Position numbers and translations under genes: made by a program. From NCBI GenBank assembly GCA_937883755.1, contig CAKZYA010000028.1:1-42857 (forward strand): DNA of 42,857 nt, given 5' to 3'. Shown piece after piece: positions 1 through 42,857 of this stretch. Numbering within the stretch: the stretch's first letter is position 1; each line of letters opens with the position of its first letter. Origin of the DNA: an uncultured Flammeovirgaceae bacterium. GTDB lineage: Bacteria; Bacteroidota; Bacteroidia; Cytophagales; Cyclobacteriaceae. Under the pieces are notes generated by a model, which saw nothing but the letters and a program-made list of their open reading frames with translations, was not told the DNA's origin and ran no database searches.

Positions 1-356
1 ACAAAGAATAGCACTAGCGTATCTATATCAGTGCTGTCAAAATATAGATAGAAACGTCGACGAAACCGCTCATCATAACGGAAGCTTTGATCTCCTGTGG
101 GGTCAACTATAAAGCCATAATTGCTGGCACCACCATCCCGTCTAGTATCAATATCTACTGTATCCCCTGCGTCGTCAATAATCTGAAAAGTGAAAGGATT
201 GAAACGGTCAGGAAATACAACTTCACCCGTGCTCTCATCAATCAAACGAAAAGCAAACGTAGAGCCGTCTATCAGATAACTAGGGTCGCTACAACCGCAG
301 TTAGTCATAAAACTTGAGATCATAGTAATTAGTAGTAGATCAGTAAGTCGTTTCAT
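1..356 (-). CDS. Partial secreted or lipoprotein-like hypothetical protein (C-terminus beyond the window)
   Basis: Reading the minus strand from an ATG at 354-356 gives 118 uninterrupted codons up to the left edge. The protein starts MKRLTDLLLITMISSFMTNC, a short basic and hydrophobic leader ending at Cys20. This looks like a lipoprotein signal, but the lipobox (MTNC) is poor. The mature part has Asp/Thr-rich beta-type sequence (FRLIDESTGEVVF, then DTVDIDTRRDGG). I do not recognise the family. It lies 26 bp downstream of the S74-domain gene on the same strand, so the two are probably co-transcribed and may share an envelope role. The C-terminus is missing, so no function is assigned. Confidence 0.6.
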   Translation of the reverse strand, partial: MKRLTDLLLITMISSFMTNCGCSDPSYLIDGSTFAFRLIDESTGEVVFPDRFNPFTFQIIDDAGDTVDIDTRRDGGASNYGFIVDPTGDQSFRYDERFRRRFYLYFDSTDIDTLVLFF

Positions 357-382
357 ATCAACTGAAATTTTTAATTCCGTGC

Positions 383-1198
383 TTACTTTTCTTTGCTCTT
401 CTTTAGGGCTGCTCGTAGTTCTTCTACTTCGGCACTTAGTTCTTTTACCGCATTAATCAGCACAAAGGTGAGGGCGGTTTGGTCAACGGTAAGGGTCTCG
501 CTGCCGTCTTCATCTTTAAAGCTACCCACCAAATCGGGAGCCACAGCCTGTAGTTCCTGGGCTACTACACCAATGTATTCCCGATCATCAGCTATCAGTA
601 TTTCTTCTTCCACTACTTCATCTCCATCTTCTTCACCTTCGGTAGGCTCTTTTATTTTCTGCTCTTTGCGGGGCTTGTATTTATACTTTTTGGGCTTCAT
701 CTGCTTTACCAGAGCTAAACCACCATTATATTCTTGTATGTTGCTTTTTAGTTTTTCGTCAGAAGTGACGCTAACGTTACTGGCTAAAACATTACCGTTA
801 ACGTGTAACCTCTCCGAAGCAACTGTGCGCCCAATGGCTACATTACCATTCATATTCACGTGTAGCCGATAAGAGCCGTTCACCGCAACGTAGAGGCCAT
901 CATCTCCATCATCTTGTATACCAATTGCTCCTTTTTTGTTAGGGACAGCCGTTTCAAACCGCATGGCCGAGTTATCGCCATTGTGCGTAACCGTAAGTTT
1001 CTTAACCTGCGCCTCACCATTTGTATTGATATACGCCGAAGAAGCAGTGCTAGACTGCATCAGATGTAAATCTGAATTGAGTTCAACTCGGTTATTAGGC
1101 ATTACCTTTACATTGATTTCGGGAGCGTTTAGTTGAGCTTGAGCCGGAATTACCCATACTGCGAACAAGAGGGCGGTGATGATTGTGCGTGTTTTCAT
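383..1198 (-). CDS. Secreted protein with C-terminal peptidase S74 (tail-spike chaperone) domain
   Basis: The 271-residue protein begins with a clear signal peptide (MKTRTIITALLFAVWVIPAQAQ, cleavage near residue 22). Short beta-repeat-like segments follow, of the type found in Bacteroidota cell-surface proteins (VNMNGNVAIG, LHVNGNVLASNVSV). The C-terminal half starts near residue 147 with SDEKLKSNIQ and continues to YIGVVAQELQAVAPDLV and a terminal helix rich in Glu, Leu and Lys. This matches the S74 intramolecular chaperone domain of endosialidase tail spikes, which helps beta-helical trimers fold and then releases itself. An acidic insertion (EPTEGEEDGDEVVEEE) splits the domain. No phage genes are nearby, so a host surface or adhesin role is more likely than a phage remnant. 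Autocleavage is inferred from the family, not seen. Confidence 0.78.
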   Translation of the reverse strand: MKTRTIITALLFAVWVIPAQAQLNAPEINVKVMPNNRVELNSDLHLMQSSTASSAYINTNGEAQVKKLTVTHNGDNSAMRFETAVPNKKGAIGIQDDGDDGLYVAVNGSYRLHVNMNGNVAIGRTVASERLHVNGNVLASNVSVTSDEKLKSNIQEYNGGLALVKQMKPKKYKYKPRKEQKIKEPTEGEEDGDEVVEEEILIADDREYIGVVAQELQAVAPDLVGSFKDEDGSETLTVDQTALTFVLINAVKELSAEVEELRAALKKSKEK

Positions 1199-1496
1199 GT
1201 GTTAAGGAGTAGTTTTAAGTGAATATAGTAAAATGTATAAGAAACATATTGAGTGATTATGCCTTACGCTTTTTTACAAAAAGCTCATCTTGACAAAAAG
1301 GCACAACCCTAGCAGTCACTGCAAAAATGCGTGAAAATTTTGTGTTTAACTATTATGCTAAACGCTTAAACAATAAATGATTTGATTTTTGTTATGAAAT
1401 TCTGAAGCGTTAATATATTAACTTCAGAAAAAATAGTAAGCATAAACGGCAATTTTTTTCAACTATTTTGATATTCAATCTGGCTTAACTCTTAAT
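1199..1496. other. AT-rich intergenic region with two hairpins
   Basis: This spacer between the RES toxin gene and the S74 gene has no credible ORF. It holds a small hairpin at 1268-1284 (GCTTTTT, 3-nt loop, AAAAAGC) and the larger inverted repeat at 1401-1428 listed separately. The promoter of the S74 gene should lie here; TATGTTTC on the minus strand is one mismatch from TAnnTTTG, but no good -33 element accompanies it. Confidence 0.4.
1401..1428. repeat. Inverted repeat downstream of the RES toxin gene
   Basis: A perfect 14-nt palindrome GTTAATATATTAAC is flanked by TCTGAA on the left and TTCAGA on the right, with a 2-nt GC bulge on the left arm. It lies about 70 bp past the toxin stop codon. 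There is a run of A on the right side (plus strand), so there is no U-tract for a minus-strand intrinsic terminator. It could still stabilise the 3' end of the toxin transcript or bind a protein. Confidence 0.45.
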
Positions 1497-1952
1497 CTAC
1501 TGCCTGAATCGTTTATCAAATAGTTCATCCTGTATTTCCACAATTTTTAACTTCTCGTGCCACGAATGTTGAGGATTAAACAGGTAATTATATTCAGTAG
1601 GCGATTGAGCCGAGGGTACACGCATGACCCAGTCAGTTTCATCGCTAAGCCATTGGTTGGTAATTTGGCTCAACTGGGCGGGGTAGGGGTAGTGATGCCA
1701 TCCTTTGGGTAGCTGGCTTTCCTGCACGTCTCGCACGGGGGCATCGTCGGGAAATTTTAGAGTAATCAGTGCCATGGTCCTAGGGGTTTTTCCTACACTA
1801 TTGGCTAATACTTCCAACTTGGCAAGTGAAATACTAGAAGAGGTGTATAAAATTTGAGTACCCTTCTGATGCCAACGACCAGCAACGTATAAACCACCTG
1901 TACCCTGAAGATCGCGGATACGTTTATGATTACTGATTCGGTAGACGAGCAT
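1497..1952 (-). CDS. RES-domain toxin (NAD-degrading type)
   Basis: This 151-residue protein has the layout of RES-domain toxins, which in characterised systems degrade NAD+ (MbcT/ParT/Res group). Arg5 is in VYRISN. The GRWHQKGTQILYTSSS block corresponds to the family GGRWN..G..YtS motif, and the Glu in SLAKLEVL matches the catalytic Glu. PSAQSPTEYNYLFNPQHSW matches the conserved PS......N.L.NP.H segment. The family name refers to its Arg, Glu and Ser, and all appear present, so the toxin looks intact. It starts 9 bp after its antitoxin gene, in the usual antitoxin-first order. Repression and neutralisation by the antitoxin are inferred from that pairing. Confidence 0.88.
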   Translation of the reverse strand: MLVYRISNHKRIRDLQGTGGLYVAGRWHQKGTQILYTSSSISLAKLEVLANSVGKTPRTMALITLKFPDDAPVRDVQESQLPKGWHHYPYPAQLSQITNQWLSDETDWVMRVPSAQSPTEYNYLFNPQHSWHEKLKIVEIQDELFDKRFRQ

Positions 1953-1961
1953 ACTAAACAG

Positions 1962-2432
1962 TTATGAATAGATCCCCCACTCTAACCGCAATAAGACTTC
2001 TTGTACGTGAAATCGCCCTAGAGGGGTAGCTAACAATGCTAACGGAGTTTGTTCGCCTAGGGCAGGAATTTCGCTTTTTAACCAAGTACGTAGGTCATTC
2101 TCATTTTCAAAAATCTCTATGCCCTGACTCCAAAGTTCAGCTAGCTGCAAAACCGTCTGAGATTCTATTTCAGAAAGACGTTTGCCGGAATGATAACGCC
2201 GTTGCAAAGTGCTTTCCGACATTCCTACTAGTTCGCTCATCTCCCGGTTACCTAGCTGTAACTTCTTCTGTAACTGCTTAAGAGCAGTAATAGGCAGTCC
2301 GATTTTAGATAATGGAATTAGGTCTAGCGTAGACCGCACTCGCTGACGATCTTTAGATGGCAGTGCCAATACCTCTTTTAGATACGAAAGTGACCCGGTA
2401 GTGAGAGAGGCAGCAGGTTGACTCATATTCAT
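1962..2432 (-). CDS. Xre/MbcA/ParS-type antitoxin with DUF2384 toxin-binding domain
   Basis: The 156-residue protein has an N-terminal Xre-like helix-turn-helix region (about residues 45-95, with LGNREMSELVGMSESTLQRR). The C-terminal DUF2384-type toxin-binding segment ends LGEQTPLALLATPLGRFHVQEVLLRLEWGIYS-like, written here from residue 125 to the end; the TPLALL and G..V...L.R...G positions are typical of antitoxins paired with RES toxins. Two possible starts lie 6 nt apart (ATG at 2432 and 2426); the outer one is used. A 38-bp palindrome sits 3 bp upstream of this start, the expected place for an autoregulatory operator. It is transcribed with the RES toxin gene 9 bp downstream. Confidence 0.87.
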   Translation of the reverse strand: MNMSQPAASLTTGSLSYLKEVLALPSKDRQRVRSTLDLIPLSKIGLPITALKQLQKKLQLGNREMSELVGMSESTLQRRYHSGKRLSEIESQTVLQLAELWSQGIEIFENENDLRTWLKSEIPALGEQTPLALLATPLGRFHVQEVLLRLEWGIYS

Positions 2433-2435
2433 TTG

Positions 2436-2473
2436 CTTAATAGTAAACAGTCAAATGACTGCTTACTATTAAG
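2436..2473. promoter_or_regulatory. 38-bp near-perfect palindrome, probable antitoxin operator
   Basis: The left arm CTTAATAGTAA (2436-2446) is exactly complementary to TTACTATTAAG (2463-2473). The inner arms CAGTCA (2448-2453) and TGACTG (2456-2461) are also complementary. Only the 2447/2462 pair and the two central bases break symmetry. It ends 3 bp from the antitoxin start codon, so protein binding could block transcription, and the RNA hairpin could hide the translation start. Binding by the Xre antitoxin is inferred. Confidence 0.75.
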
Positions 2474-2525
2474 TAACGCAATAGGTTATGCATTAGTTGT
2501 GGTGGAAATGGGTTTTGTTGCGATT

Positions 2526-2555
2526 AAAAAAGCCCGGCAGAATTTCTACCGGGCT
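2526..2555 (-). terminator. Intrinsic terminator of the thiolase gene
   Basis: On the minus strand AGCCCGGTAGA pairs with TCTGCCGGGCT (one U-G wobble), with a minimal loop, and is followed by six U residues. It begins 28 bp after the thiolase stop codon and separates it from the toxin-antitoxin operon. Confidence 0.88.
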
Positions 2556-2583
2556 ACATATTCTTCTTGAAGAAACCTCAAGT

Positions 2584-3759
2584 CTAATTTAAAAACTCAA
2601 AGATGCCAGCTACACCCTGACCACCCCCTACGCAGGCAGTTACCATGCCGTACTTCTGCTTACGGCGACGCATCTCATTAATCAGTTGTACAGTCAGTTT
2701 AGCTCCGGTACAACCCAGCGGATGACCAAGAGCAATCGCTCCGCCATTTACATTAAGCTTATCCATATCAATGTCTAACTCACGGCCTACCGCGAGTGCC
2801 TGAGCAGCAAAAGCTTCGTTGAGCTCAATCTGATCAATATCAGTCAGTTTTAATCCAGCACGGTCTAGTGCCTTCGGAATAGCTTTTACCGGACCAATAC
2901 CCATAATGCGGGGATCGACTCCAGCTACGCAGTAGCTCATCATTCGGGCTTGGGGCTGTAAACCCAGTTGGTTTACCATTTTTTCAGACATTACTAATAC
3001 AAAAGCTGCCCCGTCAGAAGTCTGAGAGGAATTACCCGCCGTAACGGTGCCTCCCTGGCGGAAGACAGGTCTCAATTTGGCTAATGCCTCTTGGTTAGTA
3101 TCGGGGCGAGGACCTTCATCAGTATCTACCACAAATTCGCGTTGCTTACGTTCTCCGCTTTCGTCTACGTAGGTTTCGTGTACAGTCACCGGAACAATTT
3201 CGTCTTTAAAGCGACCTTCTTTAATAGCACCCATTGCTCGCATATGTGAGTTGTAAGCAAACTCATCCATATCTTCACGGGACACATCGTAGTCTTTAGC
3301 CACTTCTTCGGCAGTCAGCCCCATACTGGTGTAGTACTCGGGATGATCTTTGGCAATCTTGAAATTCAGGGCAGTTTTATGTCCCATCATCGGCACTAGC
3401 GACATAGATTCAGTTCCGCCAGCAATAATGCAGTCAGCCATTCCGGCGTGCACCCGAGCTGAAGCAATATTGATCGCTTCAACCCCCGAGCCACAGTAGC
3501 GGTTGATGATCATACCGGGTACCTCGCGTCCTAAAGCCATCAGCGAGATCAATCGTCCCATCTGCATACCCTGCTCAGCTTCCGGCACAGCATTGCCTAC
3601 AATCAAATCGTCAACTATTTCGGGGGTAAGTCCTTCTACGGAACCAACTAGATGATTAATTACTTCCACCGCCAAATCATCGGGGCGAGTGAAACGGAAA
3701 CCGCCCTTTTTGGCTTTTCCTACGGCGGTTCGATAACCACCTACAATATATGCATCCAT
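2584..3759 (-). CDS. Acetyl-CoA C-acyltransferase (thiolase, FadA/PaaJ type)
   Basis: This is a full-length thiolase of 391 residues. The nucleophilic cysteine is Cys89 in NRYCGSG. His346 sits in ALGHPLGCTGAK, and the second catalytic cysteine, Cys376, sits in TACVGGGQG. These are the residues that cleave 3-ketoacyl-CoA with CoA to acetyl-CoA and a shortened acyl-CoA, or run the reaction in reverse. The length and EAFAAQAL block fit degradative 3-ketoacyl-CoA thiolases as well as acetoacetyl-CoA thiolases; the substrate cannot be set from sequence alone. No fadB-like partner is adjacent, and the gene appears monocistronic because a terminator follows it and an opposing gene lies upstream. Confidence 0.9.
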   Translation of the reverse strand: MDAYIVGGYRTAVGKAKKGGFRFTRPDDLAVEVINHLVGSVEGLTPEIVDDLIVGNAVPEAEQGMQMGRLISLMALGREVPGMIINRYCGSGVEAINIASARVHAGMADCIIAGGTESMSLVPMMGHKTALNFKIAKDHPEYYTSMGLTAEEVAKDYDVSREDMDEFAYNSHMRAMGAIKEGRFKDEIVPVTVHETYVDESGERKQREFVVDTDEGPRPDTNQEALAKLRPVFRQGGTVTAGNSSQTSDGAAFVLVMSEKMVNQLGLQPQARMMSYCVAGVDPRIMGIGPVKAIPKALDRAGLKLTDIDQIELNEAFAAQALAVGRELDIDMDKLNVNGGAIALGHPLGCTGAKLTVQLINEMRRRKQKYGMVTACVGGGQGVAGIFEFLN

Positions 3760-3936
3760 ATGCTTACGGGTTAAAAGTTTCTACTTAGTAATGACGCAAT
3801 ATACGAAGAAAATGTTCGTCATGCATACTACTTTTGAGTCAATGCCTTTAAGTTTCCGTGAGGTGCTCATGAAAGACTCAAACTACCTCTACTCAGTGAA
3901 AAAGGACTATTAAAAAGATTGACTCTATAAGATGTA

Positions 3937-3959
3937 ATCCCTACTTTCAAAGTAGGGAT
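3937..3959. repeat. Perfect 11-bp-arm palindrome upstream of an orphan secreted gene
   Basis: ATCCCTACTTT and AAAGTAGGGAT flank a single C, giving a 23-bp perfect inverted repeat. It ends 42 bp before the ATG at 4002. No U-tract follows on either strand, so an operator or an RNA hairpin in the leader fits better than a terminator. No partner regulator is encoded next to it. Confidence 0.5.
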
Positions 3960-4001
3960 ACTTGCTATTTTAACAAAAGATAGGCATAGGACTATTTACT
4001 G

Positions 4002-4775
4002 ATGATTAAAATAATATTGATTACTCCGTTCATTTTTGCCACTTTTTTAGTAGCAGCACAAGACTTGGTAAAGTTAGAGAGAGACTCTATACTTCTATTA
4101 CACTTTGGTAAGGCTGGTGGATTACATCAATGGAAACAACTTAAGAGTTATTATATAAAAAGGAGTAGTCTTACTACTTCTCCCCTTAATCCCTCGCATG
4201 AGCGTTCGTTAGACAGTTATTCCACGGGATATACAAACATCTATTTTCAAGATCCCGATCAGTATAGAGATGAACTGTATAAAGACGGCAGAGGAGCTAT
4301 TCATACATTCATTACTAATCGTGATGAGTCCAAATTATTTCGACATAATATTGAGAGAGAAACTATTCTTCCTAGTATTTACCATGAATCAATTTTGTAT
4401 AGCCACCACATTCACTCCATAGGAGTTACTCCGATTCTCTTATCGGCTTACGAAAAAGATAGTCTGGAATACGAAGGGATAGTTGATGCTTATGGGAAGA
4501 TATGTTATATGTTTTTCTCGACTGTTAAAAACCCAGTAGGAAACAATTCTAGACTTGTTGTATACATAGATGTAATTACAAATTTAGTACATGCTACCAC
4601 TACCACCTCACCAAAAGTAAGACACAAACTGTACACTGATTATCGGGATGTAGATCGCTTTATGGTTCCTCACACAAATACTTCGTATGACAACGGTACT
4701 TTGCTTGAGGAATATAAAATATTAGAAGCAAGAATTAACCAACCAATTGATAATCTTCTTTTTGAGGTTTGGTAA
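4002..4775 (+). CDS. Secreted protein of unknown function, weakly LolA-like
   Basis: This 257-residue protein begins MIKIILITPFIFATFLVAAQ, a good signal peptide with cleavage after AAQ. The rest is beta-strand-rich. The C-terminal part resembles the LolA/outer-membrane-lipoprotein-sorting fold in pattern only: YGKICYMFF, YIDVITNLVHATTT, then a segment like DYRDVDRFMVPHT and a final ARINQPIDNLLFEVW. In that family this corresponds to a strand reporting oxidised or modified substrate, a gently folded beta cup, and the phrase 'becomes mobile at these coordinates'. The weak match is a lead only. The gene is visibly richer in A and T than its neighbours, stands alone, and converges on batA with a 17-bp gap, so it may be a recent arrival. 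Confidence 0.6.
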   Translation: MIKIILITPFIFATFLVAAQDLVKLERDSILLLHFGKAGGLHQWKQLKSYYIKRSSLTTSPLNPSHERSLDSYSTGYTNIYFQDPDQYRDELYKDGRGAIHTFITNRDESKLFRHNIERETILPSIYHESILYSHHIHSIGVTPILLSAYEKDSLEYEGIVDAYGKICYMFFSTVKNPVGNNSRLVVYIDVITNLVHATTTTSPKVRHKLYTDYRDVDRFMVPHTNTSYDNGTLLEEYKILEARINQPIDNLLFEVW

Positions 4776-4792
4776 ATAATTCTATCAAGTAG

Positions 4793-5854
4793 CTAATCCA
4801 CCAACACATTACTGATAAAAGTAGACTTCAATACCAGCCAGATTAAGAAAAAGGCGATACCCCAGGTGAGGTAGATGTGGTAAAAATCAGTGGTGTCGCG
4901 GTAGCGGGTTTCTTTTATTTCGGCTTTTTCGTAGGTGTCAATCAGGTCGAATACTTCTTGTAGAGCTTGCTTGTTGGATACCCGATAGAATTCACCTTCG
5001 CCAATGCGAGCAATCTCACGTAGTGTAGTTTCATCTAGTGAGTTTTCTACATAGCGGGTGTTACCAAAAAAATCCTTTCCAAAGGGTACTTTTCCTTCCT
5101 TACCAATGGCAATGGAATAAATCTTTATGGCATAAGCATGGGCGAGTTCGGCGGCGGTAATCGGGTCGAGGTTGCCGGCAGTATTATCTCCATCGCTGAG
5201 CAGTACCATTACCTTTGAGGCCTTCTCTTCCGTAGTACGGCCTTCATCAGCATCGCGCATACGGTTAGTAGCCACAGCTAGGGCACTACCGATGGCGGTT
5301 CCTCGGCTTTCAATCATATCAAAATCAATCTGCTCAATAAAATCGTAGAGCAACTCGTAGTCGGTGGTGAGGGGCGAGAGGGAGTAGGCGTCACCGGAGA
5401 AGACCACTAGTCCAATCCGATCTTGCACTCGCCCAGCAATAAAGTTTCGGGCTACGTCTTTGGCGGCCTCTAGGCGGTTCGGCGTAAAATCCTGAATCCG
5501 CATCGATTCGGAAATATCAATTACCAGTACAATGTCAATTCCTTCGCTCCACTGCTCGACTTGCTCGTTGGTTCGTTGCGGGCGAGCCAAGGCAAACAGT
5601 AGCAGAGCTAATGTAAGAGCCAGCAGTAAAAACGGAACAAAACGCAACCATGTGAGTGGGTTTGATTTCAAAGCAGTTTTTGGGAAGGCCACCGGGAGCT
5701 TCTGACTGGAGCGTAGGCTAATTAGCCAGCGTAGAATGAAAAATAGCGGAATTAGCGGTAGCAAGTACAAGAACAAGCTGTTCTGAAACTCGAAGCTTTC
5801 GAGCACGAGGGGCGAAAACCATTCTAACGAAAACCAACTAGCGGTTGCTTCCAT
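4793..5854 (-). CDS. batA: BatA-like VWA-domain membrane protein
   Basis: The protein has 353 residues: two N-terminal membrane segments (about 27-44 and 70-90), the LALARPQ-type linker typical of BatA (here LFALARPQRT), a periplasmic von Willebrand A domain, and a C-terminal membrane segment (about 328-348). The MIDAS metal site is intact: Asp113, Ser115 and Ser117 in VIDISESM, a Thr in SRGTAIG and LLSDGDN later in the domain. Bat proteins are known from Bacteroidota as aerotolerance or envelope-stress factors; their biochemical role is not settled. The gene overlaps the upstream membrane-protein gene by 17 bp, so the two are translationally linked. The batB and TPR-protein genes that often follow are absent. 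Confidence 0.88.
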   Translation of the reverse strand: MEATASWFSLEWFSPLVLESFEFQNSLFLYLLPLIPLFFILRWLISLRSSQKLPVAFPKTALKSNPLTWLRFVPFLLLALTLALLLFALARPQRTNEQVEQWSEGIDIVLVIDISESMRIQDFTPNRLEAAKDVARNFIAGRVQDRIGLVVFSGDAYSLSPLTTDYELLYDFIEQIDFDMIESRGTAIGSALAVATNRMRDADEGRTTEEKASKVMVLLSDGDNTAGNLDPITAAELAHAYAIKIYSIAIGKEGKVPFGKDFFGNTRYVENSLDETTLREIARIGEGEFYRVSNKQALQEVFDLIDTYEKAEIKETRYRDTTDFYHIYLTWGIAFFLIWLVLKSTFISNVLVD

Positions 5855-6761
5855 GTTTTATATTTCGGTACCGTTGCTCGTAGCGGCGTTGGGTATGTTT
5901 TTCTAAATGTTGAAAATGACCGATTAGTTCACCGTTGAGGCGATGGCCGTAGATACTCCGATCAATCGCCCGCAAATCATCTTGCAAGACCTGTTCTTCG
6001 GGCAATTTAAGGATTTCTTTAGTCGTCATTTTAGTATACGGAGCGCGTTCTAGCCGTTCCATGTAGTGCTTCCATAATACCAGGGTCTGCTCAGATTGCT
6101 CCTGTCCGGGCGATTGCTCAATTTGTTTAAGCTGTTGAGCGAATCTTTCCTGAAAGCGAAGATAATCCTTCCGTAGCCGACGAAGCTGCCACTGCTTGCG
6201 AATTTTCTCCCCGAACACTAGGTAAACAATCAACAAAATGGCTAACAAGATGCCTAGCCCAATTAAAAAGTACGGATAATTGAACTGAAGAGGCACATCC
6301 TGATGGTTGGTGTTAGCTCGCAAATCCAGCGAGTCGGGCATCTGGGTAATGAGCTGCTGGAGATAAATAGAGTCCGTTTGTGCTCTTATCCGAACGCTAT
6401 CAATGTTTCCTTCTTCGTCCGCACTAATGATGTAAATAGGCAGTGCTAATTGTTGAAAAGTGTCTAGCTCAAAAGTGGTGAGCGTATATACTACGCTATC
6501 TAGGCTGGTAACGCTATCGGTTCGGGTTGGGATAAAAGTACGATCAATGTACTCAAAGGGAGCGAATGAATGATTTTCATCCGGGAATATTACTTCCAAT
6601 TCAGCCGGGTAGCGAAATGAAAGCGAGTACTGCACTTGCTGTCCGATTTTAGTGGAGTCTTGCAGAAAGTTTCCCGTAGGCTCCAGAGTCTGAGCATACG
6701 CCATCCCTAGCCCCAGCAAGAGCAATAAGCAATAAGAAAATATGTAACGAACGAGTTTCAC
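5838..6761 (-). CDS. Signal-peptide and single-TM protein of the Bat operon (DUF4381-like layout)
   Basis: The 307-residue protein starts with a signal peptide (MKLVRYIFSYCLLLLLGLGMAYAQ). An extracytoplasmic beta domain follows to about residue 160, then one membrane segment (about 165-183, YFLIGLGILLAILLIVYLVF), then a basic cytoplasmic tail of about 120 residues with a coiled-coil look (RKQWQLRRLRKDYLRFQERF). This is the layout of the DUF4381-like proteins found between DUF58 and BatA genes in MoxR/Bat clusters. Its molecular role is unknown. It overlaps batA by 17 bp and is separated from the DUF58 gene by a 155-bp spacer with an inverted repeat. Confidence 0.75.
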   Translation of the reverse strand: MKLVRYIFSYCLLLLLGLGMAYAQTLEPTGNFLQDSTKIGQQVQYSLSFRYPAELEVIFPDENHSFAPFEYIDRTFIPTRTDSVTSLDSVVYTLTTFELDTFQQLALPIYIISADEEGNIDSVRIRAQTDSIYLQQLITQMPDSLDLRANTNHQDVPLQFNYPYFLIGLGILLAILLIVYLVFGEKIRKQWQLRRLRKDYLRFQERFAQQLKQIEQSPGQEQSEQTLVLWKHYMERLERAPYTKMTTKEILKLPEEQVLQDDLRAIDRSIYGHRLNGELIGHFQHLEKHTQRRYEQRYRNIKHGSNR

Positions 6762-6771
6762 GTTTTTCTAC

Positions 6772-6908
6772 AATGATTGATGACGAATGAATAATGATGA
6801 ATATATCTCCGATTTATCATTCTTATTTATGGAAGGAAATAATTGATTTTCAGGCACTTGCTTATCATTAATTGCCAGCTGTACATTATTCATTCATCAT
6901 CGTTCAAT
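6772..6908. repeat. Intergenic inverted repeat within the Bat operon (dispersed copy 1)
   Basis: A 25-bp segment at 6772-6796 (core GACGAATGAATAATG) matches the reverse complement of 6884-6908 at 21 of 25 positions. The same 25-bp segment recurs with one difference at 13358-13382. Both copies lie about 10 bp upstream of a minus-strand start codon. This suggests a small dispersed intergenic element, or a transcript hairpin placed between co-transcribed genes. Confidence 0.5.
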
Positions 6909-6916
6909 ATTCATTA

Positions 6917-7810
6917 TCAACTACTTTTACGAATTCGGCTCCGTACCCGAAATAGCTTAATCAACTTAGGTACATAATCTTCGTCAGTATTCACCGGAAG
7001 ATAATCGGCCTGGTATTTCCGGCAAAACTCCTCTAATGACTGACGAGTATTACCGTAAGTATTGCTAATGCGGTTTCGAAAGAATGAAGAAGAGGAATTG
7101 ACCCATAGGGTTTTTCTACTCTCTTTATCATAGACAGGTACAATGCCCAAACTCGGTAGTTTGGTTTCCCTTCGGTCTGATAGGTGCGTTATAATCAGAT
7201 CGTGCTTACGGGCGAGTGCCCGAAGATTATCATCGTAGCCCTCATCAATAAAATCAGACACAAAAATCACGATACTCCGCCGTTTGATAACGTTAAGCAA
7301 GTAACGAATAGCATTGTTGAGATCAGTACGCGTGGAAGAGGGACGTAAATTATACAGCTTAGAAATAATCTGATAGGCGTGTTTGTCGCCTTTACTTGGC
7401 TTTACGTACACCTCCTTCTGATCCGAAAAGCAGAACATTCCTACCTGACTGCCCTCTTTAATAGCGGATAATGCCAGCACCCCACAAATCTCCTTGCCTA
7501 CATCTACCTTCTGGTGCCCCTGGTTACCAATTTCCTGTGAAGCGCTTACGTCTAGCACCAAATACACAATCTGCTCTCGCTCTTCACGGTAGGTTTTTAC
7601 ATAAACACTGTGCCCCTTTGCCGTAGCATTCCAATCGATAGAACGTATATCGTCACCGTACTGGTACGGGCGTACATCGTCGAAGGTAATGCCTGATCCC
7701 TTAAATACCGAGTGAAAATCGCCCTGCATTTGGGTAGTAATTGCCTTGCGGATGGCAATCTCGTACTTGCGTAGCTTCTTCAGTAATTTACGTACTTCCT
7801 CTTTGTTCAT
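6917..7810 (-). CDS. DUF58 domain protein of the MoxR/Bat system
   Basis: The 297-residue cytoplasmic protein has no membrane segment. The N-terminal DUF58 signature is clear: GDFHSVFKGSGITFDDVRPYQ-like sequence followed by GDDIRSIDWNATAKG and VKTYREERE. A VWA-like fold follows, with LVLDVSAS as a degenerate metal-site strand. In well-studied clusters DUF58 proteins accompany a MoxR AAA+ ATPase, which probably acts as a chaperone or metal-insertion factor. No moxR gene lies directly upstream: the next gene is the divergent tamB. It is the first gene of the operon, with a possible promoter at 7871-7897. Confidence 0.88.
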   Translation of the reverse strand: MNKEEVRKLLKKLRKYEIAIRKAITTQMQGDFHSVFKGSGITFDDVRPYQYGDDIRSIDWNATAKGHSVYVKTYREEREQIVYLVLDVSASQEIGNQGHQKVDVGKEICGVLALSAIKEGSQVGMFCFSDQKEVYVKPSKGDKHAYQIISKLYNLRPSSTRTDLNNAIRYLLNVIKRRSIVIFVSDFIDEGYDDNLRALARKHDLIITHLSDRRETKLPSLGIVPVYDKESRKTLWVNSSSSFFRNRISNTYGNTRQSLEEFCRKYQADYLPVNTDEDYVPKLIKLFRVRSRIRKSS

Positions 7811-8100
7811 CTAACTGGTTCAGGTAGATTTGGCCGGAATATATCAATAATCCTGGTAGCAATTAAGCAGCAAAGGTAACGTTTATTTAAAACCAAACGA
7901 AAGAGTGTCCGTTCGGTTCAGGAACATTTAGCCAATAGGTTGTTATGTAAAGGCGATAACTATCGAGTAGAAGCCAAGAGAAGTGCTACCCTCTTCTCCA
8001 GAAGCTGCGCGGGTTTCTACTGGTTTTTTGTAGATGACCGAAAGTATTTTTTCAACAAAAACCTCAATTCATTAGTGCACAACAGCAACATAGCGGGCAT
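7811..8100. other. Divergent intergenic region between the Bat operon and tamB
   Basis: No convincing gene is visible here. A 73-codon open frame at 7940-8161 overlaps the start of tamB in another frame and has no recognisable features. A 13-codon micro-ORF starting at ATG 8034 (MTESIFSTKTSIH) ends 25 bp before the proposed tamB start. The region must hold promoters in both directions. Confidence 0.4.
7871..7897 (-). promoter_or_regulatory. Possible promoter of the DUF58-batA operon
   Basis: On the minus strand TACCTTTG (7871-7878) matches the Bacteroidota -7 element TAnnTTTG and is identical to the octamer in the rRNA-type promoter at the right end. TTTG at 7894-7897 could be the -33 element, but the 15-nt spacer is shorter than the usual 19-20 nt. 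A start about 55 nt upstream of the DUF58 gene would result. Confidence 0.4.
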
Positions 8101-11100
8101 TTGCCAATTTGGGTGCAGCGTTTACTACTTATTGCCGGAATATTTTTTGGTCTTTGGGTGATAATACGTATTGCTTTGTGGCTGCCCCCAGTACAAAATT
8201 TCATTACCGGAAAAATCTCGGAAATTCTGGAAGGACAAATCGGTACTCCAGTCGGTCTGGAAGGGGTTGATATTCACTGGCTGGATGCAGTAGAAATTTA
8301 CGGGCTTTATTTAGAGGATCAGCAGGAGGATACATTATTATATCTAGGTCATCTGCAGGTAAAAATAGAACCCTGGGCGTTACTGAGTAAGACGCTCACA
8401 GTAGAGCAATTACGGATTCAGAACACCTACATAAATATCTATGAAGTACCTGAAAACGATAGCCTGAACTTTGCCTACCTATCCGAAGCGTTTGCCTCGG
8501 CGGATACTACTGCCCAGCCAACGGATACGACTTCATCTGGCTTTACCGTAGAAGCTCACCAGTTGTCTTTGAATAATATTCGGGTGGATTTTTCGGCTGA
8601 TAGCATTGAGGCTCATCTAGCACTAGGTGAACTTACACTACTGATGGAAACTCTCGGATTAGAAGAGCAGCATATTCAGGCAGAAGAATTATCCATTGAT
8701 GTACTGCAAGTAGCTTTACAACTCCCCCAACTCTCTGAATCAGACAGTACTGCCCAGAGCGAGCCAGAAGAGCCTCTTATTGATAGCCTCAAGAATGTCA
8801 TCAATCCGTCGGGCTATACTTTCTCGCTAGCAGAGTTCTCTATTAATGATAGTCAAGTTGATTACCAAGTAGGCTCTTCAGCTACGTCAAGTCCACAAAT
8901 AGATTTTGAGAATTTACGGATTGATAATTTAGGAGCACAGATTGAAGATATCGAAATAGGAGATACCAATGCTGCCCTTAACCTAACACAATTTACTTTC
9001 ACCGAGCAACACAGTGGATTTAGCCTGCAAGAGTTAGCGTTGAATGCAGTGGTAGAAATGCCTCAAATGCAAGCTACACTAGAAAAGTTAGAGACGGAGC
9101 ATTCCAACCTAAACGGCAGCGCAGTGGTTACCTTCTCCTTAGAAAAACAGATGGCAGATTTGATCAAGAGCTTGCAATTTAGGTCTAGGCTAGATCAAGC
9201 AGTACTGGGGTTAGCCGATGTAACCTATTTTACTAACGCTTTAGATAGTATGCCCACGCTTAAAGATGCTAAAGCGTACCTAGATTGGCAGGTAGAAGCT
9301 GAAAATGGCAGTGGTAGTATTCAGGACTTGAAACTACAATTGGCTGATAGTCTGAGCTTGAATGCAAATGCTCAGTTTGAAGAATTAGCCCGGATTGATA
9401 GCACTTTAGAAGGAAGTCCCTACGTACAGCTTTCGATTAACTCATTAGAAACTAACCTGGGTTTCATTCGCCAGTTTGTAGGCGATGATGCTGGGCTGCC
9501 TCAGCTAGTTAATGATGCAATAATATTACAGGCATCCGCTCAAGGTCGCTTGGACGATATTGATGGCGATATGTCGCTTCGCTCTTCGGTAGGCAGACTG
9601 TTGGCTGAAGGCAGTTATCAACAACCGACCAGCGGGGGAATGTACATTGATGCTACAGTAACCGGGCAACAGCTACAACTAAAAAAATTGTTGCAAGCCC
9701 TCGGGCAAGACACCCTAGCGCAGGACTTTAATCAGTTGTCTTTTGAAGCGCGGGTTTCGGCTCAGCAGACTGTAACTGCTACCAATACAGCGTTTAGCGA
9801 GGCCAAATGGGATGTAGCTATCCATCAGGTCGATTACCGAGATTATCGCTATGAGGACTTGAATATTGAAGGTTATTTGGCGGACGAGCAACTAACCACG
9901 TTAATCAATTACGAAGACAGTTTACTCAACTTACACGCTGATGCTAAGCTAGATATGCGTCAGCCTGATCTAGCCTGTCAACTAGATCTACAGTTACCTC
10001 ATGCTAATTTCTTTCGCTTAAACCTAATGAGCGATAGCGTCATCTTACAAGATTTTCAACTAATAGCCGATCTACAAGGAACTAATCCTGATTCTATTCT
10101 GGGCTACGTCCGTGTTCCTTCGGCTCGGGTAATTAAGGATGCTGAGAGGTATCAACTGGATTCATTGGAGCTTACCGCTGAGCAACAGGGCGAAGAGCGT
10201 GTCGTTAGTCTCTACTCCGATTACGTAGATGCCTCAGTACGAGGGAGGTTTTCCGTAGCGGAGTTACCTACAGCTATTCAAGATTTTCAGCAGTACTACT
10301 TTTACAGCTACCAAGCTCCTTACATCAAACCAGATACGGCGAAGACTTTTGAAGCAGGAGGACAACAATTAGAACTAGGGTTGCTTATCAAAAAAACTCC
10401 TTTGTTGGCGCAGGCATTTGTCCCAGCGTTGAAAATTCCTGATACACTAAGTCTAGAAGCCGCTTTTGATAGCCGAGAGAAAAGTTTACGGGTGGATCTG
10501 AAAGCACCTCACATTGACTACGGCAGTAATTCTATTGATAGCCTATATCTACATGCGATCACTACCGAACGGCAAATTAATATTGATTTGTTGGCAAGCT
10601 ATGTGCAGACCAGTGGACTGAATATTCCCCAGTTTAAGATTGTTGGAAAACTTTTAGGCATACCAGCTAAAGGTCAGCCGAAAAACAGAGAGCGGTTATC
10701 GACTACCGAACTGGATTTGAATGTGAAGATGGGCAAAAATGAATCGCCCTATCGCCTGGATTTGAATAGCCGGATTCGCTCACGTGGAGATACTATTACA
10801 GTGTTGATCGATGATTCAGAAATTGTATTGGATAGTAACAGCTGGGAGTTTTCCGATCGGGGGCAGATTGTCTACGCAGAGAATTATCTGGATATAGACC
10901 GAGTGTTTCTGAAAAATGGCGATAAAGAGCTATTCATTTCTACTAAAAATCAGGATAACCGTAGCGACTTACAAATAGCTATTGAACAGTTTGAGATTCG
11001 CCCCTTCCTGAATAGTTTTGATTTGGAAGGTTACAATATAAAGGGAACGTTGTATGGGAAAGCTACCCTGGAAGATGTATTTCGGTCGGGACCCATTACA

Positions 11101-13077
11101 GCAAATTTTGGTATTTCTCGCTTAACTGTACAAGATACAGTGGTAGGTAACTTCAAACTAAAGGCCAGTAAGGTATCCGATGCTGAAGCAGGGTCTAATT
11201 TACTAGATCTGCTAGTGACCTTAAGTGGGCCGAACGGAAAGCTAAAGGTTGATGGAACGTATGACTTAACCGAAAACGTAGAAGCGCCTATCAATCTATC
11301 GCTAAATTTAGACCAATTTCTACTTGACCCCTGGGAGGCATTTCTGGAAGGACAGGTGAGCGAACTTTCTGGGAAGTTATTCGCCGATTTGAACATTACG
11401 GGTAGCTCTATTAAACCTAATGTAGAAGGAAGTCTACGCTTTGGCGATCAAGTAATACTTAAGCCAACCATCTCGGGAACACGCTATTTTATTCAGAACC
11501 AGCAACTAGATTTTCTGGGAGAGACACTAACGCTGAATAAATTTACTGTTCTTGATTCCGCCAAAACCCCGGCAGTAATAAATGGATCAATATCTTTTAC
11601 TGATCTGGTTAACCCAGCACTTGACCTGAGTTTTTCAACCGAGAAATTCATTTTCGTCAATAGTGAAAGCTACGAAAACGAAGCTTTCTACGGAAAAGTC
11701 ATTGCTTCTACCAATGCATCTGTCCAAGGATCGGTGAATGATCTGATAATTACGGGTAACATGGGGGTAAATGAGGGTACCAACATGACCATTTCGCTAG
11801 TATCTGAACCAGAAGAGGTACAACGGGCGGGCTTTATTGAGTTTGTGGACAGTAACGCCTTTTTACAAGCTGATACAGTAAGTAGCGATTCATTAACTAC
11901 TTTGGATACCTCTTCAGGGAGGGATACTTTATCCATCAGTGGATTCACTTTAGCTACCAATATCCATCTTGATCCAGAAGCAGTCTTTACAATCATTGTC
12001 GATCCAGTGCGGGGGGATAAGATTACCGCTGCAGGAGAAGCCGAACTAAAGGTGGATATGAAACCCAATGGCGACCTGAACCTTCAGGGAGTATACACGA
12101 TCAATCGGGGACAATACTTACTTAACTTTGCCAGAGTGGTGAAGAAAGAGTTCTTAGTGCGCGAAGGTAGTACTATTACTTGGTCGGGAGATGCAACCAA
12201 TGCCGAAATGGATATTACTGCTGCCTATGAAGTAAAAACCGATCTGGAGCCTCTTTTCCAAAACGTGATAAAGGGTAATTCTAGTTTAAGACAACAAGTT
12301 GCTATTGACCGACCCGTATCAGTAGAATTATTAATTGAGGGAACACTTATTGAGCCTCAGATGGCTTTTAACTTAGGCCTACCAGACGCTAATACTAGTG
12401 GTTTAAATAACGGTATGATCAGTGGATATTTGGAAAAAATTCAGCAGGATGAAACGCAGCTTTATAAACAGGTGTTCGGCTTAATTGTGCTTAATCGATT
12501 TATTCCTATTTCGGGTGGCCTAGGTTCGGGCAATAGCGGCCTGACTTCGGTCAACGACCAACTCAATGGTAGTGTGAGTCAGCTTTTGACCAGCCAACTC
12601 AGTAGATTTACTGAGGAATATCTGGGTGGGGTTTCTTTAAGTGTAGATTTAGAGTCTAGTAATCAGCAACAATCTCAAGCATCGTTGCTGGCTGACCGTG
12701 ACTTGAGCGTAGGGTTATCTAAACGGCTATTTAATGATCGGCTTACCGTTAAAGTAGGTAGCATGACTACTACTGAAAAGCAATCGTCCGGTGATCAGAA
12801 TATTTACGGTGAATTTGAGGTTTTGTATGAGCTTACCAAAAGTGGGGAATTGATGATCCGTATTTTCCAGACAAATGACCGCGACCAAATAATCAGTCAG
12901 ATAAACCAACGCCAAGGAGCTTCTATACTGTACAAAAAGACCTTCAACCGGATATTTGAGAATCAGCAGTTACCCGTAAACTCACCTGAACAGCCTGAAG
13001 AAGAAAGTATTCCCGAAGTTGATCAGAATGCAACGCCGCCTGATGAGTCTCGTCGTCATCGGGCAAAAAGGCAGTAA
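8101..13077 (+). CDS. tamB: TamB-like translocation and assembly module protein (DUF490)
   Basis: This very large protein of 1658 residues has one N-terminal membrane anchor (WVQRLLLIAGIFFGLWVIIRIALWL) followed by LPPVQNFITGKISEIL, the typical start of Bacteroidota TamB/AsmA-like proteins. Long beta-taco-like repeats follow, and a C-terminal DUF490 region holds VFGLIVLNRFIP and a final YELTKSGELMIRIF-type strand set. TamB spans the periplasm, and with an Omp85-family partner it helps assemble outer-membrane proteins or carry lipids between membranes. The start is unusual: an in-frame TGA at 8035-8037 leaves TTG at 8101 as the only common start codon before the anchor. It converges with acyP, leaving a 2-bp gap. 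The last 20 residues are rich in Glu, Pro and Arg. Confidence 0.88.
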   Translation: MPIWVQRLLLIAGIFFGLWVIIRIALWLPPVQNFITGKISEILEGQIGTPVGLEGVDIHWLDAVEIYGLYLEDQQEDTLLYLGHLQVKIEPWALLSKTLTVEQLRIQNTYINIYEVPENDSLNFAYLSEAFASADTTAQPTDTTSSGFTVEAHQLSLNNIRVDFSADSIEAHLALGELTLLMETLGLEEQHIQAEELSIDVLQVALQLPQLSESDSTAQSEPEEPLIDSLKNVINPSGYTFSLAEFSINDSQVDYQVGSSATSSPQIDFENLRIDNLGAQIEDIEIGDTNAALNLTQFTFTEQHSGFSLQELALNAVVEMPQMQATLEKLETEHSNLNGSAVVTFSLEKQMADLIKSLQFRSRLDQAVLGLADVTYFTNALDSMPTLKDAKAYLDWQVEAENGSGSIQDLKLQLADSLSLNANAQFEELARIDSTLEGSPYVQLSINSLETNLGFIRQFVGDDAGLPQLVNDAIILQASAQGRLDDIDGDMSLRSSVGRLLAEGSYQQPTSGGMYIDATVTGQQLQLKKLLQALGQDTLAQDFNQLSFEARVSAQQTVTATNTAFSEAKWDVAIHQVDYRDYRYEDLNIEGYLADEQLTTLINYEDSLLNLHADAKLDMRQPDLACQLDLQLPHANFFRLNLMSDSVILQDFQLIADLQGTNPDSILGYVRVPSARVIKDAERYQLDSLELTAEQQGEERVVSLYSDYVDASVRGRFSVAELPTAIQDFQQYYFYSYQAPYIKPDTAKTFEAGGQQLELGLLIKKTPLLAQAFVPALKIPDTLSLEAAFDSREKSLRVDLKAPHIDYGSNSIDSLYLHAITTERQINIDLLASYVQTSGLNIPQFKIVGKLLGIPAKGQPKNRERLSTTELDLNVKMGKNESPYRLDLNSRIRSRGDTITVLIDDSEIVLDSNSWEFSDRGQIVYAENYLDIDRVFLKNGDKELFISTKNQDNRSDLQIAIEQFEIRPFLNSFDLEGYNIKGTLYGKATLEDVFRSGPITANFGISRLTVQDTVVGNFKLKASKVSDAEAGSNLLDLLVTLSGPNGKLKVDGTYDLTENVEAPINLSLNLDQFLLDPWEAFLEGQVSELSGKLFADLNITGSSIKPNVEGSLRFGDQVILKPTISGTRYFIQNQQLDFLGETLTLNKFTVLDSAKTPAVINGSISFTDLVNPALDLSFSTEKFIFVNSESYENEAFYGKVIASTNASVQGSVNDLIITGNMGVNEGTNMTISLVSEPEEVQRAGFIEFVDSNAFLQADTVSSDSLTTLDTSSGRDTLSISGFTLATNIHLDPEAVFTIIVDPVRGDKITAAGEAELKVDMKPNGDLNLQGVYTINRGQYLLNFARVVKKEFLVREGSTITWSGDATNAEMDITAAYEVKTDLEPLFQNVIKGNSSLRQQVAIDRPVSVELLIEGTLIEPQMAFNLGLPDANTSGLNNGMISGYLEKIQQDETQLYKQVFGLIVLNRFIPISGGLGSGNSGLTSVNDQLNGSVSQLLTSQLSRFTEEYLGGVSLSVDLESSNQQQSQASLLADRDLSVGLSKRLFNDRLTVKVGSMTTTEKQSSGDQNIYGEFEVLYELTKSGELMIRIFQTNDRDQIISQINQRQGASILYKKTFNRIFENQQLPVNSPEQPEEESIPEVDQNATPPDESRRHRAKRQ

Positions 13078-13079
13078 AG

Positions 13080-13349
13080 TTATCGCCTGACCTGAAAGTT
13101 AGTGTGGCTTTCCTCATGGCTCTCTTTCACATCTACTTGCTGTACTTTAGCGTGCATTGGACCGTGATGGCACCAAGCAATTAAGCTCTGCAACGATTCC
13201 TCACTTCCTTCGGCATGAATTAGCACCGAACCATCCAGCTCATTCTTCACCCAACCATAAACCCCTAGCTGTTGCGCTTTCTCCTGCGTACTTGCTCGGA
13301 AAAATACGCCCTGTACTTTTCCAATTACTTGTATGGAATATGCTGGCAT
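13080..13349 (-). CDS. acyP: Acylphosphatase
   Basis: The 89-residue protein matches the small acylphosphatase fold. Arg18 in GVFFRAST binds phosphate and Asn36 in VKNELDGSV positions the nucleophilic water; both catalytic residues are present, and the length is normal (about 90). It hydrolyses acyl phosphates such as 1,3-bisphosphoglycerate or acetyl phosphate, and its physiological role in bacteria is unclear. It lies downstream of deoC with a 50-bp spacer that carries the dispersed repeat copy 2, so it may be the last gene of a thrA-deoC-acyP transcript. Confidence 0.92.
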   Translation of the reverse strand: MPAYSIQVIGKVQGVFFRASTQEKAQQLGVYGWVKNELDGSVLIHAEGSEESLQSLIAWCHHGPMHAKVQQVDVKESHEESHTNFQVRR

Positions 13350-13357
13350 ATTTTAAT

Positions 13358-13399
13358 AATGATTGATGACTAATGAATAATGTGCTACTATTTATCACA
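13358..13399. repeat. Dispersed intergenic repeat copy 2
   Basis: The segment 13358-13382 differs at one of 25 positions from the segment at 6772-6796. It is followed by a partial inverted partner (CACATTATTTGCTAATCATT), so it can form a hairpin like copy 1. It occupies almost the whole deoC-acyP spacer, 9 bp upstream of the acyP start. Confidence 0.5.
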
Positions 13400-14062
13400 T
13401 TATTTGCTAATCATTTTTAAAGCGGAAGAGGTGCCAATTCGGTCGGCGCCGGCCTCAATCAGATTAATAGCTTGTTGGGCAGTTTTTATAACGCCTGATG
13501 CTTTGATTCCTACGTTTGACGGCAGTACGCTACGCATCAGATGCACGTGATGAATACTTGCTCCTGCATTGGCGAATCCGGTAGAGGTTTTTACAAAATC
13601 GGCTCCAGCATCGGCACATAATTTACAAGCAGTTATAATTTCATTGTCGGTAAGATAAGCTGTCTCAATAATCACTTTGAGTAAACAACCGTGCTTGTGT
13701 GCCAACGAGGCACACTTAGCAACCTCAATCTTTACCCAGGGCATTCCTGACTTAAAAGCCGAGAGGTTCATCATCATATCCAACTCATTCGCCCCATTCT
13801 GAATCGCCAGCTGCATCTCCTGCATTTTGGTTTCCGTCATCTGGTAGCCCATTGGAAACCCGACGACCGTTACCAGTTGAATATCAGCATCACCCAAATC
13901 GCGATTAACTTTTTTGACCCAAAACGGTGGAACACAGATACCTACGAAGTTGTGATCCTTGGAAGCAATTACTATTTGATCTACTTCATCGTAAGTGAGT
14001 GTAGCTGAGAGTTGGGTGTACTCCAGATAGCGATTTAGGCGAGAAATAATCGAATTATCCAT
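13400..14062 (-). CDS. deoC: Deoxyribose-phosphate aldolase
   Basis: This 220-residue class I aldolase cleaves 2-deoxyribose 5-phosphate to acetaldehyde and glyceraldehyde 3-phosphate during deoxynucleoside salvage. The Schiff-base lysine is Lys158 in FVKTSTGF, Lys129 in LKVIIET is the second active-site lysine, and Asp95 in ELDMMMN completes the triad. The length is normal for the family. It follows thrA by 30 bp, so both are probably on one transcript despite unrelated pathways. No deoA, deoB or deoD is nearby. Confidence 0.95.
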   Translation of the reverse strand: MDNSIISRLNRYLEYTQLSATLTYDEVDQIVIASKDHNFVGICVPPFWVKKVNRDLGDADIQLVTVVGFPMGYQMTETKMQEMQLAIQNGANELDMMMNLSAFKSGMPWVKIEVAKCASLAHKHGCLLKVIIETAYLTDNEIITACKLCADAGADFVKTSTGFANAGASIHHVHLMRSVLPSNVGIKASGVIKTAQQAINLIEAGADRIGTSSALKMISK

Positions 14063-14092
14063 GTTAGTTTAACCGCCGAGCAACTTATCTGT

Positions 14093-16582
14093 TTATTGAT
14101 ACAAATAATTGCTCACACTAATCAAATCAGCAAACACTCCAGCAGCGGTTACTTCAGCACCAGCTCCTGAGCCTTTTACTACTAATGGACGGTCGCGATA
14201 GCGGGCGGTGGTGAACGAGATAACATTATCGCTCCCCGAAAGCGCGTAGAACGGATGGGTTGGGTCAACCGAGGCTAAGCGTACGGTTGCTTGTTCATTC
14301 TCTAAAGTGGCAATAAAGCGTAGCTTTTCACCTTTCTCTTGTGCCTTACGGATTCGCTGGGCGAACTCATTGTCGGCTGAAGCCAGTGTTTCCAGAAATT
14401 CTTCAGGAGAAATAGCCTCCATGCAGGCGGCAGGTAAAATATTCTCCACTTCTACATCATTAGGCTCTAGGGCGATGCCGACTTCTCGGGCTAGGATCAG
14501 AATCTTTCGGGCTACATCCATCCCTTCTAAATCTTCTCGGGGGTTGGGTTCGGTATAACCTAATTCTTTTGCCTGGCGTACTACTTCACTAAAGCGAATC
14601 TCAGGGGAGAAGGTGTTGAAAATATACGAAAGTGTACCTGACAAAATACCTTCAATCTTATAAACCTTATCACCACTATCCTTCAAATCCTGAATAACCC
14701 GGATGACCGGAAGCCCCGCTCCCACGTTGGTCTCGTACAAAAACTGTACACCCGCTTGCCGGGCAGCCATTTGTAATTGCTGATACTCCTCGTACGAACC
14801 AGAGTTCGCTAGTTTATTAGGAGTGACAATAGAAATAGCTGATTGCAGTACTTCAGCATAGTATTTTACCACGTTGCCACTGGCAGTGCAGTCTACAAAT
14901 ACGCTGTTAGGCATATTCAGCTCCTTCATGCGCTGCACAAAAGCTCCCATATCAGCGGTTTCTCCTTCTTGCTCAAGTAATTCTTTCCATGCCGTCGGGT
15001 CAATTCCCTCTTCGGAGAATATCATACGTTTACTATTGGCAATGCCAACGACCGAGATTTCCAGAATACGATTTTTTTGCAAATATTCGGTCTGCTGTGC
15101 AATTTGTTGAAGTAAGGTTTTCCCGATCAGTCCAACACCAACCAAAAATACATTCAAGGTTTTCTTTTCCGATAAGAAGAAGGCTTCGTGAACAGTATTC
15201 AGTGCTTTATGCAGATTATGCTGGGAAATAACTACTGATAAGTTGGCTTCGGAAGAACCCTGAGCAATTGCTCGCACATTAATGCCGTTTCTCCCTAGCG
15301 CAATGAATAGTCGCCCGGAGATACCGGGAGTTTGGCGCATATGTTCGCCTACAATGGCAATAATGGATAAGTTACGTTCGGCAACTGGAGCTATGATTTT
15401 TCCTGAAGCAATCTCAATAGCAAACTCCTCGCTCATGGTTTGTTGAGCTGCTTCTGCATCAGCCGGACTCACCGCAAAGGTAATTGTATGCTCTGAAGAG
15501 GCCTGGGTGATAATAATGATGTTGATGCCTTTTTGCGCCAGTGTTCCGAACAGGCGGGACGAAATACCAGGGGTACCTACCATACCACTTCCTTCCAGCG
15601 TAAGCATGGCTACTTCCTTAATGGATGATATACCCTTTACTGCCGGAGTTTTAGCATTATTTAAGGCTTGATGTACTACCGAAGAGTAAGGGCTCTTGCT
15701 CACGACGGTCCCTGGAAATTCCCGATGAAACGTATTCCGAATTCGCAACGGAATACTAGCAGCCAGGACTGGTAGTAAGGTGGGTGGATAAATTACCTTA
15801 GCTCCAAAGTGGGACATCTCCATCGCTTCAATGTAGGAGATAGCATCCAGTGAGAATGCGGAGTCTACCTGACGAGGGTCAGCTGTCATTACTCCGTCTA
15901 CATCTGTCCAGATTTCAATCTCCTCAGCTTCCAGTGCGGCTCCCAGAATAGAAGCGGTGTAGTCAGAACCTCCTCGCCCCAGCGTAGTGGTTTCCTGTTC
16001 AGGAGTAGATGCAATAAAACCAGTAACAATTTGCAGGGCAGTATGCTCGCTGAAGTAGTCTTTGATTTTTTGATTAGTAGCCGTAAAATCTACTTTGGCA
16101 TTATTGAATGTTTTATCGGTTACGATAATGTCTCGTGCATCCAGAAATTCAGTCTCAACACTAAGCTCCTTCATATACTGGCTAATAAGATAGGCCGATA
16201 GCCGTTCACCGAAGCTGAGTACCAGATCCATTGTGCGAGGAGAGCGTTCGCGCAACAAATAGGCTCCGTGTACCAAATCATCCAACTCGTTGAATAGCGT
16301 TTTTAATCGGGCAAACACTTTGCTTTGAGCGTGTACCCCGATTAGCTCTCGGGCTGCAGTGAAGTGATGCGTCTCTAACTCTGCCAACCGTTTTTTATAA
16401 ACCTCATTACCTTCAGCGGCAGCTTGGCTGATTGCTAACAAACGATCAGTAACTCCGCCCATCGCCGAAACTACCACCGCACACCGGACTTGTTGTTGGT
16501 GATACTGAACTACGATATCAGCTACAATCTTAATACTCTCGGCTGAACCTACTGAGGTGCCGCCAAACTTCAGGACTTTCAT
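14093..16582 (-). CDS. thrA: Bifunctional aspartokinase / homoserine dehydrogenase I
   Basis: This fused enzyme phosphorylates aspartate, the first step to threonine, methionine and lysine, and reduces aspartate semialdehyde to homoserine. The aspartokinase part begins MKVLKFGGTSVG. Two ACT regulatory domains lie in the middle (GSGMVGTPGISSRLFGTL and MRQTPGISGRLFIALG), giving likely feedback control by threonine. The homoserine dehydrogenase part opens with a Rossmann motif (VGVGLIGKTLLQQI) and carries TPNKLANSG and the EGILSGTLSYIF catalytic region. An in-frame ATG 11 codons further upstream (16615) exists, but the ATG at 16582 leads directly into the conserved KFGGTS motif and is chosen, giving 829 residues. 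The usual thrB and thrC partners are not here. Confidence 0.93.
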   Translation of the reverse strand: MKVLKFGGTSVGSAESIKIVADIVVQYHQQQVRCAVVVSAMGGVTDRLLAISQAAAEGNEVYKKRLAELETHHFTAARELIGVHAQSKVFARLKTLFNELDDLVHGAYLLRERSPRTMDLVLSFGERLSAYLISQYMKELSVETEFLDARDIIVTDKTFNNAKVDFTATNQKIKDYFSEHTALQIVTGFIASTPEQETTTLGRGGSDYTASILGAALEAEEIEIWTDVDGVMTADPRQVDSAFSLDAISYIEAMEMSHFGAKVIYPPTLLPVLAASIPLRIRNTFHREFPGTVVSKSPYSSVVHQALNNAKTPAVKGISSIKEVAMLTLEGSGMVGTPGISSRLFGTLAQKGINIIIITQASSEHTITFAVSPADAEAAQQTMSEEFAIEIASGKIIAPVAERNLSIIAIVGEHMRQTPGISGRLFIALGRNGINVRAIAQGSSEANLSVVISQHNLHKALNTVHEAFFLSEKKTLNVFLVGVGLIGKTLLQQIAQQTEYLQKNRILEISVVGIANSKRMIFSEEGIDPTAWKELLEQEGETADMGAFVQRMKELNMPNSVFVDCTASGNVVKYYAEVLQSAISIVTPNKLANSGSYEEYQQLQMAARQAGVQFLYETNVGAGLPVIRVIQDLKDSGDKVYKIEGILSGTLSYIFNTFSPEIRFSEVVRQAKELGYTEPNPREDLEGMDVARKILILAREVGIALEPNDVEVENILPAACMEAISPEEFLETLASADNEFAQRIRKAQEKGEKLRFIATLENEQATVRLASVDPTHPFYALSGSDNVISFTTARYRDRPLVVKGSGAGAEVTAAGVFADLISVSNYLYQ

Positions 16583-16913
16583 AATAATAGTTGCACAAAA
16601 CAGATAAGCGGACAAAGTTAAGAAAATATGGTTGGACAGTTGATAGTTGCTAGGGGATAATTAGCAATGAGCAATGTACAGTGAACAATGAGTAATAGTT
16701 AATAAAGAGTGGAAAGTTGACAATGGATAGGTAAAAGAATACTGGTTGACTGATTATTGATTCCTACATCGAATACCCATAGGTCAAATAACAATCAACA
16801 ATTGAGCAATCGAACTATTTAACAATTCAACACTTTAAGAAACCTATTCTTCGCATTCAGGGTTGGAACTTCATTAGAAGAAACCTATATTTGCACCCCA
16901 AATAAAATTAGCC
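16583..16913. other. Intergenic region between thrA and rpmH with low-complexity repeats
   Basis: No gene is visible in these 331 bp. The part at about 16655-16740 is made of degenerate short direct repeats built on CAATGAG and similar words, for example GCAATGAGCAATGTACAGTG followed by AACAATGAGTAATAG. A related run, GCAATGTATAATGAGCAATG, occurs on the minus strand in the 24.1-kb operon spacer. The right end holds the rpmH promoter. Confidence 0.5.
16863..16893 (+). promoter_or_regulatory. Promoter of rpmH
   Basis: TTG at 16863-16865, a 20-nt spacer and TATATTTG at 16886-16893 match the Bacteroidota housekeeping promoter (-33 TTTG, -7 TAnnTTTG). The -7 element ends 20 bp upstream of the rpmH ATG, giving a very short leader. 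Confidence 0.75.
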
Positions 16914-17072
16914 ATGAAAAGAACATTTCAGCCATCGCAGCGAAAGCGACGCAATAAGCACGGGTTCAGAGAGCGAATGTCGAGTGCCAATGGTCGGGCG
17001 GTTCTAGCCCGTCGTCGTGCCAAAGGTCGAAAAAAACTTTCGGTTTCTGACGAAAGAAGGCACAAACAGTAA
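16914..17072 (+). CDS. rpmH: 50S ribosomal protein L34
   Basis: The frame encodes 52 residues and starts [20 protein letters not shown], the hallmark of L34, continuing with [21 protein letters not shown]. The protein is highly basic and slightly longer than the usual 44-46 residues because of a short C-terminal tail ([10 protein letters not shown]). It sits in the large ribosomal subunit. It lies 99 bp upstream of rnpA, the classical conserved gene pair, and has a close-fitting promoter just upstream. Confidence 0.97.
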
Positions 17073-17171
17073 GACCTTCTTTCCTTCCTGTTCAGTAATT
17101 AGCTATACTCTGGTTTTCATCCCTTTCCAGAAACTACATTGCTCCAGTCTCCTGCCTAATCACTTCTCAAT

Positions 17172-17537
17172 GTGCGAAAAACGTTTCCGAAGCGAGAAAA
17201 GCTAACGCATAAAAAACTCATCGGAAAACTATTTCACGAAGGGCAATCTACGGTACTATATCCCATCCGTTTTATTTATCTGCCGATTTCTGATCAAGAC
17301 TGCCACCAGGTTTTGTTCAGTGTGCCTAAGCGCAATTTTAAGAAGGCCGTCGATCGCAATCGTATTAAGCGGCAGATGCGTGAAGCTTATCGGCTGCATA
17401 AACATCTAATTCCTTACAACCCATCTGATAAAGTTCACTTTTTGCTAGGGTATATTTATATTGGTAAACAAAAGGTTGCGTATCCTCGCATCGAGACCAA
17501 AATAAAGGAAGCTATAAACCGTTTAAACAAAGTATAA
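17172..17537 (+). CDS. rnpA: Ribonuclease P protein component
   Basis: This 121-residue basic protein is the protein subunit of RNase P, which removes 5' leaders from pre-tRNAs. The signature helix with RNRIKRQMREAYR is present at about residues 61-73, and FSVPKRNFKKAVDRN matches the central conserved loop. The start is GTG at 17172, reading MRKTFPKREKLTHKKLIGKL. The ATG two bases earlier (17170) is in another frame and is ignored. It follows rpmH, as in most bacteria, but the yidD gene that often comes next is missing and a protease gene follows 22 bp later. Confidence 0.95.
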   Translation: MRKTFPKREKLTHKKLIGKLFHEGQSTVLYPIRFIYLPISDQDCHQVLFSVPKRNFKKAVDRNRIKRQMREAYRLHKHLIPYNPSDKVHFLLGYIYIGKQKVAYPRIETKIKEAINRLNKV

Positions 17538-17559
17538 CCCTTCATTATTTATTGCGCTT

Positions 17560-19218
17560 ATGAGTACCCGAAAAGTAGGCAAGTTATCAGTTGTCGTTGT
17601 TGTCCTTGCATTTGTTGGATTGGTTGCCTTTCGTGGTCCAGGCGATCAATATTTTGCTATCGCGAAGAACCTTGACATCTTCGCTACCTTATATAAAGAG
17701 GTAAACACCTATTACGTAGACGAAGTAAATCCGAATAAGCTGATGAAGGTGGGCATTGATGCCATGCTAAAATCGCTTGACCCTTACACCAATTATATTC
17801 CCGAAGACGATATTGAAGATTATCGTACCATGACGACCGGGCAGTACGGTGGTATTGGGGCAATTATCGGTAAGCGAAACGGAAAGAGCTTGGTGCTTAT
17901 GCCCTACAAGGGCTTTCCGGCGGAGAAAAGCGGGTTGAAGATTGGTGATGAACTGCTGAAGGTAGACGATGTGGATGTCACTGATAAAAGTGTGAGCGAG
18001 ATCAGTAAATTGCTGAAGGGGCAGGCCAATACAGATTTAACGATTACTATCCAACGCTACGGCGAAGAATATACACTGCCAGTCACTCTGAAGCGGGAGC
18101 GAATTACAGTAGATAACGTTCCGTACTCGGGCATGGTAACTAAAGATATTGGTTACATCAAATTAAGTAACTTTACAACTGGAGCTGGACGGGAGGTTGA
18201 GAAAGCTCTCACTAAATTGAAAGAAGAAGGTGCCAAGAAGATTGTTTTTGATTTGCGCGGCAACCCCGGTGGTTTGCTGAGCGAGTCAGTAAATGTATCG
18301 AATGTTTTTGTGCCCAAAGGGTCTGAAATTGTAAGTACCAAGGGTAAAGTAAAAGATTGGAACAAAGTATACCGTGCCCCGCACAGTCCAGTAGATACTG
18401 AAATTCCGTTGGCGGTATTAACCAGTGGTCGGTCGGCTTCGGCTGCCGAAATTGTATCGGGAGTAGTGCAGGATTATGATCGGGGGATACTAGTGGGCGA
18501 GAAAACTTTCGGAAAAGGATTGGTGCAGGCCACCCGCCCGCTCACGTACAATTCTCAATTAAAAGTGACTACGGCTAAGTACTATACTCCCAGCGGGCGC
18601 TGTATCCAAGCGATTGACTACAGCCACCGGGGCGAAGATGGCAGCGTAGGTCGAGTACCCGACTCGCTACGGACGGCTTTTCAAACTAAGAGTGGGCGAG
18701 TAGTATACGACGGTGGTGGGGTAAATCCTGATGTGCAGGCAAAAGCCGAACGTCTTGCTCCCATTACAGTAAGTTTGTTTACTAAGAACCTGATCTTTGA
18801 TTATGCTACTAAGTATTTTTACGAACATGCTGAGGCACCAGAGGCTAAGTCTTTTGAAATAAGCGAGACTGAATATGAAGATTTCTTAACTTGGTTATCG
18901 GATAAAGACTACGACTATGTAACAGAAGTCGAGCAAACCATTGATGACTTGACCGAAATCGCTAAAGACGAAAAATACTATCAGGATATTAAAGAGCAGA
19001 TTACTTCACTTCGTAAGCAAGTGCAGCATAATAAGGTGCAGGATTTGCAAAAATTCAAGGCTGAAATTAAAGAAGCATTGGAGGAAGAAATTGCCGCTCG
19101 CTACCACCTTTCAGAAGGAAAAACCGAAGCCTCATTTGATGATGATGAAGTGTTACAAGCAGCCATTAAAGTATTGAATGATAAAGATCGTTACGAAGAA
19201 ATATTGCGAGGTCAATAA
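17560..19218 (+). CDS. S41-family carboxyl-terminal processing protease
   Basis: The 552-residue protein has an N-terminal membrane-anchor or signal segment (residues 7-24), an S41 N-terminal region, a PDZ domain (about 90-175, GGIGAIIGKRNG and GLKIGDELLKVDD) and the S41 catalytic domain. The catalytic Ser294 in RSASAAE and Lys319 in FGKG are 25 residues apart, as in the CtpA/Prc family. An additional C-terminal helical region of about 150 residues follows. Such enzymes trim or degrade proteins in the periplasm. It lies 22 bp after rnpA and 4 bp before the interrupted TauE/SafE gene. A second S41 gene is at 40.8 kb. Confidence 0.93.
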   Translation: MSTRKVGKLSVVVVVLAFVGLVAFRGPGDQYFAIAKNLDIFATLYKEVNTYYVDEVNPNKLMKVGIDAMLKSLDPYTNYIPEDDIEDYRTMTTGQYGGIGAIIGKRNGKSLVLMPYKGFPAEKSGLKIGDELLKVDDVDVTDKSVSEISKLLKGQANTDLTITIQRYGEEYTLPVTLKRERITVDNVPYSGMVTKDIGYIKLSNFTTGAGREVEKALTKLKEEGAKKIVFDLRGNPGGLLSESVNVSNVFVPKGSEIVSTKGKVKDWNKVYRAPHSPVDTEIPLAVLTSGRSASAAEIVSGVVQDYDRGILVGEKTFGKGLVQATRPLTYNSQLKVTTAKYYTPSGRCIQAIDYSHRGEDGSVGRVPDSLRTAFQTKSGRVVYDGGGVNPDVQAKAERLAPITVSLFTKNLIFDYATKYFYEHAEAPEAKSFEISETEYEDFLTWLSDKDYDYVTEVEQTIDDLTEIAKDEKYYQDIKEQITSLRKQVQHNKVQDLQKFKAEIKEALEEEIAARYHLSEGKTEASFDDDEVLQAAIKVLNDKDRYEEILRGQ

Positions 19219-19222
19219 TTGA

Positions 19223-20053
19223 TTGCTCACTAACGTACTATATTTTTGGATAGCTTTAGCCGGCTTGGGAGGTGGATTCCTAGCCGGCTTTTTAGGTATT
19301 GGTGGGGGCATTGTTTATATCCTGATTTTGCCTATAGCCTTAGAATATGTAGGGGTTCCTGACTCAGAAATAGCCCAATACGTTATTGCTAATTCCATTT
19401 TCGGAACGGCTGCTGCTGCCCTGTTCGGTAGTATCACCCTAATTCTTCATAAAGATTTTTACTGGCGAGAAGTAGCTTTGGTGAGCATTAGCGCTATTAC
19501 TACCTCTTAACTACTGCTATTTACTTTTGTCAATACTCCTCTCTACTCCGAACAATACTTCAACGGCGCGATCATCATTTTTCTTAGTCTGATCATTTTG
19601 GTACGATTCTTACAAAGCCGCTCCAGTGTGATGTTTAATAACCCAGTGCGTAACGAAAACCTCTGGTACATGACTACCGGAGGGGTGGCGGGAGCTTTCT
19701 CGGCATTATCAGGGTTAGGTGGGGGCACGGTTTCTGTTCCTTTGCTTCAATCGGGCTTACATATTGATATCAAGCAGGCGAAATCTATTTCTTTGGGAGT
19801 TATTTTTATCGCTTCATCAGCAATCACTATTTTCAACATGATTGATCAACCGGCTAATTTGGTAGCGTTGACTCAAGCCGGATATATCATTTTTCCTATT
19901 TCAATTCCGCTTTCAATAGGGGTGCTGATCGGTAGCCCGCTCGGAGTGTTGGTAGCTAATAAAATATCTTCCCGCACTATCAGTTATATTTTTGTAGGAT
20001 TTCTGGTGTTAGTCATCTTACGTAAGTTAATGGAGCTGATACGTACCACATGA
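19223..20053 (+). pseudogene. TauE/SafE-family membrane permease interrupted by one in-frame TAA
   Basis: From TTG at 19223 to the stop at 20051-20053 there are 277 codons in one frame, the normal size for a TauE/SafE permease (sulfite, sulfonate or other anion export). A TAA at codon 96 (19508-19510) is the only interruption. Both family repeats are present and in the same frame: GLGGGFLAGFLGIGGG before the stop and GGVAGAFSALSGLGGGTVSVP-like sequence after it. About eight hydrophobic segments are seen in total. The stop lies between membrane segments (AITTS, stop, LLLFTFVNT). One base change (for example from TTA, CAA or TCA) or a sequencing error explains it; readthrough is possible but unsupported. 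The 3' end overlaps the next gene by 4 bp. Confidence 0.85.
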
Positions 20054-22353
20054 CCCAACTTTCCTTTATTGATAAAATAGTCGGTTGTACAATAATTCTG
20101 TTGTTCCTGCTTTCTCCGAGGAGTGAATGCCAGCGCGTAGCCGAGTGGGACTTTTCTGTTCCGGCATCACAAGGTAACGATGAGTTGACTTTGGCTTGGG
20201 CAGGAGGGCTAAATGCGGTTCAATACAATAGCATTAGACTCAATGATGATAGTCAGGACGATTTATTACTGTTTGATCGATCGTCAAATACCCTTCATCC
20301 GTTTTTGCGCCAAAATAATCAGTGGATTTATGCTCCTGAATATGCTCCATTATTTCCGAATGACTTGCAAAGCTGGGTAGCATTGAAGGACTATGACCAA
20401 GATGGTGATCAGGATTTATTTACGGCCTCGGGCGGACGAGGAATATCAGTATATCGAAATGATCGTGACGAAGGTAACGAACTTCGCTGGACACTGATGA
20501 TCGAAACACTGAGAACGGTTGCATTTGCTTCCGGGGCTACGGTGACGCTTCAGGTAAACTCCACTGATTATCCGGCTATTGTAGATGTGGATGGTGATGG
20601 CGACTTAGATATTGTCAATTATAGTGTCATTGGCAGCGGTAATCTTATCCTTCATCAAAATCAAAGTATTGAACAATTTAATCGTCCCGATTCGCTAGTG
20701 TACCAAACTACCAATATTCGATGGGGTGAAGTGGAAGAGTGCGACTGCGAACTATTTGCTTTTGGCAATCAAACCTGCGATGATCTGAACAGCGATTCCC
20801 GGAATGGCGATTCCCGGAACGGCGGTTACCAAAACAATAATGCAAAAATTTTAGAAGAAGCTAAGCTAGAGCATGTAGGTGGAAAAGCTCTGCTTATAGT
20901 AGATGCTGATGGCGATGGTGATTTGGATGCTCTTTCGGGAGATGAAGGTTGCTACGGCACTGCTTTTTTAGAAAATCAACCAGTAAATAATCAACTAACG
21001 TTTCAGAGATTTACTACGAATTATCCGGAGAATACGCAGCCTGCTTCTTCTGTCTTTTTTCCCGGAGCCTATCTAGCCGATGTAAATGCTGATGGAGTAA
21101 AAGACTTGTTATTTTCGCCCAATGCTAGCACTAATGTAGGCAATAGTATTGATTTTAAAAGTTCCAGTTGGTGGTATCGTAATGATGGGACAGAGCAAAT
21201 GCCTAACTGGCAGTGGCAAACATCTGGTTTTCTGCAAGACGAAATGATTGATGTGGGTGAAAATGCTGTTCCGGCTTTGGCTGATTATGATGCTGATGGT
21301 GACCTAGATGTGTTCATCGGTAACCGAGGAAACCTACGAGCCGATGGGTTCTACGCCGGATTATACCTTTACGAAAACGTAGGAAATGCCCAGCAGCCTT
21401 CATTTCAGTTTGTGACCCGCAACTTCTTAAGCTTGACCGATTGGAAGCTTCAGGAGTTGAAGCCGTACTTTGCTGATATTAACCAAGATGGAAAAACAGA
21501 TTTACTCATCAGTGGGCGAGAGTCAGTATCGAGGGAGACGCGTTTATATGCTCTACTCAATCAAGCTGAGGCGGGTAGTCCGGTAGACTTTCAACCATCG
21601 CAACGCCAGCCACTTACTCTAGCCTTTCGGTCGGAAGATAATCTGGCTTTCTACGATGTAAACCAAGATCAGCAGATAGATGTACTAGTGAGTAAACAAA
21701 GCGGTAATCTGATCTATTATCAAAATCAAAGCCCTGATTTTCCACCTCAGTGGGTGCAGGAAGACGACGCTTTTGCCGGAATAGATCGTAATGCCCGAGG
21801 TCTATTCTTAGCTTCAGCGATTGTAGATATTGACGGAGATGGTTCAGCCGAAATAATAAGCACTAACACCAGTGGCAACTTACTCATTCGCCCAATAGAT
21901 ACAGATAGTGAGGAGGACATTGTTATAGACACAGTTATGGTACAAAACGCACTGTTGTCCAAGACAGTATCAGTGCAATTGGGAAGACAAAACTGGTTGG
22001 CTACCGGACAAATCATTAGCGGTAGCACAACTGTACTAATCGGTAGTCAGCGAGGCGGAGTTTCCCTGTTACAATTGAATCAAGGTGAGCCGACAGATGG
22101 AGAGAAAATTGCGTTGAATGTATTTCCTAATCCTGCAATTGATGCTAGTTTGACCACAGTGCGGGCTAATCGAGCGATAAGTAGCGTTCAGATAATTTCA
22201 GTGAATGGTCAAGTTGTACACGAACTATTTTTAGCTCAGCCTCTCAGCCAGCTAAGCCTAGAAACTGCGGTATTGCCGGTTGGTCTGTACATCGTTCGGG
22301 CATTTTTAGAGCAAGGTGGCGCGATAAGTACTAGGTTGCTGGTAAGAAATTAG
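20050..22353 (+). CDS. Secreted FG-GAP/VCBS repeat protein with T9SS type A sorting domain
   Basis: The 767-residue protein has a signal peptide (to about residue 28) and at least eight Asp-rich calcium-binding loops typical of FG-GAP/VCBS beta-propellers: DYDQDGDQD, DVDGDGDLD, DADGDGDLD, DVNADGVKD, DYDADGDLD, DINQDGKTD, DVNQDQQID and DIDGDGSAE. The C-terminal 75 residues (LNVFPNPAID to LYIVRAF and a basic end) form a type IX secretion sorting domain, so the protein is exported by the Por system and probably attached to the cell surface. Binding of glycans or partners is plausible but unproven. A tandem duplication at 20793-20822 sits in a loop. It overlaps the TauE/SafE gene by ATGA, and its stop codon overlaps that of uxuA by 4 bp. 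Confidence 0.9.
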   Translation: MTQLSFIDKIVGCTIILLFLLSPRSECQRVAEWDFSVPASQGNDELTLAWAGGLNAVQYNSIRLNDDSQDDLLLFDRSSNTLHPFLRQNNQWIYAPEYAPLFPNDLQSWVALKDYDQDGDQDLFTASGGRGISVYRNDRDEGNELRWTLMIETLRTVAFASGATVTLQVNSTDYPAIVDVDGDGDLDIVNYSVIGSGNLILHQNQSIEQFNRPDSLVYQTTNIRWGEVEECDCELFAFGNQTCDDLNSDSRNGDSRNGGYQNNNAKILEEAKLEHVGGKALLIVDADGDGDLDALSGDEGCYGTAFLENQPVNNQLTFQRFTTNYPENTQPASSVFFPGAYLADVNADGVKDLLFSPNASTNVGNSIDFKSSSWWYRNDGTEQMPNWQWQTSGFLQDEMIDVGENAVPALADYDADGDLDVFIGNRGNLRADGFYAGLYLYENVGNAQQPSFQFVTRNFLSLTDWKLQELKPYFADINQDGKTDLLISGRESVSRETRLYALLNQAEAGSPVDFQPSQRQPLTLAFRSEDNLAFYDVNQDQQIDVLVSKQSGNLIYYQNQSPDFPPQWVQEDDAFAGIDRNARGLFLASAIVDIDGDGSAEIISTNTSGNLLIRPIDTDSEEDIVIDTVMVQNALLSKTVSVQLGRQNWLATGQIISGSTTVLIGSQRGGVSLLQLNQGEPTDGEKIALNVFPNPAIDASLTTVRANRAISSVQIISVNGQVVHELFLAQPLSQLSLETAVLPVGLYIVRAFLEQGGAISTRLLVRN
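20793..20822 (+). repeat. 15-bp tandem duplication inside the FG-GAP gene
   Basis: Two adjacent copies of CGATTCCCGGAAYGG (one differing base) encode DSRNG DSRNG in a loop between propeller blades. The repeat keeps the frame and looks like a recent slippage event. Confidence 0.8.
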
Positions 22354-23348
22354 TTTTGTTTTAACGAGATGCCACCCTTCTCAAGAATACCTTTAATATA
22401 GCCGATAGCAAAGATTTTTCCGGTTATTTCGTAGCCCGCGGATAGTCCGCTGTCGAATGTCCCTTGTGATTCGCCGTACATAACCGGAGCGTGATCAGGG
22501 CGCAGCGGCCCATCAAACCCGTGCTTTGCGTAGTGCTGAAGTAGTTCGGCCATCGGAGTAGAACCGTTGTCATGAAAAGTTTCTCGAAAGTGGTACTTGT
22601 TCCCAGTCACATCGCGCAGGTGCAGGTAGTTGATCCGCTTTTCGTTGAGCCATCGAGCGGATAAAGCAAATAAGTTTTCATCCATTAGCTTGAAGGTGGC
22701 CTGACAGAAAGTGATTTTGTTGGCTGAAATTGGATAGCGCTGCCACACTTTCTCAAAGGCTTCCGCTGAAGTCAGAATTCGGCCTATTCCCTTTAGCGGG
22801 CTGATGGGCGGATCATCAGGGTGCAATGACATTTCCACTCCCGCTTCCTGGGCGACTGGCAAAACGGCATCCAGAAAATAGTGCAGATTATCCCATAGTT
22901 TTAATTCATCTATCCGCTGTTCTTCGGAAACGAGATCTTGCGCATCTTCATGATTAAACTCACTGACCAAAGCGCTGCCTCGCTCAACTACATTGGTACG
23001 AGTACGATACCAGCCTACGCTAGCCATAAAATTGTAACATAGCAGGCGAATTCCTAGTTGGCCCATGTTGCGGAGCATCTGCTGGTAGCGTTCAATCCAT
23101 TCGTCGCGATTGGCTAAGCCCAATTTGATTGATTGCATGTCAAACTGATCTCCTTCCAGACCGTGGAGTATGAATCCGACCTCACTAAATTCTTGCTGAA
23201 TAGAGCGCAAAGAGGCCAAGTCGTAAGGAGCGGGTTTACCCGATAGGCTGGGCATTGCTTTGGTGATGGCATGGTTTACTCCTATCTGTCGAGCCAACGT
23301 CCACTTACGCTCATCGTAGCGGGGTGGCAGTAGCATCGTGATGATCAT
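22350..23348 (-). CDS. uxuA: Mannonate dehydratase, divergent in one active-site motif
   Basis: The 332-residue protein is a UxuA-type TIM-barrel enzyme that dehydrates D-mannonate to 2-keto-3-deoxygluconate. Conserved blocks are HPDDPP (176-181), YLHLRDV (241-247), FHDNG (258-262) and GPLRPDHAPV (280-289), which carry the metal ligands (Mn2+ or Fe2+). The block normally reading LCxGSLG is FCQATF here (214-219), so only the Cys is kept; a changed substrate is possible. The protein is shorter than the 394-residue E. coli enzyme, mainly through missing insertions. It is the last gene of the uronate operon, one base after the RraA-fold gene, and converges on the FG-GAP gene with a 4-bp overlap. 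Confidence 0.88.
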   Translation of the reverse strand: MIITMLLPPRYDERKWTLARQIGVNHAITKAMPSLSGKPAPYDLASLRSIQQEFSEVGFILHGLEGDQFDMQSIKLGLANRDEWIERYQQMLRNMGQLGIRLLCYNFMASVGWYRTRTNVVERGSALVSEFNHEDAQDLVSEEQRIDELKLWDNLHYFLDAVLPVAQEAGVEMSLHPDDPPISPLKGIGRILTSAEAFEKVWQRYPISANKITFCQATFKLMDENLFALSARWLNEKRINYLHLRDVTGNKYHFRETFHDNGSTPMAELLQHYAKHGFDGPLRPDHAPVMYGESQGTFDSGLSAGYEITGKIFAIGYIKGILEKGGISLKQN

Positions 23349-23349
23349 G

Positions 23350-24093
23350 CTAGAAATACCCTCCTTTGTTCGTGATGTCTTTTACGCTTTGTCCGTCCTT
23401 GACCCAGCCAAAGATTTTCTTTTCATTCGCTTTAATCTCCTCGGCTCGCAGTAGCACATCGTAGGCAAGGTCGCGGGGCACCACCAAAACACCATCTACG
23501 TCGCCCAGCACGATGTCACCCGGTTTGATCATTACGTTTCCGATCTCCAAGGCAATCTGATAGTGGGTAATTAGGCAGCGACCCAGACTACCGTTAGACG
23601 AGCGGTACTTATAGAACACCGGAAAATCGGCCTCCAGAATCTGATGGGTATCTCGAATACCACCGTCCAAGCAAGCGGCCTTAATTCTTTTTCTCTTGGC
23701 TGTGGCGGTCATCACTCCCCCCCAAGAAGTAGACTTTTCGTCGTTGCTACTGTCCCATACCACAAACGCATTTTCCTGCATAGCATCCAACATCTGGGTA
23801 CGAAACTCCATTTCACCGGTTACCTTGGTATTCGGGGCACTTTTTACCGTAAAGGCAAAGCCAGCCACTGTCCGATACTCCCGCAGCGGTACGATGTGGT
23901 TGGGCAATGCCTGGTTCATCAGGCAGAACTCCCGCAATACGTCGTTGATGGCTCCGGTATATAACTTTTCGTAGCGAGTTAATAATTCTTTATCGGCAAT
24001 CGGAAACTTGACTTGCGATACACCTTCCTGCATCTCAATCAGTTTGTCCAGCTTCATCATGCTCACTTCTTTTTTATACTGTTCCCTACTCAT
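23350..24093 (-). CDS. RraA / HMG-aldolase family protein of the uronate operon
   Basis: The 247-residue protein belongs to the RraA fold family, which includes 4-hydroxy-4-methyl-2-oxoglutarate aldolases and the RNase E inhibitor RraA. Trp124-Gly-Gly, the DGGIRD motif at 143-148 (Arg147 and Asp148 match the pyruvate-binding Arg and metal-binding Asp of the aldolases) and PGDIVLGDVDGVLVVP (about 192-207) are clear. An extra N-terminal helix of about 30 residues precedes the core. Names such as demethylmenaquinone methyltransferase given to this family are misleading. Its one-base spacing to uxuA suggests a coupled step in uronate breakdown, such as cleavage of a 2-keto acid to pyruvate. That role is inference. 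A Met at codon 12 or 13 could also be the start. Confidence 0.85.
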   Translation of the reverse strand: MSREQYKKEVSMMKLDKLIEMQEGVSQVKFPIADKELLTRYEKLYTGAINDVLREFCLMNQALPNHIVPLREYRTVAGFAFTVKSAPNTKVTGEMEFRTQMLDAMQENAFVVWDSSNDEKSTSWGGVMTATAKRKRIKAACLDGGIRDTHQILEADFPVFYKYRSSNGSLGRCLITHYQIALEIGNVMIKPGDIVLGDVDGVLVVPRDLAYDVLLRAEEIKANEKKIFGWVKDGQSVKDITNKGGYF

Positions 24094-24217
24094 AGTTTAT
24101 TGTTTGATTGTTATTAGTCCATAGTCCACGGTCGATAGACCACAGTCGTTGATCCTTGGTCACTCACCCACCATACAGTGCTAACTATGTATTGCACATT
24201 GCTCATTATACATTGCT
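24094..24217. repeat. Low-complexity repeat spacer inside the uronate operon
   Basis: This is the only long gap (124 bp) in an operon where other spacers are 1-20 bp. On the minus strand it begins with GCAATGTATAATGAGCAATG, related to the run at 16.66 kb, then has a string of near-repeats (GACTGTGGTCTATCGACC, GTGGACTATGGAC). It has the look of a dispersed intergenic repeat inserted between two co-transcribed genes. No ORF or promoter was recognised. Confidence 0.5.
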
Positions 24218-25057
24218 TCACACTCCTGGGCAGGACAAGAATCCTCCGTCTACTGGCACGGTAATCCCCGTCACAAACCCGGCATTTTGATCGCTGATCA
24301 GCCAGTTCATACAGCCTAGTAACTCCCTAGCTTCCCCAAATCGGTTCATTGGTGTTTGCTGCGTGATATTTTGGGCACGTTCGGTTTGGCTACCGTCTTC
24401 ATTAAACATGATTTTTCGGCTGCGGTCGTTCAGGAAAAAGCCGGGCGCAATGGCGTTGACCCGAATATTAGCCGGGGCCAAGTACGCGGCCAGCCACTGG
24501 GTGAAACTGACGATGCCATTCTTGGCCATTGCGTAGGCAGCTACTTTGGTGATGGGCCGATAGCTGGTCATGGAGGCAAAGTTGATGATGCTGCCTCGCT
24601 TTTCTCGAGCCATATCTCGCCCGAATACAAAACAAGGAATCACCGTCCCCATCGTATTGATTTCAATGACACTCTGAAAAACACTCATATCCAAGTTGAA
24701 AAAACCCTTCACCGAGTCGTCATCTTCAAGCTCCCGCTCGTCGTAAGCCGGAATGTTGGTCAGTGCTTCACTTTGGTTACCACCGGCACCGTTGATCAGC
24801 ACCGAACATCTTCCGAGCTCCTGCTTAATAGTTTCGTACGCTTGCCGGACTGCTGCCTCGTCAGCCACATCGACAGTAACGGAAATGGCTACTTGGTCCT
24901 TAGCTCGAATTTCTTCCTCAACCAATTTGAGTTTTTGTAGTGTTCGGCCCACAAGTGCTACTCGGTATCCTTGCCCTGCCAGGTCTTTGGCCATGGCCGA
25001 GCAGAGCGTTCCGCCTGCTCCGGTTACTACGGCTACTTTATGATCGGATTGGTTCAT
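24218..25057 (-). CDS. uxuB: SDR-family D-mannonate (fructuronate) oxidoreductase
   Basis: The 279-residue short-chain dehydrogenase has a TGAGGTLCS nucleotide-binding loop at 12-20, LINGAGGNQ at 88-95, and the catalytic Ser162, Tyr175 and Lys179 (SMTSYRPI...YAMAK). The INGAGGN motif and long insert after it are typical of the SDR-type D-mannonate oxidoreductases of Gram-positive and Bacteroidota uronate clusters, which are unrelated to the long-chain UxuB of E. coli. It would interconvert D-fructuronate and D-mannonate with NAD(P)H. The last Gly of the usual TGxxxGxG is Cys19, a small deviation. It starts 20 bp downstream of uxaC in the operon. The symbol uxuB is used for the reaction, not for homology to the E. 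coli protein. Confidence 0.85.
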   Translation of the reverse strand: MNQSDHKVAVVTGAGGTLCSAMAKDLAGQGYRVALVGRTLQKLKLVEEEIRAKDQVAISVTVDVADEAAVRQAYETIKQELGRCSVLINGAGGNQSEALTNIPAYDERELEDDDSVKGFFNLDMSVFQSVIEINTMGTVIPCFVFGRDMAREKRGSIINFASMTSYRPITKVAAYAMAKNGIVSFTQWLAAYLAPANIRVNAIAPGFFLNDRSRKIMFNEDGSQTERAQNITQQTPMNRFGEARELLGCMNWLISDQNAGFVTGITVPVDGGFLSCPGV

Positions 25058-25077
25058 CTATTCGATTGTTCAATGGT

Positions 25078-26544
25078 TCAATTGCTATTATTGGTTATTC
25101 GTTCGGGCGGATTGCAATCCGCCCTTACTCTATTTCGTGTCTCATATTTCATATATTGTTGGGCATTTTCGTAGCAGAGGTTCTGCACTAGCTCCGACAG
25201 CAGATCAATGTCATTGGGCAAATGACCTTTTTCTACCCAGGTGCTCAATGTGTTGCACAATACCCGACGAAAATACTCATGTCGGGAGAAAGAGAGCGGG
25301 CTGCGCGAATCGGTGGTCATGCCCACAAACCGGCTGAGCATTCCGTAGTTGGCTAGCACCTTTAAGTGATGCTGAATGCCCTCGTAATGATCGTTATACC
25401 ACCAGGCTGGTCCTAGCTGGATTTTTCCGGCTACTCCGTCTTCGGCAAACGAGCCAGTTAGCGAGGCAAAAGCCTCGTAGTCAGATGGGTTTAGAGTGTA
25501 CAAGATTGTTTTAGGTAGTTGCCCCGCTTGTTCTAAGCTATCCAGAAACCGACATAAACTATCAATATCACAGGAATTACCAATACTGGCAAAACCTCCA
25601 GCTCCTCCGGTGATCCGTTTCAGACGAGTACTAGTACGCCGCTGCGCTCCAATGTGCAATTGCAGTATCCAGCCTTTTTCGGAGTAGGCTTTCCCCAGAA
25701 AATTCAGCAGATAGGAGGTAAGCTGAGCCCTCTCTTGTTCGCTAAGCTTATTCCCCAAAATCACCTGCCTGAAGTAGCTTACCGCTTGTCCCTCGCTCGG
25801 TAACTCAAAATAAAAATCAGGATCTAAGGCATGATCGGCTAGACGACAATCAGCTTGGTCAAAGTGATCAATTTTCTGTTGGATAGCCACCTGATAATCT
25901 TCCAAATTGCGAATGGTTGTGTTGACTTTCTTCTCCAGTTCTCTGAGCCACGGACGGTACTGCTGGCTAGAAAAAGCCAGTATCGTGTCTCCCCGTAACG
26001 ATGGGTAGACATTCACCGAATGGGTTAAGGTCGCTTGCTGGTGGGGCTGTAAATCGTCCAGTAAATCGTCGGAAGTAGACATCGTTTCTACTCCCCAGCG
26101 CTTAATGAGGTTAGCCATCCGAAATTCTTCTTGCGGTAACTGTTCTTGACAAGTTTGCCAAATTTGGGAGGCATTCTTCGGGGTTAGCACCTCTTCTATT
26201 CCAAACATCTGTTGTAATTCTAAAGCACTCCAGTGGTATAATGGGTTGCCTACCGCCTGCGGTAATGTATGCGCCCAGGCCAAAAATTTATCGTAGTCCG
26301 ATGCGTCGCCCGTAATTTTAGCTTCGGGTACCCCACTAATCCGCATCAAGCGATGCTTGTACGGGTCGAGGCTGAGCCAAAGCTGGGTAAGATTCTCATA
26401 ACGTCGGTTCTCCGCCAGAGCCACCGGATCAATATGATTGTGGTAATCAATAATGGGTAGCTCGCGGGCCACGCCGTGGAACAGCTCCCGAGCCGTTGGA
26501 TTAGATAGAAGAAAATTATCATGTATGAATTTCTTATCTCTCAT
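25078..26544 (-). CDS. uxaC: Glucuronate isomerase
   Basis: The 488-residue protein is a full-length UxaC (about 470 in E. coli), a metal-dependent amidohydrolase-fold isomerase that turns D-glucuronate into D-fructuronate and D-galacturonate into D-tagaturonate. Metal-site motif DYHNHIDP lies near residue 34. NLTQLWLSLDPYKHRLMRISG, GNPLYHWSALELQQMFGI-type sequence and GMTTDSRSPLSFSRHEYFRR follow in the family order. In E. coli the first motif reads DYHCHL, so the C to N change is mild. It is the second gene after the symporter, 15 bp away, in the uronate operon. Whether galacturonate is also handled is unclear, since uxaA and uxaB are not seen. Confidence 0.95.
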   Translation of the reverse strand: MRDKKFIHDNFLLSNPTARELFHGVARELPIIDYHNHIDPVALAENRRYENLTQLWLSLDPYKHRLMRISGVPEAKITGDASDYDKFLAWAHTLPQAVGNPLYHWSALELQQMFGIEEVLTPKNASQIWQTCQEQLPQEEFRMANLIKRWGVETMSTSDDLLDDLQPHQQATLTHSVNVYPSLRGDTILAFSSQQYRPWLRELEKKVNTTIRNLEDYQVAIQQKIDHFDQADCRLADHALDPDFYFELPSEGQAVSYFRQVILGNKLSEQERAQLTSYLLNFLGKAYSEKGWILQLHIGAQRRTSTRLKRITGGAGGFASIGNSCDIDSLCRFLDSLEQAGQLPKTILYTLNPSDYEAFASLTGSFAEDGVAGKIQLGPAWWYNDHYEGIQHHLKVLANYGMLSRFVGMTTDSRSPLSFSRHEYFRRVLCNTLSTWVEKGHLPNDIDLLSELVQNLCYENAQQYMKYETRNRVRADCNPPERITNNSN

Positions 26545-26559
26545 TTCCTATTTCTTATT

Positions 26560-28260
26560 TTATGCTGTTTTTTTAGCCGTTGGTTTATCCGTAGACTTCA
26601 TGCCTAGTCTTTTTCGTTGTGCCTGCCAGTAAACTAACCCACTTAGCGTGCAACATACGACTCCTACCGTTAACGTCAGTTGACCACTTAGCATACCGAT
26701 AGAGGGCAGGCTCATGGTGATAAACAAAAGTCCAGTACACACCAAAGCAATAGCAAATAGCAACCGGATTGAACGATAAAACCCCGGATCAATCACTGCC
26801 TGTTCAATGACAGGTACTGGAGTTTGCAACCGCTGAAAGAACTGATTTACCGCCTGCTCTTGTTTCGACTTTCTCTGACCAACGTAACCTGAAACGAAGA
26901 ATACGATCAGGCATACCGCAATGGCGGTAAGGGTAGATACCTCCCACGAAAAGTACGGTAAATAATTTAGTAGTAATCCGGTAGCTACTCCCGCCACTAA
27001 GCTGGCGATGGCTCCGCTGGCTTTTGGCCGAGGGAAAAGTACCCCCATCACCACCGGAATAATTAGTGGAATAGCGAATAAGGCAGTAAGCAGTTTGTTC
27101 GCTTCAAACGCCCCGCCGAACACGCCGATAAAGAACGCACCACCGATCACAAGGCCCCCCACCAACAGAGTAACCACCCGAGCGACGTTCATCAGCTTGC
27201 GGTCGGAGGCGGTCGGATTTACTTTCCTTTTATAAATATCATTGGTAATCACATTAGCTACTACGTTATATTCTGAGTCGAGTGAGGACATGGTGGCGGC
27301 GAACATAGCAGCCAGCAGAATGCCCATGATGCCGGTGGGCAACACCTCTAGCGCTACGCTCACGTAGGCCATTTCGGGATTGCTTAGTTCGGGTAAAATC
27401 ACTTGGGCAGCAACAGGAGGCAGTAGGAATAGCAAGGGAAAAATCAGGAACAAAACCGCGCTAGCTACACCCATCTTTCGCCCGGCGCGTTCGTTCTTCA
27501 CGCTGTAGAACCGCTGAATGAACGCCCAGTTACCATTAAATTTGATGGCAATCATTATGTAGTAGGTTAGCAAATAAAACGGTGCGCCCTTCGGGCCATT
27601 AAACAGCGTGAAGTGCTCGGGTACGGTATTGATAATTTCACCCAATCCCCCCGCAGCCTGAAAGGTGAGGGGAATCAGAATGAGTGTAGAACAGATCAGT
27701 ACGATAAACTGCACCGCATCAGTCACAATGACCGCCCAAAGTCCGCCTGTAACAGTATAAATCCCGACGATCACCCCAGCAGCAATAATGGCTACATCCA
27801 GGCTCAGCGGAGTGGCGGCGGCGATGAATAAGCCGATGGCGTACAAGCGTACCATATTTTCCAACAGGCGGAATAGTACCCCTCCCCAGGAGAATACCTG
27901 CCGGACGGAAGCGTTGAATCGTACTTCCATAAACTCCACCGGAGAAGAAATACCGGCTCGTCGCCATCGTTTGGCCAAATAGGCCGCCGCAATCAGCATG
28001 GGTGGCACCGATGACCAGATAATCAGTAGGGCGACCAATCCGTATTCGTAGGCAATGCCCGCGTGGGCCACAAACACAAAGGTGCTAAACATCGACATAA
28101 AGTTGCTAATGCCCCCTGCGAACCAAGGAATAGTGCCTCCGCCTTTGAAGTACTGACCAATATCTTTGACGTACCATCCGAAGAAGATGCCAATTCCCGC
28201 CATAAATGCCATGTAGATGGCAATGGCGGCATAATCCAGCGTTTGAATGGTATTCGTCAT
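26560..28260 (-). CDS. Sodium/solute symporter (SSS family), probable uronate importer
   Basis: The 566-residue polytopic protein has about 13-14 membrane segments. Its SSS-family features include a Gly-rich opening segment (FKGGGTIPWFAGGISNFMSM), the FSTFVFVAHAGIAYEYG core of TM1/TM2, and NGNWAFIQRFYSVKNER before TM6. A long Lys-rich cytoplasmic tail follows at 485-520. It should import a sugar or sugar acid with sodium. Leading the operon uxaC-SDR-RraA-uxuA, it is probably for glucuronate or a related uronate, although its sequence alone does not set the substrate. Its start is only 30 bp from the divergent IclR gene. Confidence 0.88.
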   Translation of the reverse strand: MTNTIQTLDYAAIAIYMAFMAGIGIFFGWYVKDIGQYFKGGGTIPWFAGGISNFMSMFSTFVFVAHAGIAYEYGLVALLIIWSSVPPMLIAAAYLAKRWRRAGISSPVEFMEVRFNASVRQVFSWGGVLFRLLENMVRLYAIGLFIAAATPLSLDVAIIAAGVIVGIYTVTGGLWAVIVTDAVQFIVLICSTLILIPLTFQAAGGLGEIINTVPEHFTLFNGPKGAPFYLLTYYIMIAIKFNGNWAFIQRFYSVKNERAGRKMGVASAVLFLIFPLLFLLPPVAAQVILPELSNPEMAYVSVALEVLPTGIMGILLAAMFAATMSSLDSEYNVVANVITNDIYKRKVNPTASDRKLMNVARVVTLLVGGLVIGGAFFIGVFGGAFEANKLLTALFAIPLIIPVVMGVLFPRPKASGAIASLVAGVATGLLLNYLPYFSWEVSTLTAIAVCLIVFFVSGYVGQRKSKQEQAVNQFFQRLQTPVPVIEQAVIDPGFYRSIRLLFAIALVCTGLLFITMSLPSIGMLSGQLTLTVGVVCCTLSGLVYWQAQRKRLGMKSTDKPTAKKTA

Positions 28261-28290
28261 TTATGTATTAGATTCTCTATCTTCGTGCTC

Positions 28291-29025
28291 ATGATTCAAG
28301 TCCTTCATCGTGCGCTCAATATTTTAGAATTTATCGCTCAGCACCCCACTCGGGAGTATACACTGACCGAAATTGCCGATCATCACCAACTGAATCACGG
28401 CACTTGTGCTAATATTCTTAAAACCCTGGTCACCCGCCGCTACATTGAGCAAGTGGGCCATAAAAAAGGTTATCGGCTCGGAGCCATGTCTTATCACCTC
28501 ACCCGCAACAAAGCCTACAAGCGAGACCTGATTGCTGCCGCCGAACTTCTGATGCAGCAACTGACCCGAGCCATCAACGAGACCTCACTGCTCACCATCG
28601 TGGTGAACGATCGCCGGATTACGCTGCACTCCGTGGAGTGCGATCGCGACATTCAGGCCCGAGGCAACGTAGACCGAACGGTATACGATTCGGCTACCGG
28701 ACGGCTGATCCTGGCCTACCAGCCAGAAGCCGAGCAGGTGCGTTTTGCCCGTACCTACGGTCTTCCTACCGAAGAGGTCTGGTCGGGCGTCACCACCGAA
28801 ACCCAATTGCTTCAAGCTCTGGCTCAACTGCGCGAAGCAGGCCTAGCGATTGATCATACCAGTCGGCAGATTGTAGGTCTAGCGGTGCCGCTGTACCAGC
28901 AAGGACGGGTAGAAGCCGCTTTGGGTGTTTTTCTTCCCGAGCTTCGCTATACCGATACTCACCGCGACGAAATTATCCGTGCTCTCCGACAAACCGCCGA
29001 GCAGATCAATCAAAACCTTCAGTAA
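28291..29025 (+). CDS. IclR-family transcriptional regulator of the uronate operon
   Basis: The protein has 244 residues: a winged helix-turn-helix at about 5-70 (YTLTEIADHHQLNHGTCANI, RRYIEQVGHKKGYRLG) and a C-terminal IclR ligand-binding GAF-like domain (RITLHSVE, DSATGRLILA, IVGLAVPLYQ). An ATG at 28291 is chosen because the homology begins at MIQVLHRALNILEFI; earlier in-frame codons lie inside the symporter gene. Divergent to the symporter with only a 30-bp gap, it is the probable regulator of the uronate operon, in the same way that KdgR-type IclR proteins sense KDG in other bacteria. The ligand is inferred. It and its neighbour are richer in G and C than most of the window. Confidence 0.88.
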   Translation: MIQVLHRALNILEFIAQHPTREYTLTEIADHHQLNHGTCANILKTLVTRRYIEQVGHKKGYRLGAMSYHLTRNKAYKRDLIAAAELLMQQLTRAINETSLLTIVVNDRRITLHSVECDRDIQARGNVDRTVYDSATGRLILAYQPEAEQVRFARTYGLPTEEVWSGVTTETQLLQALAQLREAGLAIDHTSRQIVGLAVPLYQQGRVEAALGVFLPELRYTDTHRDEIIRALRQTAEQINQNLQ

Positions 29026-29032
29026 TGAGCGG

Positions 29033-29100
29033 GGTGCCGGGAGCGAGGAGCAGGGGGTTAGAATACGCACTCCCAGCTCCATGCCCCCGGCTCCCAGCTA
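29033..29100. repeat. GC-rich inverted repeat between convergent IclR and GH115 genes
   Basis: GGAGCAGGGGG (29047-29057) pairs with CCCCCGGCTCC (29084-29094) with one mismatch across a 26-nt loop. Further GGGAGC/CTCCCAGCTCC words surround it. It fills the 76-bp gap between the two stop codons, so it may act as a bidirectional terminator, although no U-tract is present. It also resembles a dispersed GGGAGC-type repeat. Confidence 0.5.
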
Positions 29101-29101
29101 C

Positions 29102-31303
29102 TTAGGAAAACCTTTCAACCATCAATTGATGCACTCGCTTAGTACTTTCTATCATCCCGACAATATTCATTTTCTTATCGCCCCGGTACCAGTGCTCCCA
29201 CTTCTCACCTTCGGAAGCAATTTTCTTAGCATCTTCTACTTGCTCCAGAAATTCTATCGCTCGCTGCAAGTGCATACTGGCCGCCATCGTATTATTTTCG
29301 TCCATTGCTAAGCGAGATAAAATCACGGCTTCCAGCCAACGATTCAGACCCAGCAATATCTTATGCTGAGCTACTAGGTTGGTTTGGAAAAACTGCAAAG
29401 TGTCGCCAGTTAGTTGGTCAGCTGCTTGCACCAAACTACCCTCCATTCCCTCCAGGCTTTGAATTTGTTGTTGAAGTAGTGTCAGTACTTCGTCAGGTGA
29501 CAAGCTATTAGCGGGGTGCATATCGGATAGATAACGGCTTCCCCAGGTGGATTCTACCGTAGGCGTTGCCTCTTGCGCCAATATTTCCTGATATTTTTCG
29601 GGTTGTTCCACTTGCATTTTGAGGCGATGCAGCACTTTATAACCATACGAACGGGTTTGCCCGTCCAGCAATAGCGGTACGCTCGAAGTTTCGTGCATCT
29701 GGTAGCTGTCGAAAAATCGTTGGTAGAGCTTATGTACCGGTTCGGCCTGCTCCCCAAAGTGTGCCGCAAACCACCGCGACATAAACCCCTCTACTTCAAA
29801 CGACTGCATGTCGTACAGCATTTCGGCAGAGGCTTCTATACCTAAGATGAATTCCCGCACGTTAGATACATTCATGATCGCGTAATCCGAAGCCTGATGT
29901 TCAACGGCTTCTTGGAACATGTCGTAGGTTTTTTGCGGCGGAATAGCTTGAGCTAGGTGCGGCCCTGAACCCCATAATTGATGATGATAGTAAACTCCAT
30001 ACTGATTTGCCGAATTACGCTCAGTTTCGTAAAAGTCCGCTTGCCACCGCCAGCCAGGACTGTTATCGGCGAAGATAATAATCATACTGTCGGGAAAGGT
30101 AAGATGCCCAGCCTGATTGAGCCCCGCACCTTCAGCCCACAATGTAGTTGATAAGAGTGGTCGCTCGCGCTGATCTAGCGTATCAACAATTTCGCTTTGT
30201 ACCTGGATAGCTTCGGAGATAATACGTCCCCGATCAGCATCAGATTGGGGTACGCCGGGATCGGCCAGCCACATCGGGCGGTCGGCAATGCCCCGCAGGC
30301 CAGTCTGCCAGATCACATTGGGGTACTTCGCCCAGCGTTGAGCATACTCCTGCCAGGTTTGGGTAATCTTCTCAGGTTCGCTGTAAAAGGAGAACAATGG
30401 TTCTTCACCCTGTTCTTGCCAATAGTTTTGGTAGCCAAAGGCACTTACGCCCAGTGGCTCGATATGGTGCATAGAAACGTATAAGCCTCGTTGGGCCGCT
30501 TCGGCGACCAGTCGCTCTTCGGGCGGATTACGAATATCGACAAAGCTAGCGGGGATTACTAAGTTCATGCGTAAGCGCAGGGCTGTTTCTAGCACGGGGC
30601 GAATCACCTCCGGGTGCACCACCTGGCTGTAGAAACGATAATCAATGTTCCGGGTACCACCACCATTTTTCCATTCGGTGAGCAAATCCTCGTCGTTGAT
30701 AAACCAGCCCCGGAAGCGGAAGGTCGGCTCACCCTGCACAATACGTACTTCTTGCCAGGCGAGCTGCTCGCGTTTCGCGGGCTCCAGCCCGCTCCAGTAG
30801 TAGGTAGGATCAATACCCAGATATTCCTCTAAAAAGTGATAGATGGCAAACATGGTTGCCCGTTCGTCGCTGCCCGCCATCAGCAAATGCTGCTTACCGC
30901 TGAACGATACATTCTGCACTACGTATTCTTCCCATTTTCCTAATAAGGTATCCAAATCAGGGTGTAATTGGACGGCTTCGCTCCGTTGGGCTTCATCTGC
31001 CAAATTAAACACCAGCACTTGTAAGGCGGTGGTATCTAACTTTTCGGAAACCAGTAGTTGTTTTCCGGTAATCTTCGCAATGTCTGACCGAAGATCATCC
31101 ACCGCTAAGCGAATAGGATCGGTCGTACCTGCTGGTAGATAAATATTGGCTGATTGTCTATCATCAACCAGTATCAAGACGGGAGCAGCGTCTTGACAGG
31201 CAACTACTGTACTGATAGCTAATCCTAGCATCAATATCACTCTTAGCTGCCTAGTCCTAGCTTTCAAATGCAGTAATTTATACGTCATACAAATTCTGTT
31301 CAT
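29102..31303 (-). CDS. GH115-type alpha-glucuronidase lipoprotein
   Basis: The 733-residue protein carries a lipoprotein signal (VILMLGLAISTVVAC, Cys after VVA). An N-terminal sugar-binding-type domain is followed by the core starting at TFRFRGWFINDEDLLTEW, a hallmark of family GH115. QTGLRGIADRPMW, FADNSPGW, YGVYYHHQLWGSG and MNVSNVREFILGIEA appear in the order of that family. GH115 enzymes remove (4-O-methyl-)glucuronic acid from xylan side chains. The protein ends soon after the helical part, so the C-terminal Ig-like region of longer GH115 enzymes is absent. It starts 1 bp after the GH-A gene stop codon. Released glucuronate would feed the uxa/uxu genes. Some deviation from the family motifs leaves its activity open. 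Confidence 0.75.
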   Translation of the reverse strand: MNRICMTYKLLHLKARTRQLRVILMLGLAISTVVACQDAAPVLILVDDRQSANIYLPAGTTDPIRLAVDDLRSDIAKITGKQLLVSEKLDTTALQVLVFNLADEAQRSEAVQLHPDLDTLLGKWEEYVVQNVSFSGKQHLLMAGSDERATMFAIYHFLEEYLGIDPTYYWSGLEPAKREQLAWQEVRIVQGEPTFRFRGWFINDEDLLTEWKNGGGTRNIDYRFYSQVVHPEVIRPVLETALRLRMNLVIPASFVDIRNPPEERLVAEAAQRGLYVSMHHIEPLGVSAFGYQNYWQEQGEEPLFSFYSEPEKITQTWQEYAQRWAKYPNVIWQTGLRGIADRPMWLADPGVPQSDADRGRIISEAIQVQSEIVDTLDQRERPLLSTTLWAEGAGLNQAGHLTFPDSMIIIFADNSPGWRWQADFYETERNSANQYGVYYHHQLWGSGPHLAQAIPPQKTYDMFQEAVEHQASDYAIMNVSNVREFILGIEASAEMLYDMQSFEVEGFMSRWFAAHFGEQAEPVHKLYQRFFDSYQMHETSSVPLLLDGQTRSYGYKVLHRLKMQVEQPEKYQEILAQEATPTVESTWGSRYLSDMHPANSLSPDEVLTLLQQQIQSLEGMEGSLVQAADQLTGDTLQFFQTNLVAQHKILLGLNRWLEAVILSRLAMDENNTMAASMHLQRAIEFLEQVEDAKKIASEGEKWEHWYRGDKKMNIVGMIESTKRVHQLMVERFS

Positions 31304-31304
31304 A

Positions 31305-32729
31305 CTAATTACTGCTACTGTGCGGAATCAGCGATTTATCGGCAATAAGCACCGGAGAGTCGTAAACGGGAATGTTGCTAAACGTGTACTGGGTGCCTTT
31401 CTGCTGAATATTTTCCTCGGGAATCTTGCGCACCTCGCCTGTGCGCAAATCTACCCATACTGTTTCGTTGAAATTTCCACCAGAAACACTGAAGTCCATG
31501 GTCTGGTATGCTTCCGAATCGGACGGCACATTGCCATCCATCCAGAGCGTGATGACTTGCTGCCCCGTAGCTTTATGTTGATAGGCAAAGCACGAAAGCG
31601 AGGAATCGGCGGAGGTGGTATATGCATAGTTCGGGACCCTAGCCAACGTGTTGTCAAAAATGGCTGCCAGGTGCTGTAAAGCGTAGTAAACTGGCTTGGC
31701 TTTGACGACTTTTTTAGTCGTATCCGATTCCAGTGTGCCCTTTCGATTGATTTCGTCGGGGTAGTTCAAATCCACGATACTGAAGTAGGAGGTTTCAATA
31801 TCCCGCCCCAGGTCGCCCAGCATACGGCGTAAGGCCCACTTGCTCTGAGAGGTTTCGCTCCAGGGATAATTCCTCAGGGCCTTCGTGTTGCGGTACTGCG
31901 AAGGTGCTCCATTTTCGCCCTGCCGAATGGTAATGCGCGGATCGTAGCGATTCACCACCGCTCGTAGTTCCAGCACCTCTTCGTATACTTCGTCAGGGTT
32001 CGGTCGGTAGGGGTGATAGGTGATTTGATCGACCAAATGCAGTTTGCTTCGCTTTTGCATTTCGGCCAAGAAACCATCGGCTAATTCCGGATGAATCCCC
32101 GCGATAGCCATTGCCAGTAGTCGCGCCTTCGGCTGCACCGAGCGGATAGCTTCCGCGGTGGCGATGTACAAATCAGCGTATTCGTCTACCGTATTTTTCT
32201 TACTATGGATTCCCTCATTCCAGATTTCATACTCATCTACCACTTCTTTATAGCGAGCGGCGAGTAGCTTAGCCCAGGCGGCGAAGGACGCGATAGAAGC
32301 TGAGTCTTTAGGCATAGCTGCGCCTAGTTTGGTTCCGCCACTATACAGTGGATTGCCGTAGCTGACGTTAAGCCACGGCTCTACTCCTTGCCCTACCATA
32401 TCGTAAATAATGTTATCCAGCCAAGCAAAATTGTAGTACCCTTTTTGGTACTCAGTCTTGGCCCAACCGGCTTGCAAACGAGCTTTTTTGATGCCCAATG
32501 GCCCCAGATATTCTTTCCAATTGTTATAAATGGTATAGTCACGATCCATCGTCTCAGCTCCCACTGACCAATTGGAGGCTTGAATGTCTTTTGCGTAACG
32601 GGAGGAAACGTTGCCTAGATGGCTAAACTCAGACGTCTGCGCTAGCACGGTTGAGTAGGACAAAGTCAGAAGAAATAATATGCTTGATAGTAATCGTTTG
32701 TCCATGATAGGATGATCCATAATTTTCAT
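31305..32729 (-). CDS. Secreted clan GH-A glycosidase, GH39-like
   Basis: The 474-residue protein has a signal peptide (residues 10-31, LAQ cleavage) and a TIM-barrel. Asn171-Glu172 in YEIWNEG form the acid/base motif of clan GH-A, and Glu272 in IRQGENGAPSQ is the probable nucleophile, 100 residues later. The barrel also shows KARLQAGWAKTEYQKGYY and ITYHPYRPNPD. A small beta domain closes the protein (VWVDLRTGEVRKIPEEN). The pattern is nearest to GH39-like beta-xylosidases, but other GH-A families are possible, so the linkage cut is uncertain. The start at 32729 immediately follows the stop of the esterase remnant (TAAATG); Met9 at 32705 is an alternative that begins the signal peptide more neatly. 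Confidence 0.72.
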   Translation of the reverse strand: MKIMDHPIMDKRLLSSILFLLTLSYSTVLAQTSEFSHLGNVSSRYAKDIQASNWSVGAETMDRDYTIYNNWKEYLGPLGIKKARLQAGWAKTEYQKGYYNFAWLDNIIYDMVGQGVEPWLNVSYGNPLYSGGTKLGAAMPKDSASIASFAAWAKLLAARYKEVVDEYEIWNEGIHSKKNTVDEYADLYIATAEAIRSVQPKARLLAMAIAGIHPELADGFLAEMQKRSKLHLVDQITYHPYRPNPDEVYEEVLELRAVVNRYDPRITIRQGENGAPSQYRNTKALRNYPWSETSQSKWALRRMLGDLGRDIETSYFSIVDLNYPDEINRKGTLESDTTKKVVKAKPVYYALQHLAAIFDNTLARVPNYAYTTSADSSLSCFAYQHKATGQQVITLWMDGNVPSDSEAYQTMDFSVSGGNFNETVWVDLRTGEVRKIPEENIQQKGTQYTFSNIPVYDSPVLIADKSLIPHSSSN

Positions 32730-32992
32730 TTATCTAAGCTTTTCTTTTACTTCAAATGCTTCGTTCACTTCCATTACCGCTTTAGCATACAGGACTTCTG
32801 TCTTTCGAACAGAAGAATTGCCTCAACCGGAGCACTTCTGGCCATACTAGATTGTCCCGCCATAAGGTACAGATGAAAATTGTCTTTAGGAACATCTACT
32901 TCCGCTCGCTTACGCACGTTCAGTACTAAAGCAGTCTGAGCGTTGGCTGATGTAACCAACAACAGCACTAGTACTAGATATATATAAGCCAA
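32730..32992 (-). pseudogene. Remnant of a SASA-type (sialate O-acetylesterase / CE6-like) esterase
   Basis: Starting at TTG 32992, 7 bp after the susD stop, the frame encodes a signal peptide (AYIYLVLVLLLVTSANAQ) and then NFHLYLMAGQSSMARSAPVE. This is the start of SASA-family acetyl esterases, whose motif is GQSNMAG with the nucleophilic Ser; Asn is changed to Ser and Gly to Arg here. After some 60 codons the similarity stops and the frame ends at 32774. In another frame the sequence LYAKAVMEVNEAFEVKEKLR then a TAA at 32730 resembles the family C-terminus. About 200 codons of the middle appear deleted. It probably once removed acetyl groups from the target glycan. Confidence 0.7.
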
Positions 32993-32999
32993 TTTTACG

Positions 33000-34676
33000 C
33001 TAGTAACCTTCGTTCTGCTCCAGTATGGCATTAATATTTGCCTCAATCTCACTGGCGGGAATTGGCCAGACTTGGTGAAAATCCTGGATTTCATCTCCGT
33101 TATGTGGGTTGTATAATCGTACTCGCTCTACCAGTTTCCCCAATCGCTGCAAAGTAATCCGACGATCTTCTTCAATACTAAGTTCACGAGCCCGTTCATC
33201 CAAAATATAATCTATTGTCACTTCACCAGGGCTAACAGGAGTAGCATTGACCCGATTTCGTACCACGTTGATGTCTGCTGCAGCACTCGTTTGATCTCCT
33301 CGACCCAGATAAGCCTCAGCCCGCAGCAAATAGGTCTCCGCTAATCGCATATAGTACTGATCAGCATAGGTAGAGCCTCCGGCGGCGGTAAGCAAACCTA
33401 AATCTCGGTCAGCGAACAAGGCATCGGGGTGCCGCCCTGGCGTGGTTACTTTGCTCAGCCAGGGATACCATCTCCAACTTTGGGCCATCAAATTAGGACC
33501 GGGATACTCCACCGCACTGGAATCAAACCAAGCAGAAGTAGGATCATCGTAGCGAAAATCGCGGATATAGTTGATGGGAGAATTACGGAGATCATTATCA
33601 AAATCAGTTTCCCATAAAGTGTTCTCGAAAAAGCTGGTGGGACGCATAAAAGATACTCCCCGCCCTCCGGTATTGAGGTCAGACCGCCACCCTAACACGG
33701 CTGGGTTACCATCCGGGTCTTGTAGTGTCCAACTGGCTGGTACATGGTTACGCTCTAGGGTATTACCTGCTTGATTAGTCGAGGTCAGATATCCGCCCGG
33801 CACATCGGCTTCCATTTGCGCTACCCAAATAGCCTCACTATTACTACCGGCCCGGTTTTGGTTGCCTTGTCGGAACAGATCATAGTACACATCGCCCGGT
33901 TCGCTCGCTCGTGAGCCGAAGCGCTCGGTCATGAGCGCTGTATTAGGATCATCAATCACTACGGTTGCTGCGCTAATAGCGGCATCCCAGTTTTGCTGAG
34001 CAAGGTATGTCTCGGCTAGTAGTTGCTGGGCTACTAGATTAGACACTCGCCCATCGGCAGCCACATCAGCAATGCCGGGTAGGTTATCAGCCGCAAATGT
34101 AGCATCAGCTACAATCTGAGCTAGCACCTCTTCTCGACTGGCCCGGGTAAAATCGGTTTGAGGCGAAGTAACTTCTTCTAAAAGAATGGGCACACCGCCG
34201 TAGAGATGCACCAAATAACGGTAGGCCCACCCCCGGAAGAAGCGGGCTTCAGCCTCAATGAGTTGCTGCTCCTCTTCCGTAAGTACACTATTTTGAGCCA
34301 AGCGATCTAGGATAGTATTGGCACTTGCCACGATTTTGTACAACCGATCCCAGTGCCACTCAGGCATATTGCTGGTAGGGTTCAATGTGATGGCGTAATC
34401 ACCAAAACGATTATTGGCTGCGGATTCACGGGCATCGAACATAATGTCAGTACCGTAGAGATAGGCCCGTGCCTGATCTGGAGTGTTAAACCGATAATTA
34501 CGTAGTTGAGCATATAAGTCAAAAACGCTACTCTCAAAATTCTCAAAGCTAACAAAGGCGTTGCTGGGGCTGAAGAAGTCTAACGGTTCTTCTTTTAGAA
34601 ATTCATCTTCGTTACAGGCAGTAGATAATACAACTAACGCAACGAGAATTATCCAATATCTATAAGTCGTTTTCAT
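33000..34676 (-). CDS. susD: SusD/RagB-family surface glycan-binding lipoprotein
   Basis: The 558-residue protein starts with a lipoprotein signal, MKTTYRYWIILVALVVLSTAC, with Cys21 followed by NEDE, an acidic surface-export signal seen in Bacteroidota. The mature region begins LKEEPLDFFSPSNAF. The TPR-like helices (EARFFRGWAYRYLVHLYGGVPI) and the C-terminal block (YYMRLAETYLLRAEAYLGRGDQ) mark the SusD family. It caps the SusC transporter and binds oligosaccharides for import. An upstream ATG at 34688 adds four residues; the inner ATG is used because it begins the signal peptide. It starts 17 bp after susC and is followed by the esterase remnant. Confidence 0.95.
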   Translation of the reverse strand: MKTTYRYWIILVALVVLSTACNEDEFLKEEPLDFFSPSNAFVSFENFESSVFDLYAQLRNYRFNTPDQARAYLYGTDIMFDARESAANNRFGDYAITLNPTSNMPEWHWDRLYKIVASANTILDRLAQNSVLTEEEQQLIEAEARFFRGWAYRYLVHLYGGVPILLEEVTSPQTDFTRASREEVLAQIVADATFAADNLPGIADVAADGRVSNLVAQQLLAETYLAQQNWDAAISAATVVIDDPNTALMTERFGSRASEPGDVYYDLFRQGNQNRAGSNSEAIWVAQMEADVPGGYLTSTNQAGNTLERNHVPASWTLQDPDGNPAVLGWRSDLNTGGRGVSFMRPTSFFENTLWETDFDNDLRNSPINYIRDFRYDDPTSAWFDSSAVEYPGPNLMAQSWRWYPWLSKVTTPGRHPDALFADRDLGLLTAAGGSTYADQYYMRLAETYLLRAEAYLGRGDQTSAAADINVVRNRVNATPVSPGEVTIDYILDERARELSIEEDRRITLQRLGKLVERVRLYNPHNGDEIQDFHQVWPIPASEIEANINAILEQNEGY

Positions 34677-34693
34677 ATGAATTGTCATAGGGG

Positions 34694-37600
34694 TTATAAT
34701 GATATATTTAAGCCCACGGTAAAACCTCGCATCACGGGGAGGGCACTTCTATTTCGGTTATTATCACGATTATCATTATTGTTTCTATCATCTTGTCGGC
34801 GTTGGTTCGGCCCTAGCCCTTGCCCGGTTTCGGGGTCCCAACCCTCCCAATCAGTAAAAGTGAGCAGGTTTTTACCACTGACAAATAGTTTAGCCTCCTG
34901 TAGTCCAATTCGGTCGAGCAAGCCCTGGCCGAGGGTGTAAGACAGCGAAATATCTTGTAGGCGGACAAAGCTACGAGCGAAGAAGCGCTGCTGGCTAATG
35001 GCCGCATCAGGGCCGGGTCGTCGGTACGTGGCTCCCGGATTGGAGGGCGTCCAGTAGTCCACTTCTGCAAACCAGTTGCTGCTTTGGGCATTACCAGGCG
35101 TACTGTAGCCACCATCCCAAGGGTTATTTAGGCTCAGGTAGCCATCACTGCCTCCTTGAATCGATTTAATGAAAAATTTGAAGGCAAAATTCTTATACCG
35201 TAGGGTATTCTGAATACCAAACTGATAGGACGGTTCTCGGTAGCCCAAAATCTGGCGGTCGTCCTGAGGGGTAATTTGTCCATCGTCGTTTAGGTCACGT
35301 AAACGATACAATCCGGGGGCAAAGCCATCCGGAATATTTTCATCACCTACCTGCCAAATCCCATCAATTACGTAGCCATATACTGCACCGACAGGCTCGC
35401 CAATGAACAGTCCGTTGGCGATGAGATCATCTTCTTGCCCGTCGCCATCACGATCTAAGCCCAGTAAACTTTCAATTCGGTTGGTATTGGTAGCAAAGTT
35501 CGCTTGGATATCCCAACTAAAATTTGTGCCTCGCACTGCACTGGCATTGACTAGCATTTCTAATCCCGTATTACTGATTTCGCCTACATTCGATCTGATC
35601 TGTTGAAAACCGGTAATTTCAGGGAGTACAAAATCCCACAGCAGGTCGGTCGTACTGGATTGATAGTAGTCAACGCTACCTGATAAGCGGCGGTCGAGCA
35701 ACGTAAAGTCGACCCCTACGTTAATGCCTACGGTTCGCTCCCAACTTAAATTAGGGTTGGCCAATGAGGCAACTCGCTGGCCGTTTACCGTACTACCGCC
35801 ATCCCCAAAGAGATACTGATTTCCTCCCCCTGAGCTAATACGGGCTAATGAACTGTAGCGATCAGTGAGGTTACCATTAATACCATAGCTCGCCCGAAGT
35901 TTCAAGAAGTTAATCGCTTCTACATTAGCTAAGAAATTTTCTTCTGAGAGTACCCATCCTAAGCCAAGCGAGGGAAATATTCCCACCTTATTTCTCTCAG
36001 AAAAACCACTAAATCCATCGCGGCGGAGGGTGGCCGTTAGCAAGTATTTTTCGCGAAAGCCGTAGTTAATCCGACCCATCTGGTAGAGGTACCTTTCTTC
36101 CCAGGCATCAGAAAATATTTGTTGAATCACCGCTTGCTCCAAGCTATTATACGAAAGGGCTAGATTAGTAAAATTGCTCCCTTCGGCTCGGGTTTCATTA
36201 AAACTGATGCGGTTAAATCCGTAAAGTAAGGTTACATCAATTTCGTGATTCTCTCCTAGTTCTCGATTGTAGGTAATGATATTATCTACGACTAGGTCAT
36301 AGGTGGCTCGATTGATTTTAATGGCTCGCCCGGCTTGTCCGTTGTCAAATGGATTGGCATTACCCAGTTCCTCCCAGCGGTAGTTATTGCTAAAGTTTAC
36401 CCGATAGCTAAGTCCTGGGATTTGCGGAACACGAACTTGAGCGTAGAAGATTCCCGAGAGGTTATTGCGTAAATCGCGATCATCGGCAGCACTCTGTAAA
36501 AAAGGGTTTAAGCGATTGTCACCTAACGGATTCACGACGAGTTCTCCGTTTTCATCATAGGGAGTGACTAGCGGGCTCATCTGAGGAATCTGGCTTAGTA
36601 TGGGACTTTCACCGGAGAAATCAGAAAATGCCCCAAACGTATTGGCTCCCACTGTGAGCCAGTCGGTGATTTCAGTGTCGACGTTGACTCGGGCTGTAAT
36701 TCGGCGGTAGGTATCGTTCAGCATCCATCCTTTCTGGTCGGTATATCCTCCCGAAAGAAAGTAAGACGTATGTTCACCACTGCCTCGTATGCTGAGTTGG
36801 TGGTCGGTGATATAACCGGGGTCGGTCACTTCATCGTACCAACTGTAGTCCGTACCATTGGCAAATCCTTCCAGCAAAGGGGGAAATAAGCCGGTATCGT
36901 TTTCAATCGCCCAATCAGGGTTTTCCTGTATGAAGTCAGGGGCTAGATAACCATTTTCCCATTCTACGTCACGCACTCCCTTCAAATAACCTTCGCGCCC
37001 CAAGGGCGTAAGTTCATTGGCGGGTGACTGCGTAGTGTAAAAGCCAGAATAGCTGATGACGGGTGCCTGAGCACTTTTACCACTCTTGGTAGTAACAATC
37101 ACCACTCCGTTCGCCGCTTGGGCGCCGTACACCGCCATGCTGCTCGGGTCTTTGAGCACATCTACGGAAGCAATATCATTAGGATTTAAGTCGGCTAACC
37201 GCCCACGGTAGTATACCCCATCGAGAATGATTAGCGGGTTCTGATTCCCGTTAATACTCGCTTGCCCCCGCACCTGAATAGTGGGTTCTTCGCCTGCAGA
37301 CGCCGCCTGCCCGATGTCGATACCGGGGGTAGAACCACTGAGTGACTGTAAAATATTGGTGTTTGGGGCTTCCTCAAAGGCTTCTAGTGGGGCAGAAACC
37401 ACGGCACCGGTTACGTCTTCCCGCTTTTGGGTACCGTACCCCACAACCACAATTTCTGATAAAGACTGGATATCCGGGGAAAGCGAAATATCAATCTGGC
37501 TGCGGTTGTTGATGGGTACTTCCAGAGTCTCGTACCCTACTGACGAAAAAACCAGCGTGTCGGACGAGCTAATCTGACTCAGTCGGAATTGCCCATTTAA

Positions 37601-37762
37601 ATCAGTGATAGTCCCCGTACTGGTTCCTTTGATAAGAATACTCACTCCCGGGAGTGGGCTATCATTTTCTAGGTCGGTGACTGTTCCCTGTACTTGGGAA
37701 AAAGCTGCTGTAGACAGTAAGCTTAGAATGAGGAAGTTGAAGGTTGTACATAATGTTTTCAT
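34694..37762 (-). CDS. susC: SusC/RagA-family TonB-linked outer-membrane transporter
   Basis: The 1022-residue protein has a signal peptide (1-22) and a carboxypeptidase-regulatory-like domain (about 24-98, GTVTDLENDSPLPGVSILIKG). The SusC signature VVVGYGTQKREDVTGAV follows, then a plug domain with the TonB-linked RGQASINGNQNPLIILDGVYY-type motif, then a 22-strand barrel ending in MRGFTVGLNISL. It imports oligosaccharides across the outer membrane with energy from TonB. An Asn/Asp/Arg-rich stretch (34745-34800) sits just before the last strand and is unusual. It is the first gene of the polysaccharide-utilisation operon. No anti-sigma factor, ECF sigma factor or hybrid two-component regulator lies next to it. 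Confidence 0.95.
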   Translation of the reverse strand: MKTLCTTFNFLILSLLSTAAFSQVQGTVTDLENDSPLPGVSILIKGTSTGTITDLNGQFRLSQISSSDTLVFSSVGYETLEVPINNRSQIDISLSPDIQSLSEIVVVGYGTQKREDVTGAVVSAPLEAFEEAPNTNILQSLSGSTPGIDIGQAASAGEEPTIQVRGQASINGNQNPLIILDGVYYRGRLADLNPNDIASVDVLKDPSSMAVYGAQAANGVVIVTTKSGKSAQAPVISYSGFYTTQSPANELTPLGREGYLKGVRDVEWENGYLAPDFIQENPDWAIENDTGLFPPLLEGFANGTDYSWYDEVTDPGYITDHQLSIRGSGEHTSYFLSGGYTDQKGWMLNDTYRRITARVNVDTEITDWLTVGANTFGAFSDFSGESPILSQIPQMSPLVTPYDENGELVVNPLGDNRLNPFLQSAADDRDLRNNLSGIFYAQVRVPQIPGLSYRVNFSNNYRWEELGNANPFDNGQAGRAIKINRATYDLVVDNIITYNRELGENHEIDVTLLYGFNRISFNETRAEGSNFTNLALSYNSLEQAVIQQIFSDAWEERYLYQMGRINYGFREKYLLTATLRRDGFSGFSERNKVGIFPSLGLGWVLSEENFLANVEAINFLKLRASYGINGNLTDRYSSLARISSGGGNQYLFGDGGSTVNGQRVASLANPNLSWERTVGINVGVDFTLLDRRLSGSVDYYQSSTTDLLWDFVLPEITGFQQIRSNVGEISNTGLEMLVNASAVRGTNFSWDIQANFATNTNRIESLLGLDRDGDGQEDDLIANGLFIGEPVGAVYGYVIDGIWQVGDENIPDGFAPGLYRLRDLNDDGQITPQDDRQILGYREPSYQFGIQNTLRYKNFAFKFFIKSIQGGSDGYLSLNNPWDGGYSTPGNAQSSNWFAEVDYWTPSNPGATYRRPGPDAAISQQRFFARSFVRLQDISLSYTLGQGLLDRIGLQEAKLFVSGKNLLTFTDWEGWDPETGQGLGPNQRRQDDRNNNDNRDNNRNRSALPVMRGFTVGLNISL

Positions 37763-38090
37763 ATTTTTATATTATAAAAATTAATATAATAATACGAAAT
37801 TAAATAAATTTCTAAATAGATCAAGACATATCTGAAATTATTGCCATATTTATATTTTTTTAGGAATAAATTTATATTTTGTTTACTCTAAAGAATTGGC
37901 GTGTTCTCAAGTAGAAGACGACTAATGCTGTGTTTATGGGAGCTATCAGCAACTTTACAGTATATGTAGGCGATACACTGATACCTTCTATCGTACTGCC
38001 AGAAAAACAGATAGGAATGTGTTAGCGAGACTCGATAAAAAATGGCTTATGGGTAAGCAAAAGCACGAATGATACTTAGCAGCAACTGAT
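37763..38090. other. AT-rich region upstream of susC
   Basis: These 328 bp separate susC from the nitrilase gene transcribed in the same direction. The half nearest susC is extremely AT-rich, with an imperfect palindrome TTTTTATATTATAAAAA (37764-37780) directly upstream of the start codon. No TAnnTTTG element was found on the minus strand. A 29-codon open frame at 37936-38025 has no recognisable features. The susC promoter and any operator should be here. Confidence 0.4.
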
Positions 38091-38903
38091 CTAATCTCTC
38101 TTTGGTGGGTTCAGTCGGAAAGAATCAGCATCTAGATGTACGGGAAATTTCTGACGGTACTCTGCCAAATCTTGGTGAGATAATTGAATTGTGAGTATCT
38201 GTTCTTGATTGGATAAATCAGCTAGCACGTTGCCTTTACAATTACTAACTAGTGAATTACCTGAGTAGGCTACCAGGTTTCCATCTTCCCCGATTCGGTT
38301 TACCCCAATAGTATAGCAAGAATTCTCGATAGCTCTTGCCTTAAGTAATGTTTCCCAAGCCTGAAGACGGGCAACGGGCCAGTTAGCCACGTAAATTAGC
38401 AAGTCGTACAAGAGTGTTTCATCAGCCTTCACCTGATTCCGACTCCAGACAGGAAAACGCAAGTCATAGCAAATTAACGGGCAGACTTTCCAGCCGTTTA
38501 GTTCTTCGATTAGTTGGGTATTACCAGAAGAGAATACGTTATGCTCTCCCACCATGCGGAACAGATGGCGTTTGTCGTAGTGTGAGAACGTACCATCGGG
38601 CTTCATCCACAGTAGCCGATTATAGTATTGTTGTCCTTCGCGTACAATATAGCTGCCAGTAACTACGGCTTGAGTTTGGGCGGCTTGCTGCCTCATCCAT
38701 CGAAAGGTGCGGCTATTCATGGGTTCAGCTACATTCTCAGCCGCTTGGGTAAATCCAGTAGAAAACATCTCAGGCAGGATGATTAGGTCAGTAGGCTGAC
38801 CTATTTGCCAGATCTTTTCTTCCAGCATGGCCAAGTTGGCTTCTACCTCATGCCAGTAAAGTGAAGTTTGGATAAGGGAAACAGTGAGTAGATCCTTAGG
38901 CAC
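38091..38903 (-). CDS. Nitrilase-superfamily amidohydrolase, omega-amidase type
   Basis: The 270-residue protein carries the catalytic Glu45 in LPEMFSTGF, Lys111 in DKRHLF and Cys145 in LICYDLRFP, the triad of carbon-nitrogen hydrolases. The motifs and length match YafV/NIT2-type omega-amidases, which hydrolyse 2-oxoglutaramate or 2-oxosuccinamate to the 2-oxo acid and ammonia, a metabolite repair reaction. It is the last gene of a four-gene operon and overlaps the deformylase gene by 8 bp. Other C-N hydrolase activities cannot be excluded. Confidence 0.88.
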   Translation of the reverse strand: MPKDLLTVSLIQTSLYWHEVEANLAMLEEKIWQIGQPTDLIILPEMFSTGFTQAAENVAEPMNSRTFRWMRQQAAQTQAVVTGSYIVREGQQYYNRLLWMKPDGTFSHYDKRHLFRMVGEHNVFSSGNTQLIEELNGWKVCPLICYDLRFPVWSRNQVKADETLLYDLLIYVANWPVARLQAWETLLKARAIENSCYTIGVNRIGEDGNLVAYSGNSLVSNCKGNVLADLSNQEQILTIQLSHQDLAEYRQKFPVHLDADSFRLNPPKRD

Positions 38904-39465
38904 GACGGATAGCCTTAGCGGGCAGTTTCACCCGATAATTAGCGTCTACCTGTCCCTTGCTGATGTTAGTCAGTTTGCCTTTCATCAACCTTTTTTTCAA
39001 ACCTTTTACATGATCGACAAAGAGTACCCCTTCAATATGATCGTATTCGTGTAGTACAATGCGGGCGGGCATACCTTCTATGGTTTCAGTATGTTCCTGT
39101 CCACTTTCGTCCTGGTATTGTATGGTAAGTTTGGGAGGACGCTGCACATCAGCCCGGATACCCGGAATACTCAAACACCCTTCTTCAAAAGCAAAATCAT
39201 CACCTTCGGTTTCCAAGATTTCAGGATTAACAAATACCCGGCGAATGCCTTCTTTTCCTTCGTCTTCGTCGAGTGGGGTGCTATCGATCACAAACATCCG
39301 CAAACTTTTTCCAATCTGAGGAGCAGCTAAACCTACCCCACTGGCTTGGTACATTGTTTCGAACATATCTTCGCTGAGCTGTTTTACGTCAATTTGCTCG
39401 GGGTCAACCGGCTCGGCAGGTTTTTTCAGTACGGGGTCACCGTATAGTACAATAGGGTAAATCAT
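38896..39465 (-). CDS. def: Peptide deformylase
   Basis: The 189-residue enzyme removes the formyl group from the N-terminal methionine of new proteins. The three family motifs are complete: GVGLAAPQIG (43-52), EEGCLSIPG with metal-binding Cys97, and HEYDH with His139, Glu140 and His143. It overlaps the stop of ruvX by 4 bp and the start of the nitrilase gene by 8 bp, so translation of all three is probably coupled. Confidence 0.97.
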   Translation of the reverse strand: MIYPIVLYGDPVLKKPAEPVDPEQIDVKQLSEDMFETMYQASGVGLAAPQIGKSLRMFVIDSTPLDEDEGKEGIRRVFVNPEILETEGDDFAFEEGCLSIPGIRADVQRPPKLTIQYQDESGQEHTETIEGMPARIVLHEYDHIEGVLFVDHVKGLKKRLMKGKLTNISKGQVDANYRVKLPAKAIRRA

Positions 39466-39869
39466 ACTTTTGCTAAATACGATTGTAAAATAATGGTAGC
39501 ACTCACTTTATCGATAGATCCTTTTTGCCGTCGTTGCTTCTTGGTAGTCCCGGCAGCAATCATAGCATCTAACGCCATTTTAGAGGTGAAGCGTTCATCT
39601 TCCCAGTAGATCGGCTGGGTAAATTGTTTTTGAAGTTGTTTCACAAAGTTGCGGGTAGGTTGGGTAGCATGGGTATCCGTATTGTCTAACTTCTTGGGCA
39701 ACCCTACCACGAAGGCATCTACTGGTTCAGTATCGCAGTACTTTTTGAGGAATGAAATGATTCGTGAAGCAGGAACTGTCCCTAAAGGAGTAGCAATAAT
39801 CCGGAGTGGATCAGTTACGGCAATACCCACTCGTTTCAGACCATAATCAATCCCCACTAACCGTCCCAT
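39462..39869 (-). CDS. ruvX: RuvX/YqgF-family putative Holliday junction resolvase
   Basis: The 135-residue protein has an RNase H-like fold. GIDYGLKRVGIAV carries the first catalytic Asp, WEDERFTSKMA the central Glu/Asp set and GSIDKVSATIILQSYL the final Asp. It is also known as a factor in 16S rRNA 5'-end maturation. The length is normal. It starts 5 bp after the hemerythrin gene and overlaps def by 4 bp. Confidence 0.93.
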   Translation of the reverse strand: MGRLVGIDYGLKRVGIAVTDPLRIIATPLGTVPASRIISFLKKYCDTEPVDAFVVGLPKKLDNTDTHATQPTRNFVKQLQKQFTQPIYWEDERFTSKMALDAMIAAGTTKKQRRQKGSIDKVSATIILQSYLAKV

Positions 39870-39874
39870 ATCAG

Positions 39875-40630
39875 TTAGTTGAGACGCACCTTAGCGCGCA
39901 TAATTTTTTGCACCTGCTTTTCTAGCATCAAAGCTTTAGGAAATAGAATTTCATTTTCTACACTAGCGTGTACGCAGAGGTCTCGTTCAAATTTCTGTAA
40001 TTCAGCGTATACTACCCGTAGGTGCAGACTATCAATGCCATCGGTAGCATAACCATTCGTGATCTGGCGAATCCCTTCCATTTCATCGTCGTCCATATCG
40101 TGGTGAATAGCAAAATCCTGAATAGAACGCTTTTCCATGCTAAGGTATAATTCAGAAGTAGGCTTTCCATCTTTAGAAGCCATTTGCAATCCCATTACAT
40201 AAGAGAAAAAGTCATCTTCTTCCTCGTAGATATGGTGGATTAGTTCTTCCACGAATAGCGGAAATACAAACTGTAGATCCTCCACAATCTCGGGATGCTG
40301 GTGGGTGGGTAGGTGATGAATTAGTTTACTAAGATAAGGTAATCGCTCTTTAATAAACTGAAAGTGAGTATGTTTAAGATATGCAATAATAACATCAATC
40401 GGCAATGCCGATAGGCCTACAATTTGATCTTCATCCTGTTCGTATACTGCTTCTAAATCTTGAATCACGTCATGCACATCAAGCCCCTGCTCGTGGCAGA
40501 CCTGCTCCAGTGTTTTCTCGTCGTAATCATAAAACTTAATGCCGAAGTAATAAAGAACAGAGGCATACGCGTAGTTCTCATCTACCAACTCAGCAATACG
40601 TCGGTGCGTATGAATGTTCATGGGCTCCAA
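39875..40630 (-). CDS. Hemerythrin-like iron-sulfur repair protein, YtfE/ScdA type, lacking the N-terminal Cys pair
   Basis: The 251-residue protein has an N-terminal DUF542/ScdA_N-like domain (about 8-62, LVDENYAYASVLYYFGIKF) and a hemerythrin-like di-iron domain. Metal-ligand candidates are all present: His87 or 89, His105, His132 with Glu136, His176 and His221 with Glu225. RIC proteins normally have a CC pair in the N-terminal domain (family YGIDFCCGG); here the site reads FGIKFYDYDEK, so the Cys pair is gone. Such proteins repair Fe-S clusters damaged by nitric oxide or oxidants; activity without the Cys pair is uncertain. It is the first gene of the operon with ruvX, def and the nitrilase. 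Met4 at 40621 is an alternative start. Confidence 0.82.
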   Translation of the reverse strand: MEPMNIHTHRRIAELVDENYAYASVLYYFGIKFYDYDEKTLEQVCHEQGLDVHDVIQDLEAVYEQDEDQIVGLSALPIDVIIAYLKHTHFQFIKERLPYLSKLIHHLPTHQHPEIVEDLQFVFPLFVEELIHHIYEEEDDFFSYVMGLQMASKDGKPTSELYLSMEKRSIQDFAIHHDMDDDEMEGIRQITNGYATDGIDSLHLRVVYAELQKFERDLCVHASVENEILFPKALMLEKQVQKIMRAKVRLN

Positions 40631-40829
40631 TATAGGGAATAGTGTATCGTTCTAAATATATAAAATTAACGGATTGTAACATTATATTCAACTTTGAAGA
40701 ACGAAAGACACCTATTTGTGTTATTTTAGTGGGCAAATAGCTATATTAGACCTCCACTATTTTTCTATTACAGCCTCAAACACCCATATCACCCTTAGAC
40801 CTTTATCTGTTATTATTAAATGAAGAGCC

Positions 40830-42461
40830 GTGAGTAAAACCAAAAATTCAAGCTTTCAAATACGTCTGCCTATTTTACTAACCATAGCGGTAGCTGCTGG
40901 TATTCTGATTGGAGCAACAATGGCCGATGGCGACGGAACCAAAAATGATATTATTAGTGGTTATCTTAAATTTAAAGAGATTCTTACCTATGTACAGCGC
41001 GATTACGTAGATAAAGTAGACACCGATGATTTAGTAGAAACCGCCATTAGCCGAATGCTAGAAAAGCTAGACCCCCATTCGGTTTATATTCCCTCCAAAG
41101 AATTAGAGTTAGCCAAGTCACAGTTAGAAGGAGAGTTTGAGGGAATTGGAATAGAATTTAATATCATCAAAGATACTATCTACGTAGTTGCTCCGCTAAG
41201 CGGCGGCCCCTCGGAAGAGGTTGGCCTTCAGAGTGGTGATAAAATTGTAGAAGTAGATGGAGAAGTCGTCGCAGGTACTGGTATTGACAATCGTGATGTT
41301 TTTGATCTGCTACGCGGTAAAAAAGGAACCGAAGTAAAGGTTGGGATTAAACGTAAAGGGGTGAGTAGCCTGATGGACTTTACCATTATCCGAGATAAAA
41401 TTCCTCAAGAATCAGTAGATGCTAGTTACATGGTTGATGGTGAAGTGGGCTACATAAAAGTGAGCCGCTTTGCTGCCAGTACCTATGATGAGTTTCACCA
41501 GGCGCTTTCTGAATTAAAATCGCAGGGCATGAAGAAACTCATATTAGATTTACAAGACAATCCCGGGGGGTATATGGATCGGGCGATTAATATGGCGGAT
41601 GAATTCCTAAGAGATAATGCCATGATCGTATACACTGAAGGAAAGCAGCCCCGCTACAATTCCGAAGCTCGAGCCTATCGTGATGGACTGTTTGAGCGTC
41701 AACCAATTATCGTACTAATCAATGAAGGTAGTGCTTCTGCTTCTGAAATTGTGGCCGGAGCATTACAAGATAATGATCGTGCGCTTATCGTCGGACGTCG
41801 TTCTTTTGGTAAAGGACTAGTCCAAATGCCTATCCCGCTAGATGATGGCTCAGAGTTGCGTTTAACTATCTCTCGCTACTATACCCCTAGTGGTCGCTCT
41901 ATTCAAAAACCTTACGAAGAAGGAGCGGAAGAATATAGTCAGGATGTACGTCACCGATTTGAGCACGGAGAGTTATTTAGTGCCGATAGCATTCACTTTG
42001 ATGATTCGCTCAAATATGAGACTATCAATAAAGGAAGGTTGGTATATGGTGGAGGAGGGATCATGCCTGACTTCTTTGTTCCACTAGACACATCAAACAT
42101 CGGAAATAAGTCTCTCGGAAAGTTATACAATACTAATGCTGTTCGTGAGTATACACTGCTTTACTACGAAGATCATAAAGGGAAACTAGAAGCGATGTCA
42201 CTTCAAGACTATATAAGTGATTTTGAAGTAAGTGATAAAATGATGAACGACCTTTACGATATAGCCCGAAAAGCAGGGGAGGAAATAGATAGTGAAGACA
42301 TGGCAGAAGTAGAAGATTTAGTCAAAAATAGAGTAAAAGGTTTAATTGCTCGTAGCGTTTGGGGGAACGATGGAGCATTCCCTATATTCAATAGGCAAAA
42401 TCAAATCTTACAAGAAGCCTTAAAATTATTTGACGAGGCTGAAAGGCTAGCGACCCGCTAG
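40830..42461 (+). CDS. S41-family carboxyl-terminal processing protease, second copy
   Basis: The 543-residue protein begins at GTG 40830, since the nearby ATG at 40820 is followed by an early stop in its frame. It has a signal or anchor segment (LPILLTIAVAAGILIGATM), a PDZ domain (about 95-170, GIGIEFNIIKDT and GLQSGDKIVEVDG) and the S41 catalytic domain. Ser303 in SASASE and Lys328 in FGKG are 25 residues apart, the normal Ser-Lys dyad. Compared with the protease at 17.6 kb it has the same layout but lower similarity outside the motifs, so the two are paralogues with probably different substrates. A strong terminator follows. Confidence 0.93.
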   Translation: MSKTKNSSFQIRLPILLTIAVAAGILIGATMADGDGTKNDIISGYLKFKEILTYVQRDYVDKVDTDDLVETAISRMLEKLDPHSVYIPSKELELAKSQLEGEFEGIGIEFNIIKDTIYVVAPLSGGPSEEVGLQSGDKIVEVDGEVVAGTGIDNRDVFDLLRGKKGTEVKVGIKRKGVSSLMDFTIIRDKIPQESVDASYMVDGEVGYIKVSRFAASTYDEFHQALSELKSQGMKKLILDLQDNPGGYMDRAINMADEFLRDNAMIVYTEGKQPRYNSEARAYRDGLFERQPIIVLINEGSASASEIVAGALQDNDRALIVGRRSFGKGLVQMPIPLDDGSELRLTISRYYTPSGRSIQKPYEEGAEEYSQDVRHRFEHGELFSADSIHFDDSLKYETINKGRLVYGGGGIMPDFFVPLDTSNIGNKSLGKLYNTNAVREYTLLYYEDHKGKLEAMSLQDYISDFEVSDKMMNDLYDIARKAGEEIDSEDMAEVEDLVKNRVKGLIARSVWGNDGAFPIFNRQNQILQEALKLFDEAERLATR

Positions 42462-42495
42462 GGTGAATAAGACTAAAATATTTTGTACTAAATGG

Positions 42496-42532
42496 AAAGG
42501 GTTACAAATTGTAACCCTTTTTTTATTTTTTT
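42496..42532 (+). terminator. Intrinsic terminator of the second S41 protease gene
   Basis: AAAGGGTTAC (42496-42505) pairs exactly with GTAACCCTTT (42511-42520) across a 5-nt loop and is followed by a T-rich tract (TTTTATTTTTTT). It lies 34 bp after the stop codon. Confidence 0.93.
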
Positions 42533-42634
42533 CAAGGATGCAGAACCAAAATCAATAAGATGTAGTTCTTTATCTCCCTGCTTAATAGTGTAAAGAAGAA
42601 TAGAAAATATTTTACAGAAATTTTAGCTAAATCT

Positions 42635-42665
42635 TTTGCAAGTAAAAACTACTTTTCTACCTTTG
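42635..42665 (+). promoter_or_regulatory. rRNA-type promoter
   Basis: TTTG at 42635-42638, a 19-nt spacer and TACCTTTG at 42658-42665 match the Bacteroidota consensus exactly (TTTG, N19, TAnnTTTG). It reads toward the right edge into a gene-free leader with a boxA-like site. Confidence 0.8.
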
Positions 42666-42857
42666 CAGTCCCATTCAGCAAAAGGGAAATAAATAGAGTT
42701 AAGAAAGTAAGTTTAGTGGGGTAAGAAAAGCATCAAAAGAAAGCACAAACGTGCACCAAGTTTTCAAGCCAGTAGGGTTTGAAAAGAAAAGTTCTTTGAC
42801 AGGATGGTTAACGTACAGGCCAAGAAGTACAGGTCATGCGCTTAATAAGGTGATAGG
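42666..42857 (+). other. Probable leader of an rRNA operon (16S gene beyond the window)
   Basis: The last 190 bp contain no ORF. GTTCTTTGACA at 42791-42801 resembles the boxA antitermination element (E. coli TGCTCTTTAACA) that precedes 16S rRNA genes, and Bacteroidota 16S leaders commonly carry GTTCTTTGACA. A consensus promoter starts the region. No 16S sequence itself was recognised before the window ends. Confidence 0.65.
42791..42801 (+). promoter_or_regulatory. boxA-like antitermination element
   Basis: GTTCTTTGACA matches the boxA element at 9 of 11 positions counted against GCTCTTTAACA. It lies about 126 nt downstream of the -7 element and 56 bp from the window end, where a leader-proximal boxA of an rRNA operon is expected. 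Confidence 0.6.

Follow-up and report, generated by a model that had tools for sequence, protein, structure and literature searches.

The locus described here, a gene cluster for the use of glucuronic acid from plant-type glycans, raises the question of which reaction is performed by an RraA-like protein encoded directly upstream of a mannonate dehydratase. This enzyme is previously unstudied and is encoded beside a dehydratase making a keto-deoxy sugar acid in many related bacteria. Judged from the sequence data, it probably splits this acid without the usual phosphorylation, with the usual enzymes kept elsewhere in the genome. The window, i.e., the whole stretch of DNA analyzed (one contig of 42,857 bases), contains nine minus-strand genes from SusC to UxuA in the order given in a preliminary description, and their families were confirmed with Pfam and NCBIfam models. 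The first gene encodes a SusC/RagA TonB-linked outer-membrane receptor (34694..37762, 1022 amino acids; TIGR04056 777.5 bits, cut-off 368.25). It is followed by genes for a SusD-like glycan-binding lipoprotein (33000..34688, 562 amino acids; PF07980 92.7 bits, PF14322 77.7 bits), a GH39-like glycosidase of clan GH-A (31305..32729, 474 amino acids; PF01229 36.4 bits, cut-off 26), which in the PDB matches (best E 5.9e-07) PslG as well as beta-xylosidases of GH39, and a GH115 alpha-glucuronidase (29102..31303, 733 amino acids; PF15979 197.8 bits; PDB 7pug, a xylan alpha-1,2-glucuronidase, E 5.8e-29). The SusC/SusD pair lies beside glycosidases, which is the criterion for a SusCD polysaccharide utilization locus. 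The genes had been described as one block; the 840-base gap between the symporter and GH115 genes, however, contains an overlooked plus-strand gene for an IclR-family regulator (28291..29025, 244 amino acids; PF01614 79 bits, PF09339 37.5 bits), so that two minus-strand units are present rather than one. The regulator is 34–46% identical to those encoded by the IclR genes of 15 related loci.

The second unit starts with a sodium:solute symporter (SSS; 26560..28260, 566 amino acids; TIGR00813 195.4 bits, cut-off 184), which is likely responsible for uronate uptake. Further genes encode the glucuronate isomerase UxaC (25078..26544, 488 amino acids; NF002794 485 bits, cut-off 387), an SDR-type D-mannonate oxidoreductase (fructuronate reductase; 24218..25057, 279 amino acids; NF006132 (PRK08277) 338.7 bits, cut-off 281), the RraA-like protein, a proposed 2-keto-3-deoxy sugar-acid lyase (23350..24093, 247 amino acids; PF03737 97.2 bits, cut-off 24.5), and a short UxuA-family mannonate dehydratase (22350..23348, 332 amino acids; PF03786 230.7 bits). 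The 1-bp spacing reported for the last two genes is correct, as a single base (23349) separates the RraA stop codon from the ATG of uxuA. UxuA reaches 147.5 bits on TIGR00695 (cut-off 199.55) and represents a short divergent form, in which a stretch of some 45 residues of canonical UxuA is missing. His176, Cys215, His243, Asp285, and His286, which we take to be the active-site residues, are conserved in at least 95% of the short forms and in the five longer forms compared. The UxaC of the locus is divergent, too (558 bits vs. 654–706 for 20 canonical UxaC). The proposal that the glycan is captured and hydrolyzed and that glucuronate is taken up and converted to 2-keto-3-deoxygluconate (KDG) by products of this locus is supported by the gene set (SusC/SusD, glycosidases, symporter, UxaC, SDR, UxuA), and a glucuronate-glycan utilization locus with its own sugar-acid pathway is the best explanation for the block. 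As in the Ashwell hexuronate pathway (UxaC, UxuB, UxuA, KdgK, KdgA), the way to KDG leads from UxaC via a mannonate oxidoreductase to a dehydratase of the UxuA family, but the locus differs in the SDR-type reductase, the short UxuA, and the presence of RraA where KdgK and KdgA would be in the operon.

The preliminary description had regarded KdgK and KdgA as absent and the locus as stopping at KDG. The absence holds for the window contig, on which neither PF01081 nor PfkB was detected, but not for the genome, since whole-genome profile searches returned two PF01081 (KdgA) genes and eight PfkB matches in seven genes, all off the window contig. On contig C60, another UxaC gene (621 bits, cut-off 387) is followed by two adjacent genes, one KdgK-like, with its best NCBIfam matches under the respective cut-offs, and one for KdgA (369 bits, cut-off 275); the organism therefore need not stop at KDG. 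A genome-wide loss of the KDG enzymes was rejected on the basis of this genome and of the relatives: PF01081 is kept in 39 of the 40 sampled genomes having this RraA (L049 and L062 were omitted because they share their genome with L032), and a KdgK homologue is present in 38 genomes of a separate sample of 39, in 35 of them with at least 47% identity. A lack of both was demonstrated for none of the genomes, as G014, without PF01081, belongs to the first sample and G191, without a KdgK homologue, to the second. A KdgA gene within 5 kb of UxaC was found in none of 32 RraA-linked glucuronate loci (context A) versus 13 of 20 canonical ones (Fisher 1.2e-07, relatedness ignored). In locus L039, KdgA is located within 12 kb of UxaC. 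KdgK/KdgA lies within 9 kb of RraA in three of 74 loci (L034 and L035, with identical RraA, and L089). The canonical control stems from a survey of 149 genomes across the class, used for this purpose only; the RraA subfamily was found in just two of them (E 1e-20). Removal of the window's own match and of the remote G125:C10 (238.5 bits, no KdgA nearby) reduced 22 UxaC matches to 20, and the UxaC–KdgA distances were taken by eye from the coordinates.

The RraA subfamily is tightly conserved, with 71–87% identity across the 80 loci kept from 151 relatives reported. Context counts refer to 74 loci, because the RraA frame was lost in ORF picking in six (L081, L082, L083, L088, L105, and L108), and contexts were assigned from BLAST clusters, each named by the Pfam hits of one representative. 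A sugar-acid dehydratase is encoded near RraA in 65 of the 74, either UxuA (43 loci) or an unrelated enolase-superfamily dehydratase (22 loci), with neither in nine; this agrees with the earlier view that RraA is tied to the KDG-forming step. Both dehydratases together occurred in no locus (5.5e-12 if independent, relatedness ignored). Next to the glucuronate context A, a context B comprises aldose-dehydrogenase/lactonase loci with GH13-like and PL8 genes, among others, as neighbors. The two contexts interleave on the RraA tree, on which label A requires 10 changes, nine of them forced by well-supported branches; therefore, one enzyme seems to serve both. GH10, GH115, GH39-like, GH3, and SASA esterase were found among the cluster representatives looked at in context A, and such Pfam hits in relatives suggest glucuronoxylan as the putative target glycan.

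The window protein matches PDB 5ir2 over 222 residues (E 2.2e-114) and clearly belongs to the same subfamily, although this structure was deposited as "Cellulase". Such an identity was rejected, because nothing in the window sequence or neighborhood suggests a glycosidase. Literature searches found no paper on 5ir2 and none that mentions RraA together with both 2-keto-3-deoxygluconate and an aldolase, glucuronate and Bacteroidetes in conjunction with the RraA family, or polysaccharide utilization along with RraA-like proteins. The HMG/CHA aldolase of Pseudomonas putida F1 (3noj) shares the RraA fold family by sequence, but its phmmer score against the window protein is only 46 bits. Its Gly101, Arg123, and Asp124 correspond to Gly125, Arg147, and Asp148 of the window protein. 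The Arg–Asp pair is thus intact, as stated in the preliminary description, and belongs to the 81 invariant columns of the alignment; Gly126, Arg147, Asp148, Gln151, and Glu224 are identical in all 75 aligned sequences, the window among them. In contrast, Asp102 of the aldolase, 21 residues ahead of the arginine, is replaced by Gly126 (75/75). The aldolase motif involving this position, presumably named D-X20-R-D, is therefore incomplete, and in what we take to be the alternative motif, G-X20-R-D-X2-E/D, the window protein has Gln151 at the last (Glu/Asp) position; a literature search on these motif names found nothing. In the HMG/CHA aldolase, Arg123 is catalytic and Asp124 binds the metal (PMC5065237). 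The invariant Glu224 would come to lie opposite Glu199, the second acidic metal-site residue, by ungapped extension by hand, two residues beyond the alignment end. All NCBIfam aldolase equivalog cut-offs were missed (NF006731 74.6 bits, cut-off 179; TIGR02798 67.7 bits, cut-off 304.5). The Arg–Asp pair alone is no proof of an aldolase, because Asp102 is replaced and because FlDet, an RraA-family enzyme, is a dehydratase/decarboxylase. A structure prediction of RraA, for which 32 close relatives were used, was set aside (mean pLDDT 53.4, pTM 0.51).

In the proposed pathway, GH115 would release the uronate, its conversion to KDG would be performed by UxaC, the SDR, and UxuA in its short form, and RraA would then take KDG as its substrate; it is the linkage to two unrelated dehydratases that points to this substrate. 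The best reading is that RraA may be a lyase that depends on a metal and uses what the dehydratase forms, in this locus KDG. That this lyase would be an aldolase on the unphosphorylated acid is most likely, but is inferred more weakly. It would catalyze a class II (metal-dependent) retro-aldol cleavage of KDG to pyruvate and D-glyceraldehyde without ATP, with the enolate of pyruvate stabilized by Arg147 and the metal bound by Asp148. The complete KdgK/KdgA route, with its genes in another part of the genome, would operate in parallel. The HMG/CHA aldolase likewise acts on a 4-hydroxy-2-keto acid, but in an aromatic instead of a sugar-acid pathway. In the non-phosphorylative Entner–Doudoroff pathway, KDG is converted to pyruvate and glyceraldehyde without phosphorylation; the logic would be the same if RraA cleaves KDG, but the KDG aldolase of that pathway is a DHDPS-family (class I) enzyme and not RraA. 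Context B loci, in which a dehydratase and a lactonase are accompanied by an SDR resembling aldose dehydrogenases, are similar to this pathway as well. Of the 80 loci, 10 contain FAD/FeS D-2-hydroxyacid-dehydrogenase-like genes and two contain LutABC-type genes, as an unphosphorylated C3 product might require. The pairing of RraA with either of two dehydratases, the interleaved contexts on its tree, the lack of KdgA next to RraA-linked UxaC genes, and the invariant Arg147 and Asp148 also speak for the proposed pathway. The fate of glyceraldehyde is unexplained, because a regular-expression scan of the loci, a weak test, found no aldehyde dehydrogenase; a Weimberg-type route was rejected on the same scan. 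The retention of PF01081 and KdgK in nearly all sampled genomes (39/40 and 38/39), the few loci with KdgK/KdgA near RraA (L034, L035, L089) or KdgA near UxaC (L039), the exchange of Asp102 for glycine, Gln151 at the Glu/Asp position, and the inactivity of FlDet on KDG argue against an aldolase. Taken as a whole, a glucuronate locus with RraA cleaving KDG by an aldol route beside KdgK/KdgA is given slightly less than an even chance.

It is unlikely that RraA is instead a FlDet-like dehydratase, in which C3 of a 2-keto-3-deoxy acid would be enolized and the C4 hydroxyl expelled, yielding an unsaturated or diketo acid without C–C cleavage. FlDet of Flavobacterium UMI-01, compared by description only, is an RraA-family enzyme of uronate catabolism in Bacteroidota, and the purified protein releases water and CO2 from the 2-keto-3-deoxy sugar acid 2-keto-3-deoxy-glucarate, with alpha-ketoglutaric semialdehyde as the product (PMC8563752). 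In context B, the dehydratase of the enolase superfamily is GlucD-like, its best NCBIfam model being glucarate dehydratase (152 bits, far under the cut-off of 828.7), which fits such a substrate. However, FlDet (237 amino acids, with another reported N-terminus) acted only on 2-keto-3-deoxy-glucarate and not on KDG (PMC8563752), whereas the window enzymes upstream of RraA make KDG, which is without a C6 carboxylate. A route via alpha-ketoglutaric semialdehyde also needs an aldehyde dehydrogenase, and the weak regular-expression scan of the loci gave none.

GH115 glucuronidases usually free 4-O-methyl-glucuronate, from which UxaC, the SDR, and UxuA would yield 4-O-methyl-KDG, a compound on which KdgA would be unable to perform the retro-aldol reaction. 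RraA might then strip the C4 ether, with loss of methanol and gain of water, to provide KDG for the KdgK/KdgA encoded elsewhere; MurQ treats a lactyl ether by a comparable elimination and water addition. We consider this quite improbable, although it would account for the retained KdgK and KdgA genes as well as for the divergent UxaC and shortened UxuA, and agrees with the glycosidases and esterase of context A. That the dedicated UxaC, SDR, and short UxuA are methyl-tolerant versions is very doubtful. The analysis gave no sign of methylation of the sugar, the context B loci (aldose oxidation, GH13-like, PL8) are left unaccounted for, and the 2-hydroxyacid dehydrogenase neighbors are not predicted. 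To our knowledge, no 4-O-methyl-glucuronate route is known, and a limited literature search found no paper on one.

A non-catalytic regulatory or accessory role, as for E. coli RraA and RNase E, or as a UxuA helper, recalls the family name and the one-base gap to uxuA, but is hardly probable given 22.9 bits on the RNase E regulator model NF006875 (cut-off 136), by which that identity was rejected, the two unrelated partner dehydratases, and the many invariant columns including Arg147 and Asp148.

In Bacteroidota and Verrucomicrobiota, the final step in the breakdown of sugar acids is now linked to a conserved subfamily with a single solved structure, which had been filed as "cellulase". Cleavage of KDG by RraA would make it a KDG aldolase with the RraA fold and would alter how many glycan loci are annotated. 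If it removes the C4 methyl group instead, it would provide a route for 4-O-methyl-glucuronate.

The window corresponds to the entire contig C28 (42,857 bases) of a genome of 7.6 Mb, which is 99% complete. The nine minus-strand genes between 22350 and 37762 were found as listed in the preliminary description, with a gap of one base between the RraA-like gene (23350–24093, −) and uxuA (22350–23348, −). The description was largely right, but overlooked the genome context and a gene encoding an IclR-family regulator (28291–29025, +). Since the latter is located on the plus strand between the symporter and GH115 genes, the locus consists of two units rather than one: SusC, SusD, a GH39-like protein, and GH115 form the first, and the symporter, UxaC, SDR, RraA, and UxuA the second. 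The 3′ ends of uxuA and an FG-GAP repeat protein gene (20050–22353, +) converge and share four bases; the FG-GAP protein carries a sorting domain for type IX secretion (29.7 bits against a cut-off of 23). The contig also harbors a DeoC/LacD-type aldolase gene (13400–14062, −) adjoining a fused aspartokinase–homoserine dehydrogenase gene (14093–16615, −), and two S41/PDZ peptidase genes (17560–19218 and 40830–42461, both +).

A scan of genome contigs yielded 151 RraA relatives. The best 80 of these share 71–87% identity across nearly the full length and belong mostly to Bacteroidota and Verrucomicrobiota (one is titled KSB1, one Chlorobiota). An alignment of 75 sequences contains 81 invariant columns. 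PDB 5ir2, deposited as "Cellulase," is a solved member of the subfamily (E 2.2e-114). The subfamily is patchy, as just 2 of 149 genomes of the class encode it. Further RraA-family proteins with signal-peptide-like starts are encoded in the genome: two on C33 (26761–32676; loci L003 and L004, 308 and 315 aa), each adjoining a mandelate-racemase-type gene and thus again pairing RraA with an enolase-superfamily enzyme, and a fourth on C63 (67987–68535; L001, 262 aa, 27% identity to the window RraA). In L041 (17095–19995), a locus of a relative, another RraA-like gene (313 aa; cluster found in five loci) immediately precedes a GH88/DUF4861 fusion.

The preliminary description had the pathway halt at 2-keto-3-deoxygluconate (KDG). 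The whole-genome search does not bear this out: although neither PF01081 (KdgA) nor PfkB (KdgK family) matches were found on C28, the genome contains two PF01081 genes (on C59 and C60) as well as eight PfkB matches that fall in seven genes, two of them sharing one frame on C33. On C60, three consecutive genes encode a canonical UxaC, a KdgK-like protein (NCBIfam matches under the respective cut-offs), and KdgA (369 bits against a cut-off of 275). KDG is no dead end for this organism. UxuA-family matches comprise five genes, including two full-length ones (C22 and C4), that of C22 adjoining an SDR 41% identical to the window SDR. Among other genomes with window-type RraA, PF01081 is present in 39 of 40 and a KdgK homologue in 38 of 39 (E 1e-25; 35 at ≥47% identity). 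The proposed role of RraA as a stand-in for missing KDG enzymes holds for the locus, but not for the genome.

At the locus level, the comparison covered 32 loci with RraA within 9 kb of UxaC (context A), using an HMM built from the loci's own KdgA proteins. KdgA was detected within 5 kb of UxaC in none of them (25 have 5 kb on either side) and within 12 kb in three. In contrast, PF01081 lies within 5 kb of canonical UxaC in 13 of 20 cases of the class sample and within 12 kb in 14 (Fisher's test, 0/32 versus 13/20, 1.2e-07, with kinship ignored and with differing samples and detection methods). KdgK/KdgA located up to 9 kb from RraA in L034, L035, and L089 argue against strict replacement. The proposed action of RraA on KDG gains real comparative support.

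Arg123 and Asp124 of HMG/CHA aldolase (PDB 3noj) align with Arg147 and Asp148 of the window RraA, and Gly101 with Gly125. PMC5065237 describes Arg123 as indispensable for the pyruvate enolate and assigns metal binding to Asp124 and Glu199. However, Asp102 is replaced by Gly126, and Glu199 lies opposite Glu224 solely in an alignment extended by hand. Metal-enolate chemistry is therefore plausible and the protein a candidate aldolase only, a reaction that ranks as the likeliest, if slightly short of an even chance. Dehydration would come second and appears rather unlikely: the RraA fold is also capable of it, as the Flavobacterium enzyme FlDet dehydrates a 2-keto-3-deoxy acid, but FlDet is inactive on KDG (PMC8563752). 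C4 etherase activity would be the boldest reading and is improbable. Ten of the 80 loci (L031, L034, L035, L039, L040, L054, L055, L056, L064, and L086; HMM built from eight of them) carry FAD/iron–sulfur D-2-hydroxyacid-dehydrogenase-like genes, which directly follow RraA in L054, L055, and L056, and lactate genes of the LutABC type are present in L040 and L051. These neighbors may be a trace of the product: a C3 compound oxidized to glycerate or lactate would fit an unphosphorylated aldol split, the counts being without a background rate. The short UxuA of the window (best E 1.4e-39 against solved mannonate dehydratases) lacks a stretch of about 45 residues and retains His176, Cys215, His243, Asp285, and His286, which occur in at least 95% of short forms and are common to the five longer forms compared.

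Classification was possible for 74 of the 80 loci, six being lost at ORF picking. Besides context A, 33 loci (context B) contain chiefly a sugar 1-dehydrogenase-like SDR, an SGL or beta-propeller lactonase, and an MFS transporter, plus a dehydratase (enolase-superfamily in 22, UxuA in 11); nine are of other type or truncated. IclR relatives (34–46% identity) occur in 15 related loci, comprising nine of context B with the enolase-superfamily dehydratase, three of context B with UxuA, two of context A, and one unclassified. The context B enolase-superfamily enzyme has conserved KLK, DPNG, EDP, ATNM, and MHSG stretches, which we take to be consistent with the glucarate-dehydratase subgroup. Near RraA, UxuA was found in 43 of the 74 loci, an enolase-superfamily enzyme in 22, neither in nine, and both in none. 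Because the two partners have unrelated folds, what links them is probably that both form a product of one kind, namely a 2-keto-3-deoxy acid. Both contexts are interleaved on the RraA tree (label A changes 10 times, at least nine of them forced by well-supported branches), and the closest relative of the window RraA by identity among the best 80 of 151 (L030, 87%) belongs to context B. One substrate class for the entire RraA subfamily would be the simplest reading.
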